This document shows positions 1-64,000 of a stretch of 64,000 nucleotides of DNA, piece by piece (the stretch's first letter is position 1; every line of letters starts with the position of its first letter). The stretch covers positions 1-64,000 of the forward strand of contig NZ_QAYX01000018.1 of the NCBI RefSeq assembly GCF_003054705.1, read 5' to 3'. Both the position numbers and the translations under genes were made by a program. Under the pieces are notes generated by a model. The model was not told where the DNA came from. It did no database searches and was given only the letters and a program-made list of their open reading frames with translations. Source of the stretch: Opitutus sp. ER46 (GTDB taxonomy: Bacteria > Verrucomicrobiota > Verrucomicrobiia > Opitutales > Opitutaceae).

Positions 1-249
1 CCATCCCCCGAGTCTAGCCGGTACGAATCGCCCCGTCACCACGCCCAAGTTGAACGCTTACACTCGGCGCCTCCGGGCGCCGACAGGCTGCGCCCCTTCA
101 CGGCGGTGGACCGCGATTGTATTCTACCTATCTACCGGCGCGCTGCGCCGGTGGCCTCCCCCACCTCAGTTTTCGCGGAGCGAAAACTGCGCGCAGCGAA
201 AACTGCCCGGATAACCAATAACCGGTATCCGATAACCCAACCCGGCGGC
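1..249. repeat. Intergenic hairpin cluster at left edge
   Basis: No gene is supported here. Three perfect inverted repeats are visible. At 64-83 the arms are TCGGCGCC and GGCGCCGA; at 134-152 they are ACCGGCGC and GCGCCGGT; at 167-189 they are CAGTTTTCGC and GCGAAAACTG around loop GGA. A second half-copy of the last arm follows at about 192-205, and a degenerate AATAACC/GATAACC word lies at about 212-240, just beyond the stop of the first gene. The same elements fill the gaps of the right half of the window. Confidence 0.8.
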
Positions 250-1368
250 CTACGCCGCCGGCGCCGCATTCACGCGGCGGAATACAGACTCCGCATACCC
301 GAAGAACGCGCCCCAGAGCACGACCACGGCGGCGGCGATGACGAGCTTGGCGCTGAGGGACGCCGGGGTGCCGAGCCAGAGGGCCAGGCCGGTGACGACC
401 TGGAGGGCGGCTTCGAGGAGCGTGACGCGGGGGTGACTGTACCCGGCGCGGATCAGCCGCTGGTAGAAGTGCTCGCGATGCGCCTCGCTGAGTTTGTCCC
501 CGCGCAGGGCGCGGCGGACGAGCGTCACTCCCGTATCGAGAACGAAGTTCGCGTGGAGCAGTCCGAGCCAGAAGAGCATCCAGGGCGAGGTGAGCCAGGC
601 GATCCACACCGCCAGCGCGGCAAGCAGGAAGCCGAGTGCGGCGCTGGAGACGTCGCCCATGAACACCCGCGCCCGCGGAAAATTGTGCGGCAGGAAGCCC
701 AGACACGCACCCGCCGCAGCGAGCGCCAGCAACACGGCGGGGTGTGCGGGCGGCACCCCGGCGGCGACCGCGACGGCAGCCGTGCCGAGCCCAGTGACCA
801 GCCCCTGCATCCCGGCGATGCCGTTGATGCCGTCCATGAAGTTGAACGCGTTCGTGTACCCGGCGACCCAGACAGTCGCCACCAGGCCGAAGGCCAGTCT
901 GCCGACGGTTATCGGTTCGAGGTTATGCGTTAAGAGGGAGACGGCGATCAGGGCGGTGGCGCCATGGACGCCAAACCGCAGTCGGGCGGGCAGTCCGCGG
1001 AGGTCGTCGATGAACGACACGATCGCGAGGACAACCACTAAAGCCAGCAGGGGCAGCAGCCGCGCGGCGGCCACCGCAGGCAAGTGGTCAGATCCTTGAG
1101 CACCGGCATTCTGAGCCTCGCCCGTCATCAATCCTGGCACGATCGGCTCGGCCCGAAACCACAGCCACGCCATGACGACGGAAACGACGGCCACGATCGC
1201 AACACCCCCGCCGCGGACGGTCGGCACGGTGTGACTCGACCGAGCGTTTGGCTTGTCGACGATTCCCCATCCGCGGAGGACGGCACGACATGGAAAGAGT
1301 AGTAGATATGTAGAAAGCGCGCACACGCCGATGACCGATGCGGCTATCGAATGTAGGCTAAATACCAT
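250..1368 (-). CDS. GT4 polyprenyl-phosphate sugar-1-phosphate transferase (WecA/WbpL-like)
   Basis: This 372-residue polytopic membrane protein belongs to the MraY/WecA superfamily. Such enzymes load the first sugar phosphate onto undecaprenyl phosphate at the inner membrane and so start the repeat unit. Visible family motifs are VDKPNARSSHTVPTVRGGG near residues 37-55, DDLRG at 121-125, NAFNFMDGING at 173-183 and FMGDVSS at 236-242, separated by long hydrophobic segments. The ATG at 1368 puts a hydrophobic segment at the N terminus. The longer open frame upstream reads as Arg-rich noise and overlaps rmlA. The gene is the most downstream member of the minus-strand polysaccharide locus. A WbpL-like enzyme using a FucNAc- or QuiNAc-type nucleotide fits the neighbours, but the substrate is inferred. 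Confidence 0.9.
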   Translation of the reverse strand: MVFSLHSIAASVIGVCALSTYLLLFPCRAVLRGWGIVDKPNARSSHTVPTVRGGGVAIVAVVSVVMAWLWFRAEPIVPGLMTGEAQNAGAQGSDHLPAVAAARLLPLLALVVVLAIVSFIDDLRGLPARLRFGVHGATALIAVSLLTHNLEPITVGRLAFGLVATVWVAGYTNAFNFMDGINGIAGMQGLVTGLGTAAVAVAAGVPPAHPAVLLALAAAGACLGFLPHNFPRARVFMGDVSSAALGFLLAALAVWIAWLTSPWMLFWLGLLHANFVLDTGVTLVRRALRGDKLSEAHREHFYQRLIRAGYSHPRVTLLEAALQVVTGLALWLGTPASLSAKLVIAAAVVVLWGAFFGYAESVFRRVNAAPAA

Positions 1369-1394
1369 CTGGCAGAGGGGTACGCCGCCGCTAT

Positions 1395-2327
1395 TCACTC
1401 TTCCTCCTCGGCGATGCGACGGAGGTAGCCGCCGTAGCTGGATTTGCCGAGGCGGGCGATGTTCGCCTCGAGCGCGGCGCGATCGATCCAGCCCTGGCGC
1501 CAGGCGATCTCCTCGAGGCAGGCGATCTTCAGGCCCTGACGGCTCTCGATGACGCTCACAAACTGGCCTGCATCGAGCAGCGACTCGTGCGTCCCGGTGT
1601 CGAGCCACGCGGTGCCGCGCCCGAGGATCTCGACGTGTAGCCGGCCGGCCTCGAGGTAGAGCCGGTTGAGGTCGGTGATCTCGAGCTCGCCGCGCTTCGA
1701 GGGCTGCAGCCGGCGGGAGAACGCCACGACGTCACGGTCGTAGAAATAGATGCCGGGGATCGCGTAGTTGGATTTCGGTTGCGCCGGCTTTTCCTCCAGC
1801 GAGAGCACGCGGCCGTCCGGCGCGAACTCGACGACGCCGTAGCTCTTGGGGTCGGCAACGTGGTAACCGAAGATCGTCGCGCCTTCCTGCCGTCCGGCTG
1901 CGTGGCCGAGCGACTTAACGAGGTCGTGGCCGTAGAAGAGATTGTCACCCAGCACGAGCGCTGCGGGCTCTTTCTTAAGGAAGCCCACCTCCTCAGCGAT
2001 GTGGAATGCCTGGGCGAGTCCCTCAGGCTTGGGTTGCGCGGCGTAGCTCAGCTTGAGGCCGAGATTCTCGCCGGTGCCGAGCAGCCGCTCGAACAGCGGC
2101 AGGTCCTGCGGCGTGGAGATCACGAGCACCTCGCGGATGCCGGCGAGCATCAGCACGGACAGCGGGTAGTACACCATCGGTTTATCGTACACCGGCATCA
2201 GCTGCTTGCTGACGGCGATCGTCAGCGGGTACAGCCGCGTGCCCGAACCGCCGGCGAGGATGATTCCGCGACGCGGGGCGGCAGGCAGCGATTGGGGCTG
2301 AGGGGTGATCGCGGGATCGGAGCGCAT
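1395..2327 (-). CDS. rmlA: Glucose-1-phosphate thymidylyltransferase RmlA
   Basis: RmlA makes dTDP-glucose from dTTP and glucose 1-phosphate, the first step to dTDP-L-rhamnose. The nucleotide-binding signature GGSGTRLYP is at residues 26-34, followed by SKQLMPVYDKPM at about 40-51; LGDN and WLDTGTHESLLDA follow further on. The protein has 310 residues from ATG 2327, which leaves an unusual Pro-rich N-terminal extension of about 20 residues before GIILAGG. RmlA proteins usually start almost directly with that strand. The still longer frame to 2501 runs through repeat DNA and the four-helix-bundle remnant and was rejected. It lies 26 bp upstream of the GT4 transferase gene. Confidence 0.96.
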   Translation of the reverse strand: MRSDPAITPQPQSLPAAPRRGIILAGGSGTRLYPLTIAVSKQLMPVYDKPMVYYPLSVLMLAGIREVLVISTPQDLPLFERLLGTGENLGLKLSYAAQPKPEGLAQAFHIAEEVGFLKKEPAALVLGDNLFYGHDLVKSLGHAAGRQEGATIFGYHVADPKSYGVVEFAPDGRVLSLEEKPAQPKSNYAIPGIYFYDRDVVAFSRRLQPSKRGELEITDLNRLYLEAGRLHVEILGRGTAWLDTGTHESLLDAGQFVSVIESRQGLKIACLEEIAWRQGWIDRAALEANIARLGKSSYGGYLRRIAEEEE

Positions 2328-2361
2328 GACGAAGGCTTGAGGGTCGCGGAATGGGTAAGGC

Positions 2362-2517
2362 TTAAGGTGTAATGTGTAAGGTCCGAGCCAAGCCGGCGGT
2401 CGCAGGGTGGTCTCGGAACCCGAAATCGCGGCACGCTGCCAATTCGCGATACACGTCCGGTGCCAGCTTTCTGGCCAACTGCCAAACCTCCAGCTCCTCA
2501 AACGACCGGTATGCCAT
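2362..2517 (-). pseudogene. Truncated four-helix-bundle protein (S23/IVS-like family)
   Basis: Reading minus from ATG 2517 gives 51 codons. They begin MAYRSFEELEVWQLARKLA and continue to a RDFGFRDH segment. This matches, from memory, the N-terminal helix of the four-helix-bundle family known from 23S rRNA intervening sequences and scattered bacterial genes of about 120 residues. The family's next block (polar helix with an IPSNIAEG-like motif) is missing. Instead the frame runs into TLHITP and stop, encoded by a TTAAGGTGTAATGTGTAAGG word that recurs between genes here. I read it as a 3'-truncated remnant between rmlA and rmlB. A very short functional protein is unlikely but not excluded. Confidence 0.7.
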
Positions 2518-2641
2518 GCGGGGGGATGCGAACCTGAACGCCCTTACTTCTCCGTCGATCGCGGTCCGAACCCTACACTTTAGACCTTACTCCTTACACA
2601 TCACCGCACCACCGCGCCTCACCGCGCGTCGGCGCCGGCCA

Positions 2642-3706
2642 TCAGGCGACGCCAAGGCGCTCTCGGGCGTACTTCTTCGAGGTGATGTCGGCCGCCCAAG
2701 CGCGGTGATTCAGGTACCAGTCGACGGTCTTCTCGATGCCCGTCGCGAAGGATTCCTTCGGGGCCCAACCGAGCTCGCGCTGGAGTTTCGTGCAGTCGAT
2801 CGAGTAGCGACGGTCGTGGCCGGGCCGGTCGGCCACATGCGTGATCTGCGTGGTGTAGCTGCGGCCGTCGGCGCGCGGGGATTTGCGGTCGAGCAGCGCG
2901 CAGATCCGCTGCACGATTTCGAGATTCGGCTGCTCGTTGAGCCCGCCGATGTTGTAGGTCTCGCCGACGCGACCTTGGCGCAGCACGAGCCAGATGGCGG
3001 CCGCGTGGTCCTCGACGTAGAGCCAGTCCCGGATCTGCTGGCCGTCACCGTACACCGGCAGCGGTTTGCCCTCGAGGGCGTTGAGGATCATCAGCGGGAT
3101 CAGCTTCTCGGGAAAGTGGTACGGCCCGTAGTTGTTCGAGCAGTTCGTCGTCAGCGTCGGCAGGTGAAACGTGTGCTGGTACGAGCGAACCAGGTGATCG
3201 CTGGCGGCCTTGGACGCCGCGTACGGCGAGTTGGGCGCGAAGGGCGTCTCCTCGGTAAACGCCGGATCCTTGGGCCCGAGCGTGCCGTAAACCTCGTCGG
3301 TCGAGACGTGCAGGAAGCGGAAGGCGTCCTTCTTCGCGGTGGGCAGCTTGGCCCAGTAGAGCCGCGTGGCGTTCAGGAGCCGCAGCGTGCCGACGACGTT
3401 GGTCTGGACGAACGGCTCGGGGGAATCGATCGAGCGGTCGACGTGCGACTCGGCGGCGAAGTTCACGACGGCATCGATTTGGTGCTCGGCGAGGAGCCGG
3501 CTGACGAGCTCGGTGTCGCCGATGCTGCCGTGGGCGAAGACGTACCGCGGATCCGACGCGAGATCCGCCAGGTTGGCGGGGTTGCCGGCGTACGTCAGCG
3601 CATCGAGGTTGACGATCCGCGTGACCGCGGACCCGCGCTCGAGCAACCGCTGACGAATGAAATTCGACCCAATAAACCCACAGCCGCCGGTGACGAGAAT
3701 CTGCAT
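2642..3706 (-). CDS. rmlB: dTDP-glucose 4,6-dehydratase RmlB
   Basis: RmlB converts dTDP-glucose to dTDP-4-keto-6-deoxyglucose. It is an extended short-chain dehydrogenase of 354 residues, the usual family length. The Rossmann motif TGGCGFIG is at 6-13, the catalytic Thr-Asp-Glu signature STDEVYG at 135-141, the YAASK Tyr-Lys pair at 162-166, NNYGPYHFPEKLIP at 191-204 and RDWLYVEDH at 226-234. The ATG at 3706 places the Rossmann strand directly at the N terminus. It sits between the rmlA/remnant segment and the epimerase/reductase gene in the same orientation. The 3707-3832 gap carries a degenerate TTAACGTGTAAGGAGTAAGG word. Confidence 0.97.
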   Translation of the reverse strand: MQILVTGGCGFIGSNFIRQRLLERGSAVTRIVNLDALTYAGNPANLADLASDPRYVFAHGSIGDTELVSRLLAEHQIDAVVNFAAESHVDRSIDSPEPFVQTNVVGTLRLLNATRLYWAKLPTAKKDAFRFLHVSTDEVYGTLGPKDPAFTEETPFAPNSPYAASKAASDHLVRSYQHTFHLPTLTTNCSNNYGPYHFPEKLIPLMILNALEGKPLPVYGDGQQIRDWLYVEDHAAAIWLVLRQGRVGETYNIGGLNEQPNLEIVQRICALLDRKSPRADGRSYTTQITHVADRPGHDRRYSIDCTKLQRELGWAPKESFATGIEKTVDWYLNHRAWAADITSKKYARERLGVA

Positions 3707-3832
3707 ACTGTATAGGGGTTAACGTGTAAGGAGTAAGGTCCCGTGCCGCCGGAAACTGCAGAAAAGCCGTGAGTTCAATATCTAGGTCTGAGCCGTATTT
3801 TCTCAGAACTTTTGACCCTAAACCTTAGTACA

Positions 3833-4711
3833 TCAAACAACCGCGTCCGCCTTCCAGTTGCGAAGGGCGGCGGAGACGGCTTCGCGGACGGGGGTGAGGG
3901 AGATGCCGGTGCGGGCGAGCTTGGTGGAGTCCATCACGCAGTTGGAACGCGGGGTCTTCGCGGCGACGTGCATGAATTCGTCCTCGCTCTTGAAGAAGAC
4001 GAAGTCCTTCCGGCTGACGCCGCTTTGGCGGATCAGCTCGACCACCTCGTGCGTGGTGATGGCGCCGGGGTTGGTCACGTTGTACGTGCCGAACGGAATG
4101 CGCTTCTCCCAGCAGGCAAAGGTGGCGGCGACGAACTCCTCGAGCTGCGAGATCGAATTGGTGGCCTCGAGCAGCTTCGGGTAGCGCAGGAGCTTCGTCA
4201 GGTAGTTGCGCGGATTGTCGATATTGTTGAACGGGATCCGCAGCCGCCAGACGTACACCTGCGGCTTGCCCGCCAGGACCTCCTCCCCGAGCGCTTTGGT
4301 GCCGCTATAGAAGGAGCAGTGGTTGGTGCGGAAGGTGAAGTTGGGCGTGTCCTCCTCGGTGAACCCGGAGCCGTCGGGCCGTGCGCCGCTGTAGATGCAG
4401 CCGGAGGAAACATGGCCCCACGGCACGCCCGCTTCGGCGCAGGCTTCGGCGATCGTGCCCGGGAGGACGGCGTTGCCGAACAGGCACTCGGCCTTGTGCA
4501 GCTCGCAGGCGTCGACGTTGGGTTTGCCCGTGTAGCCGGCGGCATTGATCAGGAACTCCGGCCGGTCTCGGCGCAGCGCCTCCACCAGCGTGGCGCGCTG
4601 GGTGTAATCAAGCTCCGCGCGACGGAGATTGCGAAAGGGGATGCCCTTGCGCTGCAGGAGCGCTTGGTAGGCCTGGCCGACGTATCCGGAACCTCCGAGC
4701 AGGTAGATCAT
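3833..4711 (-). CDS. RmlD-like NDP-4-keto-rhamnose epimerase/reductase (plant ER type)
   Basis: This 292-residue Rossmann protein should complete NDP-L-rhamnose synthesis. Motifs are GGSGYVG at 6-12, NAAGYTGKPNVD at 56-67, SGCIYSG at 103-109, EEDTPNF near 119-125, the YSGTK Tyr-Lys pair at 135-139, NPRNYLTKLLRY at 166-177 and PRSNCVMDSTKL at 254-265. From memory these blocks resemble the C-terminal half of plant RHM, the plant NRS/ER enzyme and the mimivirus enzyme, which perform 3,5-epimerization and 4-reduction in one polypeptide, more than enterobacterial RmlD. Cys107 sits where I recall an epimerase Cys in the plant enzyme. No canonical RmlC is nearby, which agrees with a bifunctional role. 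RmlD-family membership is sure; bifunctionality is inference. Confidence 0.85.
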   Translation of the reverse strand: MIYLLGGSGYVGQAYQALLQRKGIPFRNLRRAELDYTQRATLVEALRRDRPEFLINAAGYTGKPNVDACELHKAECLFGNAVLPGTIAEACAEAGVPWGHVSSGCIYSGARPDGSGFTEEDTPNFTFRTNHCSFYSGTKALGEEVLAGKPQVYVWRLRIPFNNIDNPRNYLTKLLRYPKLLEATNSISQLEEFVAATFACWEKRIPFGTYNVTNPGAITTHEVVELIRQSGVSRKDFVFFKSEDEFMHVAAKTPRSNCVMDSTKLARTGISLTPVREAVSAALRNWKADAVV

Positions 4712-4740
4712 ATATCAGATATTTATGTAGTAATGAGAGT

Positions 4741-5169
4741 CTACTCCGAAATTTCCCATGCAACGGACGGCATCCTAAAATCATCGGTTTTGGCATCGGC
4801 CATCTTACCAGTTGAAAACACCAGCAGAATGGCCCCACCCGTCCTCGCCACGCTCCCCGTATAGTGCCCCGGCGGGACCTCGAGGATGGCGGGGTGATCG
4901 GCATCGAGCCGGAAGCGCTGGATCTCGTCATTGGCCGACACCTGGCCCCAGACCTTGGGGCGGACGACGCCGACTTCGATGACGCCGCGGGTGACGAAGA
5001 ACCACTTGGCCTCGCGGAGGTGTCCAACCCACCCGCGGACCTCGCCGACCGTCGCGGGCGACACGGCGTAGAAGCGGTCCACGCCCTCGAGGCCGAAGTC
5101 ATTGACGAACCGCACCTCGCCACGGGCGTCGCGGTGCAAACCGCCGGGAATCAGACGCGGGCCGCTCAT
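4741..5169 (-). CDS. RmlC/WxcM-like sugar-nucleotide cupin
   Basis: This small cytosolic protein of 142 residues looks like a single cupin domain of the sugar-nucleotide isomerase/epimerase group. Visible features are GGLHRDARGEVRFVNDF near the N terminus, then RGWVGHLREAKWFFV and RGVIEVGVV, then a VPPGHYTG strand and ending LLVFSTGKMADAKTDDFRMP. The RG-x3-H-x4-K arrangement recalls RmlC and WxcM/FdtA cupins. The protein is shorter than RmlC (about 180 residues) and lacks its RGLHYQ motif. It lies 29 bp upstream of the epimerase/reductase gene, so it probably acts on the same 4-keto-6-deoxy sugar pathway or makes a variant of it. The exact reaction is unknown. Confidence 0.8.
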   Translation of the reverse strand: MSGPRLIPGGLHRDARGEVRFVNDFGLEGVDRFYAVSPATVGEVRGWVGHLREAKWFFVTRGVIEVGVVRPKVWGQVSANDEIQRFRLDADHPAILEVPPGHYTGSVARTGGAILLVFSTGKMADAKTDDFRMPSVAWEISE

Positions 5170-5489
5170 GAATGAGCCTCCGCGGGAGAAATGCTGAAAC
5201 GCTGAAATCCTGAAATGCTGAAATCGGACACGCGGCGGGAAATTCTGAAACCGGGGCCGCGAAGCACGCGGCGGGAAAAGCTGAAACTCTGAAATGCTGA
5301 AACTCTGAAATTTATACCTCGGAATCTATATAGCGTGGTCTTCATTCCGTAATTTCAGCTTTTCAGCATTTTTAGATTTCTGCGCCTACCATGGCGCCCC
5401 ATTTCAGCATTTCAGGATTCCAGCTTTTCCGCGCGGCACGCGCCCAATTTCAGGATTTCTAGCGGCGCGCAGATCGCGACGCCGCAGCC
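5170..5489. repeat. CTGAAA-word array with inverted right half
   Basis: This 320-bp gap contains no gene. From about 5190 to 5311 the word CTGAAA(T/C) occurs nine times on the plus strand with 1-3 base spacers, interrupted by two ACGCGGCGGGAAA blocks. From about 5351 to 5461 the inverse TTTCAG occurs five times. The two halves flank an AT-richer centre (5312-5350) and could pair as a large imperfect cruciform or hairpin. It separates the rhamnose genes from the epimerase/WbuB/Fnl genes and may hold regulatory signals, though none was recognised. Confidence 0.8.
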
Positions 5490-6464
5490 TCACAGGCTGC
5501 GGTAATACTCTGCCGCGGGGGCCAGCGCCTCGGCGAAGGTCGGCCATTGGCGGTTGGGCCAGACGCGCTGCATGCGCTCGGTCTTCACGACGGTGGACTG
5601 GGTGAGCTTGCGGACGTTCACGGACGTAAGCGGGAAGCCTGGTTTCACGCGGTCGATCATGTCGCCGGCGAACGCGGCGGCGCGGAGGATCGGCAACGGC
5701 ACCCGCGGCGCCGCCGGGAAGCCGCACGCCTGCGAGAATGCGCCACAAATCTCGCCCAACGTCGGCGCTTCGGGCAGCGCCAGGTTGACGAGCCGCTCGG
5801 GCACGTCGTCGCGCAGGGCGAGATCGACCAGCAGCTCGGCGGCGAGCGTCACGGGCAGCACACTCTTCCGCGCGGTGCCGGCGCCAGGGACGACGAACCG
5901 ACGCTTGGCCATCGCACCAGCGAGCTTGGAGAAATTGGCCCGATCCCCCGCGCCGAAGACGGTACCCAGCCGCGCCACGCGCCAGTCGAGTCCGGACTCC
6001 CGGCACAGCATCTCCCCATCGAGCTTGGACTTGGCATACGCCGTCGGCGTCGCCAGCGCGTCCTCCTCCCCCATTTCCGCGCCAGAGCTCCAGTCATAGA
6101 ACGCGATGGAACTCAGATACACCACGCGCGGAATCCCCGCCCGCCGCGCCAACTCCAGCACCCGCGCCGTCCCCTGCCGGTTAATCGCATCGAACCGCGC
6201 CACCTCTTCCGGCGTCTCCCGCGGCCGGTGCGCGTAGCCTGCACAGTGGATGATCGCACGAGCCCCGCGGACGGCTACGTCACCAGCCAAGGCGAGCACG
6301 GAGTCATTCTGGATATCCGCAACCCGGTAATCAGCCCACGCGCCCGCGGCAGCCGGCGGCATATCGAGTGCAGTAACCGAGTGGCCGGCTTTGCCCGCCT
6401 CAAACGCAACATGCCGACCGATCCAGCCCTTGGCGCCTGTAACCAACATCCGCGCAGACATCAT
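5490..6464 (-). CDS. NAD-dependent sugar-nucleotide epimerase/reductase (extended SDR)
   Basis: This 324-residue Rossmann protein has TGAKGWIG near residues 9-16, HCAGYAHRP at 73-81, YLSSIAFYD at 116-124 and the YAKSK catalytic pair at 143-147. Such proteins in O-antigen loci (WbpV, WbpK and GalE-like types) oxidise or reduce C4 of a UDP-HexNAc to supply the initiating sugar. Its presence in the same locus as a WbpL-like transferase suggests that it makes QuiNAc- or FucNAc-type sugar, but this is not proven from sequence. Its ATG overlaps the stop of the upstream glycosyltransferase by four bases (6461-6464), indicating translational coupling. Confidence 0.85.
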   Translation of the reverse strand: MMSARMLVTGAKGWIGRHVAFEAGKAGHSVTALDMPPAAAGAWADYRVADIQNDSVLALAGDVAVRGARAIIHCAGYAHRPRETPEEVARFDAINRQGTARVLELARRAGIPRVVYLSSIAFYDWSSGAEMGEEDALATPTAYAKSKLDGEMLCRESGLDWRVARLGTVFGAGDRANFSKLAGAMAKRRFVVPGAGTARKSVLPVTLAAELLVDLALRDDVPERLVNLALPEAPTLGEICGAFSQACGFPAAPRVPLPILRAAAFAGDMIDRVKPGFPLTSVNVRKLTQSTVVKTERMQRVWPNRQWPTFAEALAPAAEYYRSL

Positions 6465-7741
6465 AGGGACGACGACACCACTCCGGCTTCGGAGCGGCTG
6501 CCACTGGGGAGAGGAGCTACCAACACCTGCTCGTAACGGCGAATGATCGTTTCGAATGAATACTTTCCTTCGGCCGCACTACGCGCCCGTCTTCCCATTT
6601 CTATCAGGGAAGGACGATCCGCTTTCGCGGCCAGTACGGCTTTCCGAAACGCACCGTGGTCGCCGGGCGCGACAATCCAGCCGACTCGTTCGTCAACGAT
6701 GAGCTGTGCGATCTCTGAGTCGGTCTCGACACAGGCCAATATCGGCTTCCCTGCAGCAAGCAGGTTATACGATCGGCTAGGAACCCCAACCCCGGCCATT
6801 CCCGGCACGAGCGAAACAAGGCCAACATCACAAGCGTTCAGAAAGTCATTCTGCTCACTGCGCGGGCGCTGCCCCACCACTGTAATATTCGAGAGGTCTC
6901 GGGCCGAAATTTGCTCCTTAAGCCAAGGCACCATCTTGCCACTACCGACAAACAAGAACTGGACTTCTGTATCGCCACGCAGGTGCTCAGCGCAGTCTAC
7001 CAAGAACGGAATACCTTGGAGCGGACCTAGATTTCCTGCATACCCAACCACAAACTTCGTCTGCAATCCGAGGCCCAATAGTAGAGCATTCCTTGCCCCA
7101 AGGGCCGGCCGCACCTCGTCAGAGTCAGACCAGTTGGGGATAACAACCACCCGACTCGCCGCTAAATGGGCCTTCGTATGTACCCGATGTGCCATATCAC
7201 GACCCAGCACAACGATGGCGCTCATGCGACTATATAGCCACCGAGTCGCGGCATTTACTAACCGTGCCGTCAGGCCTTTGTTGCGAACCAACCCTGCGAT
7301 AATCATCGCCTCGGGGTAGAGATCGTCAACCCGCAGCACGCACCGGGCACCCCGCATTCGCGCAGCCAGGTAGACGAGGAACGGCAAAGAAGGCGGGTTT
7401 GTTACGACAAGAACTGCGTCGCCGCGACGGAAGCAGCGCAGAGCGACGGCGAAGATGCCCAGCGTCACCGTCACGAGGTTAACGAGGCGAAGCGGAAGAA
7501 CGTTTTTATTAAGTGCGGTAGACCAGCAGCGGAATATCTCGATACCCTGCCAAGTCTCGTGGCTTGGCACCCTTGTACCGCGGCGGCTGTATGTTGGTCG
7601 TGCGCAGATGGCCTTGACCCGGCACGTTTTCGAGAGACCCGCTGCAATGCGGGTCATGTAGTGCCCCGTCGACGTCTCCTCCGGATAGAAGACTTCCGAG
7701 ACAATCCAGATGACGCGTTCGCGAGCCACGATGCCGCTCAA
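6461..7741 (-). CDS. Glycosyltransferase family 4, WbuB-like
   Basis: This is a 426-residue GT-B glycosyltransferase. The N-terminal acceptor domain starts with [18 protein letters not shown]. The C-terminal donor domain has [34 protein letters not shown] and a final [15 protein letters not shown] segment. It resembles WbuB, the L-fucosaminyl transferase that accompanies FnlA, FnlB and FnlC, and here it directly follows fnlC. The start is a TTG at 7741 whose TGA overlaps the fnlC stop (7738-7741). A GTG four codons later is an alternative. It probably transfers L-FucNAc to the lipid-linked acceptor on the cytosolic membrane face. Confidence 0.88.
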
Positions 7742-8865
7742 CGATCAGCCTTCTTCCACACCACCCGGTTCACATAGGCCGTATAGCTGAGGATGATACG
7801 CGCAACCTTCTCGGAGACGTTCGGCATGGAGTAGTCGCCGACGATCCGGAGCAGGCGGTTCTCCCCGCGGGGCTGCTTCGCGAGAATGGCCAGGCCGTCG
7901 CGGACGGCCGCGTACGACATGCCGACCATCATGACGCTCGCCTCCTCCATGCCCTCCGGACGTTCGTGCGCCTCGCGCAGATTCAGCGCGGGGAAGTTCA
8001 GGATCGAGGACTCCTCCGTGATCGTTCCGCTGTCCGACAGGCTCGCGCGCGCCTCCAGCTGCAGCTTCACGTAGTCCGAGAAGCCCAGCGGCTTCAGCAG
8101 CTCGACGCGGGGATCGAGCTTGATCCCAGCCGCGTCGAAGCGCTTCCGCGTCCGGGGGTGCGTGGACATGATCACGCGCGCGCCGTAGTCGGTCGCCAAT
8201 CCGTTGAGGATCTCGGCGAGACCGGCGAGCTGACGCGGGGAATCCACGTTCTCCTCGCGGTGCGAGCTCACGACGAAGAACTCGCCGGCCTTGAGGTTGA
8301 GCCGCTGCAGGACATCGGAGGCGTCGATCTTGGGACGATAGTGCTGCAGTACCTCGAACATCGGGCTGCCCGTCTTGATCACCCGGTCCGGCGGCAGCCC
8401 CTCGCGCAGGAGATAGTCCCGCGAGATGTCGCTGTAGCAGAGGTTCATGTCGGAGATGTGATCGACAATCTTCCGATTGATCTCCTCGGGAACGCGCTGG
8501 TCGAAGCACCGGTTTCCGGCCTCCATGTGGAAGACCGGCACCTTGCGGCGTTTTGCCGGATACGCGGCCAGGCAGCTGTTGGTGTCACCCAGGACGAGAA
8601 TCGCGTCCGGGTTGACCGTGCCGAGCAGGGCGTCGGTCCGCGCAATGATATTGCCGACCGTCTCCATCGCCGAGCCGCCGGCCGCATCGAGGAAGTGGTC
8701 CGGCTTCCGCAGCTCCATGTCCTCGAAGAAGACCTGGTTCAGTTCGTAGTCGTAGTTCTGGCCCGTGTGCACGAGCACGTGCTCGAAATGTCGGTCCAGC
8801 GCGGCGAGCACGCGCGACAGCCGGATGATCTCCGGCCGCGTGCCCAAAATGGTCATTACTTTCAT
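7738..8865 (-). CDS. fnlC: UDP-N-acetyl-L-fucosamine synthase FnlC (WbjD)
   Basis: FnlC is the UDP-HexNAc C2 epimerase that makes UDP-L-FucNAc, the last of three steps from UDP-GlcNAc. The 375-residue protein has the WecB-superfamily start [26 protein letters not shown] near 97-103, [26 protein letters not shown], a [11 protein letters not shown] phosphate-binding loop and [14 protein letters not shown]. The GNRCFD and HERPEG variants separate this type from true WecB (a paralog is at 14791-16008). It sits directly after fnlB and fnlA and is coupled to the WbuB-like gene. Confidence 0.93.
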
Positions 8866-8887
8866 GAGGAGAGACTGGCCGTGGGGC

Positions 8888-10006
8888 TCAGCGGATTACG
8901 TTTGTGAAGTAGCAGTCGGGACGCTGGGGATCGAAGATCTCGCTCGCCCAGAAGAGCGTTACGAGTTCGGTCGTGCCCACGTTCTCGATCGAATGCACGT
9001 ACCCCGGCGGGATGTCGACGACCCGGAACTCGTGTCCGCTCACCCGATGCTCGATCACCTCGTTGTTCTCGACATGCCGAAAGCGGATGACGGCGTCGCC
9101 TTCGACCACCAAGAACTTCTCCGTCTTGGTGTGATGGTAGTGATTGCCGCGGGTGATGCCAGGCTTGGTCCGGGAGACGAAGATTTGGCCAAACTGGGCC
9201 GACTTCATGAACTCCGCCAGGCAACCGCGCGGATCGGTCTTTTGCTCCAACGCGTAGCCGAATTGCGGACCATCGAAGTAACTCAGGTACGTGGCATAGA
9301 GCCGTCGGGTGAACTCCTCTTCGAACGACGGCAGGACCAGCGACCGCCGCGACTCGCGGAACGACTGAATCTTCGCGGCCAGGTCACCGAGGGTGACCCG
9401 ATAGAAGGTCTCCACCTCGCGGTACTCCAGCTTGCCGCCGCTGTTCGTCTCTGACGCCGCGCCAAGCACGGCGGCGATGACATCATCGATGTACACCAAC
9501 TCCAGCACCCGCGCGGGATCGGAGATGCTGATCGGCAGGTCGTGGGCGATGTTGTGACAGAACGTCGCCGTGACGGAGTTGTAGTTGGGCCGGCACCACT
9601 TGCCGAAGACATTCTTGAGCCGGAAGACGATCGCCCGACCGCCGGACTCTCTCGCCCAGGCCCCGAGCGCCTCCTCAGCCTTAAGCTTGCTGACCCCGTA
9701 TGGATTATCGAGGGCGGCCTGGATGGACGACGTCATGATGATCGTCGGCTTGCGTCCGAACGCCTTCAGTTTCGCGCAGATCTCCTCGGTGAAGCCGGTG
9801 TTGCCGGTCTCGAACTCCTTCGGATCCTTCGGCCGATTGACGCCGGCGAGATGCACGATCACGTCGGCGCTGCGCAGCCCCTCCTCGAGGACCTCAGCGC
9901 TGGAGTTGACGTCGTAGGCGAAGATGCGCGCGTCCTTCTGGCGTCCGAGCGCCTCGACAACATGCCGGCCGATGAAGCCCGCGGCGCCGGTAACGAGAGT
10001 GGTCAT
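8888..10006 (-). CDS. fnlB: FnlB (WbjC) bifunctional epimerase/reductase with C-terminal cupin
   Basis: FnlB performs the C3 epimerization and C4 reduction steps between FnlA and FnlC in UDP-L-FucNAc synthesis. Its 372 residues split into a Rossmann domain ([11 protein letters not shown] at 6-16, [27 protein letters not shown] with the Tyr-x3-Lys pair) and a C-terminal cupin ([19 protein letters not shown], then [15 protein letters not shown]). This fused order is diagnostic of the WbjC/CapF type. The cupin histidines NHYHH are intact. The gene is 19 bp downstream of fnlA. Confidence 0.94.
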
Positions 10007-10025
10007 GGTGTTAGGTGGCGTCAGG

Positions 10026-11075
10026 TTAGGCGTGGGCCAGGTACTTCTCCGGAACCGGAATCCCCCGCGTGCGCATGGCGTCCCGGATCTCTTCCAACTC
10101 CAGCAGCAGATCCATCATCTGTTCGACGTTCAGCCGGCGGGTGTTGTGCGAGTGGTAGCTTTCGACTTCGGCCGGCTTCGACGAACCCTGGGAGAAATAC
10201 AGATTGTAGTTCAGGTCGCGGTTGTCGGACGAAACGCGGAAGTAGTCTCCCAAGTCCTCGGATCGGGCCATCTCCTCCTGGGTGAGCAATGTCTCGTACT
10301 GCTTTTCACCGTGGCGCGTGCCGATGACCTTGACCGGATTATCAGCCTTGAGCAGCCGCTTGATCGCCTCGGCCAGGACGCCGATCGTGGCGGCGGGAGC
10401 CTTTTGGACGAACAAGTCACCCGGCTTCGCATTCTCGAACGCGTACAGCACGAGGTCCACCGCGCCGGCGAGCGTCATCATGAAGCGCGTCATCTCGGGC
10501 TCGGTGATCGTGAGCGGCTTCCCCTGCTCGATCTGTTCCAAGAACAGCGGGATCACCGACCCGCGCGACGCCATGACATTGCCGTAGCGGGTCCCGCAGA
10601 AGACCAGGCCCCGCTCCGCCGCCACCCGCGACCGCGCGACCATGACCTTCTCCATCATGGCCTTGGAGATGCCCATGGCGTTGATCGGGTAAGCAGCCTT
10701 GTCCGTACTGAGCACGACGACCCGCTTCACCCCATTATCATAAGCGGCCTGCAGCATATTGTCGGTGCCCATCACATTCGTCCGCACCGCCTCCATCGGA
10801 TAGAACTCGCACGACGGCACCTGCTTCAGCGCCGCCGCGTGAAAGACAAAATCCACCCCCGCCATCGCTTGCTGAAGGCTATCAATATTTCTAACATCCC
10901 CAATATAAAACTTAACGCGTGTAGACGCATATTGGCGTCGCATATCATCCTGCTTCTTTTCATCACGAGAAAATATGCGAATCTCTTCTATGTCGGTACT
11001 CACGAAACGCCTCAATACAGCATTTCCAAAGCTTCCGGTACCGCCAGTGATCAGCAACTTTCGATTTTGAAACAT
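10026..11075 (-). CDS. fnlA: UDP-GlcNAc 4,6-dehydratase (5-inverting) FnlA (WbjB)
   Basis: FnlA starts L-FucNAc synthesis by dehydrating and inverting UDP-GlcNAc. From ATG 11075 it has 349 residues, close to the family length. Visible are KLLITGGTGSFGNAVL at about 6-21, SRDEKKQDDMRRQY, FHAAALKQVPSCE, STDKAAYPINAMGISKAMMEK with the catalytic Lys, RYGNVMASRGSVIPLF and a C-terminal NTRRLNVEQM segment. The longer frame to 11210 would overlap the neighbouring transferase and was rejected. From about 10850 towards its 5' end the gene becomes markedly more AT-rich than the rest of fnlA, near the boundary with the transferase block. Confidence 0.95.
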   Translation of the reverse strand: MFQNRKLLITGGTGSFGNAVLRRFVSTDIEEIRIFSRDEKKQDDMRRQYASTRVKFYIGDVRNIDSLQQAMAGVDFVFHAAALKQVPSCEFYPMEAVRTNVMGTDNMLQAAYDNGVKRVVVLSTDKAAYPINAMGISKAMMEKVMVARSRVAAERGLVFCGTRYGNVMASRGSVIPLFLEQIEQGKPLTITEPEMTRFMMTLAGAVDLVLYAFENAKPGDLFVQKAPAATIGVLAEAIKRLLKADNPVKVIGTRHGEKQYETLLTQEEMARSEDLGDYFRVSSDNRDLNYNLYFSQGSSKPAEVESYHSHNTRRLNVEQMMDLLLELEEIRDAMRTRGIPVPEKYLAHA

Positions 11076-11091
11076 ATCCTTAGGTATTAAA

Positions 11092-12288
11092 TTAGCACAC
11101 ACCTCTATCGACAAAGCTAGGAACGCCACCGATACCCCACAGCCAGTTATAGAGATCCAGGGATCGCCGGGCCAACCCCTCCCACGCAAACTCACCTCGG
11201 ACCAACCCACGCCCCCGCTCGCCCATCTCTCTCAGTCGGGTTGTATCGGACCCAAATGCTGACACTAACGCACTCTTCATAGACGCAGCGTCAATATCCA
11301 CCCACCATCCACACTTCTCAGTAACAAGACGCGACCACGGAGAACCCTTCGTCGTTATCACAGGCAATCCAGCCCCCAGAGCCTCCAAGACAACAAACGG
11401 CGCGCCCTCACTATAGCTTGGTAGCACAAATATGTCCGCGGCCTGAAATGCATCTCTCTTTAGCTGGCCAAAGAGCCCCCCGACAAAATGAACCCGGTCC
11501 GCGATTTTACTGGCCGCCACCCTGGACCGGATCACGGCTTCATATCCAAATTCATCAGGACCAGCGATTACCAGGCACCAATTCACGGGAATTTCATCAA
11601 TTCGCTCCAATGCATCGATAAGTAGGCCCAAGCCCTTCTTAGGGCTGACCCGAGACAAAAAAAGCAGTATACGGGCGGCAGCAGGAATGCGAAACTCCGC
11701 ACGAAATCGATCGCCGTCCGCAAGGTTATCAATCCACTCAGCCGAGATCCCATTTGGTATATAGGCAATTGGACCTTTATACCCCAATCTACGGGTCTCA
11801 AGGATCTCCGACCTCGATACAGCGTGAACAGCCGAAGCGCACATTAGGTTCCACCTCTGATACAGCCTCCAAGCAAGCCTTTTTCTAAAGCGCGACTTTG
11901 CAAGTGCCCAATCAGTAAAAGAGCCATGCGGCGCGAGAACAAGAGGGCGCCGATATCGCCGCGCCCATATCGACGCATAAAGCCCCTGCAATGTCCAGGT
12001 GCCATGCTGATGAACCAAATCACACCTTTCAGCCGACCAGAGTGCTCGAGACATAGCGGGAGAAAAGACGACGTTTCCCGGCCCAAATTGCCGAAACCCA
12101 GACAACTGCTCCCGCGGACACCCACTATTCGCGCTCGCCCAGTCAAGCTCCGTCTGACGGTCCGCAGAATAGATTCCGGAATTCAGGCCCATTACTGCCT
12201 GGTAGCGAGCAAGATTCAACGGCGGAGGTCCGAGTCCAAACGAAGGACGTCCCACCGATGGCGCCAGATGAATCACTGAGCGAGTCAT
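11092..12288 (-). CDS. GT4 glycosyltransferase
   Basis: This is a 398-residue GT-B retaining transferase. The acceptor domain contains DLVHQHGTWTLQGLYAS and PLVLAPHGSFTDWAL. The donor domain contains YIPNGIS, LLFLSRVSPKKGLGLLIDA, VIAGPDEFGYE and the nucleotide-sugar motif PSYSEGAPFVVLEALGAGLPVITT with its E-x7-E pattern. It lies 16 bp upstream of fnlA on the same strand. The specific sugar cannot be read from sequence. Its base composition is less GC-rich than that of fnlB or fnlC. Confidence 0.9.
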   Translation of the reverse strand: MTRSVIHLAPSVGRPSFGLGPPPLNLARYQAVMGLNSGIYSADRQTELDWASANSGCPREQLSGFRQFGPGNVVFSPAMSRALWSAERCDLVHQHGTWTLQGLYASIWARRYRRPLVLAPHGSFTDWALAKSRFRKRLAWRLYQRWNLMCASAVHAVSRSEILETRRLGYKGPIAYIPNGISAEWIDNLADGDRFRAEFRIPAAARILLFLSRVSPKKGLGLLIDALERIDEIPVNWCLVIAGPDEFGYEAVIRSRVAASKIADRVHFVGGLFGQLKRDAFQAADIFVLPSYSEGAPFVVLEALGAGLPVITTKGSPWSRLVTEKCGWWVDIDAASMKSALVSAFGSDTTRLREMGERGRGLVRGEFAWEGLARRSLDLYNWLWGIGGVPSFVDRGVC

Positions 12289-12410
12289 TTAGTGTTTGTC
12301 GATTAGGCGGAAGAACGTGGGCTAACAAGCCAGCGGTCATCACTCTCCAAAGCTAGCCTCTCAGAGGCAGCGAAGCCATATTTCGGATTAACCACCAATT
12401 CGCACTAGTG

Positions 12411-13487
12411 CTACGGATGCGCCACCAACGTATACTCAATGGCCGAAAGTACACCGCTAGCCATCTTTTCAGTGGTAGCACTTTTGAGGTAGTACTCTCT
12501 AGCCCTCCTCCCCATCTCCCCAAAGACCTCAGGGGTGGTAGTAATCTGGACGACCAGCCGCCTCCAGTCTTCGTCGTTTGAAAGAATCATGCCATTGTAT
12601 CCGTGAACAATATTTAATATCTCACCGCCGGTTATGGCACCTTCAGAAGTCACAAACGGTACTCCATACCCCATTGATTTGAGTACAGTGAGTCCAGCCT
12701 GGCCCGGAGAAACACAGACGATCGCCGTAGCAAACAATCGACCGAGAACATCTTCATCATATATTGCGCCGTGAAAGCTTATATAATCGCAAAGGGCTGA
12801 ATTTTTAACTTTACCCTCAAGCGCTTCGCGCTCCTCACCGTCGCCGACAATATCGAGATGCGGAGGCAACAGTCCATCGAGCAGCACTTGATTATACACA
12901 TTCAACAGACGTTCAATTCCCTTCCCTCTATACAGCGTTCCAACAAACAACACATTTTTCCTAGGAGTGCAATGGTCTACATACGACACCGGAACTGTAT
13001 TTATAGCGACGAACACCTTATTATAGTCTATCGCATCACCCCAAAATTTCAGGGGCTCCTTCATATAAAAAATACAGGCATCGGACTTTCTCAGCATTAG
13101 GCCATACACCCAATCAATAATCGTATGCCTTCTCTTTATATCGTATATTTTAGTATATGACGCCCGGATACCCATACACCAGACCGCTGTTTTAAACGGC
13201 CCACCCATCCAGGGCAAAAGACAGTAATTCACGCTATGAAGATCTCCAACAAAAATGACGACATCATACTGCTTACACAGCGATCTAAATCCTGGCTTTT
13301 GAATACGCCAGTGGCCAATCCTCCAAGTAGGCAAACAGATGCGATTATAATCACCCTGCCTCGGATCGTCATCTTTATCTGTATAACCAATGGTTAAATC
13401 GACTTTTTTTGCGATAAGATTATAGCACGCCACGCGATACGAGGCTATGCGATTCATCAGCAGAAGCACTCTAATATTTGCGCTCAT
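12411..13487 (-). CDS. GT4-like glycosyltransferase, AT-rich
   Basis: The 358-residue protein begins MSANIRVLLLMNRIASYRVACYNLIAK, typical of one GT4 subgroup in O-antigen clusters. VLFVGTLYRGKGIERLL, LDIVGDGEEREALEG and VCVSPGQAGLTVLKSMGYGVPFVTSEGA follow, with the GT-B donor-site architecture. ATG 13487 was chosen over an in-frame ATG eight codons upstream because it starts at the first beta strand. The gene is the most AT-rich of the block, which suggests separate acquisition. Sugar specificity is unknown. Confidence 0.85.
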   Translation of the reverse strand: MSANIRVLLLMNRIASYRVACYNLIAKKVDLTIGYTDKDDDPRQGDYNRICLPTWRIGHWRIQKPGFRSLCKQYDVVIFVGDLHSVNYCLLPWMGGPFKTAVWCMGIRASYTKIYDIKRRHTIIDWVYGLMLRKSDACIFYMKEPLKFWGDAIDYNKVFVAINTVPVSYVDHCTPRKNVLFVGTLYRGKGIERLLNVYNQVLLDGLLPPHLDIVGDGEEREALEGKVKNSALCDYISFHGAIYDEDVLGRLFATAIVCVSPGQAGLTVLKSMGYGVPFVTSEGAITGGEILNIVHGYNGMILSNDEDWRRLVVQITTTPEVFGEMGRRAREYYLKSATTEKMASGVLSAIEYTLVAHP

Positions 13488-13533
13488 TGAGTCTAAATAC
13501 GCACGTGGCAATCTACACCATTCGATTTATTTT

Positions 13534-14784
13534 CTATCGCCAAAGTCCGCGTGTATCGATCACGGCCTTGCCCTCGAGCTTGCGGCGATTGAACTGCACG
13601 AACTCACGGTGGTTGACCAAGACGAGGACGATATCGGCCTGGCTGACGGCAGTATCCAGCGGCGTCAGCTCCACGCCTTTGCCCTCCAGCGATTTCGGCA
13701 GCGCCCGTACGTGGGGCTCCACTGCCAGAATCCGTCCGACCTTCTGCTGGGCGAGATGGGCGACGATATCGACGGCCGGGCTCTCACGGAGATCGTCGAT
13801 GTCCGCCTTGAACGCCAGACCGAGGCAGGCGATGACCGGCTGCTTGAACCGGCCGGCGCAGGCCTTGACGCGATCCACGACGCGATGCGGTTTGTCGTCA
13901 TTGACCTCACGGGCAGTCCGAATGAGCCGAGCCAGCTCCGGCGCGGAGTCCACGATGAACCAGGGATCCACGGCGATGCAGTGGCCGCCGACACCCGGTC
14001 CGGGCTGCAGGATCTTCACGCGCGGGTGCCGGTTCGCCAACCGGATGAGTTCCCACACGTCGATATCGAGACGGTCGCAGATGAGCGAGAGTTCGTTCGC
14101 AAAGGCGATGCCGACGTCACGCGACGCATTCTCGGTCAATTTGCACATCTCCGCCGTACGGGCGTTGGTGAGGAAAATCTCACCGGTGCAGAACAGGCGG
14201 TAAAGGTCGCGGGCTTTCTCCGCCGCCTCGGGCGTCAGTCCGCCGCTGATGCGATCATTGGAGACGAGTTCCTTCAGCATCTGGCCGGGGAGAATTCGCT
14301 CCGGACAGTGGGCGAACAGGACCGACTCCCGCAGCGCCGGCAGTTCGTCCGGACGCGTCTTCTGCACTTCGTCAAAGAGCCAGTCGCGCATGGCCTCTGT
14401 CGTTCCCACGGGGCTGGTGGACTCGAGGATGACCAGGTTGCCCGGCGCCAACACAGGCGCGATCGAGCGCGTGGCACTCTCGACATAGGTAAGGTCCGGC
14501 GCCTTCGGATTGGTCTCGGTCGCCTTGAAGGGCGTCGGCACCGCCACGATGAACGTCGCCGCCGCCTCGGGTTTGAGCGACGCCCGCAGGTTACCACTGT
14601 GAACCGCAGCCCGGACGAGCACGTCGAGTTCGGGCTCCTGGATGTGGATCTTCCCCTGGTTGATCGTTTCGACGACACGAGGCACGACATCGACGCCCAC
14701 CACCTTCTTGCCACGAGTGGCAAAAATGGAGGCCGTGGGGAGGCCGATGTAGCCGAGTCCGAGGACGCAAAGGTCAGCGCTCAT
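13534..14784 (-). CDS. wecC: UDP-N-acetyl-D-mannosaminuronate synthase WecC
   Basis: WecC oxidises UDP-ManNAc at C6 with two NAD+ to UDP-ManNAcA. The 416-residue protein has the NAD-binding start LCVLGLGYIGLPTASIFA, PTPFKATETNPKAPDLTYVE, LESTSPVGTT, AHCPERILPG, the KLTENASRDVGIAFANEL helix, and GPGVGGHCIAVDPWF with the catalytic Cys. The AFKADIDDLRESPA segment starts the C-terminal domain. It is six bases downstream of wecB, forming a wecB-wecC pair that supplies ManNAcA. Confidence 0.95.
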   Translation of the reverse strand: MSADLCVLGLGYIGLPTASIFATRGKKVVGVDVVPRVVETINQGKIHIQEPELDVLVRAAVHSGNLRASLKPEAAATFIVAVPTPFKATETNPKAPDLTYVESATRSIAPVLAPGNLVILESTSPVGTTEAMRDWLFDEVQKTRPDELPALRESVLFAHCPERILPGQMLKELVSNDRISGGLTPEAAEKARDLYRLFCTGEIFLTNARTAEMCKLTENASRDVGIAFANELSLICDRLDIDVWELIRLANRHPRVKILQPGPGVGGHCIAVDPWFIVDSAPELARLIRTAREVNDDKPHRVVDRVKACAGRFKQPVIACLGLAFKADIDDLRESPAVDIVAHLAQQKVGRILAVEPHVRALPKSLEGKGVELTPLDTAVSQADIVLVLVNHREFVQFNRRKLEGKAVIDTRGLWR

Positions 14785-14790
14785 AGGTGA

Positions 14791-16008
14791 TTAGGTGGAA
14801 AGGTCTTTGGCCAGAATCTCGGCAATGCGGTATGCTGCGGTGCCATCGCCGTACGGGTTCTTCAGACGCGAGCGTCGCGCGTACTCCGCCTCATCATCCA
14901 GCAGCGCGCTCGCCTCTCGCATGATTACGTCGGGCGACGTCCCGACGAGTCGACAGGTGCCCGCATCGACGCCCTCAGGTCGCTCGGTAGTGGTGCGCAT
15001 CACCAGAACCGGCTTGCCCAAGCTCGGCGCTTCTTCCTGCACCCCGCCGGAATCACTCAGCACGAAGTGGCAGCGATCCATCAGCCAGATGAAGTCCTCG
15101 TAGCCGACCGGCGGGATCAGGGCGACCCGAGGGTTGCCACCGAGAATCCGACGGACGGGTTCCTGGACATTTGGATTGAGGTGCACGGGATACAGCAGGC
15201 CGACATCCGGGTACTTGGCCGCGATCTGCCCGATGGCATGGCAGATGTTCTCAAACCCGCCGCCGAATGACTCGCGCCGGTGGCCGGTAATGAGTACCCA
15301 CCGGCTAGCGCCGGTGACGTTACTGGTTATTGGGGATTGGTTATTGGGGCCATCCTTCAGGTACCGCGCGGCGAAGTCGGCGGGGATCTGACAACGCTCG
15401 ATGACCTGCGCCGCGGTCAGGCCCGTACGCTTTAGCTTTTCACGGACCCAGAGCAAGGCGTCCACGACGGTGTTGCCAGTGACGTGAATATTGGCCCCCG
15501 GAGTGCGCTCCGCCTTGAGATTGGCGGCGCTCCATTCGGTGGGCGCAAAGCACCAGCGGGAGATCGGGTCGGCGAGCCGACGATTCATCTCCTCTGGCCA
15601 CGGCGCCTCGAAGTCGTACGTGCGAAGTCCGGCCTCCACGTGGCCGATGGGAATACGCTCATAGAACGCAGCCAGCGCCGTCCCCAAGACGGTGGTGGTG
15701 TCGCCCTGGACGAGCACGGCGGCCGGCCGATGCTCCCTGAGCACGGTGGTCATGGCGGTGAGCACGCGCGCCGTGAGGTCGGGCAAGGTCTGCCCCTGTT
15801 GCATGAGGCCGAGATCAATATCCGGCTTAAGCCCGAACACTCCGAACGCCTGGTCGAGCATCTGCCGGTGCTGGCCTGTCGATACCAATATAGGCGACAA
15901 TGATCGCGAATGCCTCAAGGCGAGCCACACTGGAGCCATCTTAATACACTCCGGCCGCGTCCCGACAACAAGTGCGACGCGCCTCTGCTTACTGTACATT
16001 TCATCCAT
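14791..16008 (-). CDS. wecB: UDP-GlcNAc 2-epimerase (non-hydrolysing) WecB
   Basis: WecB interconverts UDP-GlcNAc and UDP-ManNAc, feeding WecC. Motifs are VALVVGTRPECIKMAPV, STGQHRQMLDQ, VQGDTTTVLGTALAAFY, HVEAGLRTYDFEAPWPEE, GHRRESFGGG, SDSGGVQEEAPSLGKP and VMRTTTERPEG. The length is 405 residues, about 20-30 above usual. An insertion of about 15-20 residues (YLKDGPNNQSPITSNVTGAS) precedes the WVLITGHRRES strand and is encoded at 15310-15357. Its core, 15322-15349, is the GGTTATTGG/GATTGG word that recurs between genes here. ATG 16008 is used; an in-frame ATG three codons later is possible. Confidence 0.94.
   Translation of the reverse strand: MDEMYSKQRRVALVVGTRPECIKMAPVWLALRHSRSLSPILVSTGQHRQMLDQAFGVFGLKPDIDLGLMQQGQTLPDLTARVLTAMTTVLREHRPAAVLVQGDTTTVLGTALAAFYERIPIGHVEAGLRTYDFEAPWPEEMNRRLADPISRWCFAPTEWSAANLKAERTPGANIHVTGNTVVDALLWVREKLKRTGLTAAQVIERCQIPADFAARYLKDGPNNQSPITSNVTGASRWVLITGHRRESFGGGFENICHAIGQIAAKYPDVGLLYPVHLNPNVQEPVRRILGGNPRVALIPPVGYEDFIWLMDRCHFVLSDSGGVQEEAPSLGKPVLVMRTTTERPEGVDAGTCRLVGTSPDVIMREASALLDDEAEYARRSRLKNPYGDGTAAYRIAEILAKDLST
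15322..15349. repeat. Intergenic-type repeat word inserted in frame in wecB
   Basis: The plus strand reads two adjacent copies of a GGTTATTGGGGA-like word. On the coding strand this gives the residues NNQSPIT. The same AATAACCAATAACC vocabulary occurs outside genes at about 212-240, 25722-25740, 26775-26800 and 34945-34970. The open frame and downstream catalytic motifs are preserved. Confidence 0.65.
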
Positions 16009-16142
16009 TTTAATATTCCAATAGTCTCAATGTTATCGATCCATAATACAGCGGGCGAATCCCAGCGCACCAATTAAGCCTAGCCCTTTATATTTTCAGC
16101 CACGTAACACGGAATACTATCGCTCTAGCCGATCGAGAATTA

Positions 16143-17282
16143 TCAGAGTCGATTTACACTCATAAACTCGCTCATTCGATCAATTCGGTACGATAGCCCA
16201 AATTTCTCTGAATTTCTTATGTTCTCTGCGCTCATCGCGGCCCGTACATCGGGCCGGTCGACTAAATATCTTATTCCTCGTGCGATATCATCCACAGAGA
16301 GCGGATCTACAAACACTGCATTGGCCTCCGTCAAAAAGCTTCGGTTAAAATACCGATCCGACACAACCAATGGCAATCCACATGCCATAGCCTCGACTAT
16401 GACCGTCGCCATTCCCTCTGCCAACGAAGGTAGCACGAGCATATCGCACGCAGATAGCCATCTCCCGAGATCATGGTTCGGCACCGCCGATGCCCGCAAC
16501 ACGCGGCCTGATCTCGGCACCTGAGGGCCAGACCCCATAAACACTCCATACGCACTCGTTTGTTGAAGCGCAGCGTCAACGCGAAGCGGCCCCTTCCTTT
16601 CGACAAAGTGTCCCGCAAATGCGACACAGATCTTTGTTCCATCCATCCCAAGCTCCTCGCGAACCACAGACTTAGGCCGGAAATAGAAGAATGCCTCGTT
16701 GTATGGGTTGGGTAGATGGATCACGCGAACCCGGTCGCCGTATCTCTCCCTAATCCAGTCTGCATTGTACCGCGATACCGCGACAATACCAGCAGCGCGA
16801 GGTAGTATTTCATCAAATCTCGTAGGCCCGATTCTCTGGCGACTCTCTTCGAGATCCGACTCTCCGCACTCCACATAAATGGTCGACGCCGGCCGGGCGG
16901 CGAGTAGCGCTATCCCAGTTGAAGAAAAGTATGCTAAACATGTCGAATACTGCGCACGACGGTCCGACCATTTACGTTTAGCAGCAGAATAGAATCTATC
17001 GAAAATCTCGGACCTTCCGCGCGGACCACGGGACCAAAGAGAGGGTACTCCTCGGCTCAGGAAATAGCTCCAATGAACAGGAACTCCGCGCACCATCCTG
17101 TTTCTTGGAAACCAAAGTACGCGCCTTCGCACCAGCGATAATACCGAAGCGAGAACTTCGACATTCACACTAGTTCCAGCACGATTGAATCCCTCGGCAA
17201 GATTTAGCACAAATCCACCCGATTCGACAAATCTTCCGGTCGGGAATATTTCGGTATAAATAGATAGTCTATCCAATCGCAT
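16143..17282 (-). CDS. GT4 glycosyltransferase
   Basis: This 379-residue GT-B transferase starts MRLDRLSIYTEIFPTGRFVESGG. It carries GIVAVSRYNADWIRERYG, VIHLPNPYNEAFFYF, ICVAFAGHFVERKGPLRVDAAL and PSLAEGMATVIVEAMACGLPLVVSD, the last being the donor-binding E-x7-E signature. ATG 17282 overlaps the end of the next upstream gene by 14 bases, so the two are probably co-translated. The longer frame to 17396 reads back into that neighbour and was rejected. Specificity is unknown. Confidence 0.88.
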   Translation of the reverse strand: MRLDRLSIYTEIFPTGRFVESGGFVLNLAEGFNRAGTSVNVEVLASVLSLVRRRVLWFPRNRMVRGVPVHWSYFLSRGVPSLWSRGPRGRSEIFDRFYSAAKRKWSDRRAQYSTCLAYFSSTGIALLAARPASTIYVECGESDLEESRQRIGPTRFDEILPRAAGIVAVSRYNADWIRERYGDRVRVIHLPNPYNEAFFYFRPKSVVREELGMDGTKICVAFAGHFVERKGPLRVDAALQQTSAYGVFMGSGPQVPRSGRVLRASAVPNHDLGRWLSACDMLVLPSLAEGMATVIVEAMACGLPLVVSDRYFNRSFLTEANAVFVDPLSVDDIARGIRYLVDRPDVRAAMSAENIRNSEKFGLSYRIDRMSEFMSVNRL

Positions 17283-18393
17283 ACAAGAGCGCCTCTCTTT
17301 CGATTCCGATACTATTGTGAGCCCTAACCCATTGCCGAGCTTGCTCGGATCGCCGCTGCGCATCTCCAGATCGTAGAGCGTCGAGAACTCGACCAAACAG
17401 GGGGATTATCTCGGACTCCCTCGTGTAACTGTAGACCCATTGCTCGATTCCTTTCAAATTCCGCAGGCAGCGACGGTGGCAGATGATAGGAACAGCCATG
17501 GCGGCCGCCTCCAGGATCTTATTCATTACGCCGGCACCAAACCGAACTGGGAAAAACGCTACGCAGTTTCGTGTGAGAATGTCCTCAAGACGCAGATAAT
17601 TGATAGCATGCGGTATGCCGTTGTCTTGTATCAGCGAGGGAATTTGAGTCGCTGCTCCCGCGACTAGCACCTCCACATCCAGACTTCGAAGGCGCTCCTG
17701 AAACCTAGAAATACATTGAATTGCGTCTACATTCGGCTCAAACTGAAGGTTCCCCCAAAACACCGCAGTCAGCGCCCTACCATCGAACTCGATATGTCGC
17801 TCGATGTGAGGAATGTTCGTACCAAGAGGAACCGTTCGCACCTTGTTAGGAGCGACAGCAGCGACGTTCCTTCCATCCTCTTCACCAACATACAACATAC
17901 GGTCGAAACGTTTCGCGTACGATCGCTCGACGTGTCTGGCGAGCAAGTAGCGGACAAAGCCACGCACCCTTCCCTTTCTCATCCGCCAGTTCTCGAATGC
18001 GGTGAGCGCGACCCCATCTTGCACGATACCAACGCATCGAGTTTCTTGCGCTAAAAGGTCTGCCCACCCAAATGTGGTGACCATATCAAATATCCACCCA
18101 ACGTCCCCGTCACCCATCTGATCTGCAATCTCAGCGTAAATCTCCCAATCAGGCACCTCCTCCCCAGGCATCGCCCAGCGCCCTTTGTACCGCCACCCTC
18201 TAGAGCACGATGAACTGCTGCGCATCCGCCATACTGGGACATTGTCCATATCGCGCCCAAGCCGATCACACTTCGCTACGACGGCCGCGAGCTGTCCTGT
18301 GTCGAAGAGCGCCCTCAGGTACCGCAACGCTCTCGTTGTGATACCCGATCCCAACCTCGTTGGGTCATCCGCTATTACGTATATATACCTCAT
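17269..18393 (-). CDS. GT4-like glycosyltransferase
   Basis: This 374-residue protein begins MRYIYVIADDPTRLGSGITTRALRYLRAL, a glycine-rich acceptor-site strand followed by a helix. Later blocks are FDRMLYVGEEDGRNV, RTVPLGTNIPHIE, AVFWGNLQFEPNVDAIQCI, VAGAATQIPSL and FFPVRFGAGVMNKILEAAAMAVPIICHRR, the donor-site motif of GT4 proteins such as those of exopolysaccharide loci. The ATG at 18393 was preferred to the one at 18441 because the hydrophobic strand starts there. The donor sugar is unknown. Confidence 0.85.
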   Translation of the reverse strand: MRYIYVIADDPTRLGSGITTRALRYLRALFDTGQLAAVVAKCDRLGRDMDNVPVWRMRSSSSCSRGWRYKGRWAMPGEEVPDWEIYAEIADQMGDGDVGWIFDMVTTFGWADLLAQETRCVGIVQDGVALTAFENWRMRKGRVRGFVRYLLARHVERSYAKRFDRMLYVGEEDGRNVAAVAPNKVRTVPLGTNIPHIERHIEFDGRALTAVFWGNLQFEPNVDAIQCISRFQERLRSLDVEVLVAGAATQIPSLIQDNGIPHAINYLRLEDILTRNCVAFFPVRFGAGVMNKILEAAAMAVPIICHRRCLRNLKGIEQWVYSYTRESEIIPLFGRVLDALRSGDAQRRSEQARQWVRAHNSIGIEREALLYAIG

Positions 18394-18574
18394 ACATCTT
18401 GCGTCATAGCTGTACGTTATGCCAACGCCGACTAAGGACAATGGCTTATGCCTTTATAACGGCAAGGAGGCCGTCCGGGTCTACAAAGAAGTATCGCGGT
18501 AGCCTCACGAGCCTAGATCCCATCGGGATATCCCAACCTTTCCCAAATCAGGGATAACTTGGGCACACCATTCT

Positions 18575-19993
18575 TCACCGTCTAGCCCCCCGCCTACTGA
18601 TCTTCGCGGCCAATGGCTTGGGTTTCGCGGCCGCGGCGGAATCAGAATATTTCCATCCCACCCGCTGTGGCTCAGATGAGCCACTCCGGAACAGCACTCG
18701 TGCCGACACGCTGGCAATGCCGAACAGCACTATCGAATTCCATATTAGCGCCGTGAACATCTTTCCTGCGGTCTCATATGCAAGAATCCCCGAACCTATA
18801 TTTCCTATTACAAAGGCTACACATACTCGGGGCCAAGATCGCGCAAACGTTCGCATGGCGAGAAGCCACCCCGCTATAACCACACTCAAGAGTGCTCCGC
18901 TGAGAGCGACCCCTATGACCCCGAAGCCTAGGTAGAAATCTACTATCGATGGCCATGCTAAACCATATCCAAATCCAGAAATTAGGTACGCCAGCTGCGT
19001 ACCCGGCGATACTCCATCCTGGTTATACCGATCCGCAACGCTTCCCAGTGGATTCACCCGCCTCGATATTGAAGATCCAGCTACTAGCCCAAACACCTCC
19101 ATCCTTCCCCGCGATATGAACATTGTTCGATTTTCTATGACAAATTCTGTAGACTGCAGCCCAGCCGCCAATCGGTTTATGACCGTTCCGACAGGGTCGA
19201 GATCTGAGTACTGAGACGACCGCTTTATATCAGTGATAGAGGCCCGCGTCCCAGTGTAATAGACTTGCGCCCGTATTCCGGAGACAGCATACGATCCAAC
19301 AACCCCGAGCAACATCACAGCGATTAAGCCGCCGCCAAACCGGACCCAAGTTGGAGCGACATTTCCAACATGAAGTAGACCGAGAATCGTGAACGCAACC
19401 GGGATGAATATGTAACCACGTCCGCCAAGTGGAACGACAACTGAAAGAATGATCATCAGGAGCGCTGCAATCAATATATACCTAAACCGCCGAGCGAACG
19501 CTGTGTCAAATACGCAACAGACCACCAGGACGATGCCAAAAGGAAGCCAATCCGTCAGGAGCCCTAAGCCGGCAATTGCCGCCTCACCAAAATAGCCTTT
19601 GCGCATTGAGACGGCAAAACACCACATCGTAATTATTCCGATGCCCAGCGTGGCTTCGGCGACGCTTGGTCGCCGGCCAGCTCCCAGCCGGAGTGCCACG
19701 CCGATGCGGTGGCGCAACATCCTAAGCGGCACCCACGTGAGCACAGTCTCCAGCAAGAAGAGCGTGAATGCAGGAGTCAGTGTCTGCAGAGGTGCATGCA
19801 CGAGCTTTGGCTCGCCAAAGAACTCAATATATATAAATGGAACAACACCGAACAAAAACAACTTCAGCGCCAGAAATATACACACCCAAGAGACTGCCCA
19901 ACACCGAGATCTCTCTCGGATACAGTCGCGGGCGATGAGAGTCAATACGGTCCACCCAGCTACCGAGACAACTATTGAAACGAAGGTAGTCAT
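18575..19993 (-). CDS. Wzy-like polysaccharide polymerase
   Basis: This 472-residue protein is almost entirely hydrophobic, with about ten to twelve membrane segments. A larger polar loop (about residues 235-320: SGIRAQVYYTGTRASITDIKRSSQYSDLDPVG through GRMEVFGLVAGSSI) lies in the second half. That layout, the single copy and the position between transferases and the Wzx-like gene indicate the O-antigen polymerase, which joins lipid-linked repeat units on the periplasmic face. Wzy proteins are poorly conserved, so the call rests on topology and context. Its start overlaps the stop of the upstream transferase by four bases. Confidence 0.75.
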   Translation of the reverse strand: MTTFVSIVVSVAGWTVLTLIARDCIRERSRCWAVSWVCIFLALKLFLFGVVPFIYIEFFGEPKLVHAPLQTLTPAFTLFLLETVLTWVPLRMLRHRIGVALRLGAGRRPSVAEATLGIGIITMWCFAVSMRKGYFGEAAIAGLGLLTDWLPFGIVLVVCCVFDTAFARRFRYILIAALLMIILSVVVPLGGRGYIFIPVAFTILGLLHVGNVAPTWVRFGGGLIAVMLLGVVGSYAVSGIRAQVYYTGTRASITDIKRSSQYSDLDPVGTVINRLAAGLQSTEFVIENRTMFISRGRMEVFGLVAGSSISRRVNPLGSVADRYNQDGVSPGTQLAYLISGFGYGLAWPSIVDFYLGFGVIGVALSGALLSVVIAGWLLAMRTFARSWPRVCVAFVIGNIGSGILAYETAGKMFTALIWNSIVLFGIASVSARVLFRSGSSEPQRVGWKYSDSAAAAKPKPLAAKISRRGARR

Positions 19994-21144
19994 TTCAAAC
20001 CGTCTAGCATGCGCAAGAGTTCTTCCTTGAAGTGCTCTTCCATCAACTGCTCTCTAGCTGGCCTAAGTTCATCGTGCCAGCGACCGCAGACCAGATCAAT
20101 GGATAAGACATTTCGTATTGTTTCCGCAATAGACGCAGCGGTAAGCGGAGCCGCAATTAACGCCTGTGGCAGAATGTCTGGCGCCATACAGAATTCGCTG
20201 ACTATCGGGATACACCCCGCCGATATTGCCTCCCCCAAGGCTCGAGGGCCCCCATCCTCAAATGTTGGTAGCAAGAAATACCTAGCAGATTGAAATACCT
20301 CACCAATTTCTCTCGTGTAGCCTCGGCTAATTACCCCGCTTTTTTCCCCCTCGCGATCGAGCTTTGATTGTGTAGGTCGATCGCAAGATCCAAAGATTTC
20401 CAAGACTGCCTCGGTACCAAGCCATCCATTCTCTTTCGCGATACGCCAAGCGTCGATCGCCACAAGGCTCCCCTTCCGTACAGTTGTGGCTGTGCTTACG
20501 AATCTCGTCCGACGCGGAGAAGTCAGCCGACTCGGCATAGCCGCAACGGGCAGCGGTGACACAAAGTAGCGTTTATTCGGAATTGATGCCTCTATAGATT
20601 TTACAACGAATGATGACTCGGCCGAAATGATAGACGCAGCTCGTACGTCGCTCTCCCACATGCGCAGCCATCCTTTGTCCGCCAACAGATTCGCGGCCAT
20701 GCGGCCCTGTCCCGCGGCAGTCATCTGAGCCGCAAAGGTGCCGGGCCCACTATTCCCGCAATGAACAAGACTATTCTGAAAACGGCCGAGGACCCCATTA
20801 CCACCGCCCATTCCAACGTTCGTTAGCACAATAGTGTCGCGCCTCGCAAATTGCGTGAGCTGACGAGCGAAGACTTTATAAATTAATTTTTCTCTGAAAT
20901 ACCAATGTTTTCTAGGGAGAACTTTTGCGAGCAAGTAGCCCAGAATGTAGCACTCAACACACCAATAGCTCTGCTTCACCCACGGGAAGCGCTGCCGGAA
21001 CCGATGGGGCCTTATGTTTGACAGAACATGCACGTCAGCCCCACTACTGCACAGAGCCTTACTCCAAGGCGCAACCCCCCAATCGCCGCATACGGCGATC
21101 AGGTAGCGAGGCGATGGGCTGCTCAAGTTATAGGCGCCATACAT
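19990..21144 (-). CDS. GT4-like glycosyltransferase
   Basis: This 384-residue protein has the C-terminal GT-B donor domain: FVSTATTVRKGSLVAIDAWRIA, VLEIFGSCDRPTQSKL, SRGYTREIGEVFQSARYFLLPTFEDGGPRALGEAISAGCIPIVSE. The E-x7-E element is present as EDGGPRALGE. The N-terminal half has LIAVCGDWGVAPWSKALCSSGADVHVLSN. It overlaps the polymerase gene by four bases (19990-19993). The start at 21144 could move a few codons downstream. Specificity is unknown. Confidence 0.82.
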   Translation of the reverse strand: MYGAYNLSSPSPRYLIAVCGDWGVAPWSKALCSSGADVHVLSNIRPHRFRQRFPWVKQSYWCVECYILGYLLAKVLPRKHWYFREKLIYKVFARQLTQFARRDTIVLTNVGMGGGNGVLGRFQNSLVHCGNSGPGTFAAQMTAAGQGRMAANLLADKGWLRMWESDVRAASIISAESSFVVKSIEASIPNKRYFVSPLPVAAMPSRLTSPRRTRFVSTATTVRKGSLVAIDAWRIAKENGWLGTEAVLEIFGSCDRPTQSKLDREGEKSGVISRGYTREIGEVFQSARYFLLPTFEDGGPRALGEAISAGCIPIVSEFCMAPDILPQALIAAPLTAASIAETIRNVLSIDLVCGRWHDELRPAREQLMEEHFKEELLRMLDGLK

Positions 21145-21306
21145 TTTTTCACATTGTTACAGAATATCTCCTATTTGTCATCGACTTCATACACCGGCAC
21201 GAGGCGTATTCCAATCTCTTACCCCAACAGTATTGAAGCGGATGTGTGTCGGGTTTCATTGGACCAAGCTGGATTGCAGCTTGCGCGAAGAGACCCGTCG
21301 CTGCCG

Positions 21307-22707
21307 CTACCTAACAAGTGCACTAGAAAGCTCAGAGATCATCGCTCTTGCGAACCTGCGAAGTCCGCAGTTTAGCACCCGCAGGCCAAGTAGTACGGGG
21401 AGCCAATTGTTACATGCTGCCTGCACCCCACCGGTTACCAAGACCACACCCCAAAGTCCAAAGTACTGGATAGCGAGCATCGAGCCCGCTATGATAGCAA
21501 ATCCAGATGCAATCGAAGGGACAACAAACGGCACCTGATTGTCCGCCATAACCAGGGACGCAAACTGCGAGTGGTTCCATTCCAAAAACCGTACTCCAGC
21601 GTACACTCCCAATAGCGGCAGAGGCAGGAGGGCCGTCTTGCTCCCAATAAGCTTCAGCGCGAAGGGTGCCGCGAAGCAAATCGACACCCCCCCCATAATA
21701 AAGCACGCGACACCTAAAGCGTGAGCCCTTGCTACAATCCGAAGTAGCTCAGTGTGACGGCGACGTACCATCAGCGCAACCACCGCGGGCACCCGTACTG
21801 CTAAAAACACGCTAGCGATCGTCTGCACAGCTGTGAAGAGCTGCGTAGCCAGCCCAAAGGAGGCCAAAACGCTCAGGCCGAGGTACTTCGCGCAGATTAT
21901 AGAGCTCGCATTATTAACCATGTATGCGCCGACCGAGACGACGCCCGTCCGCCACGTCGTTGGCCATAATGCGGCAAGATTGGTATCCGTGGCACACGTT
22001 CTATCGCTCGATTTCAGAAGCAGATTTATTTTTAGAGAGCACAGGAGTCCCAGAATCGCGGGCTGAATTGCAGTACCTATAACCATTATTGTTAATCCAT
22101 ACCCCAGCATAAGCCCGCCGATGACTACCGATATCGATGTGAACGCTGCGATAAGCGTGTAGTGGTTACATTCCGCAACCTTACCGAGACCAATCAGGAG
22201 GGCGGGCTGCGACCTAGTATAGGCACTGATCACCGTTGATGCAGTAAAAACCCACCAGATTTCCGCAGGCGAGCTCCCGTCCGTTCCGTAGCTAATCGTG
22301 GAACGTAGTCCTATAAATGCAAATACCATCAAGACTGCGGCGGCAAACGCGATCTTAAGATAGAGCCACTTCACCTGGCGGACGAGTCCTCCGATCTTTG
22401 GCCAGTTCGGCGAGATTTCGCCTTCGCTACTCGGTGATCCGTGCCTCGAAAGGTCTTCCGCGCCGGCCGCAAATGTAGCGCACGCCCTAGTAACGTTCGG
22501 CGTAAGGCCAAAGTCTAGGAGAGCAACTGCGCCGCCAATGTTCACGAGCAGATACCAGTAGCCCAACTCATCTGATGACAAATGTCTTATCGCCAGCGGC
22601 GTAATAATAATACTGCCAGCAAGCCGCAAGCCGTATGCGAGAATTGATAGCAGCTCAGCTGCATAACGGCCGAGTAGCATTGGTATATTTCGCGGGATTA
22701 GCTGCAC
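21307..22707 (-). CDS. Wzx-like flippase (polysaccharide transport protein)
   Basis: The 466-residue membrane protein has about twelve to fourteen hydrophobic segments and the N-terminal pattern of the MOP/PST exporter superfamily (YGLRLAGSIIITPLAIRHLSSDELGYWYLLVNIGGAVALLDFGLTP, with a DFG-x-T motif after helix 2). Wzx flips the undecaprenyl-linked repeat unit to the periplasm, where Wzy polymerises it. It is the only such gene in the locus, which with the Wzy-like protein supports Wzx/Wzy-dependent assembly. The start could also be ATG nine codons downstream (MLLGRYAAELL). Confidence 0.87.
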   Translation of the reverse strand: MQLIPRNIPMLLGRYAAELLSILAYGLRLAGSIIITPLAIRHLSSDELGYWYLLVNIGGAVALLDFGLTPNVTRACATFAAGAEDLSRHGSPSSEGEISPNWPKIGGLVRQVKWLYLKIAFAAAVLMVFAFIGLRSTISYGTDGSSPAEIWWVFTASTVISAYTRSQPALLIGLGKVAECNHYTLIAAFTSISVVIGGLMLGYGLTIMVIGTAIQPAILGLLCSLKINLLLKSSDRTCATDTNLAALWPTTWRTGVVSVGAYMVNNASSIICAKYLGLSVLASFGLATQLFTAVQTIASVFLAVRVPAVVALMVRRRHTELLRIVARAHALGVACFIMGGVSICFAAPFALKLIGSKTALLPLPLLGVYAGVRFLEWNHSQFASLVMADNQVPFVVPSIASGFAIIAGSMLAIQYFGLWGVVLVTGGVQAACNNWLPVLLGLRVLNCGLRRFARAMISELSSALVR

Positions 22708-22737
22708 TCTTGCGATGTATATCGTTCGATATTAAGG

Positions 22738-23661
22738 CTAAAGCAATTTTAGAGCGACGCCTTTTGCGATCGCTCTCATCGCTTGCGCAAAATGATGCCC
22801 CTTAGAAAGAGTTTTAATATCGCGAAGATCGCGGCGCAGGTTTTTGAATGATATGTTCTTTACGCACGCCACTAAAGAATCGACTCTGGCTTTTCTATAA
22901 ATCTCTTTGTAGTTACTTTCTACAAGATTTTGGTACATATTATTGTCGTCCGCCACCCCGATTTTCAGCAGCCCACAATCAATCATGCGCTCCCACATTT
23001 CGATGGCGGAAACTCTACTTTTCCAGCCGATATTACTTGTTACCCGCTCGAGACACTCGCGATTTTTTACCAGCGGTTTGTTTACAAAGACAACCCCTCC
23101 CAGACGCGCGATCGTCAACGCAGTGAACAGATCAGCCCCCCACGCATCCGGGAGGTCGACAAATCCGCGCGGCGCCAAATAGGAGGTACGGAAGAAGATG
23201 CAACTCACGATGATTGGCCGACGCTGGACAATTTGGTTATAAGCATATTCGGACATCGACTCGACCTCGCATCCGCCAACTGAGACCGCGCGGACAAGAT
23301 CGCCTGTTTGAAACATGATGATGCGGGTCTGCACTAGGGCGCAGTTGGGATTGCGATCTATCGCGCGCGAGACCTCCGCAAGACAATCGAGCGTCAAGAC
23401 ATCATCGTCGGCCAGAAGCAGCGTGAATTCGCCGCGGCATTGCTTAATGGCATTGTTCCAATGTGCGATTATCCCGGTACCTTCGATATCTATAAAGCGC
23501 GCTTTATCAGAGTACAGCTTTTTGATATTTTCTATTGATGCATCAGTTCGGCTGCATCCAATGATCAATTCGTAGTCCTTGCAGCTCTGCGCAAGTACGC
23601 TATCAATTGTTTCAGCGACGTATTGCGTCTTCCAAAGTGGTATGACAATGCTGAAGCGCAT
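22738..23661 (-). CDS. GT2 glycosyltransferase
   Basis: This 307-residue inverting GT-A transferase starts MRFSIVIPLWKTQYVAETIDSVLAQS. It has YELIIGCSRT, the acceptor strand GTGIIAHWNNAIKQCRGEFTLLLADDDVLTLD with the metal-binding DDD, and WGADLFTALTIARLGG later on. It is AT-rich compared with glmS next door. It is the most upstream transferase of the locus; the 112-bp gap to glmS (23662-23773) is AT-rich and a plausible promoter site, but no clear -35/-10 pair was picked. Confidence 0.9.
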   Translation of the reverse strand: MRFSIVIPLWKTQYVAETIDSVLAQSCKDYELIIGCSRTDASIENIKKLYSDKARFIDIEGTGIIAHWNNAIKQCRGEFTLLLADDDVLTLDCLAEVSRAIDRNPNCALVQTRIIMFQTGDLVRAVSVGGCEVESMSEYAYNQIVQRRPIIVSCIFFRTSYLAPRGFVDLPDAWGADLFTALTIARLGGVVFVNKPLVKNRECLERVTSNIGWKSRVSAIEMWERMIDCGLLKIGVADDNNMYQNLVESNYKEIYRKARVDSLVACVKNISFKNLRRDLRDIKTLSKGHHFAQAMRAIAKGVALKLL

Positions 23662-23773
23662 CTATTTGATATTATTCTGCGGATTCCCTACTTAAATTTC
23701 GTGGTATATGTGTACCTTTCAAGCAGGGCGCCATTGTAATATTCGGCATGGAATGGCGCGAGCGTGAAACGTC

Positions 23774-25636
<1,863 letters not shown>

Positions 25637-26804
25637 CTGTGGAAGGGAGTGAGGGATTAAGGGAGTGACGGAATGAGGGGGCAGAGCTCGCTGGCGCGAG
25701 GACTGGGGGGGGGCGATCCGTTATCGGTTATTCGTTATCGGGGGCCGGCGCTGGCGCGCGCCGGGGGGTTCCAAGTGGGAAAGTTGCAGGTGGGAAGGTT
25801 GGGCCCCGAAATCGTTCTCGTTCTCGCGGGGTCTGGGGCTCGGCGAGTCTTACTCTTTCTCTTACTCGTTCTCTTACTCCCCCGCTGTCCGAGTTCTGAG
25901 CCTGTCGCCTACAGCTTACCGCCTAGAGCCAAGCCGGGTTTGGCCGCAAAAAGGCGCAGGAGGCGCAAAAGGAGCCACAGATCGCCGAGCCGGGGTTGGC
26001 CACGAAGAGGCACGAAAAGGCACCAAAAAACACCTCGATGCAGCGGGTTGTCTTCGCGCCTCTTGGTGCCTTTTTGTGGCCATAACCAGTTTGGTGGTCG
26101 CTGTCGCCGGCGCGGTTCGCGCGCCGGCTGGAGGGGGTAGGCTGTTTGGTTTTTGACGACGCAAAAACCAACCTTGCCCCCGGCCGCATTCGCGCCGGCT
26201 GAGCGCTGAAGCGCTGCTTCCCGGAGTGGGTTGGCCACGAAGAGGCGCGAGAAGGCACGATAAAAGACCCCATGGCAGTTCTACAGGAGCTCGCAGAGAG
26301 CGCAGAGGTTCGAACGGGAGGCCGACCAAGAGGCACGATAGAACAGCACGGATCCCGGCGCACTTTTACAGGAGCCAAGGGAGGGAACAGAGGTTTGATG
26401 CACAGCCCCCCATTCTCGCATTTTCGCGCCAGCGAAAACGCGAGCGGCAAAGCGTTGTGGGTCGGCCTGCCCACGGGGCGCCCGGCCGACGCCAGCCCTT
26501 CGGGCCGCGACCGCGGCGGTCGCGCCATCTCCGCGCTTCGCGCTGCGTCGCCCCGGGGCTCAGCTTTGCCTGCTGGCAAAGCTTCGCCCCGTCGCGTCTG
26601 GGCGACCGGGTGGCGGTAAAGTGTGTGGTGGCAGTTTTCGCTCATCGAAAACTGGCTCTGACGCTGTCCCTTCGGTGGCTGTAAGCTGTAGGCTTTAGGC
26701 TTTTTCCAACTGATTATCTATTAATGCTTACCGCTTATCGCTTATTGCCTACTGCCACCCATTTCGGATCACGAATAACAAATAACCGATAACTGATAAC
26801 GCCC
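25637..26804. repeat. Mosaic repeat block between glmS and the regulator gene
   Basis: No gene is supported in this 1.17-kb gap. It contains, in order: a GTTATCGGTTATTCGTTATCGG-type word, a TCTTACTCTTTCTCTTACTC tract at about 25848-25883, a GGCCACGAAGAGGCACGA word near 25997, and a GCCGGCGC palindrome. A hairpin with arms TTGGTTTTTG and CAAAAACCAA (about 26148-26172), an AGCGCTGAAGCGCT palindrome near 26200, and a further GGCCACGAAG word at about 26232 follow. Then come a CATTTTCGCGCCAGCGAAAA hairpin near 26417 and a perfect hairpin at 26632-26654 (arms CAGTTTTCG and CGAAAACTG). The part from about 25993 to 26220 has a second copy at about 43750-43980. Several open frames of 100-240 codons lie wholly in these repeats and are not believed. 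Confidence 0.8.
26632..26654. repeat. Perfect hairpin, CAGTTTTCG class
   Basis: Arms 26632-26640 (CAGTTTTCG) and 26646-26654 (CGAAAACTG) enclose the loop CTCAT. It belongs to the TTTTCG/CGAAAA family present at 167, 30449, 34027, 36897, 38326, 43656, 47225 and 48617. No T-tract follows on either strand, so a classical intrinsic terminator is not indicated. Confidence 0.8.
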
Positions 26805-27713
26805 TCATCCAATCTTCAGCGCGGTCTTCACCAGCGGCAGGAGCGCGGCTGCCTTGCCGTGCCAGATCTCCAAGGCGCGGAGGCGCTCATCGAGCACCTC
26901 GCGGTGGGCATCGGCCGGCACGGACGCCCTCAGCGTCCGGATCCGGCTCCGTCCGGTCTCCAACTGCTTCTGCAGCCGCTGATCGATCCACCGCAGCACG
27001 AGATTCCGCAGCTCGAGGTCGGGGGTGTAGCGCGCGCCGCCCTTGGCGGCGCTGCCGGCGTTAGGCGGTAAGCTGTAAGCGTTAGGCTGCGCCGCGTTCG
27101 CGGCACCGCCGCTGGCGGCGGGGTTATCGGCGGGAAAGGGGTTATTGGCTATCCGTTCTGAGTTATTCGTTTGCGCCGCGCTCGACGCTGACATTCCTCC
27201 TTCGCCAAGGCTACGGAGGACAGGCTGACGTCCGACATCTGACATCTGATTGCCGGCTTCCGGCTTCTGGCTTCCGGCTTCCGCCCTCAGGCTTCCGGCC
27301 TCTGGCCTCCGGCTTCCGGCCTCTGGCTTCAGGCCTCCGGCTTCCGGCCTCAGGCTTCCGGCCTCCGGCTTCAGCGCTCCCACTTCCTTCAGCACGCGAA
27401 GACCCTGGCTGATGGAGCCGGAGCTGATGTCGAGGCGCTCGTTGATATCGGAAAAGCTCAAGGGCTCAGCACTTGCGAAACAGATGCCGTAGATGGCGGC
27501 GACGGACTTCGGGATGCCGAGCATTTGGGCGCCCTCGACGAAGAACGCGACGAGCGACTGCTCGTACTCGACCTGCGCCGGGGGTCTTCCCTCGGCCCTG
27601 ACCAACCGGCGTCCCTCACTCGCCGCGGCCGACTCAGCCGCCCCCGCCCCGGCCCGGGAAGCAGGTCGGACCGAGCGCAACAGCGCGGTGCGGAGGGAGG
27701 AGGTAATCGCCAT
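26805..27713 (-). CDS. GbsR/MarR-family transcriptional regulator with repeat-derived linker
   Basis: The 302-residue protein looks like a winged-helix regulator of the GbsR type. The DNA-binding part spans about residues 45-112 (VEYEQSLVAFFVEGAQMLG, PLSFSDINERLDISSGSISQGLRVLKEVGAL). A C-terminal helical part from about 227 (ARYTPDLELRNLVLRWIDQRLQKQLE) is probably for dimerization. Between them, residues 114-226 are not family sequence. They are a six-fold (R/K)PEAGS(L) heptad stretch, a VGRQPVLRSLGEGG segment and a TNNSERIANN/AYSLPPNAG segment, all encoded by repeat words found between genes in this window. The flanking domains keep frame. Its targets are unknown; it stands alone between two repeat blocks, on the same strand as glmS. 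Confidence 0.8.
   Translation of the reverse strand: MAITSSLRTALLRSVRPASRAGAGAAESAAASEGRRLVRAEGRPPAQVEYEQSLVAFFVEGAQMLGIPKSVAAIYGICFASAEPLSFSDINERLDISSGSISQGLRVLKEVGALKPEAGSLRPEAGGLKPEAGSRRPEAGSLRAEAGSQKPEAGNQMSDVGRQPVLRSLGEGGMSASSAAQTNNSERIANNPFPADNPAASGGAANAAQPNAYSLPPNAGSAAKGGARYTPDLELRNLVLRWIDQRLQKQLETGRSRIRTLRASVPADAHREVLDERLRALEIWHGKAAALLPLVKTALKIG
27036..27374. repeat. Intergenic repeat words read as protein inside the regulator gene
   Basis: On the plus strand this stretch holds repeated CTTCCGGC(C/T)TCCGGCTTC-type 21-bp units (about 27245-27375), then CTGTCCTCCGTAGCCTTGGC-like sequence, an AATAACCGATAACC-type word, a GCCGCC/GGCGGC palindrome and a CGGTAAGCTGTAAGCG word. The 21-bp unit and the CTGTCCTCCGTAG word recur, outside any gene, at about 60550-60860. 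A 21-bp period keeps the frame, giving a heptad peptide repeat. Confidence 0.8.
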
Positions 27714-28270
<557 letters not shown>

Positions 28271-29270
28271 GGCCACGAAAAGGCACCAAGACGCACGAAG
28301 AGAACCCCGCTGGATCGCCGGTCTTTATCGTGCCTCTTTGTGCCTCTTCGTGGCCAACCTACTCCGCAAAGCAGCGCTTCAGCGCTCAGCCGGCGCAAAT
28401 GCAGCCGGGGGGCAAGGTTGGTTCTCGCGTCGTCGAGAACCAAATACACCCCACCGCCGGCGCGCCGCGCGCCGGCTGACGGAAGCTCCGCGATGATGGC
28501 CACGAAAAGGCACCAAGACGCGCGAAGAGAACCCCGCTGGATAGAGGTCTCTTATCGTGCCTCCTCGTGCCTCTTTGTGGCCAACCTACTCCGAAAAGCA
28601 GCGCTTCAGCGCTCAGCCGGCGCGAATGCAGCCGGGGGGCAAGGTTGGTTCTCGCATCGTCGAGAACCAAATACACCCCACCGCCGGCGCGCCGCGCGCC
28701 GGCTGACGGAAGCTCCGCGATGATGGCCACGAAAAGGCACCAAGACGCATGAAGAGAACCCCGCTGGATCGCCGGTCTCTTATCGTGCCTCCTTGTGCCT
28801 CTTCGTGGCCTACCTACTCCGAAAAGCAGCGCTTCAGCGCTCAGCCGGCGCGAATGCGGCCGGGGGCAATGTTGGTTCTCGCATCGTCGAGAACCAAATA
28901 CACCCACCCCGCCGCCGGCGCGCCGCGCGCCGGCTGACGGAAGCTCCGCGATGATGGCCACGAAAAGGCACCAAGACGCATGAAGAGAACCCCGCTGGAT
29001 AGAGGTCTCTTATCGTGCCTCTTTGTGCCTCTTCGTGGCCATCCTACTCCGAAAAGCAGCGCTTCAGCGCTCAGCCGGCGCGAATGCGGCCGGGGGCAAT
29101 GTTGGTTCTCGCATCGTCGAGAACCAAATACACCCACCCCGCCGCCGGCGCGCCGCGCGCCGGCGGACGGAAGCTCCGCGATGATGGCCACGAAAAGGCA
29201 CCAAGACGCACGAAGAGAGCCCCGCTGGATAGAGGTCTCTTATCGTGCATCCTCGTGCCTCTTTGTGGCC
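28271..29270. repeat. Tandem array of 227-231-bp composite units
   Basis: Units start at GGCCACGAAAAGGCACCAAG at 28271, 28498, 28725, 28956 and 29186. The first four have lengths 227, 227, 231 and 230 bp, and the fifth is partial, ending near 29270. Each unit contains an outer inverted pair (GGCCACGAAAAGGCAC against GTGCCTCTTTGTGGCC), an AGCGCTTCAGCGCT palindrome, a CCGGCGCGAATGCGGCCGG palindrome, a perfect 10-bp hairpin (TTGGTTCTCG against CGAGAACCAA) and a CCGGCGCGCCGCGCGCCGG palindrome. Units are nearly identical, so the array looks recently amplified. Open frames that read through it, such as 28386-28961 on minus, repeat with the unit and are not credible genes. It is not CRISPR: units are too long and there are no unique spacers. 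Confidence 0.88.
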
Positions 29271-29324
29271 AACCCCAATCCGTCACTTCGTGGCCATCCC
29301 ACAAAACCAGTCCGGAACAACCCA

Positions 29325-29708
29325 CTATACCCGATTCAGGACGAACTTCTTCACGTAGAGAACCGGCGCCCCAAAGTTGATCAGCAGCCCCGTTTCCATG
29401 CGTGACGACCGGAGATAACCGAGCAGTTGGGCCACATGCTCGTCGGCAATCGCCCGCACCGCCTTCAGTTCCACAATGAGCCGTTGGTCGACCAGGAGAT
29501 CGGCGAAGTAGTCACCCAGCGGCGTGCCGTCCTCATCCAGAACCGGGAGCGGGTGTTGTTGCGCAACCACGACGCCTCGCCGGCGGAGTCGGTGCGCCAA
29601 GGCGTTTTCATAGATCTTCTCGAGGTGGCCGCTGCGGTGGTACCGGTGAATCGCATACGCCGTCTCGCGGACCACATCGCAGAGTGAATTGATTGGGGCA
29701 GGGTTCAT
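29325..29708 (-). CDS. GxxExxY protein (PD-(D/E)XK-like superfamily)
   Basis: This 127-residue protein contains GHLEKIY (G-x2-E-x2-Y) at about residues 27-33, within RYHRSGHLEKIYENALAHRLRRRG. DYFADLLVDQRLIVELKAVRAI follows, where the D and E-x-K residues match a PD-(D/E)XK-type core, and it ends TGLLINFGAPVLYVKKFVLNR. These features define the GxxExxY family (Pfam PDDEXK_3, from memory), usually about 125 residues, so the gene is full length. Its function is unknown in the family. It sits between the tandem repeat array and another repeat block, inside a segment bounded by direct repeats. Confidence 0.9.
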   Translation of the reverse strand: MNPAPINSLCDVVRETAYAIHRYHRSGHLEKIYENALAHRLRRRGVVVAQQHPLPVLDEDGTPLGDYFADLLVDQRLIVELKAVRAIADEHVAQLLGYLRSSRMETGLLINFGAPVLYVKKFVLNRV

Positions 29709-30531
29709 GCTTCCTTAATTACCCCCGGCTATTCGTTTTTACCCGCCTATTTTGCGAGCCGGTGCATTTTCGGCCACAAAAGCAACGACACGGCTAGGCA
29801 GGCCGGGTTGGTTGGCCACAAAAGAGGCAGCGCCGGGGAGCAGGGAAGCCAAGGCAGGGTGTTGGCCACGAAAAGGCACGAGAAGGCACGAGAAAATGCC
29901 GCGGAGCCCGGTCATCGCGCAGGCGATGACTGGGCGGCGGGGGTTGTGGCTTTTGACGACGCAAAAGCCACGGTGCGCCCCGGTCGCGCGACGCGACCGT
30001 TGAGCCCTAACGGGCTGCTCGTTCGAACAGGCGAGGCAGGGTTTGGCCATAAAGAGGCACCAAAATACACGAAGAGAATCGAGGGGATCGAGGGTCTCCG
30101 AGAAGCAGCGCTTCAGCGCTAAGCCGGCGCGAATGCGGCCGGGGGCCAGGTTGGTTCTCGCGTCGTCGAGAACCACACACCCCCAACCCAGCGCCGGCGC
30201 AATCTGCGCCGGCGGACGGAAGTCCCAGAGAGGGTGGCCACGAAAAGGCACCAAGATGCTCGAAGAGAACCCTTGAATCGGAGGTCTTTTATCGTGCCTC
30301 CTCGTGCCTTTTTGTGGCCAAACCCGATCCGTCACTTCGTGGCCAATCTACTCCGGAAAGCAGCGCGCTCGCGTTTTCGCAGGGCGCGAAAATGCGAGAA
30401 GGTGGGGCTGCCTCCGGCGCCGCAGGCGCCGCGTCCGAAACCCCAATTACTTTAGTTTTCGCGCCGCCGAAAACTAAAGTTTCGTGCCTTCTCGCGCCTC
30501 TTTGTGGCGAAACCCGCCTTGGTTCCGTGGC
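29709..30531. repeat. Mosaic repeat block downstream of the MBOAT/SGNH operon
   Basis: No gene is supported. It contains the right 131-bp direct repeat (29909-30040) and a diverged copy of the array unit (about 30045-30235) whose hairpin is again TTGGTTCTCG / CGAGAACCA. A GGCCACGAAA inverted pair lies at 30235-30320, and a CTCGCGTTTTCGC / GCGAAAATGCGAG hairpin near 30368-30398. A GGCGCC-loop-GGCGCC palindrome at 30416-30430 and a perfect 13-bp hairpin at 30449-30480 follow. The stop of the SGNH-like gene follows at 30532. Confidence 0.8.
30449..30480. repeat. Perfect 13-bp hairpin, ACTTTAGTTTTCG class
   Basis: Arms 30449-30461 (ACTTTAGTTTTCG) and 30468-30480 (CGAAAACTAAAGT) enclose loop CGCCGC. 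Compare 34149-34180, where one G-C pair of this stem has become T-A on both arms. It lies about 50 bp beyond the stop of the SGNH-like gene. Confidence 0.85.
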
Positions 30532-32526
30532 TCACTCCGCTTCGCGGAGAGCCAGTATCTTGTCCGCCACGATGGCGGCGATCTTCTGGCCGCCGGAGGC
30601 CATGAAGTGGCCGGCATCCACGTAGTCGTCGGGCGTGAAATCCGCGCCGGCCTGCACCACCTGATAACCACACTGCCCGATCACCTGCTCGGCCAGATTG
30701 TACGTTTCCTTCCACCGCCGGCGTTCTCCCGCGGTCCAGTGGCGCTGAAAATACGGATTGCCGTGCAGCAGCACCACCAGGCTCTTCGCCCGCACCGAGG
30801 GCGGCAGCATCCGGTCATACCGCTCCGCGATCCCCAACCGCAGCGCCGGATCCTGCACCCACTTGCCCGCCGGGTCCCGCAGCCAGCCGGTCCGCGCCGT
30901 CGCGCGGCCGCGCTCCTCCATCAGCTTCGCATACTCCCCCTGCCGCTGCGCCCGCTGCGTCGCCCGCAGGTTCGGATCGTCCCGCTCCACGTAGCGGCCC
31001 CGCGCCCGGAAGGGATGGCGCGGATAACTGTCGGCCCACACCGTGAACACACCGTGGTAACCCACCCACGTCCACAGCGCGCAGGCGTACGTATACGCAT
31101 CCAGCCGCTTGCCCAGGTGCAGTTCCTGCCCCTCCTGCGTGCGCGTCTGCCGCGCGATCTCCGCCTGCACCCGCGCCTCCCAGCCCGGCTCCTCCGGCAG
31201 CAGGTCTTTGTAATAGGCATCCCAATACAGATACCGGTACACGCCGCCGCCATCCAGCGGCGCATCCGTCAGCACCCCGCCGTTGCACACATAGATCGCC
31301 CGCGGATACCGCTGCGCCAGGATCTGGAACACCACGCCCGCGAAGGCCGGCGGCCCCGCCTGGTCGATGCCGTAATTGACCACCGCATACTCGTCGCCCA
31401 GCCGCCGCTGCAGCTCATGCGTCCACAGCTCGCCCGGATTCTGCCCGGTGCCGCGGAAATACGACGCGCCGCCCACCAGGACCAGGATCTTGTCCCGCGG
31501 AACGGTCCGCTCCACGTAGGACACCAGCTCGCGCACCGTCGGATAAAACTGGGTCTGCGGCTGGATCGACTGGAAGAACCGCACGAAGCCGCGGAACAGC
31601 GGCTGGCGTCCGAGGTACCACCCGGCGCCGATGCAGCTGGCGAAGGCCAGGACGAAGCCGAGCAGGAAGGGCTTGGCCGGCAGCGGGGCCAGCCATGCGC
31701 AGCCCTCGGGCCGCGGGTCCGCCCGCGAGGCGCGCGGCACCGGTTCGCCCGGCCGGCGCTGGCCGAGGCCGGCGAGGAAGGCGCGGACGCGCGCCACCAG
31801 CGTCGGCCAGTTGATGCCCCATGCGGCGGCGGCGCCGCCTGCCAGCGCGAGGGTGGCGTAGAGCGCGGCCAGCCAGCCGACGCGCGGCCACCAGGCGGCG
31901 AGCCGCTCGGTGAAGCCGTAGTAGCGCGCGCCGCCGAGGCCGCTGACGCGATGACCGCCGGGGCGGCGGAGTTCGCCGGAAAAGGCGTCCGCGCAGGAGG
32001 TGCCGCCAATCCGGTTGCTCGCCCAATGGATCTCGGCGGCGCGCGTGACGTGGCTGTGCACCGGAACCACCCACTCCGGCTGGCCCTCGAGGGCGAAAGT
32101 GAGCGTCGACGTCGGCGCGGATTGTCCGGCGGTCAGTTGGGCGATCGCCGGCAGGCGGAGGCGGAGCCGGACCGGCTCGCCGGGCTCCAGCTTGAACGGC
32201 GGCGAGGTCGGGCCGCCGGCGCCCCAGCTGTCGTAACCGACGGTGACCGTGCCGCCGCCGAGGTGGTTGATATAGAGGAAATCGGCGTGGCCGGGCGTGC
32301 CGGTGCAGACGAGCGGCTCGTGGGCGTTGGCCGGCTGGTCCGGCAGCGTGAGCTCGAGCTCGAGCTCCGCGGGCGGCGGCAGCGGCCGGAGCAGGAAGTC
32401 GGGGCCGAAGCCCGCCAGCGCGAGCGTCACGCTGGCGACCACGAACACGGCGAGCCGGCGTCCGCGGTGCGGCGGACGCCCGGCGCCGGTGGTGGGCGCG
32501 GCGGGACTGACGCTAGAAGGCCACAT
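30532..32526 (-). CDS. SGNH-hydrolase-like membrane protein partnered with MBOAT
   Basis: This 664-residue protein has hydrophobic segments near residues 25-45, about 215-240 and about 285-310, and a C-terminal extracytoplasmic part. That part resembles SGNH/GDSL-type domains seen with AlgJ/AlgX/DltD partners. A block I-like VLVGGASYFRG follows the last membrane segment, and a DAGHFMASGGQKIA segment near the end looks like the block V Asp-x2-His. The Ser sits in GGAS rather than GDS. With the MBOAT and 49-residue genes upstream, it may add or transfer acyl groups on an exported glycan. The N terminus overlaps the small gene by 14 bases. The last codons lie in a CTCCGC/GCGGAG inverted repeat. 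Exact substrate unknown. Confidence 0.7.
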   Translation of the reverse strand: MWPSSVSPAAPTTGAGRPPHRGRRLAVFVVASVTLALAGFGPDFLLRPLPPPAELELELTLPDQPANAHEPLVCTGTPGHADFLYINHLGGGTVTVGYDSWGAGGPTSPPFKLEPGEPVRLRLRLPAIAQLTAGQSAPTSTLTFALEGQPEWVVPVHSHVTRAAEIHWASNRIGGTSCADAFSGELRRPGGHRVSGLGGARYYGFTERLAAWWPRVGWLAALYATLALAGGAAAAWGINWPTLVARVRAFLAGLGQRRPGEPVPRASRADPRPEGCAWLAPLPAKPFLLGFVLAFASCIGAGWYLGRQPLFRGFVRFFQSIQPQTQFYPTVRELVSYVERTVPRDKILVLVGGASYFRGTGQNPGELWTHELQRRLGDEYAVVNYGIDQAGPPAFAGVVFQILAQRYPRAIYVCNGGVLTDAPLDGGGVYRYLYWDAYYKDLLPEEPGWEARVQAEIARQTRTQEGQELHLGKRLDAYTYACALWTWVGYHGVFTVWADSYPRHPFRARGRYVERDDPNLRATQRAQRQGEYAKLMEERGRATARTGWLRDPAGKWVQDPALRLGIAERYDRMLPPSVRAKSLVVLLHGNPYFQRHWTAGERRRWKETYNLAEQVIGQCGYQVVQAGADFTPDDYVDAGHFMASGGQKIAAIVADKILALREAE

Positions 32527-32662
32527 AGATGAACGGCGCGGACGGCAGCGAGAGCCGGTAGATCAGGTAGTGCAGGACCACTGCGGCGGCGGCGCCGAGG
32601 AGGAAGGCGGCCACGGCGCGCCAGCGCCGGCCGGAGGGACGCGTTGCGGGAGGCGGGTTCAT
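32513..32662 (-). CDS. 49-residue DUF5989-like small membrane protein
   Basis: Minus-strand ATG at 32660-32662 overlaps the TGA of the MBOAT gene (32659-32661) as ATGA. The frame runs 49 codons to 32513, where its end overlaps the next gene's start by 14 bases. The peptide has one hydrophobic segment (about residues 16-34, WRAVAAFLLGAAAAVVLHYL) and ends RLSLPSAPFIYVAF. From memory, DUF5989 proteins are of this size, have one membrane helix and end SAVAPFIYTLF or similar, and occur beside SxtJ, carbamoyltransferase and SGNH genes. The double overlap and the C-terminal match make it a real gene. Confidence 0.75.
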   Translation of the reverse strand: MNPPPATRPSGRRWRAVAAFLLGAAAAVVLHYLIYRLSLPSAPFIYVAF

Positions 32663-33858
32663 TGGGCGACGACGAGCAGGCGCATGAGGCGGAAGCACTC
32701 GGGCACCGGGTAGAAGAAGATGAGCCGGCTGAGCGCCACGAAGACGAACGTGACCGCCCACGCCAGGATCGGCAGCCGAGCGAAGCCGCGCTGGAGCGCG
32801 CCGCCGACGGGTCCGAGGGCGGTCGGGTAGAACGTGCAGACCTGCAGGCCCACGCCGTGCCACACGCCCCAGAGGACGAAGTTCCAGGCCGGGCCATGCC
32901 AGAGGCCGCAGAGCGCGAGGGCGATGATGACGTTGATGCTGCGGCGGAAGACGCCGTGCCGGCTGCCGCCGAGCGGGATATAGATATAGTCGCGGATCCA
33001 GGAGCTGAGCGAGATGTGCCAGCGTTGCCAGAACTCGCGCAGGTTGCGGGCGAGGTACGGCCAGCGGAAGTTTTCCGGCAGGCGGATGCCCATGAGCCGC
33101 GCGAGGCCGATGGCGATGTCACTATAGCCGCTGAAATCGAAAAGGATCCGGAAGGAAAGCGCCGCGAGGAAGAGCCAGCGCTGCGGCAGCGTCAGCTCGG
33201 TAAAATGGGGATACCAGTAGTCAATCGCGCCGGTGAGGTTGTCGGCCAGGACCACCTTCTTCACGTAGCCCTGCGCGATGCGCCAGAGCCCGTACTTGAG
33301 GTCGTCAAGCGTGACCTGCTGGAGCCCAGCGCTGAGCGCCGGGAGGAAGTCGCGGTAGCGCTTGATCGGGCCGGCGACGAGCGACGGGAAGAAGAAGGTG
33401 AAGGCCCAGAAGCGGGCCGGGTGGCGGATGGAGGGGTGTCCGTGCCAGACGTCGTAGAGGTAGTGGACGAATTCGAAGACGAAGAAGCTGACGCCGAGCG
33501 GCGGGGTGTCGGGGAGCCGGGAGCCGAGGGCCTGCTCGAGGGCGGCGCCCCAGGCGGGGTTGAGGGCGGCGAGAACCTGCTGCGAGAGGAACGAGGTGTA
33601 TTTATAGAAGACGAGGGCGAGGATCGGCAGGGCCATGCCGACGAGGAGCACGCCGCGGCGGCGGGAGAGGCCGGCGAGGTACGTCGTCGCGCAGAGGACG
33701 AGGATCGGCAGCATGCCGGCGGCGCCGGCGAACCGGGCGTGGAAGACGGTGCAGGCGACGAGGAGGACGGCGAGGCGGAGGCCCGGCCGGCGCACGAGCC
33801 AGTACAGCGGCAGCGCAAGGCCGATGAAGGCGAGGAACCAGTAGGTGGTGAAGATCAT
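32659..33858 (-). CDS. MBOAT-family O-acyltransferase
   Basis: This 399-residue polytopic protein belongs to the AlgI/DltB group, which moves acyl groups across the membrane to glycans. Motifs are GVSFFVFEFVHYLYDVWHG, FFPSLVAGPIKRYRDF, DFSGYSDIAIGLARLMGI at about 241-258, NLREFWQRWHISLSSWIRDYIYIPLGG with His281, and LCGLWHGPAWNFVLWG with the invariant catalytic His321. It is somewhat shorter than AlgI-type proteins (about 460-500). It is the first gene of a three-gene overlapping operon with the DUF5989-like and SGNH-like proteins. Confidence 0.94.
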   Translation of the reverse strand: MIFTTYWFLAFIGLALPLYWLVRRPGLRLAVLLVACTVFHARFAGAAGMLPILVLCATTYLAGLSRRRGVLLVGMALPILALVFYKYTSFLSQQVLAALNPAWGAALEQALGSRLPDTPPLGVSFFVFEFVHYLYDVWHGHPSIRHPARFWAFTFFFPSLVAGPIKRYRDFLPALSAGLQQVTLDDLKYGLWRIAQGYVKKVVLADNLTGAIDYWYPHFTELTLPQRWLFLAALSFRILFDFSGYSDIAIGLARLMGIRLPENFRWPYLARNLREFWQRWHISLSSWIRDYIYIPLGGSRHGVFRRSINVIIALALCGLWHGPAWNFVLWGVWHGVGLQVCTFYPTALGPVGGALQRGFARLPILAWAVTFVFVALSRLIFFYPVPECFRLMRLLVVAQ

Positions 33859-34026
33859 CGCCTCGGCGCGCGCCGCTCCCCCACCCGTCCGGGCCGCAAG
33901 GCGCGGCGAGGGCAGGAGGCATGGGAGGCGGGCAAGGAGACCGTCGGCATGGCAGAGAGGGATGACTGCAGCGGAAAGGAAATGCCGGCGGCAAGGTTAA
34001 ATTATTAGTTAACCATTATTTCATTT

Positions 34027-34056
34027 CTTTAGTTTTCGACGGCGCGAAAACTAAAG
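34027..34056. repeat. Perfect 12-bp hairpin, CTTTAGTTTTCG class
   Basis: Arms are 34027-34038 (CTTTAGTTTTCG) and 34045-34056 (CGAAAACTAAAG), loop ACGGCG. At 46966-46995 a C-G pair of this stem appears as T-A on both arms, a paired change that keeps the fold. Confidence 0.85.
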
Positions 34057-34148
34057 TACACGGGGTTTCGGACGCGGCGCCACCCCAGCATGCATTAACC
34101 TCAGATTGCTCGGATAAAGACGGGGTGTTGGCCACGAAGAGGCGCCAA

Positions 34149-34180
34149 ACTTTATTTTTCGGCGGCGCGAAAAATAAAGT
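34149..34180. repeat. Perfect 13-bp hairpin, ACTTTATTTTTCG variant
   Basis: Arms are 34149-34161 (ACTTTATTTTTCG) and 34168-34180 (CGAAAAATAAAGT), loop GCGGCG. It differs from the hairpin at 30449-30480 by one substitution in each arm, and the two substitutions pair. Confidence 0.85.
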
Positions 34181-34608
34181 AAGTGGGGGTCATTTCCGGC
34201 GCCGGCGGCGCCGGCAGCAGCTCCCATATAGGTTATCGCGGAGCGAGAACCGGCAAAAACCAACCTTGCCCCGGCCGCATTCGCGCCGGCTGAGCGCTGA
34301 AGCGCTGCTCTCGAATCTTTCTCTTACTCGTACTCTTACTCTTTCTCCCCAAATTCTCGGTTCGAAGCCAATAGCCTACCGCTTACCGCCTACAGCCGAC
34401 AGCGTTTGGCCGCAAAAAAGCGCAAGAGGCGCAAAATAATGAGTTATCGGTTGGTGGTTATGGGTTATTCGATTCGGGCATACAGCCTACAGCTTATTGC
34501 GTATAGCCATCAGGGTTGACCACGGCGCCGATGGCGCCGAGTTAAACGTTAGAATGTTGAAGGTTATAAAGTCTGAAGCGCCGCAGGCGCCGGCCTCAGC
34601 TACCACAT

Positions 34609-34631
34609 AGGTTATCGCGGAGCGATAACCT
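34609..34631. repeat. Perfect 10-bp hairpin, AGGTTATCGC class
   Basis: Arms AGGTTATCGC (34609-34618) and GCGATAACCT (34622-34631) enclose loop GGA. Near-identical copies lie at 39239-39263 and 47303-47326, and the class at 41742 and 48646 has different outer pairs. Confidence 0.8.
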
Positions 34632-35174
34632 CCCTTTCCTCCGTTACCTCCTGTAATACGGATTTGAGCTGGGTGGGTTTGTCCACCGATTCCAAGGCAG
34701 TCTCACAGGAGCTAAGGGAGGGAACAGAGGTTCGAGCCCCAGCCCCCACCTTCTCGCATTTTCGCGCCAGCGAAAACGCGAGCGCGCTGCTTTTCTGAAG
34801 CCCTAAGCCCCTCGTCTATTTTCGTGCGTCTTGGTGCCTCTTCGTGGCTAAACGTACATTGCCTATATTCGTGTCTATTCGTGTCCATTCGTGGTTACCC
34901 ATGGCTACAAGCGGTAAGCTGTAGGCGTTAGGCCCCGACCGAATAACGAATAACCAACAACCAATAACTCATCATTTTGCCCCTTTTGCGCCTCTTTGCG
35001 GCCGGTTCTCGCTTCGCGAAAACCGAAGCAGGAGCTGAAGCCAGCGCCTCTGGCGCCGGGATTTGACGCCCTCTTCCTTCATTTTTGTCACCAGCAAAAA
35101 TGAATGGGCCGACCGGCCAATGGCGGCGACCGCTGGGAAGCGGCTAACCTCGGTGTTTCAACCCGCCTCTACCC

Positions 35175-36920
35175 GTGCGCCTTCACCCCCGGCCGTTGTC
35201 CGCCGCGCTCCCGGTGCGGCTCGTCCTCCTCCTCGCCGCGCTCGCGCTCGCAGCCACAGCGTCCGCCGCCGAGCCGGCTGCCGCACCGCGCCGCCGGCCG
35301 ATCGACCGCACCATCGATCGCTCCCACCCGCGGTTCGCCGGCAAGCCTCCCCTCGTTCCGCGCTGGGCCTTCGAGCCCTGGGTGTGGGAGGACAACGGGA
35401 ATACCCGGCAATCCACCGAGCAACTCGTCGACGGCTACCTCGCGCGCGACATCCCCACGGGGGTCGTGATCGTCGACAGCCCGTGGACCACCGCGTACAA
35501 CAACTTTGTCTGGGACCCGAAGCGCTACCCGGATCCCGCCGCGATGTCGCGCGGGCTGCACGCGAAAGGAGTCCGCCTCATTCTCTGGCAGGCCGGGATG
35601 CTCAACCGCGTGGCCGAGGATGGCCTCGCGCCCGATCCCGATTTCGACCGCGCCCTCGCGCTCGGCTACGTCGTGAACGGCGGCCAGGAGTACAAGTGGT
35701 GGAAGGGCATCGGTCGCCACGTGGACTTCACCAACCCGGCCGCCTGCGCGTGGTGGACGCAGCGCATGGCGCAGGCGGCGCAGGTGGGCGTGGACGGTTG
35801 GAAGGCCGACCAAGGCGAGGGCGCGTTGCCCGACATCGTCGAGACCTCCCGCGGTCCGCTGCCGCACAAGATCTTCAAGCTCGCGTACTATCACGCCATC
35901 CGCGAGGCCGCGCTCCGTCTCAACCGCGACGCCGTGGTGCTGGCGCGGCCGTTCTCGCACCAGGGCGGCTGGGCCGCCGCGATCGCCGACTGCTCCGTCG
36001 GCTGGGGCGGCGACTTCAGCGGGGACTGGGCCGGGCTCCAGCTGCAGCTCGACAACATGTATCTCAGCGCCGCGGCCGGCTACGGCGTGCTCGCGGTCGA
36101 AGTCGGCGGTTTTTACCGGGCGAAGTCCACCAAGCGGGAACTGATCCGCTACGCGCAGTTCGGCGCGCTCATGCCCGTGATGTGCAACGGCGGCGCCAAC
36201 GGCGGGCTCGCCGAACACCTGCCTTGGTTCCACGACGAGGAAACCGTCCGCATCTACCGCCGCTTCGCCACGCTCCACCACGAACTCGGCGACTACCTGT
36301 TCTCGTGCGCCGTCGACGCGCATCTCCACGGCGGCTCGGTCGTGCAGACGCCCGATATCGCGCGCCGCCAGCACCGGCTCGGACCCGACCTGCAGGTGGG
36401 CGTGGTGGCCGACGCCACCGATCGCGCGTCCGTCACGCTCCCGGCCGACGGCGGTCCGTGGATCGATTGGTGGCGGCAAACGGAGATCCATCCCGCGGGG
36501 GCAACGATCGCGTCGGTCGTCCCGCTCGACCAGTGTCCGCTCTACGTGCGCGCCGGCGCCGTGCTGCCGATGACGGTGACCTCCGACCTCATGGGCAACG
36601 GTGACGCCGCCAGCCGCGGTCGCCGCACGCTGGTGTGTTTCCCGCACGGGAAGTCGGAGCGCCGCCTGCACCTGCCGACGGGCGCGGGGATAGACTACGA
36701 GGACGTGACCGTGGCAATGGACGCCTCCGCTGGCACGCTCACGCTCCGCAGCCCGAGCCGCCAGCCGTGGCGCCTGCGGGTGAAGTGCCTAGCGGCGCCG
36801 CAGGAGGTCCGGGGCGCGACCACCTGGGCCTATGACCCACGCGGCCAGTGGCTCACCGCCGACGTCGACGCCGCCGACGTCCAGTTGTCGCTCCGCCAGT
36901 TTTCGCTGCGCGAAAACTGA
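35175..36920 (+). CDS. Secreted glycoside hydrolase family 31
   Basis: This 581-residue enzyme has a signal peptide (about residues 1-32, RLVLLLAALALAATASA) and a GH31 (beta/alpha)8 domain. GVDGWKADQGE at about 205-215 carries the nucleophile Asp212; SVGWGGDFSGDW at about 274-285 carries the likely acid/base Asp280. WAFEPWVWEDNGNT and GGFYRAKSTKRELIRYAQFGALMPVM are also family-like. GH31 members act on alpha-glucosides, alpha-xylosides or sulfoquinovosides; the substrate is not readable. Translation starts at GTG 35175, or possibly at the in-frame GTG 13 codons later. The last residues, QFSLREN, and the TGA stop are encoded by the repeat hairpin at 36897-36920. Confidence 0.9.
   Translation: MRLHPRPLSAALPVRLVLLLAALALAATASAAEPAAAPRRRPIDRTIDRSHPRFAGKPPLVPRWAFEPWVWEDNGNTRQSTEQLVDGYLARDIPTGVVIVDSPWTTAYNNFVWDPKRYPDPAAMSRGLHAKGVRLILWQAGMLNRVAEDGLAPDPDFDRALALGYVVNGGQEYKWWKGIGRHVDFTNPAACAWWTQRMAQAAQVGVDGWKADQGEGALPDIVETSRGPLPHKIFKLAYYHAIREAALRLNRDAVVLARPFSHQGGWAAAIADCSVGWGGDFSGDWAGLQLQLDNMYLSAAAGYGVLAVEVGGFYRAKSTKRELIRYAQFGALMPVMCNGGANGGLAEHLPWFHDEETVRIYRRFATLHHELGDYLFSCAVDAHLHGGSVVQTPDIARRQHRLGPDLQVGVVADATDRASVTLPADGGPWIDWWRQTEIHPAGATIASVVPLDQCPLYVRAGAVLPMTVTSDLMGNGDAASRGRRTLVCFPHGKSERRLHLPTGAGIDYEDVTVAMDASAGTLTLRSPSRQPWRLRVKCLAAPQEVRGATTWAYDPRGQWLTADVDAADVQLSLRQFSLREN
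36897..36920. repeat. Hairpin that encodes the GH31 C terminus and stop
   Basis: Arms CAGTTTTCGC (36897-36906) and GCGAAAACTG (36910-36919) enclose loop TGC. The reading frame passes through it and terminates at the TGA formed by the last two arm bases and the next A (36918-36920). Confidence 0.85.
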
Positions 36921-37081
36921 AGTGGGGGGTGCAACACCGGCACCATCGGCGCCGCGACCTCTGTTCCCTCTGCTATCTCCTGTGAGATGGCCTTGTGAAT
37001 TTTATCGTGCATTTTCGTGCCTCTTCGTGGCCAACACCCGTCTTATCCGAGCAATCTGAGGTTAAACAAAACTCCCCCTTC

Positions 37082-38320
37082 ATGTCCCCATCCCGAATTC
37101 GTTCCTTTCTCCTGTGCTTCACCCTCATCCTCGCGAGCGGCGCGGCGCTGAGCGCGGCGCCGGTGCTCACCTGGGCGGGCGATCCGGCCACCACGCAGGC
37201 CGCCACCTGGCGCACCGACGCCACGGTGACGCAGGCCTTCGCCGAGCTGCAGCCGGCGCCGGACGGGATTGTGAAGCCGGCGGCCCAACGCGTCCCGGCG
37301 CGCAGCGAGGACCTCGCGCTCGAGGGCGAGCCGCCGCTGCGGTTCCACACCGTGGCCTTCACCGGACTCACCCCCGACACCGCCTACGCGTACCGCGTCG
37401 GGGACGGCAAAACCTGGAGCGAGTGGTTCCAGTTCCGCACGGCGCAGGCCAAGGCCGCCCCATTCACCTTCCTCTTTCTCGGCGACCCGCAGGTCAGCCT
37501 GCGCGAGCAATGGTCGCGCGTCTGGCGCCAGGCGTGGCTGACGGTGCCGGACGCCGCGTTTGCCCTGCTCACGGGCGATCTCATCAACGACGGCCGCAAC
37601 GACCAGCAGTGGCGCGACTGGTTCGAGTGTGTGGGCTGGGTCGGGGCGACGCGCCCCCTGATCCTCGCTCCGGGCAGCCATGAATACATGTCGGCGAAGT
37701 TGAAGAAGGACGCCCCGCGGCGGATATCTCCGTACTGGCGCGCGCAATTCGAGTTTCCGACGCACGGCCCGGCCGGGCTGGAGGAGACGTGTTACTTCCT
37801 CGACTACCAGGGCGTGCGCTTCGTCGTGCTCAACTCCCAGGAAAAACGCACCGAGCAAATTGCCTGGCTGCGGCAGGTGCTTTCCGGCGAAAGGCCGCGG
37901 TGGACGGTCCTGGCGTTTCACGAGCCGATCTTCTCCGGCGGGCGCGACCGCGATGCGGCGCACTACCGCGCCGCGTGGAAGCCGGTTATCGACGAGCTGG
38001 GCGTCGACCTGGTGCTCACCGGCCACGACCACGTCTACGCGCGCAGCAGCCTCGACAGCGTGCCGACGGGGTATCCGGCCGCGCACGACGTGGTGAACCG
38101 GACGGTGTATGTCGTGGCGGTGAGCGGCACGAAGTACTATCCGCTGAGCGCCGGCCCCTGGGCTGTCCGCAAGGCGGCCGAGACCTCCAGCTTCCAGGCG
38201 ATCACGGTGGACGGCGACGAGCTGCGTTACCGGGCCTGGACGGCGTCCGGCCGGCCCTTCGACGCCTTCACGCTGAAGAAGCTCCCCGGCGCCGCACGGA
38301 ACGAGATCCGCGAGCCGTGA
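37082..38320 (+). CDS. Secreted purple-acid-phosphatase-like metallophosphoesterase
   Basis: From ATG 37082 the protein has 412 residues. A signal peptide (about 1-25) is followed by a fibronectin-III-like N-terminal domain (about 27-122, FTGLTPDTAYAYRVGDGKTWSEWFQFRT) and the phosphoesterase domain. Metal-site motifs are GDPQ at 134-137, GDLIND at 165-170, PGSHEY at 197-202, FHEPIFS at 279-285 and GHDHVYAR at 314-321. The third motif is usually GNH(D/E); here Asn is replaced by Ser, so metal affinity or activity may be altered. The upstream in-frame extension to 36995 is repeat-derived and was rejected. It probably acts in the periplasm or outside the cell. Confidence 0.9.
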   Translation: MSPSRIRSFLLCFTLILASGAALSAAPVLTWAGDPATTQAATWRTDATVTQAFAELQPAPDGIVKPAAQRVPARSEDLALEGEPPLRFHTVAFTGLTPDTAYAYRVGDGKTWSEWFQFRTAQAKAAPFTFLFLGDPQVSLREQWSRVWRQAWLTVPDAAFALLTGDLINDGRNDQQWRDWFECVGWVGATRPLILAPGSHEYMSAKLKKDAPRRISPYWRAQFEFPTHGPAGLEETCYFLDYQGVRFVVLNSQEKRTEQIAWLRQVLSGERPRWTVLAFHEPIFSGGRDRDAAHYRAAWKPVIDELGVDLVLTGHDHVYARSSLDSVPTGYPAAHDVVNRTVYVVAVSGTKYYPLSAGPWAVRKAAETSSFQAITVDGDELRYRAWTASGRPFDAFTLKKLPGAARNEIREP

Positions 38321-39291
38321 GACTCTAGTTTTCGCGCCCGCGAAAACTAAAGTAAGTGGGGTTTCGGACGCGGCGCCTGCGGCGCCGGCTTCAGCTTTCA
38401 GCCTTCGCTTCCCGGAGTGGGTTGGCCACGAAGAGGCACGAGAAGGCACGATAAAGGACCAGCAGCCATCGGATTTGGCCGCAAAAAAGCGCAAGAGGCG
38501 CAAGAGGATGAGTTATCGGTTGTAGGTTGTTCGTTATTCGGTACAGGCCTACGGCCTACCGCGTTTCGCCTATAGCCGAGCCGGCGGTGGCCACGAAGAG
38601 GCGCGAGAAGGCACGATAAAGGACCGACAGCCAAGGCAGGTTCGACAGGAGCTCGCTGAGAGCGCAGAGGTTCGAGCCGGGAGGGAGCCGCCGGCGCTCG
38701 GTCGCGCCGGCTGCTGGGGGTGTGGCTGTTTGGTTATTGACGACGCAAAAACCAACCTTGCCCCCGGCCGCATTCGCGCCGGCTGAGCGCTGAAGCGCTG
38801 CTTCCCAGAGCCCCTCCCTTCCCTCTGTTATCTCCTGTAAAACGGATTGGAGATGGGCGGTTTTGAGCACCGATTTCCAAGGCCGTCTCACAGGAGCCAA
38901 GGGAGGGAACAGAGGTCGCGGCGCCTGCGGCGCCGGATTGAAGGTTATAATGTTTAAGGTTTAAGGTTTGGACTCCTGATTGAACCCTCTGCGGCCTCTG
39001 CGATCTCCTGTTAAGCCATATCCTGTTTTAATCTGCGCAATCTGCGGTTAATTACAGGCCGGTCTATTTGCCTCAGATTACTCAGATCCAAGCACGATTC
39101 GTCAGAGGTCAATCGGCTTGGGCTCTCGATCGAATCCTCTACGGCCACTGCTGGCCACCGTAGTAATCATATCCAGTCTTCATCCGTGTAATCTGTGGTT
39201 AATATACGGCGCCGACGGGCGCCGGCTGCAGCTCCCATCCAGGTTATCGCGCCAGTGATAACCTTTTGGTGCCTCTTCGTGGCTAACCCCC
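38321..39291. repeat. Mosaic repeat block downstream of the phosphoesterase gene
   Basis: No gene is supported. A hairpin lies six bases after the stop (38326-38349, arms TAGTTTTCGC and GCGAAAACTA). A GGCGCC palindrome follows near 38368, then GGCCACGAAGAGGCACG and TTATCGGTTGTAGG words. Position 38589-38915 is a full copy of the composite unit that is tandemly repeated at 49799-50461. Position 38920-39053 is a GGCGCC/TTTAAGGTTTAAGG/CTCTGCGATCTCCTGTT composite. A GGCGCCGACGGGCGCC palindrome and an AGGTTATCGC hairpin (39239-39263) precede the fucosidase stop. Confidence 0.8.
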
Positions 39292-41085
39292 TCACCACTT
39301 CGCGCTCACGAGCCGGACGCGGCGGAGGCGGGCCTCGGACCAGGGCTTGGCGGAGACGAGGTTCAGCGTGTGGTCGCCGGCGGCGGTCACGTTGACCGTG
39401 CCGAGCGTGACGGTGCGGTACGTTTCCAGGCCGCCGGTCGCTTCGAGTTTCACCTCGGCGCGCTTGCCATCGCACTCGCAGCGGAGCGTCGCGGGCGCGG
39501 CAAGCGCGAGCTCGGCCTCGACCTTGAACTGGCCGGCCCCGGCCGTGCGGAACTCCCAGTTCACCGTGGTCCCGGGATGCGTCCACGCGCCGATATGCGC
39601 GTCGGCTCCGGCGCCCAGCATCCGGGCGTTGCTGGCGTAGGCATTGACGATTGCGGCGAGCGAAGCAGGCAGCTCGATGACGCCCTGCGCGTCGGGCTGC
39701 GGCAGCAGGTCGACGACTTTCGGCGCGGCAGCGAACTCGAGCTTGATGACGGTCGCCACGGCATCGGGGGCGGCGGCGGGCACGGTCAGCGTGAGGCCCT
39801 CGGCGCCGGCCTGGGCGGCCAGCTTCCGATGCGAGACCAGCAACTCGGCCCGCTGCGGCGTCGAAAGCAGACCGGGGACAAAGAGGGTTCCGCCGGTCGG
39901 CCAGTCGAAGACGTGCAGGTAGAGCGTGTGGCCGCGCGTGGTGCTACGGCCCCAGGGGAGGCGGCGGAAGAGGCTGGCGGTGGTGCCGTGGATGGCCTCG
40001 CTGTTGGCGCGCACCCAGGCGCCGGACTCGCGCAGCCGTTCGACGCTCGGCGCCGGGATCTCGCCCAGGGAATTCGGGCCGACGTTGAGCAGGAAATTGC
40101 CGCCCTTGCTGGCGATATCGATGAGCTTGCGGGTGATGTCCGACGCCGGCTTCCAGTTCTGGTCCTGGGCCTTGTAGCCCCAGGTGTTGTTCATGGTCAT
40201 GCAGACCTCGAAGAGCCGGTCGCCCAACCCGGTGGCGGGGATCTGCTGCTCGGGCGTGCTGGTGTCGCCCGCGAAATGCTCGAGCTGCTGCGGGTTGTAG
40301 AGCCGGTTGTTGGTCACGATCTGCGGCTGCAACTTGAGGACCTCCGCGAGTTTCTCGGCGTGCTTCAGCTCGATGCCGACGGGGGTGTCCCACCATAAAA
40401 TGGACACCGGACCGTAGTTGGAGAGCAGCTCGCGCACCTGCGGGACGGCGATGCGGTCGATATAGTCATCGAAGCTGCCGTCCTGCGCCGGATCCCAGTG
40501 TCCGAGGGCGGGGTTGCCACCGAAGTGCGGGCCCTTGCGCGGGTACGCGGCGCCGCCGGCGTGGTGCCAGTCCTGCGCCTGCGAGTAGTAGAAGCCGAGG
40601 CGGATGCCGTGCTTGGCGCAGGCGGCCGCGAGTTCCTTGAGCGGGTCACGTTTGAAGGGCGTGGCATCGACGATGTTGAACGAGGAGGCGGCGCTCTTGA
40701 ACATCGCGAAGCCGTCGTGGTGCTTCGAGGTGATGACGATGTACTTCATGCCGGCGTCCTTCGCCAGGCGCACCCATGCGTCGGCGTCGAAGTGCACCGG
40801 GTTGAACTGCGGGGCGAAGGCGGCGTACTCGGCCACGGGGATCTTCGCCGCGTGCATGATCCACTCGCCGAGGGGGTTGATGTTCTCGCCGTGGTAGCCC
40901 TGGTCGACCGGCTCGCCGCGATAGGAGCCCGCAGGGACGGAGTACACGCCCCAGTGGATGAACATGCCGTACCGCGCCTCGCGGAACCACGCGACGCGGT
41001 CGGAGGCCGCCGTGGACTCGGCGGCTGCAGTAACCAGAGGCAGCAAGGCCGCCAGGAGGGCCAGAAAGCGGGCGATGGTTTTCAT
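39292..41085 (-). CDS. Secreted alpha-L-fucosidase, GH29
   Basis: This 597-residue enzyme releases alpha-L-fucose. It has a signal peptide (about 1-22, MKTIARFLALLAALLPLVTA). The GH29 barrel has REARYGMFIHWGVYSVPAGSY, TSKHHDGFAMFKS at about 119-132 and FYYSQAQDWHH. VSILWWDTPVG follows, where Asp233 is in the nucleophile position. The NFLLNVGPNSLGEIP block follows. The region beyond about 440 looks like one or two beta-sandwich domains, possibly carbohydrate binding (TVNWEFRTAGAGQFKVEAELALAAP). ATG 41085 gives a clean signal peptide; the longer frame to 41121 was rejected. Free fucose or fucosylated glycans are the likely target. Confidence 0.94.
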   Translation of the reverse strand: MKTIARFLALLAALLPLVTAAAESTAASDRVAWFREARYGMFIHWGVYSVPAGSYRGEPVDQGYHGENINPLGEWIMHAAKIPVAEYAAFAPQFNPVHFDADAWVRLAKDAGMKYIVITSKHHDGFAMFKSAASSFNIVDATPFKRDPLKELAAACAKHGIRLGFYYSQAQDWHHAGGAAYPRKGPHFGGNPALGHWDPAQDGSFDDYIDRIAVPQVRELLSNYGPVSILWWDTPVGIELKHAEKLAEVLKLQPQIVTNNRLYNPQQLEHFAGDTSTPEQQIPATGLGDRLFEVCMTMNNTWGYKAQDQNWKPASDITRKLIDIASKGGNFLLNVGPNSLGEIPAPSVERLRESGAWVRANSEAIHGTTASLFRRLPWGRSTTRGHTLYLHVFDWPTGGTLFVPGLLSTPQRAELLVSHRKLAAQAGAEGLTLTVPAAAPDAVATVIKLEFAAAPKVVDLLPQPDAQGVIELPASLAAIVNAYASNARMLGAGADAHIGAWTHPGTTVNWEFRTAGAGQFKVEAELALAAPATLRCECDGKRAEVKLEATGGLETYRTVTLGTVNVTAAGDHTLNLVSAKPWSEARLRRVRLVSAKW

Positions 41086-41744
41086 ATAGAGGTTTATGGA
41101 TTTTGCCGCAAAAAGGCGCAAAAGGATGAGTTATCGGTTGTAGGTTATTCGTTATTCGGTTCGAGCCTACGGCCTACCGCTTATCGCCTATAGCCACGGC
41201 GCCGGTGGCGCCGGGTTGAAGGTTATAAAGTTTAAGGTGCCAAGGTTTGGGCTCCTGATCGAATCCTCTGCGGCCTCTGCGAGCTCCTGTAAAACGGGTC
41301 TTCTATTCGGGCTTCTTCGTGTCCATTCGTGGTTACACCCCATCCGGTTTTCATCTGAGGTATCTGAGGTTAATACAGAATTGGTTTTGACCTCAGATTA
41401 CTCTGATCAAGGCAGGGTGGTCGGCGAAGGCGCCGGGTCGAAGGTTATAAGGTTTATGGTGCTAAGATTATGGCACTGGAATCGATGCGAGCTGCTGGGA
41501 ATGGGTACTCCTTATCGTGCCTCTTGGTGCCTTTTCGTGGCCAACCATTCCGGAAATATTCGTGTCGATTCGTGGTTAAGTTTATCCGGATTTATAGGCG
41601 GCTGTAGGCTATAGGCTTTAGGCGGTTGGGTGACGGATTATGGATGACGACCGGCCGATTACCGAGTACGGGGGGCGATCGCACACGGGACGAGAACGAG
41701 AACAAGCAAGAGGAAGAGAGGGTCGCTGGCAGCCCCCACTTCAG
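41086..41744. repeat. Mosaic repeat block upstream of the fucosidase gene
   Basis: No gene is supported. It has TTATCGGTTGTAGGTTATTC and GCCTACCGCTTATCGCC words and a GGCGCCGGTGGCGCC palindrome at 41198-41212, followed by the TTGAAGGTTATAAAGTTTAAGG composite (to about 41372). A CTGAGGTATCTGAGGTTAA word, a second partial composite near 41440-41470 and an ATTCGTGTCGATTCGTGG word near 41560 follow. The fucosidase promoter probably lies just above 41085. Confidence 0.78.
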
Positions 41745-41764
41745 TTATCGCGCAGCGATAACTG
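41742..41764. repeat. Hairpin that encodes the GH97 C terminus and stop
   Basis: Arms CAGTTATCGC (41742-41751) and GCGATAACTG (41755-41764) enclose loop GCA. On the minus strand the GH97 frame reads its last residues VIAAR and the TAA stop (41745-41747) inside the hairpin. Confidence 0.85.
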
Positions 41765-43601
41765 GAAGCAGCCGCAGAGCCACACCCCCGCTGGGGACGA
41801 GGTTGATTGGGAGGGTCGTGGTGCGGGTGACTTCGACCGTGCGCTTGGTCACGGTCTTGTCGGAGCCGTCCTCGAAGATATCGGCGCGGAAGCGCTGGCC
41901 GGCGGGCAGGAAGTCGAAGCCGAGCGTGAGGGTGCGGGCGCTGGTGTTGGTCACGGCGCCGACGAACCAGTCGGCTCCCTTGCGCCGCGCGACGACGATG
42001 AACTCGCCGGGGGTGCCGGCGGGGACGCGCGTGTCATCCCACGTTGTCGGCATTTCCTTCCAGAACTCGAGTTCGTGGCGGTTCACGATCTGCTCGGGCC
42101 GATCGTACCAGAAGAGGTACTGCAGCGGGCCGAAGTTGATCGCGGCGAGCGCCAGCTGGTGCGCCTTGGTCTTCCCGTTCAGGTTTTTCTCGTTCCAGCA
42201 GTAGGTGTGGTCCGCGGCGCCGGCGATGAAGCGCGTGAACGGATAGATCGTGCTCTGCGTGGCGTCGGGCCGGCCCTCGTCGCCCAGGATGCCCTCCTGC
42301 TGGAGGAGGTTCGGGTACGTGCGGCTGAATCCGGTCGGCCGGTAGTTGTCGTGAACGTCGACGACCAGGCCGTGCTGGGCCGCCTTTTTGACCGCCTCAT
42401 GCAGCCACGTGACCCAGCGGTGCGAGCCGGTGTGCACGAAGCCGAACTTCACGCCGTCCACGCCCCACTGGTGGTAGAGCGGAAACGCCACGTCGAGCTG
42501 CCGCTCGAGCGCGCGGTGGTTGACGTAGAGGATCACGCGGCGGCCGTGGGCCTTGGCGTAGCGGATCGCCTCGGGCAGATCGAGGTCGCCGCGGCGGTTG
42601 CGCCGCGGGTCGACGCTCACCTTGGTGGCATCGGACGCGACGGTGTACTCGTAACCGTACCAGCCCGCGTCGAAGTGCAGGTAGTCGATCCCCTGCTCCA
42701 CGGCGAAATCCACGAGCCGCTTCGCGCCGGCGGTGGAGAGCGTTGTCTCGCGCATGACCTTGCCGGGGTGGATCCAGGAGGTGTCGGCGATTTCGCAGGG
42801 CGGATTGAGGTTCAGGATGAGGTAGTTGTGCTCGAGCAGCTGTCCGGGCTGGGCCGCCACCAGAACCACGCGCCACGGCGTGCCCCAGGGAGAGGTTTCA
42901 ACCACGGAGCTGTGCAGCTGGCTGACGAGCCGGTCCTCGCCGGCAAGATGGAGGCGGGTCTGCGCGTAGTTGGTGAGCCCGGCCTCGGCGAGGCTCAGCC
43001 AGGCGCCGTCGGGCAGCGCCAGCGTGACGGGGATGTGGCAATCGCGTTTCCAGTCCCGCAGCGGCAGGCGCGCGTAAGTCTCCTGGGCGTCCGGGGTCCA
43101 AAACGCGTTCGTGCCGGCGGGCAGGTTGTACTCGGTGCGCTCGGCGCCGATCTCGATCGTCGAGGTGCGCGAGCTCTCGGGGAAAAAGTAGCGGAAGGCG
43201 ATGCCCTCGTCGTAGGCGCGGACGACGAGCTGGAGCTGCGCCTCAGATTCGCTGCCGCGGAGGAGGTCGACGGTGATCTCGTTGAAATGGTCAGGCACCT
43301 CCGCGCGTTCGCCCCAGGTGGGGCGCCAGGGGGTGTCGACGCTGCGCCGGGCCACGGCGCCCAGCTTGAACCCGGCATCCCAGGAATGCCCGGGCGCGGC
43401 GCCGAGCCGGACCAGGCCGAGCCGCGACGGGAGAAGGCGCGGCGTGTCGCGTTCGAGCACCTGGTACACGGGTGCGCCCTGGGCGTCGGTGCCCAGGGAG
43501 AAGCGGAGGCGGCCGTCGGGCGAGGTGACCTCGACATCGGCGCGCAGGAGGGGGGCCAGGAGCAGGGAGAGCGTGAGAGCGGCGAGCAGGGCGAGACGCA
43601 T
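41745..43601 (-). CDS. Secreted glycoside hydrolase family 97
   Basis: From ATG 43601 the protein has 618 residues with a signal peptide (MRLALLAALTLSLLLAPLLRA). The N-terminal beta-sandwich contains SPDGRLRFSLGTDAQGAPVYQVL. The barrel has WIHPGKVMRET, GIDYLHFDAGWYGYEY, HQWGVDGVKFGFVHTG, VVDVHDNYRPTGFSRTYPNLLQQEGILGDE and STIYPFTRFIAGAADHTY. GH97 includes inverting alpha-glucosidases (SusB) and retaining alpha-galactosidases. The KFGF block lacks the Asp expected of the retaining group. HDN stands where I recall HE in SusB, so catalytic assignment is uncertain. The frame extends upstream to 43919 through repeats, which was rejected. Confidence 0.9.
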   Translation of the reverse strand: MRLALLAALTLSLLLAPLLRADVEVTSPDGRLRFSLGTDAQGAPVYQVLERDTPRLLPSRLGLVRLGAAPGHSWDAGFKLGAVARRSVDTPWRPTWGERAEVPDHFNEITVDLLRGSESEAQLQLVVRAYDEGIAFRYFFPESSRTSTIEIGAERTEYNLPAGTNAFWTPDAQETYARLPLRDWKRDCHIPVTLALPDGAWLSLAEAGLTNYAQTRLHLAGEDRLVSQLHSSVVETSPWGTPWRVVLVAAQPGQLLEHNYLILNLNPPCEIADTSWIHPGKVMRETTLSTAGAKRLVDFAVEQGIDYLHFDAGWYGYEYTVASDATKVSVDPRRNRRGDLDLPEAIRYAKAHGRRVILYVNHRALERQLDVAFPLYHQWGVDGVKFGFVHTGSHRWVTWLHEAVKKAAQHGLVVDVHDNYRPTGFSRTYPNLLQQEGILGDEGRPDATQSTIYPFTRFIAGAADHTYCWNEKNLNGKTKAHQLALAAINFGPLQYLFWYDRPEQIVNRHELEFWKEMPTTWDDTRVPAGTPGEFIVVARRKGADWFVGAVTNTSARTLTLGFDFLPAGQRFRADIFEDGSDKTVTKRTVEVTRTTTLPINLVPSGGVALRLLPVIAAR

Positions 43602-44278
43602 GGGGGTCAAAGAGAATAGGAAATCGCGCCCGTCCCGGGCAACTGGCCAATCGGACAGTTTTCGCTCCGCGAAAACTGAAGTAAGTGGGGTTTCGGATGC
43701 GGCGCCTGCGGCGCCGGCTTCAGCTTTCAGCCTTCGCTTCCCGGAGTGGGTTAGCCACGAAGAGGCACGAGAAGGCACCAAAATGAACTTCAATACAGTG
43801 GGTTCGTCTTCGCGCCTTTTGGTGCCTTTTTGTGGCCATAACCAGTTCGGTGGTCGCTGTCGCCGGCGCGGGTCGCGCCGGCTGGGGGGCGTGTGGCTGT
43901 TTGGTTTTTGACGACGCAAAAACCAGCCCTGCCCCCGGTCGCTTGACGCGACCGTAGAGCGCTGAAGCGCTGCTTCCCGGACCTTTCGCTTGCTCTCCCG
44001 CTGCCCAAGTTCTTGGCCTACGGCCTACCGCTTATTGCCTATAGCCGAGCCTGGGTTGGCCACAGCGCCGGTGGCGCCGGGTTGAAGGTGATGAAGTTTA
44101 AGGTGCTAAGGTTCGAACTCCTGCCCGATCCCTCGGCGAGCTCTGCGATCTCCTGTTGAGCCACATCCTGTTTCCATCGGCGCAATCTGTGGTTAAATAC
44201 AGGCCGGCTCTTTCTCCCCCCGAGATAATCCGCTCCGGGCCTAAAGCTTATCGCTTACCGCCTACAGCCAAGCGCGCA
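43602..44278. repeat. Mosaic repeat block upstream of GH97
   Basis: No gene is supported. The hairpin at 43656-43678 (arms CAGTTTTCGC and GCGAAAACTG) is followed by a GGCGCCTGCGGCGCC palindrome. Position 43750-43980 is a second copy of the composite at 25993-26220, including an ATAACCAGTTCGGTGGTCGC core, the TTGGTTTTTG / CAAAAACCA hairpin and the AGCGCTGAAGCGCT palindrome. Position 44061-44200 is a GGCGCC/TTTAAGGTGCTAAGG composite, followed by a CTTATCGCTTACCGCC word. Confidence 0.78.
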
Positions 44279-45988
44279 TTAGCCACGAAGCCGCCAGAGC
44301 GACCAGCCGAGGGGGTGGTCGATTTGGAGGTCCAGCGCGCCGTCGCGCCAAGTCGCCGCGCCGGTGCCGGCGAGACGTTCGGCGGTGGGGCCGGCAGCGG
44401 CAGACAGGCCGGGTACGGCCAGGCGGTTGCTGGCGGATGGGTTCAGCTCCCGGAAGGCGAGGACGAGCGCAGAGCGGCCGTCGGCGGCAAGCGAGGCGAA
44501 GCCGGTCCAGGCCACCCCGTCGGGCGCACCGCCGAGCGGCACAATCGTGCCGGCGAACAACGCGTCGCGGACCGTCTTCCACGTGCGCACGAGCGGCGCC
44601 ACCTCCTCGATAAAGCCGGGAGGCAGGCTCGAGCATTCGAACCAACCGAGCGGGTTGGAGCAGAAGATGGCGGCAAAAAGGGCGGCCGGCGCGTGGCGGG
44701 CGGGCGCGAGCGGATCGTCGGGATATTTCTCGGTGTTGCGCGCGGGATTGAGGAACTCCATGCGCAGCCGGGCGGGGTCGACCCACCACGCGAGCTGCCA
44801 GAGGTTGCGCAGCGTCTGGTGCGGCCAATAGCGATGCCAGTCGGTGTAGCGGTTCTCGACGAAGAGCGGGCCGGTGCCCAGCAGCCCGAAGTAGCCGGGA
44901 CGGAGCGACGCCGTGACGTCGAGGTCGAACACGACCGCGCCCTGCGTATCGGCGAGCACGCGATGGAAGAAGCGGCGCAGGTTGGCGTGCGCCAGGGCGG
45001 TCGGCGCGTACACGCTATCGATCTTGAAGTGCTGGATGCCAAGCTCGCGGTGGAAGGCGACCAGGCAGGCCGCGTCCTTCTCCCAGTTGGCGAACTCGTG
45101 CACGGAGTCGGCGGCGAACCAAAGTCCAAGCTTCAGGCCATGGCGCGCGGCCTGGTCAACCAGCGGCTTGAGGCCCTGGGGAAACTTGGCCGGGTCCGGC
45201 ACCCAGTAGTCGGGTCGCGACGCCCAGAAACCCTCCCACACCCCCTTGCCGGCGGAGCGGGCCGAGTTGGAGCTGATGCCGGACTGCCAGCCGTCGTCGA
45301 TCTGCACGACCTCGACGCCGAGCCGGGCGGCGGCCTCGATCTCCTGGGCGATGAAGGCGGCGTTGATGCGCGTGTCGCGCGACCGGTCGCCCCAGGTGTT
45401 GCTGTAGAAGCGCGGCGTGCGGTGCTCGGGATGGGCGGGACGCCGGCTCCGCTGGAACTGCTGGAGGGCGCGCGTGCGGCCCACCACCCCATCCTCGTAG
45501 GCCAGGTCGACGAACGACTCGGCCGCGGGCTGGCCGAGTCCGGAACCGCCGAAGAGCGTGACGTCAAACCCGGTGTCGCCACGCGGCAGGACGCGCAGGT
45601 CGGCGGCCGGCCGCTGGGGCCGCGCGTGCGGGAGAGGCTCGAGTTTCAGCAGGACGCGTCCGCGGCCCGTGAGCACATGCTCGAGGACGAAGAGGTTGCC
45701 GGACAGCTCGAGTTTCTCGGCGGGGTGCAGCAGCCACTCACGCGTCTGCACCAGCTCGTTGTGGTTGTCGGACTGGTCCTGCAGGAGAACCTGCGTCAGG
45801 CGGACGTGCTGCTCGCGGAGCGAGAAACGGGTGAGAATTTCGGGCTCCGCCGCGGGCGGCCGGTCGCCCTGGGGGGGCGCCGGGTCGCGTTCGACACCGG
45901 ACGGCGACGCGCCCGCGGCGAGCGTCGCCGTGGCGAGACAGCCGAGGCCGGTGAGAAGCTCGCGGCGGGAAAGGTCGCCGGCGCTCAC
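44279..45988 (-). CDS. GH36-type alpha-galactosidase with Tat-like signal
   Basis: This 569-residue enzyme is a clan GH-D alpha-galactosidase-like protein. SRRELLTGLGCLATATLAAGA at residues 7-27 is a twin-arginine-like signal. TPRFYSNTWGD at about 191-201 and VEVVQIDDGWQ at about 225-235 are clan motifs. GIQHFKIDSVYAP at about 317-329 carries the nucleophile Asp324 in its K-x-D context. The start is GTG 45988, overlapping the stop of the upstream DUF4886 gene as GTGA, so the two are translationally coupled. It would export folded and release alpha-galactose from oligosaccharides. GH36 versus a near relative cannot be decided from motifs alone. Confidence 0.88.
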   Translation of the reverse strand: MSAGDLSRRELLTGLGCLATATLAAGASPSGVERDPAPPQGDRPPAAEPEILTRFSLREQHVRLTQVLLQDQSDNHNELVQTREWLLHPAEKLELSGNLFVLEHVLTGRGRVLLKLEPLPHARPQRPAADLRVLPRGDTGFDVTLFGGSGLGQPAAESFVDLAYEDGVVGRTRALQQFQRSRRPAHPEHRTPRFYSNTWGDRSRDTRINAAFIAQEIEAAARLGVEVVQIDDGWQSGISSNSARSAGKGVWEGFWASRPDYWVPDPAKFPQGLKPLVDQAARHGLKLGLWFAADSVHEFANWEKDAACLVAFHRELGIQHFKIDSVYAPTALAHANLRRFFHRVLADTQGAVVFDLDVTASLRPGYFGLLGTGPLFVENRYTDWHRYWPHQTLRNLWQLAWWVDPARLRMEFLNPARNTEKYPDDPLAPARHAPAALFAAIFCSNPLGWFECSSLPPGFIEEVAPLVRTWKTVRDALFAGTIVPLGGAPDGVAWTGFASLAADGRSALVLAFRELNPSASNRLAVPGLSAAAGPTAERLAGTGAATWRDGALDLQIDHPLGWSLWRLRG

Positions 45989-46929
45989 GGACGACGGGGG
46001 CCAAAGCCGTTGGTTTTGACGCCTTCGACGGCGCGGTGAGCGATGCCGCGGAGGAACCGGGCGAATTCGGGATCGAGGTCACGCGGCACGAAGGTGTTCT
46101 CGCGCACGTCGCGACCGAAGATGAACTCGTACCAGACGCAGCCGCCGAGGTATTCGCCAGCGAGGTTCGCGTGGTGGCCATCGTAGCCAAGGGTGCGCGA
46201 ACCGTCCGGGCGCTTGCCCCAGTGCCAGCCCACGTGCAGCGCATGCGGCTGGGCAGGCAGTTCCTTGATGTCGGGAGCCGGCTGCTGCGCCAGGGGGCGG
46301 AAGCCGAAGGCCGGATCCTGCGCCGCCAGATGGAATGCGTCGCCAACGGGAATCACCTTGATTCCGAGCGCCTGAGCGCACGCCGCGTAAGCCTGGGTAA
46401 GCCCCGCGTACATCGCGTCCGGCGTGGTCGGATCGCCGGGCTTGGCGTGGCCGTGGAATTGCGGGTCGTCGGCGCGATATTCCCAGGTCTGGTGCAGGAC
46501 GACCTGAGCCTGCGGCGCGTGGCGCTTGATATAGTCGTGGAGCTGCCGTGCCCAAGGCTCGTAGGTCTTCGGGTCATGGCTCTTGCGGCTGTACTGCTGG
46601 ATCGTGACGAGGTCCCACGGCTGCGCGAGAAGGGCCTCCTTGAGGCTGCGACCGTCGGCGTAGCGGCCTTCCTTGGCGGTGGGATCGGCCTCGAAGCGGG
46701 TGACCTTGGCCCAGTGTTGCTCGAGCGTGGCGCTGCCGAACTGCTTGCGCTCGATCACCAGCGTGTCGCCCGCGGCGGTCGCGATCTTGTCCAGATAGCG
46801 GGTGGCGTTGTCGGAGAAGCTGTTGCCGATCGCAAGCACGCGGACGGTCTTGGCCGACGCGTCCACGAGGGAGGCAAAGAGCAACAACACCACCAAAGTG
46901 AGGGCGCGCCAGGGAGGGTATGTCTTCAT
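45985..46929 (-). CDS. Secreted DUF4886/SGNH-fold protein
   Basis: The 314-residue protein has a signal peptide (about 1-26) and then VRVLAIGNSFSDNATRYLDKIA, the block I Ser motif of DUF4886 proteins. LVTIQQYSRKSHDPKTYEPWARQLHDYIK, VLHQTWEYR and the C-terminal GYDGHHANLAGEYLGGCVWYE follow, the last supplying a His. Such proteins occur in polysaccharide-utilization loci and may be esterases, but activity is not established. It is coupled to the GH36 gene. Its start codon is preceded, three bases away, by a long GAGAAAGA/GAGTAAGA purine tract. Confidence 0.87.
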   Translation of the reverse strand: MKTYPPWRALTLVVLLLFASLVDASAKTVRVLAIGNSFSDNATRYLDKIATAAGDTLVIERKQFGSATLEQHWAKVTRFEADPTAKEGRYADGRSLKEALLAQPWDLVTIQQYSRKSHDPKTYEPWARQLHDYIKRHAPQAQVVLHQTWEYRADDPQFHGHAKPGDPTTPDAMYAGLTQAYAACAQALGIKVIPVGDAFHLAAQDPAFGFRPLAQQPAPDIKELPAQPHALHVGWHWGKRPDGSRTLGYDGHHANLAGEYLGGCVWYEFIFGRDVRENTFVPRDLDPEFARFLRGIAHRAVEGVKTNGFGPRRP

Positions 46930-46931
46930 AT

Positions 46932-46964
46932 ATCTTTCTCTTACTCTTTCTCTTACTCTTACTC
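46932..46964 (-). promoter_or_regulatory. Purine-tract ribosome-binding region before the DUF4886 start
   Basis: On the minus strand the ATG at 46929 is preceded by TAT and then a run of GAGTAAGA and GAGAAAGA words over about 33 bases. It resembles an extended Shine-Dalgarno-like purine run. The same arrangement occurs before the gene starting at 53051. Confidence 0.55.
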
Positions 46965-46965
46965 A

Positions 46966-46995
46966 CTTTAGTTTTTGCCGGCGCAAAAACTAAAG
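46966..46995. repeat. Perfect 12-bp hairpin, CTTTAGTTTTTG variant
   Basis: Arms 46966-46977 (CTTTAGTTTTTG) and 46984-46995 (CAAAAACTAAAG) enclose loop CCGGCG. Compared with 34027-34056 one C-G pair is replaced by T-A. Confidence 0.85.
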
Positions 46996-47406
46996 AAGGT
47001 GTTTTTAACCACAGATCGCTCGGATCAAGGCATGATGGTGGCCACAAAGAAGCACGAAAAGGCACGATAAAAGACCGGCAACCAAGGCAGGTTCTACAGG
47101 AGCTCGCTGAGAGCGCAGAGGTCGCGGCGCCGGTGGCGCCGGGTTGAGAGTTATAAGGTTAAGGTTCTAGGGTTTGGACTCCTGATTGAATTCTCTGCGA
47201 ACTTTGCGATCTCCTGTAAGACTCTAGTTTTCGACGGCGCGAAAACTAAAGCAAGTGGGGTTTATATACCGGCGCCACTGGCGCCCAAGGCAGCCCCCAC
47301 ATAGGTTATCGCGAGAGCGATAACCTTCGTGTCCATTCGTGGTTAAGCCAATCCGGTTTTCATCTGAGGCATCTGAGGTCAAAAACCAAATATCGTGCCT
47401 GCGCCG

Positions 47407-48534
47407 TCATTCCACGCCGACGAAGAGCCGGGGGGCGAGGTCGGCGAGGTAGTCGCGCCAGACCGGCCAATGATGCCCGCCGGCGGTGAGCGTCCATTCG
47501 TGGTGAATGCCCTGGGCCCGAAGCCACGCGACGAACTCCTCGCTGCGGCCGCCGACGACCCCATCGCTGCGGCCGCAGGCGATCCAGAGCAGCTTCAGCC
47601 GCGCGTTCGCCGCCGCCACATCGGCGAGCGCGGGCGTGATCGCGGCCCGGTCGGGCCCGCCGGCACTGAAGGCCCCCACCCAGGCAAATCGATCCAGGTG
47701 CGTGAGCCCGACCGTGAGCGACTGGCCGCCGCCCATGCTCAGCCCGACGAGCGCGCGGTGATTGGCGTCGGAGACGACGCGATACGTGGATTCGACGAAC
47801 GGCATCACCTCCTCGAGCAGGTCGCGGCCGAAGGCGGCGATGTTCTCCGGTCCGGAACGCGGGACGGCGTGGCCGTCCATCATCACGATCACCATGGGCC
47901 GGGCACGGCCGGCGGCGATGAGGTTGTCGAGGATCCAGTGCGCCTTGCCGTGCGTGGTCCAGGTCGCCTCGTTGTCGCCGCTGCCGTGCTGGAGGTAGAG
48001 CGTGGGATAGCGCTTGGCGTCGGCGGCCTCGTAACCGGGAGGCGTATACACGACGAGCGGCCGGACCCGGCCGAGGGCGCGCGAAACGTACGTGTGCAGG
48101 TGGACGACCCCATGCGGGACGGGTTGCAGGTCGAACCAGGCCGGCGGGTTGGCCGGCAGGTGGAGGATACTGGAACGAGGCGAGCGCATCGGTTTGATGG
48201 CGGAGTTCGCCGGATCGATCATGCGCAGTCCATCGACCTCGAAACCGTACTCCCAGATGCCCGGCTTGAGCCCTTCGACGCGTGCCGCCCAGACGCCCTC
48301 ATCGCCCCGAGTCATCGGCACGCGGCCGCCGGGCACGTCGCCGACGACGAAGACCTTTTGCGCCGACGCCGCCACGAGCCGGAACGTCACCGCGCCGTCC
48401 TGAATCTCCGGTGACCCGACGGAGGTCTTCTGGATCACGCGGCGCGGGGCGGGCGCCGGCGCTGGCGCGGGCTCGGCCGCGACAAGCGCCGCGGCAACGA
48501 GTGAAAGAAGGAAGACGGGGACGAGGGGTTTCAT
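47407..48534 (-). CDS. Secreted CE1-like esterase (feruloyl/enterochelin-esterase fold)
   Basis: From ATG 48534 the protein has 375 residues: a signal peptide (about 1-20), an N-terminal E-set domain (about 40-130, VTFRLVAASAQKVFVVGDVPGG) and an alpha/beta hydrolase of the esterase D/CE1 type. The nucleophile elbow is GLSMGGG with Ser266; the acid is probably Asp324 in GRSDG, and the His is at about 354-355 in TAGGHHWPVW. YPTLYLQHGSGDNEATW is the usual oxyanion region. Such proteins remove acetyl or feruloyl groups from plant glycans. The frame extension to 48648 starts in a repeat hairpin and was rejected. Confidence 0.9.
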   Translation of the reverse strand: MKPLVPVFLLSLVAAALVAAEPAPAPAPAPRRVIQKTSVGSPEIQDGAVTFRLVAASAQKVFVVGDVPGGRVPMTRGDEGVWAARVEGLKPGIWEYGFEVDGLRMIDPANSAIKPMRSPRSSILHLPANPPAWFDLQPVPHGVVHLHTYVSRALGRVRPLVVYTPPGYEAADAKRYPTLYLQHGSGDNEATWTTHGKAHWILDNLIAAGRARPMVIVMMDGHAVPRSGPENIAAFGRDLLEEVMPFVESTYRVVSDANHRALVGLSMGGGQSLTVGLTHLDRFAWVGAFSAGGPDRAAITPALADVAAANARLKLLWIACGRSDGVVGGRSEEFVAWLRAQGIHHEWTLTAGGHHWPVWRDYLADLAPRLFVGVE

Positions 48535-48616
48535 AGAATAGTGAGCAGCTTCGCCACAAAGAGCGGCGGCAAGCGGCAGAACCGGCGATGCGGAAAACAC
48601 ACGAGGGTTAGCCCCG

Positions 48617-48668
48617 ATGTTTTCGCGCCGCGAAAACATAATATTCAATTATCGCGGAGCGATAATTG
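48617..48668. repeat. Two adjacent hairpins in a divergent promoter gap
   Basis: Hairpin one has arms ATGTTTTCGC (48617-48626) and GCGAAAACAT (48630-48639), loop GCC. Hairpin two has arms CAATTATCGC (48646-48655) and GCGATAATTG (48659-48668), loop GGA. Their outer pairs differ from all other copies in the window, yet both stems are perfect. They lie between the divergently oriented esterase (start 48534) and SGNH gene (start 48767). Confidence 0.85.
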
Positions 48669-48766
48669 GCCGGATGGCCAGTGGGCGGTTCTGCGAGTCA
48701 GGGCTAGACTGGCCAGCGCCGGCGGGACCACGCTCGCGAGCGAGACCGTGCCCGCCCTCTTTTCCC

Positions 48767-49531
48767 ATGACGCCAGCCATCATCCCCCAGCGTCTTTCCC
48801 GCCGGTCGGCCCCACCCCGCCTCGTTGGTCTGGCGGCGGTGCTCCTACTCCTCGTCCTGCCCGGGAGAGCGCAGGAGACCGACCGGCGGCTGCACCCCAA
48901 CGGCGAAATCTGGCGGTTCGACGCGGCCAAGATCGGCGCCGAGAAGCGCCCGCGGGTGCTCCTGGTCGGTGACTCGATTCTTAACGGCTACCTGGCCGCG
49001 GTGCGCCAGAAGCTCGAAGGCAAGGCGTACGTCGACGCCTGGGTGACTCCGCTGCATCAGGCGAGCTCCAGGGTGGAACCCGAGTTGGCCGGGGTCGTGG
49101 CGCATGGGCCGTACGATGTGATCCACTTCAACATGGGCCTGCACGGCTGGCAGAAGGGCCGGATCCCGGAGGGCAAGTTTGAGTTTTTCACCCGGCGGCT
49201 GGTGCGGGGCCTGCGCGCGGGGTGTCCGCATGGCAAGATGATCTGGGCGAGCAGCACGCCGGTGACGACGAAGGGCCGGCCGGCGACGCTCGATCCGGAG
49301 ATCAACGCGACGATCGTCGACCACAACCGCCGCGCCGCCGCCGTCATGGCCGAGGAAGGGATCGCCGTGAACGACCTCTATGCGGTCCTGGTCGACCGGC
49401 TCGAGTTAGCCACCGGTGATCAGTTTCACTGGCAGAAGCCCGCAAGCGAGCTGCTCGCCACGCAGGTGGCCGCCGCGATTAGTGCGGCGCTGCCGGCGTC
49501 GCCCGCGCCGAGCGCGGCGAGTCTGAGGTGA
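48767..49531 (+). CDS. Secreted SGNH/GDSL hydrolase
   Basis: This 254-residue protein has a signal peptide (about residues 18-36, RLVGLAAVLLLLVLPGRAQ). The SGNH core has RVLLVGDSILNGYLA with Ser70, FNMGLHGW (Gly/Asn blocks), MIWASSTPVT, and DQFHWQKPASELLA with the Asp-x2-His pair. Relatives are carbohydrate esterases. The start was set at ATG 48767 because the in-frame extension to 48617 is encoded by the repeat hairpin. Immediately after the stop a TTTAAGGTGCTAAGG composite begins. Confidence 0.87.
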   Translation: MTPAIIPQRLSRRSAPPRLVGLAAVLLLLVLPGRAQETDRRLHPNGEIWRFDAAKIGAEKRPRVLLVGDSILNGYLAAVRQKLEGKAYVDAWVTPLHQASSRVEPELAGVVAHGPYDVIHFNMGLHGWQKGRIPEGKFEFFTRRLVRGLRAGCPHGKMIWASSTPVTTKGRPATLDPEINATIVDHNRRAAAVMAEEGIAVNDLYAVLVDRLELATGDQFHWQKPASELLATQVAAAISAALPASPAPSAASLR

Positions 49532-51011
49532 TAAGGTTTAAGGTGCTAAGGTTTGGACTCCTGATTGAATCCTCTGCGAGCTCAGCGATCTCCTGTTGAG
49601 TCATATCCGGTCTTTATCTGAGCAATCTGAGGTTAAATACAGATCCCCGATTTCACCTCAGATTACTCAGATCAAGGCAGGATGTTGGCCACGAAGAGGC
49701 ACGAGAAGGCACGATAAAAGACCAGCAGCCGATCAGGATTTGGCCGCAAAAAAGCGCAGGAGGCGCAAAAGCGAGCCACAGATCGCCGAGCCGGGGTTGG
49801 CCACGAAGAGGCGCGAGAAGGCACGATAAAAGACCGGCAGCCAAGGCAGGTTCTACAGGAGCTCGCTGAGAGCGCAGAGGTTCGAGCCGGGAGGGAGCAG
49901 CCGGCGCGGGTCGCGCCGGCAGGGGGGGGGTGGCTGTTTGGTTTTTGACGACGCAAAAACCAACCTTGCCCCCGGCCGCATTCGCGCCGGCTGAGCGCTG
50001 AAGCGCTGCTTCCCGGAGCCCCTCCCTTACCTCCGGTATCTCCTGTAAAGCGGATTGGAGATGGGCGGGTTTGAGCACCGATTTCCAAGGCCGTCTCACA
50101 GGAGGGCGCGGAGCTCGCAGAGATCGAGCCGGGGGTTGGCCACGAAGAGGCAGGAGAAGGCACGATAAAGGACCGACAGCCAAGGCAGGTTCTACAGGAG
50201 CTCGCTGAGAGCGCAGAGGTTCGAGCCGGGAGGGAGCAGCCGGCGCGGGTCGCGCCGGCAGGGGGGAGTGGCTGTTTGGTTTTTGACGACGCAAAAACCA
50301 ACCTTGCCCCCGGCCGCATTCGCGCCGGCTGAGCGCTGAAGCGCTGCTTCCCGGAGCCCCTCCCTTACCTCTGTTATCTCCTGTAAAGCGGATTGGAGAT
50401 GGGTGGATTTGAGCACCGATTTCCAAGGCATCTCACAGGAGGCAAGGGAGGGAACAGAGGTCGCGGCGCCGATGGCGCCGGGTTGAAGGCAATAAAGCTT
50501 AAGGTGCCAAGGTTCGAACTCCTTGCCCGATTCCTCTGCGATCTCCTTAGTTTTCGGCGTTGCCAAAACTGAAGTGAGTGGGGTTCGGGATCCGGCGCCA
50601 CGGGCGCCGGCTTCAGCTTTCAGCCTTCGCTTCCCCAGACTCCCTCCCTTTCCTCCGTTATCTCCTGTAAAACGGATTGGAGATGGGTGGATTTGAGCAC
50701 GGATTTCCAAGGCCGTCTCACAGGAGGCAAGGGAGGAAACAGAGGTTCGAGCCCCAGCCCCCTCTTCTCGCATTTTCGCGCCCTGCGAAAACGCGAAAGC
50801 GCTGCCTCCCGGATCTTTCTCTTACTCCTACTCTTACTCATTCTCTCTGGGGATATCGGCTCTGGGCATGGAGCTTATAGCCTACAGCCTATAGCTATAT
50901 CGTGCCTGTTGGTACCTCTTGGTGGCCAACCCTGCCTCGGACTACACTCGTGTTCCTTCGTTTCCATTCGTGGTTACATACACCAAGTAAGAGTAAGAGA
51001 ACGCCGGCCAC
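49532..51011. repeat. Mosaic repeat block with tandem 339-bp composite unit
   Basis: No gene is supported over 1.48 kb. A TTTAAGGTGCTAAGGTTTGG/CTCTGCGAGCTCAGCG composite covers 49532-49640. Two near-identical copies of a long composite start at 49799 and 50138 (period 339); a third is at 38589-38915. Further partial copies are at 50641-50745 and 34633-34731. 50461-50550 is a GGCGCCGATGGCGCC/TTAAGGTGCCAAGG composite. Pyrimidine tract TCTTTCTCTTACTCCTACTC is near 50812-50845, and a GTAAGAGTAAGAG tract adjoins the stop of the next gene. Open frames such as 49653-50426 and 50192-50773 (minus) lie entirely in repeats. Confidence 0.85.
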
Positions 51012-53051
51012 CTAGCGGCCGGCGTTGAAGACCAACACCTCGAAGGGTTCGAGGCGGAGGGTTTGTTTCTTGGCGCCGTCCAGGGTCAGTCTCTGCACGC
51101 GTTGGTCGGCGTAGGGACTGCGCAGGTCGATCTTCGTCGGCGCATCGGTGGGAAGCTCGAAGGCGGACTGCGCGTCGAGCGTGATCTCCTGCGGTTTGTC
51201 GCTCGGATTGCGCAGCGTGAGCGTCGCCCCGCGCGGCGCCCAGGCGGCCCAGCCATACACCTGGAGCTGGCGCGGGTCGCCGCCGACCCAGTGCGTGTCG
51301 ACCAAGACGTCGGCCCAGGCGCGCGCCCACTTGGCCGAGGCCGCGATCGTGTCCCAGTCGGCAGGCTTCAGCAGCGCCGGCGTGCAATAGAGCTCCTGCA
51401 GCTGCGTGCCGCTGCCGAAGTAGCTGCGCACCTCCGCCGGAAGATCGCCCGCCGGGTCCGCGCGCAAGTCGCCGTTGGAGCGGCAGTAGATGATGCCGTG
51501 CGTCATCAGCGAGTTGAGCGGGTACAGCTCCCCCGCCGTGACGACATTCTGGTAGGTGAGCCCGTCGCGGAAGGTCATCCACTGCTGGCGCTTCGTCCCG
51601 ACGCCCATCAGTCCGGAGTCGCGACCGCCGCGCCAGATCGAATCCGCCAACAGCGTCCAGAAGGGCGACGGCCACGTGCCGGTGGTGAGATTGATGAAGA
51701 CGTCGCCGCGCGCGGCGCGCAGTTCACCGAGCAACTGGATCGCGGCCTGGAAGTCGCTGCTGAAGGGGCTGCCGGCCGGGGCGACGGTGTTCCGAGAGAG
51801 CCCGTCAAACTTGAACATGTTCACGCCATACGTGCGGATCATGCCAACGGTCACGTCACGGAAACGCGTGTAGTACTTTGCCCCGGACAGCGCGAAGCCC
51901 GCCTCGTTGAGCTCGTAGCCGCCCGCCTTGCCGGCGGTGGTGCGATGCGTGTGCTTCGCCCCGGTCGCGCCGTTGTAGCCGCCAAACGGTGACAGCCAGA
52001 TGCCGAGCCCGATGCCGTACTTGGCCGCGGCCTCGCGGAGCGGGGTGAAGCCATGGGGAAACTCCGGCGTGAATTCCCAGACGGTGTCGGTGTCGTCCCA
52101 GCCGTCGTCGAAGAGGACAGAATCCATCACGACGCCGCGCTGCTGCACCAGCTCCCGGCCAAACGCCTGGATGCGATCGAGACACTCCGCCTCGGTGTAG
52201 CGGCGAATGGTGTTCATCCCGATGTCCCACCACGAGTTGTAATGCAGGAACGGCCGATACGGATGCGCGCGTTCGCGCTCGAGGTAGGCGAGGAAGGCGC
52301 GACGCAGCTGGCCCGCGGGCGCAAGGCCGAGAACGGTGCCGCGGACGAAATGCTGGCCGCGGCGGAGCGGCACGCCGACGAGCAGCCGCCCGACGGCGCG
52401 GTCGTCCGTGAGCCGGGCGGAGTACATCGGGTCCTCGATGCCGGCGAAGAAGGTCGGGGTGACGACGGGGGTGCCGGAAACCGTGCCGGCGAGACGGAGG
52501 CCCGGGGTCTGGACCTCCAGCAGCATGAGGTCCTTGACGGGCAGGTCCTGCGTGGTGGGCGCGAAATCGAACTGCTGGCGGACGTAGCTGGCGCCATCGC
52601 GCAGCTCCGCCTGCCAGCGCACCTCGAGTCCGGTCGCCGCGTCGGCAAACGCAGCGCGGACGCGCCAGCCGCCAAGCGCTTCGCCGGCGCGGGGCGAGCC
52701 GGCAGTCGGCGTGATGCGCTCCCGGACGGGCATAGCGGCGAGCCGCAGGTCGGCGGCGCGGAGGACGCGTCCGTCGGCCAGTTGCACCTCGAAGAGGCTG
52801 CCGCCGAGCGTGACGCGCTGCCCGGCGCGGCGGTCGAGGAACTCAGCCGGCGTGATCTGGCCATCGGCCACGCGCCAGGAAAGCGTGAGCGCGTCATTGG
52901 CGAGTTCGAGCCGATCCGTCGCCAACGTCACCGTGGTCGCGCCGGGGGATCGGCCGGGGTATTCCGGGAGCGCGACGCCGCGCGCCGGGGAAAAGGCGAG
53001 CGCGAGGAGGAGCAGCAGCGAGCCCGACCGCAGGCAGGGTGGTGGTCTCAT
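51012..53051 (-). CDS. Secreted clan GH-D glycoside hydrolase (alpha-galactosidase-like)
   Basis: From ATG 53051 the protein has 679 residues with a signal peptide (about 1-26). A beta-sandwich N-terminal domain is followed by a barrel. RPFLHYNSWWDIGMNT at about 266-281, VLFDDGWDDTDTVWEF and GIGLGIWLSPFGGYNG are barrel motifs. YGVNMFKFDGLSRN at about 408-421 has Asp416 in the K-x-D nucleophile context of GH27/GH36/GH31. A C-terminal beta domain (ATLTLRNPSDKPQEITL) ends it. Relatives are sometimes annotated as enterotoxin; an alpha-galactosidase or relative is more likely. The start is preceded by a purine tract. Confidence 0.82.
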   Translation of the reverse strand: MRPPPCLRSGSLLLLLALAFSPARGVALPEYPGRSPGATTVTLATDRLELANDALTLSWRVADGQITPAEFLDRRAGQRVTLGGSLFEVQLADGRVLRAADLRLAAMPVRERITPTAGSPRAGEALGGWRVRAAFADAATGLEVRWQAELRDGASYVRQQFDFAPTTQDLPVKDLMLLEVQTPGLRLAGTVSGTPVVTPTFFAGIEDPMYSARLTDDRAVGRLLVGVPLRRGQHFVRGTVLGLAPAGQLRRAFLAYLERERAHPYRPFLHYNSWWDIGMNTIRRYTEAECLDRIQAFGRELVQQRGVVMDSVLFDDGWDDTDTVWEFTPEFPHGFTPLREAAAKYGIGLGIWLSPFGGYNGATGAKHTHRTTAGKAGGYELNEAGFALSGAKYYTRFRDVTVGMIRTYGVNMFKFDGLSRNTVAPAGSPFSSDFQAAIQLLGELRAARGDVFINLTTGTWPSPFWTLLADSIWRGGRDSGLMGVGTKRQQWMTFRDGLTYQNVVTAGELYPLNSLMTHGIIYCRSNGDLRADPAGDLPAEVRSYFGSGTQLQELYCTPALLKPADWDTIAASAKWARAWADVLVDTHWVGGDPRQLQVYGWAAWAPRGATLTLRNPSDKPQEITLDAQSAFELPTDAPTKIDLRSPYADQRVQRLTLDGAKKQTLRLEPFEVLVFNAGR

Positions 53052-53820
53052 ATATAATCTTTCTCTTTCTCCTACTCTTTCTCTTTCTCTCAGATCGGAG
53101 AGCCAGTGATTGGCCATTCAGTCGCTGGTCCAGGAGCCTAACGCCGAAAGCCTATCGCTTATAGCCATGGGATAACCACGAATGCACACGAAGGGACTCA
53201 AATCGGGACCAGGCACTTTTACAGGAGGGAGCAGAGGGCGCAGAGGTTTTTAACCACGGATTGCTCAGATCAAGGCAGGATGGGTTGAAGCAGGATCAAG
53301 GCAGGGTTGGCCACGAAGAGGCGCGAAGAGGCAGGATAATAGTACCGATGCTCGGGTGGATATTCGTGTTCATTCGTGTCTATTCGTGGTTAGTCCCATC
53401 CGGTTTTCATCTGAGCAATCTGAGGTTACACATAGAATGGGTTTTGCCCTCAGATTTCTCGGATGAAGACAGGATGGGCGCCGCGTTGGAGGTGATAACG
53501 TTTAAGGGGCTAAGGTTCGGACTCCTGATTTAATCCTCTGCGGCCCCTGCGAGTTCCTGTAGAATCATATTCGATCCTTATCCGCTGATACCGGTTATTT
53601 GTTATTCGTTATTGGTTATCAATGATCGGATCGATCGGAAGACGCAGGATGCGGCTGAGGTTGAAAAGAACTCGAAGCGGCGCCAGCAGGCGCCGGCAGC
53701 AACCTCCACTTCGGTTCGCGCGGAGCGAAAACCGGCGAAAACCGCGCGCATCGGCCGCCCCGGGGTGAACCAAGGCGGCCGGACCCATCTGCGACAACGT
53801 TGGATCCGCCCCGCTGGGCA
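53052..53820. repeat. Mosaic repeat block between GH-D enzyme and beta-helix gene
   Basis: No gene is supported. It includes the purine/pyrimidine tract at 53057-53091, GCCTATCGCTTATAGCC and GGATTGCTCAGATCAAGG words, and a GGCCACGAAGAGGCGCG word near 53310. ATTCGTGTTCATTCGTGTCT words lie near 53365-53395, followed by a CTGAGCAATCTGAGG word, a TTTAAGGGGCTAAGG composite (about 53489-53600) and a GTTATTCGTTATTGG word. Imperfect GGCGCC and GGTT(T)TCGC / GCGAAAACC inverted repeats lie at about 53680-53750. The possible promoter of the 53051 gene was not resolved. Confidence 0.75.
53057..53091 (-). promoter_or_regulatory. Purine-tract ribosome-binding region before the GH-D gene
   Basis: Upstream of ATG 53051 the minus strand reads a run of GAGAAAGA words with one GTAGGAGAAAG, ending about six bases before the start codon (spacer TTATAT). 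The layout matches the tract before the DUF4886 start at 46929 and uses the same word as tracts lying between genes. Confidence 0.55.
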
Positions 53821-56800
53821 TCACCAAGTGACGTTGTCGAAGGTCGACGTGTTCAGGGTCGTGCTGCTGCGGGCACAATCCGCGAGACCCAGGTACACCG
53901 TGGCCGGCATACCGGCGATGGTGACGGAACCGACGGCGGTCCAAGTCGTGCCATTGCTGGACGTGTAGCCGGTGAACGTATTGCCCGAGCGCTCGAGCTT
54001 GAACCAGACCGGCAGGGTCCAGCCGCTGGAGCCGGCGACCCAACTGGTGCCGCCGCCGGTCGTCGACCGGCTGCCGAAATAGGTCGTCGGCGGCGGAGAA
54101 CCGAGCGCGCTGTTGAGCAGGACGGTGACCATCCGGGCGTTCGCCGCCAGGGAGTCGCGCATCATGACCCCGACTTTGTCGTACGACCCGGCGGTGGTCT
54201 CCGAGGCCAGCCGGGCGACGATCGAGCCATTCCCCGTGAGGCTCCGGTAGGCGAAGTTGACGTTGTCGGCGGTGCCCCCGAGGTCGGAACCGGATCCCTT
54301 GATGGTGTAAACACCGTCGGCGTACGTGCAGGAGCCGCCGAGCGCGGTCGTGCCGATGTCGGCATCCCACCAGGGCGCGGTCACCTGATCATAGGTCATC
54401 GTGGTGAGCGTGCCGTTGCCGTTTCGCGAGCAGACGGCGAAGCCGACATAGATCGTCGAGGCCATGCTGACCTGCGTCGGAACGCCAACCTCCGTCCAAG
54501 TGGTCCCGTCGAAGGAGATCGCGGCGGAGAAGGTCGTCCCCGCGCGCTGGAGTTTCAACCAGGCAGGCAGGACCGGGCCAAGGACGGTCGCCGCCGCCCA
54601 GCCCGTGTTCGCACCTGTGCTCGTACGGTACGCCAGGCGCGCCTTCGGCGAGCCTTGGTTTCCATCGATCACCACGGCGGCATGCACGGAACCCGCCGCC
54701 AGGCTCTCGCGCATCATCAGTCCGACCTTGCTGTTGTTGGAAACAACGTCCTGGGCAGCGAGCCGGGCGATGATCACGCCGTCGCCGGTCATCGGTTCGT
54801 ACGTGTAGTTGAATGAATCCGCAGTGCCACCGATGTCACCGCCACCACCCTTGAGCGTCCAGGTGCCGCTGTTGAGCGCGGCGCCGCCGTCCCGCAGCTT
54901 GAGGCCGATATCGGCGTTGTTCCAGGGCGAGGGAATCCGGGACATGGCCCGCGCGCTGGCGGAATTGGCACTCTCGCCAACCGAGTTCACCGCCGAGACA
55001 ACGTAGCTGTAGGTGGCTCCGGTCGGCGCGGTCGCGTCAACATACGACGCCCCGGACAAGACCGTGCCAATGGTGGTGTAGGTGCCGGTGCTGCGCAGGG
55101 CGCGCTTGATATTGTACGAGCTGACGAACGTCGGGCTGGGCACCCAGGTGATCTCGATGCCGTCGAACCGCGGCTGCGCGACGACGCCCGTCGGCGCCGG
55201 CGGTACGGCGGTGCTGCCCAGCGTGGGGAACGCCGGGAGCGTGATCGACGCGCCGGCGACCCAGTCGGTGCCGCCCACTTCGTAAGCCCCGAGGTCCGGC
55301 GCGCTGCCCACATAGCCGTCCGTGAAGGGCGAAGCGACCAGGCCGGCGTCGATGGCGCCCGAGCCCGCCTGCGGCACGTAGTCCGGGCCCACGGGCGGGA
55401 ACCAGCCGTTGTTACTGACCGTGGCGTCCGGATGGTACGTGATGGCGGCGTCCGCCAGGTTGTTGATGATATAGGTCCCGGCCTGGGTCGTGAGGGTGCC
55501 GGCCTTCTGGATGCTGACGCCATTACCAACCATGGTGTTGTTGTAAATATTATTCCTCGACCCCTGGCCAAAGCGGACACCATGGGTGTTGGCCGTGAAC
55601 ACGTTTTTATACAGGTTGTAGTTAACCGACTGAAGGTCGAAGTACATGCCAGACTCATTATGATGAATCCAGTTGTGGTGAATGTTCGTGCCGAGCCCAT
55701 CAATGGTGTGGGTGTACACGGCACCGCAGTCAGCAGTGAGCCGACCGCCGTAGCTGAGGTCATTATACGAGACATCGAGGCCGGTGCCATTCTGGGGCTC
55801 AACCAGGTAGCGGCCACTTCGGGCCATGGTGTTGCCGGTGACGATATGACCAGAACCGGAATCGCAATTGACGGCAGCGTGATAGTGCCCGGGATAATAG
55901 TCGACCTCTCCGATCACACAGTTCTCCACCCGGGCAGCAGTGCCCTTCAGCACAATGCCGTCCTGCGAACTGAAATAGATGGTCGAGTCGCGCCAGGTAC
56001 TACCCGTGCCGGAAGTCAGACAGGCGGGGACGATTGCACCGTTCGTCCAGTCGGCCGTGGTGTCGTGCTGAATGTGCCGAAGGTGGCAGCCTTCCACGAG
56101 GCAGCTCGTCGTGTTCGCCATGCTGATACCCGCGGCGAACACGTACAGGCCACGCACCGTCACGGAGGATTTGCCGTCGAGCATGAAGGCCGCCGCGCGG
56201 GCCTTGATCTCAACCACATGGCTGGCGGGCGAAGCCCCGTCAGGCGCCCAGAGGTACAGCGTGCCGGTGGCGGTATCGAGGTGCCATTCGGTCGGGATAT
56301 CGAGCAGCCCCAATTTGCCGTACAAGGTGTAGGGAGTGCCCTGATATACCCCGTAGCTGGTGTTGCCGACCCAGGTGAGCGTTTGGGTCGCCTGGTCGTG
56401 GGTGGCGATCGTCCGGGTGTTGGCCGCAAACGCCCCGCCCTGGTTCCCGGGGTAGAGATGCATTTTCGCGCCGGTAAGATCGACCGCCGGGAGCGCGGCG
56501 TCGACGAGGGACGAATAGCTCCCGCTGTCGACGCGGGCCTGGGGCGCCTCGAGGAGGTTCTCCACCTGGGCGTTGGGCCAGCGCGCCTCGTTCATCATCA
56601 CGCCGTCGACAAAGAGCTGCCGGAATGACGCCGTGGTGCTCGTGGCGTAGATCGAACCGCTGTACGCACTCCAAGTGGTGCTCAACACATCGGCGCCGCT
56701 GACAATCACCTTCTCCGTGCCGTACGGCGCAAACGTGATGGCGGCAGTGGAGGTCCCGGAGTTGGCGGGGGTGACGGTTTCCCGGTACGTGCCCTGCCGG

Positions 56801-57006
56801 ATGTAGCAGGTGTCACCGGCCACCATGACATCGGCGGCCTGCTGGATGCGGAGGAACGGCGCCGCGAGACTGGTGCCCGCGTTCGTTTCGGCGCCGTTCT
56901 TGGCGACATAGTAGGTCGTGGCCACGACTGGTTGCGCGAGCGCCACCAGGAGACTGCCGATCAGCGCAACGCGCGTGATCGAACGCAGGGATCGGTCGGA
57001 GTGCAT
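53821..57006 (-). CDS. Secreted right-handed beta-helix protein with FN3 and two beta-sandwich domains
   Basis: This 1061-residue protein has a signal peptide (about 10-29) and then TTYYVAKNGAETNAGTSLAAPFLRIQQAADVM, the start of a pectate-lyase-like right-handed beta-helix running to about 590 (NIHHNWIHHNESGMYF, NIYNNTMVGNG). A fibronectin-III domain follows at about 615-690. Two copies of a jelly-roll domain of the DUF1349/concanavalin-like type follow (GDGVIIARLAAQDVVSNNSKVGLMMRESLAA and NGSIVARLASETTAGSYDKVGVMMRDSLAA). The helix probably binds or cleaves a polysaccharide; no catalytic set was identified. It is the tandem paralog of 57178-60546. Confidence 0.88.
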   Translation of the reverse strand: MHSDRSLRSITRVALIGSLLVALAQPVVATTYYVAKNGAETNAGTSLAAPFLRIQQAADVMVAGDTCYIRQGTYRETVTPANSGTSTAAITFAPYGTEKVIVSGADVLSTTWSAYSGSIYATSTTASFRQLFVDGVMMNEARWPNAQVENLLEAPQARVDSGSYSSLVDAALPAVDLTGAKMHLYPGNQGGAFAANTRTIATHDQATQTLTWVGNTSYGVYQGTPYTLYGKLGLLDIPTEWHLDTATGTLYLWAPDGASPASHVVEIKARAAAFMLDGKSSVTVRGLYVFAAGISMANTTSCLVEGCHLRHIQHDTTADWTNGAIVPACLTSGTGSTWRDSTIYFSSQDGIVLKGTAARVENCVIGEVDYYPGHYHAAVNCDSGSGHIVTGNTMARSGRYLVEPQNGTGLDVSYNDLSYGGRLTADCGAVYTHTIDGLGTNIHHNWIHHNESGMYFDLQSVNYNLYKNVFTANTHGVRFGQGSRNNIYNNTMVGNGVSIQKAGTLTTQAGTYIINNLADAAITYHPDATVSNNGWFPPVGPDYVPQAGSGAIDAGLVASPFTDGYVGSAPDLGAYEVGGTDWVAGASITLPAFPTLGSTAVPPAPTGVVAQPRFDGIEITWVPSPTFVSSYNIKRALRSTGTYTTIGTVLSGASYVDATAPTGATYSYVVSAVNSVGESANSASARAMSRIPSPWNNADIGLKLRDGGAALNSGTWTLKGGGGDIGGTADSFNYTYEPMTGDGVIIARLAAQDVVSNNSKVGLMMRESLAAGSVHAAVVIDGNQGSPKARLAYRTSTGANTGWAAATVLGPVLPAWLKLQRAGTTFSAAISFDGTTWTEVGVPTQVSMASTIYVGFAVCSRNGNGTLTTMTYDQVTAPWWDADIGTTALGGSCTYADGVYTIKGSGSDLGGTADNVNFAYRSLTGNGSIVARLASETTAGSYDKVGVMMRDSLAANARMVTVLLNSALGSPPPTTYFGSRSTTGGGTSWVAGSSGWTLPVWFKLERSGNTFTGYTSSNGTTWTAVGSVTIAGMPATVYLGLADCARSSTTLNTSTFDNVTW

Positions 57007-57177
57007 GAGCTTTTCGCAGGCACGAGAAACCAGGTTCTCGTGGGGATCTTATTTCATCATTGTCGTGATCAGCCCGGCCGGGGTCGCGGAAGCGCCAAGG
57101 CGCCGCGCCGCCGGCCAGGCGATCTGGGGTTCGGTCGTACAAAGCGGCTGCCAGTCATGACCGGCAGCCGCGCCTCT

Positions 57178-60100
57178 TCACCAGGTCACGTTGTCGAAGG
57201 TCGCGATCGCTCGCGCATTCGGGTGGCGGCCCGAGACGGTCATGCCGGCCTGGAGCGCGCTGGGCAGGACCACCGTGGCGGTGCCAACGGGAGTCCAAGT
57301 GGTACCGTCGGTCGAAACCGAGCCCGTGAAGGTGTCGCCCGTGCGCTCCAGTTTCAGCCAGAGCGGCAACTCGGCTTCCACCTCGAGGTGCACCATCCGC
57401 GGGTGACCGCCCGCCGCATCGCGTTGGATGAGTTCGACGCGGGCGCGGGCAGGGGACGCGCCCGGGCCATGGCCGTGAGCCGGCTTCAAATCAACCACGC
57501 GCAGCGCCACCATGGCGGCATCCGCCGCGAGTCCGTCGCGGAACGTGATGCCCGCCTCGCCCTCGGCATCGCGTCCAGGACCGCCAGGTCCGCCCGGGCC
57601 ACCCGGGCCGCCGGGTCCGGGACCAACGGGAACGCCGGGCGCAGCCGGGCCGACAGGGGCGCCGGGGGCAACGGGGCCGACCGGAGCGGCAGGATCATCA
57701 GGCCGGCCGGGACCTCCGGGGCCCTCGGCCTCCTCGCGAGCGAGCGCGGCGAGGCGTACGATCACCGCGCCGTCGCCGGTCCGCGTCTTGTGCGCGAAGT
57801 TGAACCTGTCGTCGCGTGGACCGTGAGGCCCGCCGGAACCACTCAGCGTGTACGCGCCGGCGCTGTAGCGGACGTTCCCGCCGAGTTCCACCGATCCGAC
57901 GTCGGTATCGGACCACGGCGCGCTCACCTGGTCGAACGTGCTCGTATTGAGCGTTCCGACCGTTTTCCGGGAGCAGACGGCGAAGCCAACGTTGATGTCG
58001 TTCGCCATCGTCAGCGACTTGGTGCCGAGGGTCGTCCAGGTCGTCCCATCGGCAGAGTACGAACCCGTGAAGGCATTGCCCACGCGCTGGAGCTTGAGCC
58101 AGACCGGCAGCGTGATGCCGGTGGCGCCGCTGATCCAACCCGTGCCGGCGCCGATGGCGGCCCGGTAGGCAATGCGAACCTGGGGCGGCGGCGTGCCGGT
58201 GCCGCTGTTGATCACGAGGGCAAAGGAAGGCGCGTCGGCCGCGAGGCCGTCCCGCATCATCACGCCGACCTTGTCGCCCCCACCGCCGAGTTCCTGATCG
58301 GTGAGCCGCGCCACGATCTCGCCATCGCCGGTCATCGGCTCGTACGTGTAGTTAAACGAGTCCTTCGAACCGCCGATGTCGGCTCCGCAGCCTTTCGTGA
58401 CCCACACGCCGTCATTCAAGGAAGCGCCGCCGGTCCGGAACTTGAGTCCGATATCGGCATTGGCCCAAGGGGTGGGCACGCGCGACATCGCACGGGCGCT
58501 GGCGGAATTTCGCCCCTCCCCCACCGAGTTCACCGCGGAAACGACGTAGCTGTACGTCGCGCCGCTCTCCGCGGTGCTGTCGATAAAGGACGCACCCGCC
58601 AGCACGGTGCCGACTGTAGTGAAGTGGCCGTGGCCGCGCTCCGACCGCTTGATCCGGTAGGCGCCGACGAAGGTCGGGCTCGGGGTCCACGTGACCTCAA
58701 TGCCGTCCGTCGCGGGGCGGGCGGCCACATTGGTCGGCGCCGGCGGGACGGCCGTGCTCTCGAGCGTCGGGAATTGCGGGAGCGCGATCGAGGCGCCGGG
58801 CACCCAGTCGGGGGCGCCTACCTCGTACGCGCCGATATCCGGCGCGGCGCCGACGAAGCCGTCGGTGTACGGCGACGCGACCAGCCCGCCGTCGATGGCG
58901 CCCGAGCCGGCCTGCGGGACGTAGTTCGCGCCGAGCGGCGGGAACCAGCCGTTGTTGCTGGCGGTGCCCCCGGTCAGGACATTGATCCCCGCGTCCGCCA
59001 GGTTGTTGATCACGAACGTGTCGTTCTGCGCCGTGCCGCTGACCGTGTGCACGCTGTAGGCGTTGTCGATGAAGGTATTGTTGTAGATGTTACGACGATA
59101 GCCGTTGCCCATGCGGATGCCGTCGGCACTCGCGGTGATGACGTTGCGGAAGACATTATAACCATGGGCGTCCATATCGAGGTACACGCCGACCTCGTTA
59201 TGATGAATCCAGTTGTGGTGAATGTTGGTGCCGCCGCCTTCGATGGTGTGCGCGTAGAGCGCCCCGCCATCGGCCGTCAGCCGGCAGCCAAAACCCAGGT
59301 CATTGTAGGAGATGTCGAGCCCGGTGGCCTCGTCGGGCTTGACCAGGTAGCGGCCGCTGCGGGCGAGCGTGTTGCCGGTGACGACGTGCCCCGAGCCGGA
59401 ATCGCAGTTCACGTTCGCGTAGTAGCGGCCCGGGTAATACGCGACCTCGCCGATCACGCAGTTCTCCACGCGGGCGCCGGTGCCCTTGAGGGTGATGCCG
59501 TCCTGCGAGCTGAAATACAGCGTCGAATTGCGCCACGTGCTGCCGGTGCCGGAGGTGAGGCAGGCCTGGACGATGGAGGCGTTGGCCCAGTCGGCCGTGG
59601 TGTAGTGCTGGGTGTGGCGCAGGTGGCAGCTATCGACCAGGCAGTGGTTCGTGTTGGCCATGCTGATACCGGCGGCAAACACGTGCAGGCCGCGGACCGT
59701 CACGTAGGCCCGGCCGTTGAGCATGAAAGCGGAAGCGCGGGCCTTGACCTCGACCACGTGACTCGCGGGTGAGGCACTGTCGGGCGCCCAGAGATAGAGT
59801 GTGCCGGTGGCGGTATCGAGGTGCCATTCGGTTGGGATATCGAGCAGCGCCAGCTTGCCGTAGAGGCTGTAGGGGGTGCCCGTGTACACGCCGTAGCCGG
59901 TGTTGCCGACCCACGTGAGGCTGTGGGCCGCTTGGTCATGAACCGTGACCGTGCGGGTGTTGGCGGAGAACTCCCCGCCGACGTTGCCGGTGTAGATGTG
60001 GAGCTTGGCTCCGGTGAGATCGACGGCCGGGAGCGCGGCGTCGACGAGGGAGGTCCTGGTCCCGCTGTCGACGCGGGCCCGAGGCGCCTCGAGGAGGTTC

Positions 60101-60546
60101 TCCACCTGGGCGTTGGGCCAGCGCGCCTCGTTCATCATCACCCCGTCGACAAAGAGCTGCCGGAAGGACGCTGTGGTCGGCGCGGTGTAGATTGAGCCGC
60201 TGTGGGGTGTCCACGTGGCGTTCAGCACGTCGGCGCCGCTGACCACAACGGTTTCGTTCTCATGCGGCGCAAAGGTGATTGAGGCGTCAGCCGTGCCGGA
60301 GTTGGCCGGCGTCACGGTTTCGCGGTAGGTGCCCTGGCGGATATAGCAGGTGTCACCAGCCACCATGACGGCGGCCGCCTGCTGGATGGTGAGGAACGGA
60401 GCCTCGAGGGAGGTGCCGGCGTTGGTATCGGCGCCGGACTTGGCGACATAGTAGGTCGTGGCCAGGACTGGTTGCGTGAGCGCCACCAGGAGACTGCCGA
60501 TCAGCGTCAGGCGCGTGAGCGGTCGCGGGGGTAGGACGGAGTGCAT
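57178..60546 (-). CDS. Secreted beta-helix protein paralog with collagen-like insertion
   Basis: From ATG 60546 the protein has 1122 residues and the same order as its neighbour: signal peptide, right-handed beta-helix (TTYYVAKSGADTNAGTSLEAPFLTIQQAA), FN3, then two jelly-roll domains. In the second jelly-roll the loop after VIVRLAALAREEAEG carries a Gly/Pro-rich stretch (about residues 940-992, units such as GAP, GVP, GPG, GPP-like), encoded at 57570-57727. The paralog has SETTAGSYDK at this place. The frame upstream of 60546 reads through degenerate 21-bp repeats and was rejected. A 171-bp gap separates the two paralogs. It probably faces the outside and handles a glycan. Confidence 0.87.
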   Translation of the reverse strand: MHSVLPPRPLTRLTLIGSLLVALTQPVLATTYYVAKSGADTNAGTSLEAPFLTIQQAAAVMVAGDTCYIRQGTYRETVTPANSGTADASITFAPHENETVVVSGADVLNATWTPHSGSIYTAPTTASFRQLFVDGVMMNEARWPNAQVENLLEAPRARVDSGTRTSLVDAALPAVDLTGAKLHIYTGNVGGEFSANTRTVTVHDQAAHSLTWVGNTGYGVYTGTPYSLYGKLALLDIPTEWHLDTATGTLYLWAPDSASPASHVVEVKARASAFMLNGRAYVTVRGLHVFAAGISMANTNHCLVDSCHLRHTQHYTTADWANASIVQACLTSGTGSTWRNSTLYFSSQDGITLKGTGARVENCVIGEVAYYPGRYYANVNCDSGSGHVVTGNTLARSGRYLVKPDEATGLDISYNDLGFGCRLTADGGALYAHTIEGGGTNIHHNWIHHNEVGVYLDMDAHGYNVFRNVITASADGIRMGNGYRRNIYNNTFIDNAYSVHTVSGTAQNDTFVINNLADAGINVLTGGTASNNGWFPPLGANYVPQAGSGAIDGGLVASPYTDGFVGAAPDIGAYEVGAPDWVPGASIALPQFPTLESTAVPPAPTNVAARPATDGIEVTWTPSPTFVGAYRIKRSERGHGHFTTVGTVLAGASFIDSTAESGATYSYVVSAVNSVGEGRNSASARAMSRVPTPWANADIGLKFRTGGASLNDGVWVTKGCGADIGGSKDSFNYTYEPMTGDGEIVARLTDQELGGGGDKVGVMMRDGLAADAPSFALVINSGTGTPPPQVRIAYRAAIGAGTGWISGATGITLPVWLKLQRVGNAFTGSYSADGTTWTTLGTKSLTMANDINVGFAVCSRKTVGTLNTSTFDQVSAPWSDTDVGSVELGGNVRYSAGAYTLSGSGGPHGPRDDRFNFAHKTRTGDGAVIVRLAALAREEAEGPGGPGRPDDPAAPVGPVAPGAPVGPAAPGVPVGPGPGGPGGPGGPGGPGRDAEGEAGITFRDGLAADAAMVALRVVDLKPAHGHGPGASPARARVELIQRDAAGGHPRMVHLEVEAELPLWLKLERTGDTFTGSVSTDGTTWTPVGTATVVLPSALQAGMTVSGRHPNARAIATFDNVTW
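57570..57727. repeat. Collagen-like coding insertion in the beta-helix gene
   Basis: The coding strand specifies consecutive Gly-x-x triplets rich in Pro, with GGPGGPGGPGGPG at one end and PVGPVAPGAPVGPAAPGVP in the middle. The stretch is absent from the neighbouring paralog at the aligned position, so it arose or was gained after duplication, or was lost in the other copy. Confidence 0.75.
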
Positions 60547-60993
60547 GGGGAGGAAAGGTCGGAAGCCGGAGGTCAGAAGTCGGAGGCCGGAAGCCAGAAG
60601 CCGGATGTCGGATGTCAGAGGTCGGAGGCCAGAGGCCTGAAGCCGGAGGCCGGATGTCGGCGTCTGAGACGGACGATGGGGAGACCGAACTTGGGTCACG
60701 GAGGGCACGGAGTTCGGAGGAGGTCACAGAGCGGAGGAGGAAGGCAGAAGGCGGAGGCCGGACGCGGAAGCCAGAGGCCAGAAACCGGAAGCCGGCGGCA
60801 GAGGTCGGAGGTCAGAGGTCGGCCTGTCCTCCGTAGTCTGGGCGAAGGTGGAAGGCTTGGCAGGAGGAGGGGCGGAGCCACGGAATGGAAGGCAGGCTGC
60901 GACCACGAAGGCCCCACACATCGCGCGGCCGGGCCGCGCGATGCTGCAGCCCCCCCAGTATCCTGATTTTTCGGGCCGCCGAAAAATCAGGAT
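60547..60993. repeat. Degenerate 21-bp word array and terminal hairpin upstream of beta-helix gene
   Basis: No gene is supported. From about 60550 to 60665 the plus strand repeats GGAAGCCGGAGGCC-like words with GGATGTCGGATGTCAG interludes, and again at about 60730-60815. At about 60822-60860 a CCTGTCCTCCGTAGTCTGGG segment follows. These are the same words that encode the linker of the regulator at 27036-27374. A GCGCGGC/GCCGCGC palindrome lies near 60927-60945, and the 15-bp hairpin at 60960-60993 closes the gap. Confidence 0.8.
60960..60993. repeat. Perfect 15-bp hairpin abutting the receptor stop codon
   Basis: Arms ATCCTGATTTTTCGG (60960-60974) and CCGAAAAATCAGGAT (60979-60993) enclose loop GCCG. 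The right arm ends exactly where the TonB-dependent receptor stop codon begins (60994). It probably protects or ends the transcript, but there is no T-tract on the receptor strand after the stem. Confidence 0.85.
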
Positions 60994-63900
60994 CTAGTGG
61001 CGGTAGGTCATGGTGAGCTTGAAGCTGACCGGCTCCTTGAGCGCGTAGTTATTGGGGACCGTCTCACGCGCCGGCGACGTGTAGTCGCCGTTCTTCGGGC
61101 GCAGCACGGTGCTGGCGGCATAGATCGGGCCCTGGTCGTTAAAGAGGTTGTTGATACGCAGATTCATCGAGACCGAACGCCGGTTCTTCAGCCGCCAGGT
61201 GTAGCTCATCGTGGCGGTGGCGATGTAGTACGGGTCGGGGGCAAACAGCGGGGAGTACGCGTCGACCGTCGGATCATCGATCGACAGCAGCGGATTGGCG
61301 GGATCCACGATGGTGTCGGCGCCCTTGTAACCGATGATTTGCTTGCCGCGGTACTGCACGCCGCCGCCGACGCGGAGGCCCTTGAGCGGGCCAATCGGGA
61401 TGTTGTAGTCGGCGTAGAGATTGACCGAGGGCTGGTCCTGGACGATGCGTTTGCCGGTGATCAGGTTCTTGCGGGCGGCCACGAGGGTATCCCAGTTCGA
61501 CGACGCGGTGCCGGCGTCGGGCCGGAGTTCCGCCGCGATGGTGGTGTCGATCGAGGCATCGTCGTTCGCGTCGATGGTGCAGCCGGCGTCGATCGTCACC
61601 TGCTTCAGAATCTCCCAATTGTTTTCGAGGTAGGCTTTGGTCATCCGATAGCTGTTCTTCTCCCAGACCTTGGGCAGGCCGACGTTGAAGAGCAGGCGCA
61701 GGTTCTTGGTGACGTTGGCGACGACCTCGACCTCATAGCCCTTCGCCTCGCGGTCCCGCAAGTCGTTGCAGATGGCGGGCACGCCCTGCAGACCGCGGAT
61801 ATTGCGACCGCCTTCGCTCGTATCGCCCACGGCGTTACAGCCGAGGAGGTAGTTGATTTCCCGGTTATTGGGCGCGCTGACGCTGCTGTTGATCTCCTCG
61901 TTGGCGTAATAGAGCACGTTCAAATTGATGCGCTGATTGAAGAGCTCGAACCGAATGCCCATGTCGATGCCCTTGGCCACCGTCGCGGGCGGGAAGCTGG
62001 AGTCGAGCAGTTGGACGGTGGCGGGCGGGTTGTAGGTTTCAGCGTAATTGAAGTACGGAGAAGCCCACTTCGTGACGTGCACGATGGTGCCCAGGTTCTT
62101 CGTCAACTTGCTCGAGCGTACATCCGGGGCGTTATAATCATCCTTGAACCGATCGTTGGCGTACTGGGCCAGCCGGTTGCCGTTGCCGTCGCGCGGACGG
62201 GTGTCGGCCGCAATCGCGGGCCCCGTCACCTGCCCCGCGGCGTTCTTCGGCAGGTACGTCAGCGAGGTATAATCCTCCGGCGCATCCGGACGCAGGATGC
62301 CGGTCACGCCATCCCAGCTATCCGGATCGTAGTCGCCGGCGCGGATCTGTTGGCGGTTGGTGTTGTAATATTTGTCCGCGCGGAGGGCGCCGAGAAACAC
62401 GAGCCGGCCATCGAAGTACTTCGCGTTCAGGGCCGCGACCCCATGGGTGTAGCTGCTCTTCTTGTCGGTGAGCGAGTCGGCGCGGTCGTTCTCCTGGGCC
62501 CAGATGGGGGAGATGGTCGTGTCGAGACCGGTCTGCGGATTGATATAGCGGATCGTTTCCGGCATATTGAAGGGCCGGGAGTCTTCATTCCAGTAGCGAC
62601 GCACGCGAATGATGTCCGTAGCCGTCATCTCATTGCTGCTCGCGCCCCAGCGGCGATGGTCCGCGTTCTGCGCGATGCTGCGGTTCTGGGCACTGTTGGT
62701 GAAGGTGTACTCCGAATACCCGCCCATGAGGTTCCAGGTGTAAAAGCCCCACTTGTTGAGGTCCTTGAACGAACCCACCGCGAGGCGGGCGGAATTGGCG
62801 TCGGCGGTGTTGATATTCCGCCGGAGGGAGGCATCGCCATACGGGTAAAGGACGTGCGGATTCGGCGCGCCGTTGGGCAGGAGATTATTGATATCGATAT
62901 ACATCTGGTTCGAGCTCCGGACGTCCATCGTATAGGTCCGCTGGTCGGTGCGGTTCGCATCGGCAGCCAACTGGATATAGATATTCTTGATCCGATGATC
63001 GATCGTGAACTGGAGATCGCGAAACCGCTCGGTCAGCACCGGCCAGTCGGTCGCGAGACTGAACGTGCGCGAGGGGATGACGAAATGGGAGCCGCTGATG
63101 GCGTTATCGAACCGCCGCTCCGGGATGTTGAACGAATAGTGGATGTTGCTGTTGTTGCTGTTGAACCCCGGCAGCGTCTGGCCCTGAAGATAGCCCGCGA
63201 TCGGCACCTGGCGATTCTCGCCCCCGCCCATGGTCATCGGGTCGTTCTGGTAGTTCATCACGGCATTCAGGCCGGAGAAGGGGTCCCACACCTGGTAGCC
63301 GGCGGGGCGGCGGGAGACGCCGATGCTGTTGGCGTTCGACGGCAGCTTGGCGAGGAGGCCGCTGAACGTCGTCTTGCCGTCCCAGCCGCTGAGGCGATCC
63401 GTCAGGTTGTTGAAGGTGCTGTTGCGGGCGGTCTCGCCGTACTCACCTTCGACCCGAACGGTGGTCTCGGGCGTGAGCTTGTACGAAAGCGTCAGGAACG
63501 CGGACTTGATCCGGCTGAAGTAGCGGTCACGCCAGCCGTCGCTGTCGACATGGACGAGCGCCAGGCGGGCCGCGAACTTCTTACCGAAGGACCGGTTCAC
63601 GTCGGCCGTCGTGCGGAAGTTGCTCCAGGAGCCGACCGACTGGGAAAGCTCGGCGAAGGTCTGGTCGAAGCGCGCCTGCTTGGTCATCGTGGTCGGCACA
63701 CCACCCAGCGACCCGTTGCCGAAGAGCACCGCATTGGGGCCGCGGCCGATGTCGAAGCGCTCGACTGCATACGCGTCGTTCGGCGCCTTGTACGTAAAGA
63801 AATTGCGCATGCCGCGCCCGCCGCCGGAACCGCGGACGTTGAACGAGCCGGGATCGTTGGACTGGTCGTTGCCGAGACCGGCACCGACGGTTGAGACGAC

Positions 63901-64000
63901 GCGGACCGAGTTCGGCGCCCAATCCGCCGCTTCTGTGATGTTCTCGAGACTCAGCGCATCGATGAAGTCGCGCGTGATCACCGAGTAGGCGACCGGCGTG
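60994..64000 (-). CDS. TonB-dependent outer-membrane receptor, 5' end outside window
   Basis: The visible 1001 residues run from the plug domain to the C terminus. TPVAYSVITRDFIDALSLENITEAADWAP and NVRGSGGGRGMRNFF with FDIGRGPNAVLFGNGSLGGV are TonB-plug motifs. The rest is a beta-barrel with many aromatic, alternating strands, and it ends FKLTMTYRH, a typical terminal strand. The frame stays open to the window edge, so the GTG at 63981 is not the start. The signal peptide and start of the plug lie beyond 64000. The receptor probably imports oligosaccharides released by the nearby enzymes. No SusD homolog is present in the window. A perfect hairpin follows the stop directly. Confidence 0.95.
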   Translation of the reverse strand, partial: TPVAYSVITRDFIDALSLENITEAADWAPNSVRVVSTVGAGLGNDQSNDPGSFNVRGSGGGRGMRNFFTYKAPNDAYAVERFDIGRGPNAVLFGNGSLGGVPTTMTKQARFDQTFAELSQSVGSWSNFRTTADVNRSFGKKFAARLALVHVDSDGWRDRYFSRIKSAFLTLSYKLTPETTVRVEGEYGETARNSTFNNLTDRLSGWDGKTTFSGLLAKLPSNANSIGVSRRPAGYQVWDPFSGLNAVMNYQNDPMTMGGGENRQVPIAGYLQGQTLPGFNSNNSNIHYSFNIPERRFDNAISGSHFVIPSRTFSLATDWPVLTERFRDLQFTIDHRIKNIYIQLAADANRTDQRTYTMDVRSSNQMYIDINNLLPNGAPNPHVLYPYGDASLRRNINTADANSARLAVGSFKDLNKWGFYTWNLMGGYSEYTFTNSAQNRSIAQNADHRRWGASSNEMTATDIIRVRRYWNEDSRPFNMPETIRYINPQTGLDTTISPIWAQENDRADSLTDKKSSYTHGVAALNAKYFDGRLVFLGALRADKYYNTNRQQIRAGDYDPDSWDGVTGILRPDAPEDYTSLTYLPKNAAGQVTGPAIAADTRPRDGNGNRLAQYANDRFKDDYNAPDVRSSKLTKNLGTIVHVTKWASPYFNYAETYNPPATVQLLDSSFPPATVAKGIDMGIRFELFNQRINLNVLYYANEEINSSVSAPNNREINYLLGCNAVGDTSEGGRNIRGLQGVPAICNDLRDREAKGYEVEVVANVTKNLRLLFNVGLPKVWEKNSYRMTKAYLENNWEILKQVTIDAGCTIDANDDASIDTTIAAELRPDAGTASSNWDTLVAARKNLITGKRIVQDQPSVNLYADYNIPIGPLKGLRVGGGVQYRGKQIIGYKGADTIVDPANPLLSIDDPTVDAYSPLFAPDPYYIATATMSYTWRLKNRRSVSMNLRINNLFNDQGPIYAASTVLRPKNGDYTSPARETVPNNYALKEPVSFKLTMTYRH

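Follow-up and report, generated by a model that had tools for sequence, protein, structure and literature searches.

Hairpin repeats in the window

The window, a 64,000-nt stretch of contig NZ_QAYX01000018.1 of Opitutus sp. ER46, carries numerous hairpins between its genes and at their ends (Table 1). Between positions 26000 and 61000 we counted 30 perfect stems of at least 10 bp, against an expected mean of 0.95 and a maximum of 3 in 20 first-order Markov simulations; 22 stems of this length had at least 40% A+T, against a simulated mean of 0.2 and a maximum of 2. A scan for perfect stems of at least 9 bp, with loops of 0–10 nt and a G+C content below 0.62, listed 28 hairpins, 25 of which started between 26632 and 60960. 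When these 25 were sorted by eye, 16 belonged to the family described in the original prediction, which had counted at least fifteen, and 9 to a second family with stems TTGGTTTTTG, TTGGTTCTCG and GTGGCTTTTG. The hairpins claimed at 30449, 34149, 34027 and 46966 were all present, and five stems named without coordinates were all located: CAGTTTTCGC at 36897 and 43656, ATGTTTTCGC at 48617, CAATTATCGC at 48646, CAGTTATCGC at 41742, and AGGTTATCGC at 34609 and 47303. The predicted loops of 3–6 bases were found in most cases, but a few had 1, 2 or 7 bases; the family was present in the predicted range of 26632..60993 but also outside it; and some hairpins taken as separate units were halves of larger two-hairpin elements. 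Rfam gave no match above the gathering score in the window, and a tRNA scan of it found none.

Table 1. Positions of hairpin units and doublets in the window
Position	Strand	Feature	Remark
30368..30480	+	Complete doublet: type-b hairpin (30368-30398), GGTGGGGCTGCC, central GGCGCC palindrome, ACCCCAATT head, type-a hairpin (30449-30480)	DNA fold z -4.67
34149..34251	-	Complete doublet: AGGTTATCGC-like hairpin (one arm decayed), palindrome, CCCCACTT head, ACTTTATTTTTCG hairpin (34149-34180)	DNA fold z -5.27
47222..47326	-	Complete doublet: AGGTTATCGC hairpin (47303-47326), palindrome, CCCCACTT head, CTTTAGTTTTCG hairpin (47222-47251)	DNA fold z -6.15
35003..35104	.	Doublet of degenerate units: CGGTTTTCG hairpin (-), TTCATTTTTG hairpin (+)	
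34027..34070	-	Half element: CCCC head, CTTTAGTTTTCG hairpin	R1 (family model) match
38322..38393	-	Half element: palindrome, ACCCCACTT head, ACTTTAGTTTTCG hairpin	Directly after stop of gene 37082-38320
36897..36936	-	Half element	Hairpin overlaps last codons and stop of gene 35175-36920 (tail QFSLREN*)
43656..43725	-	Half element: palindrome, ACCCCACTT head, CAGTTTTCGC hairpin	
41725..41766	+	Unit: CCCCCACTT, CAGTTATCGC hairpin	Overlaps end of gene 41745-43601
46952..47009	-	Unit: CTTTAGTTTTTGC hairpin (46966-46995)	
34592..34631	+	Unit: AGGTTATCGC hairpin	
34739..34782	+	Unit: type-b hairpin CTCGCATTTTCGC	
26401..26444	+	Unit: type-b hairpin CTCGCATTTTCGC	
50753..50796	+	Unit: type-b hairpin	
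39224..39264	+	Unit: AGGTTATCGC-like hairpin, palindrome upstream	
50549..50588	-	Degenerate type-a unit, CCCCACTC head	
53695..53734	+	Degenerate unit, left arm GGTTCGCG	Weak match (E 0.0042)
60948..60993	+	Unit: ATCCTGATTTTTCGG hairpin	Directly behind stop of gene 60994-63981 (-)
48617..48668	.	Two adjacent hairpins ATGTTTTCGCG, CAATTATCGC; no recognisable head	Weak R1 match, 48619-48637 only
26632..26654	.	Hairpin CAGTTTTCG..CGAAAACTG	Perfect-hairpin scan; no R1 match at E 0.05
150..189	+	Unit: CCCCCACCT, CAGTTTTCGC hairpin	Beyond range first given

Anatomy and copy number

The unit has a C-rich head (CCCCACTT) on the 5′ side of a hairpin that is usually 9–15 bp long and shows the conserved core TT[T/A]TCG(C)...(G)CGA[A/T]AA. 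In the doublet, which measures about 103–114 bp, two unlike hairpins face outwards around a GGCGCC palindrome, each with its own C-rich head; alignment of five complete doublets showed that each was built from two unlike hairpins. A model of the family was made from alignment A1, in which one row (53692) was incomplete; a second MAFFT alignment, differing in the right arm, was left unused, and alignment A4 comprised 150 of 158 matches. There were 111 distinct family matches, including 4 cross-hits to the second family, in 572 kb from 28 sources that had been selected for containing matches, so that match densities are not genome averages. The copy number was about 100 in the genome, and these many short palindromic copies, mainly extragenic, resemble REP/BIME elements in the wide sense.

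Of 104 measured units, 69 had a C-rich head no more than 12 nt from the foot on its 5′ side and 14 had one on the opposite side, and 57 had a GGCGCC-type palindrome within 60 nt. Opposed pairs no more than 120 nt apart had their heads inside in 16 of 17 cases and were separated by 20–24 nt in 10 of 17, an inverted-doublet arrangement. By eye, most of 41 congener copies from 4 genomes had no C-rich head, so that neither the head nor the doublet is a general feature.

Covariation of the arms

In 32 units selected as hairpins, 97.7% of the cells were standard pairs, and both-sided changes occurred in 10 of the 13 pairs. Because these rows had been preselected for pairing, the test was redone on rows picked by the head and left half only. 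A complementary core followed 2–9 nt on in 39 of 46 such rows, and the four next outer pairs were Watson-Crick in 38, 31, 39 and 38 of the 39, whereas shuffling gave means of 38.0, 24.7, 23.6 and 15.2 and maxima of 38, 30, 31 and 24, respectively. Outer pair 1, being nearly invariant, is uninformative on covariation, and the count at outer pair 2 is lower because one subfamily retains an A.C mismatch, read as G.T on the opposite strand, in 8 of 39 units. The right arms were thus complementary even in rows selected by their left half, above the shuffles at outer pairs 2–4: as originally claimed, changes in one arm are matched in the other.

A few independent ancestral sequences are insufficient to account for this pattern, because paired changes also occurred within one subfamily (ACTTTAG, ACTTTAT, ACTTTGG, ACTTTGT and ACTTCAG) and between congeners. 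Sub-families with alternative complementary stem residues are likewise a property of REP/BIME elements in the wide sense. The family is real and its arm changes are matched; the original prediction was also right that this implies either that the fold is under selection or that some copying process restores it.

Stems of the congeners

The closest comparison available was with congeners, whose AMP-nucleosidase proteins were 83–88% identical, and no closer strains were found. In the congeners the core was kept but the outer pairs differed. The CAG..CTG stem, which accounted for 42 of the 73 exact-core copies in the ER46 genome, was absent from 26 congeners. The AGG..CCT stem occurred twice in ER46, compared with 48 times in congener G019, 15 in G003 and 10 in G011, and the GGA..TCC stem occurred three times in G004, once in G002 and not at all in ER46. 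Most congeners had few or no copies, as opposed to about 100 in ER46.

One site was shared between species. Behind the AMP-nucleosidase stop, four different self-paired stems were found in ER46, G004, G005 and G011, whereas 16 of 20 readable orthologues had no such hairpin at this site (24 loci, 4 of them unreadable; two stretches were cut short by the end of a contig). Other hairpins lay near this stop in G001 and G016. In a tree of 20 sequences, ER46 was grouped with G004 and G005, with a support of only 0.83, and G011 stood beside G017, which has no hairpin. A separate query, L042:4010-5245, had too many paralogues for a useful search.

Placement relative to genes

With genes called by a home-made codon-score caller, 23 of the 111 units lay 25 nt or less from a stop but only one was as near to a start, a preference for 3′ ends, while the starts and stops facing intergenic DNA, summed from gap classes, were about equal in number (626 and 574). 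In all 24 units with at least 8 perfect pairs that lay no more than 30 nt from a stop, the head was on the side away from the gene. Leaving aside the 23 units at stops, the distribution of units over convergent, divergent and co-directional gaps (25, 19 and 51) follows the lengths of these gaps closely (35.5, 49.0 and 99.5 kb, respectively) and, taken alone, indicates little preference. The units were placed much as first described, outside genes or at gene ends: mostly intergenic, often right after stop codons, with 11 of 111 overlapping a called gene. Four genes had hairpin-encoded C-terminal tails (QFSLREN* in three, QFSPREN* in one). The QFSLREN-type tail of one such gene was found in none of 10 homologues, a difference that could also be due to divergence, since these homologues were only 35–39% identical and had longer ends of their own.

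Transposase genes and known repeat families

A REP-associated Y1 transposase had been suggested as a candidate mobiliser. None of the 13 Y1 loci of ER46 (about 1.5 kb on each side, less at contig ends) had a unit next to the transposase gene, and no parent element with such terminal hairpins was seen there; at 30 Y1 loci of relatives, there was one weak unit match, about 1.3 kb away. Hairpins of at least 9 bp were also catalogued at 43 Y1 loci. As a source of the units, the Y1 transposases were rejected, the ends of L005, L007, L008, L009, L012 and L015 being unlike units: L009 and L015 had inverted ends around AAAGGGGAC..GACA, L007 and L008 had AAGGGGTCATCCCTTACC-like inverted ends, L005 had hairpins around AAGCTGACAAAGTGAC, and L012 had one clear end only. 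The GT[AG]G guide was found at the hairpin foot in 0 of 104 units on either strand (the foot being the end of the perfect stem, i.e. at the mismatch in type b), and CGTC/TGTC/CCTC tags at the foot in 0 and 2 of 104.

The original prediction recognised no described family, but the anatomy, position and covariation of the hairpins fit the REP/BIME/REPIN elements. Passages of PMC3733652 and PMC3116915 describe these as high-copy extragenic hairpins, often behind genes, that supply stop codons, form inverted doublets and fall into subfamilies with alternative complementary stem residues, all of which liken the ER46 units to the GTAG REPs/BIMEs/REPINs that have a RAYT (TnpA-REP). Unlike those, the ER46 units have no GT[AG]G at the foot, carry the CCCCACTT head away from the gene and were not seen next to a Y1 gene at the 13 loci of this genome, and each of the five complete doublets aligned is made of two unlike hairpins. 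The CGTC-tagged REPs (PMC3733652) are similar in forming REP-like inverted doublets with no associated transposase; however, the tag is nearly absent from the ER46 units, and the ER46 doublets have their heads inside, unlike the tag-outside (HH) arrangement that prevails among the CGTC-tagged REPs. Repeated hairpins without GT[AG]G also occur with TnpA-Y1 subclass 2.6 and class 3 (CnGA foot in class 3), but, in the section of PMC6006769 that treats them, these flank their own transposase genes. None were found so in ER46. The IS200/IS605-derived PATEs and MITEs are short non-autonomous elements with two different terminal hairpins, and in this they resemble the doublets; by contrast, the ER46 hairpins are inverted, and no parent element with such ends was seen at the 13 Y1 loci of the genome.

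Interpretation

We consider it reasonably probable that the family represents lineage-specific REP-like (BIME/REPIN-like) elements maintained by a mechanism in which single-stranded DNA folds and is copied in trans. Two defining REP features were not found, the GT[AG]G guide and an adjacent Y1 transposase, and the position of the head is unusual as well. The elements probably spread in trans as single-stranded DNA hairpins. We infer that an element would fold as single-stranded DNA during replication or transcription and that an enzyme recognising hairpins, of the HUH (Y1) type or another, would copy or move it in trans, often landing it just behind a stop codon. If only copies that still fold are recopied, arm changes would last only as pairs and each genome would drift to its own stem. 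On the mRNA, a hairpin so placed may cap the 3′ end of the transcript, and it can supply a stop codon.

A less likely reading is that selection acts on the transcribed hairpin, an RNA element of 3′ ends that protects against 3′ exonucleases or affects ribosomes or transcription, and whose fold is preserved by compensatory mutation while the element itself moves rarely or never. REPs have a role in ribosome stalling near stops. The fixed orientation behind stops (24/24), the single unit near a start among 111 and the shared site with paired replacements in related species all agree with such a function. Compensation site by site, however, does not predict that the commonest stem, with 42 copies in this genome, should be missing from 26 congeners, and about 100 copies in one genome with few or none in most congeners, as well as 19 of 111 units between divergent genes, also argue against it. 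We give still less credence to quasi-palindrome correction, in which template switching at the fork repairs one arm from the other and turns single changes into paired ones with no selection. It would explain why the arms are near-perfect despite variable loops, as well as the one-sided intermediates ACTTTAG/CTAGAGT, ACTCTAT/ATAAAGT and ACTGTAT/ATAAAGT, but it leaves the copy number, head, doublet order and orientation to genes unexplained, and the A.C (G.T) mismatch stands uncorrected in 8 of 39 units.

That the hairpins are intrinsic terminators is very improbable in spite of their position immediately behind stop codons, considering that no T tract followed the hairpin in 22 stop contexts (one of which ends inside the hairpin), that the T's lie in the 5′ arm, that a GGG run followed in 15 of the 22 by reading, and that a weak general check of one 20-kb stretch gave 6 terminator-like sites against 9.5 in shuffles. 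A palindromic operator of a dimeric DNA-binding protein would suit the symmetric conserved core TTTTCGC/GCGAAAA and the hairpin just before a queC-like start in G005 and G004, but is hardly credible with outer pairs that vary within one genome yet stay complementary and with a single one of the 111 units lying 25 nt or less from a start.

Returning to the REP-like reading, a bolder form of it, which we hold only as a speculation and think rather unlikely, is a family that spreads and stays folded with no dedicated RAYT, its stem being replaced in concert genome-wide (CAG..CTG, 42/73, absent from 26 congeners), including at the site shared with relatives, by strand-specific copying that would set the hairpin down after the stop codon and ahead of a G-rich tag. 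The family offers a clean case of hairpin repeats in which species of a single genus differ in their whole set of stems, even at a site behind a core gene that they share. It makes testable the question of whether the fold of REPs is kept by an enzyme acting on single-stranded DNA hairpins, by a function of the RNA at 3′ ends or by correction of one arm from the other, and it extends REP-like repeats to elements that lack GTAG and CGTC tags and are strictly oriented to the upstream gene. In a literature search for the stem strings, which excluded figures and most subscription papers so that absence from print is not claimed, no paper among the matches listed was, by its title, on bacterial repeats. 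A scan for CAGTTTTCGCNNNGCGAAAACTG in a genome collection, from which records of or near the ER46 genome were possibly omitted, gave five stretches in four records from unrelated taxa.

Hairpins belong to larger units, some of them paired as doublets

The original prediction described intergenic hairpins with compensatory arm changes between positions 26,632 and 60,993; the hairpins that it named are present in the sequence and the observation is real. Between 26 and 61 kb of the window, which covers 64 kb from the start of contig 18 in a genome of 5.71 Mb and 25 contigs, we found 30 perfect stems of at least 10 bp, and 22 stems of this length with at least 40% A+T, compared with means of 0.95 (maximum 3) and 0.2 (maximum 2) in 20 simulations of first-order Markov sequence. 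Coding density is low in the same region (positions 26,000–61,000), where summed gene calls cover about 24.0 of 35 kb, versus 0.83 in all DNA scanned.

Flanking sequence revealed elements larger than single hairpins. In a unit, a C-rich head (consensus CCCCACTT) precedes a hairpin whose core is TT[T/A]TCG(C)..(G)CGA[A/T]AA; four main stem types occur in this genome (see the table). The head was kept in 69 of 104 measured units and found on the opposite side in 14 of 104. Some units are paired, facing outwards with a GGCGCCnnnGGCGCC palindrome between them. Five complete doublets could be aligned (103–114 bp), each joining two hairpins of unlike type, and as single-stranded DNA each folds chiefly into three hairpins, one at either end and one in the middle (z −4.7 to −7.0). 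Among 17 opposed pairs no more than 120 nt apart, the heads lay inside in 16 and the gap was 20–24 nt in 10.

Stem types of the units, and repeats and other features seen alongside them (L numbers, stretches from this genome or its relatives; other positions, the window)
Feature	Sequence	Position	Remark
Stem type a	ACTTTAGTTTTCG		loop of six bases
Stem type b	CTCGCATTTTCGC		A.C mismatch (G.T on other strand)
Stem type c	CAGTTTTCGC		loops mostly of three bases
Stem type d	AGGTTATCGC		
Second hairpin family	TTGGTTTTTG-acgacg-CAAAAACCAA; TTGGTTCTCG; GTGGCTTTTG	28270-29274, 30152-30175, 26146-26171, 43902-43925, 49787-50442	partly within tandem units of 227 bp and 338 bp
Long imperfect inverted repeats	CATCTGAG..ATCTGAGG-like arms	41340-41420, 49605-49683, 53395-53478	
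Repeats of ~10-nt period	TTCGTGTCCATTCGTGGTTA; CACGAAGAGGCACGAGAAGGCACGA	e.g. 34816-34908, 53348-53393, 26216-26269	in many spots
Minisatellites	CCGGCTT-like and CGGAAGC-like	27253-27374, 60560-60658	7-, 21-, 35- and 42-base periods; far apart
Adjoining beta-helix/DUF1349 paralogues		53821-57006, 57178-60708	stretches 72-77% identical
Two further palindrome families	GAGATAACACGCCA-aatc; GATAACTAGCCA-aatc	L049 18997-19060, L051 18860, L037 11465, L055 10401	nested doublets among them
Hairpins flanking a Y1 transposase gene	AAGCTGACAAAGTGACGCC..	L005, about 1353-1415 and 2622-2683	

Units close to stop codons share a fixed orientation

We placed 111 distinct units relative to genes after merging overlapping matches; four are cross-hits to the second hairpin family. 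Co-directional gaps held 51 units, convergent gaps 25 and divergent gaps 19, a spread near that of the gap lengths scanned (99.5, 35.5 and 49.0 kb, respectively); five lay at edges and 11 overlapped a called gene, several of these touching only the last codons. Within 25 nt of a stop codon there were 23 of the 111 units, and within 25 nt of a start, one. The order gene, hairpin, head held in all 24 units with at least eight perfect pairs located no more than 30 nt from a stop. In four genes the hairpin encodes the protein tail (QFSLREN* in three, QFSPREN* in one). For one such gene, a QFSLREN-type tail was found in none of 10 homologues (35–39% identical, with other, often longer ends), which fits insertion near the gene end without proving it. 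In two congeners (stretches L094 and L115, around position 1500) the hairpin directly precedes the same gene start (ATGAATGTCGT..); the gene, judged by eye, is presumably queC-like.

Of 20 readable AMP-nucleosidase orthologues, four carry the hairpin behind the stop, each with a different self-complementary stem. Three of these bearers, from this genome and the congeners G004 and G005, are grouped on the gene tree (support 0.83), and the stem at this site in our genome is exclusive to it among 27 genomes. The leading explanation for the family, and a probable one, is that its folded strand is mobilized in trans; RNA function at 3′ ends, its main rival, appears unlikely.

The arms change together

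In 32 selected units, pairing held in 97.7% of cells, both-sided changes occurred in 10 of 13 pairs, and the covariation score reached 0.355, compared with 0.080 after shuffling and no more than 0.084 with slid partners; the number of further pair types did not exceed shuffles (15 versus 13.5, reached in 113 of 500). Because these rows had been picked as hairpins, a second set was chosen by head and left core only. A complementary core followed 2–9 nt on in 39 of the 46 rows so found in 1.17 Mb (chance, about 0.8% per row), and the remaining seven resemble decayed units or unrelated sequence. At outer pairs 2, 3 and 4, Watson–Crick pairing was present in 31, 39 and 38 of these 39 rows, respectively (shuffled means 24.7, 23.6 and 15.2), and pair 1 was nearly invariant. 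The earlier argument that the fold is selected or regenerated is sound. Since unit sequences are related, the arm changes are not independent events. Type a alone has at least four matched arm variants, and one-sided intermediates are present; correction of one arm by the other may contribute, though we consider this quite improbable. Arm changes are matched in the second hairpin family too.

Outer stem pairs are genome-specific

With 150 of 3450 candidates scored, a profile model of aligned units, R1, gave at least 139 matches on the two strands of this genome at E 0.1; the best matches concentrate on contigs 9, 13 and 18. R1 matched 10 of 57 genomes: our own, 8 of 26 congeners and, beyond the genus, 1 of 30. 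The exact core GTTTTCGC-N2-6-GCGAAAAC occurred in 15 of 95 genomes (73 copies in our genome, 64 in G019, 23 in G003, 17 in G004, 16 in G011 and at most 10 in others), and the reversed control pattern once, in one genome. The outer stem pairs are genome-specific: CAG..CTG occurs 42 times in our genome and in 0 of 26 congeners; AGG..CCT twice in our genome and in 9 of 26 congeners, with 48 copies in G019; and GGA..TCC three times in G004 and once in G002. Judged by eye, the C-rich head is missing from most of 41 congener copies (four genomes); a pyrimidine-rich stretch at its position is commoner in copies found by R1, because R1 selects for it. The genome-specific stems and strict orientation are worth following.

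A REP-like family and its possible mobilizer

The original prediction recognized no described family, but the kind is already known. According to PMC3733652, REP subfamilies differ by alternative complementary stem residues, REPs sit behind genes and can supply stop codons, doublets take both tag-inside and tag-outside forms, one tag class is without transposase, and the verrucomicrobium Opitutus terrae is named as REP-rich, some of its REPs carrying GTGG; PMC3116915 describes compensatory changes in REPIN hairpins. Our family works like a REP/BIME family, but because the GT[AG]G foot of canonical REPs is absent (0 of 104 units, both strands), we do not count it among the canonical members.

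As for a mobilizer of the folded strand, units were found at none of the 13 Y1 transposase loci of our genome and at 1 of 30 in relatives, a weak match about 1.3 kb away. Four Y1 proteins tested resemble the REP-associated tyrosine transposase model, scoring below its cut-off. Inverted ends of other sequence were present in four of the six own loci whose ends were examined, like the TIR-flanked Y1 genes of PMC3733652. Seven Y1 transposase elements (L009–L015) are 90–96% identical across about 1.1–1.3 kb, and L009 and L015 have inverted ends around AAAGGGGAC..GACA. At another locus, L005, the hairpins flanking the Y1 gene resemble a family found elsewhere, AAAGTGTCACGT, making this gene and its hairpins a candidate RAYT/REP pair.
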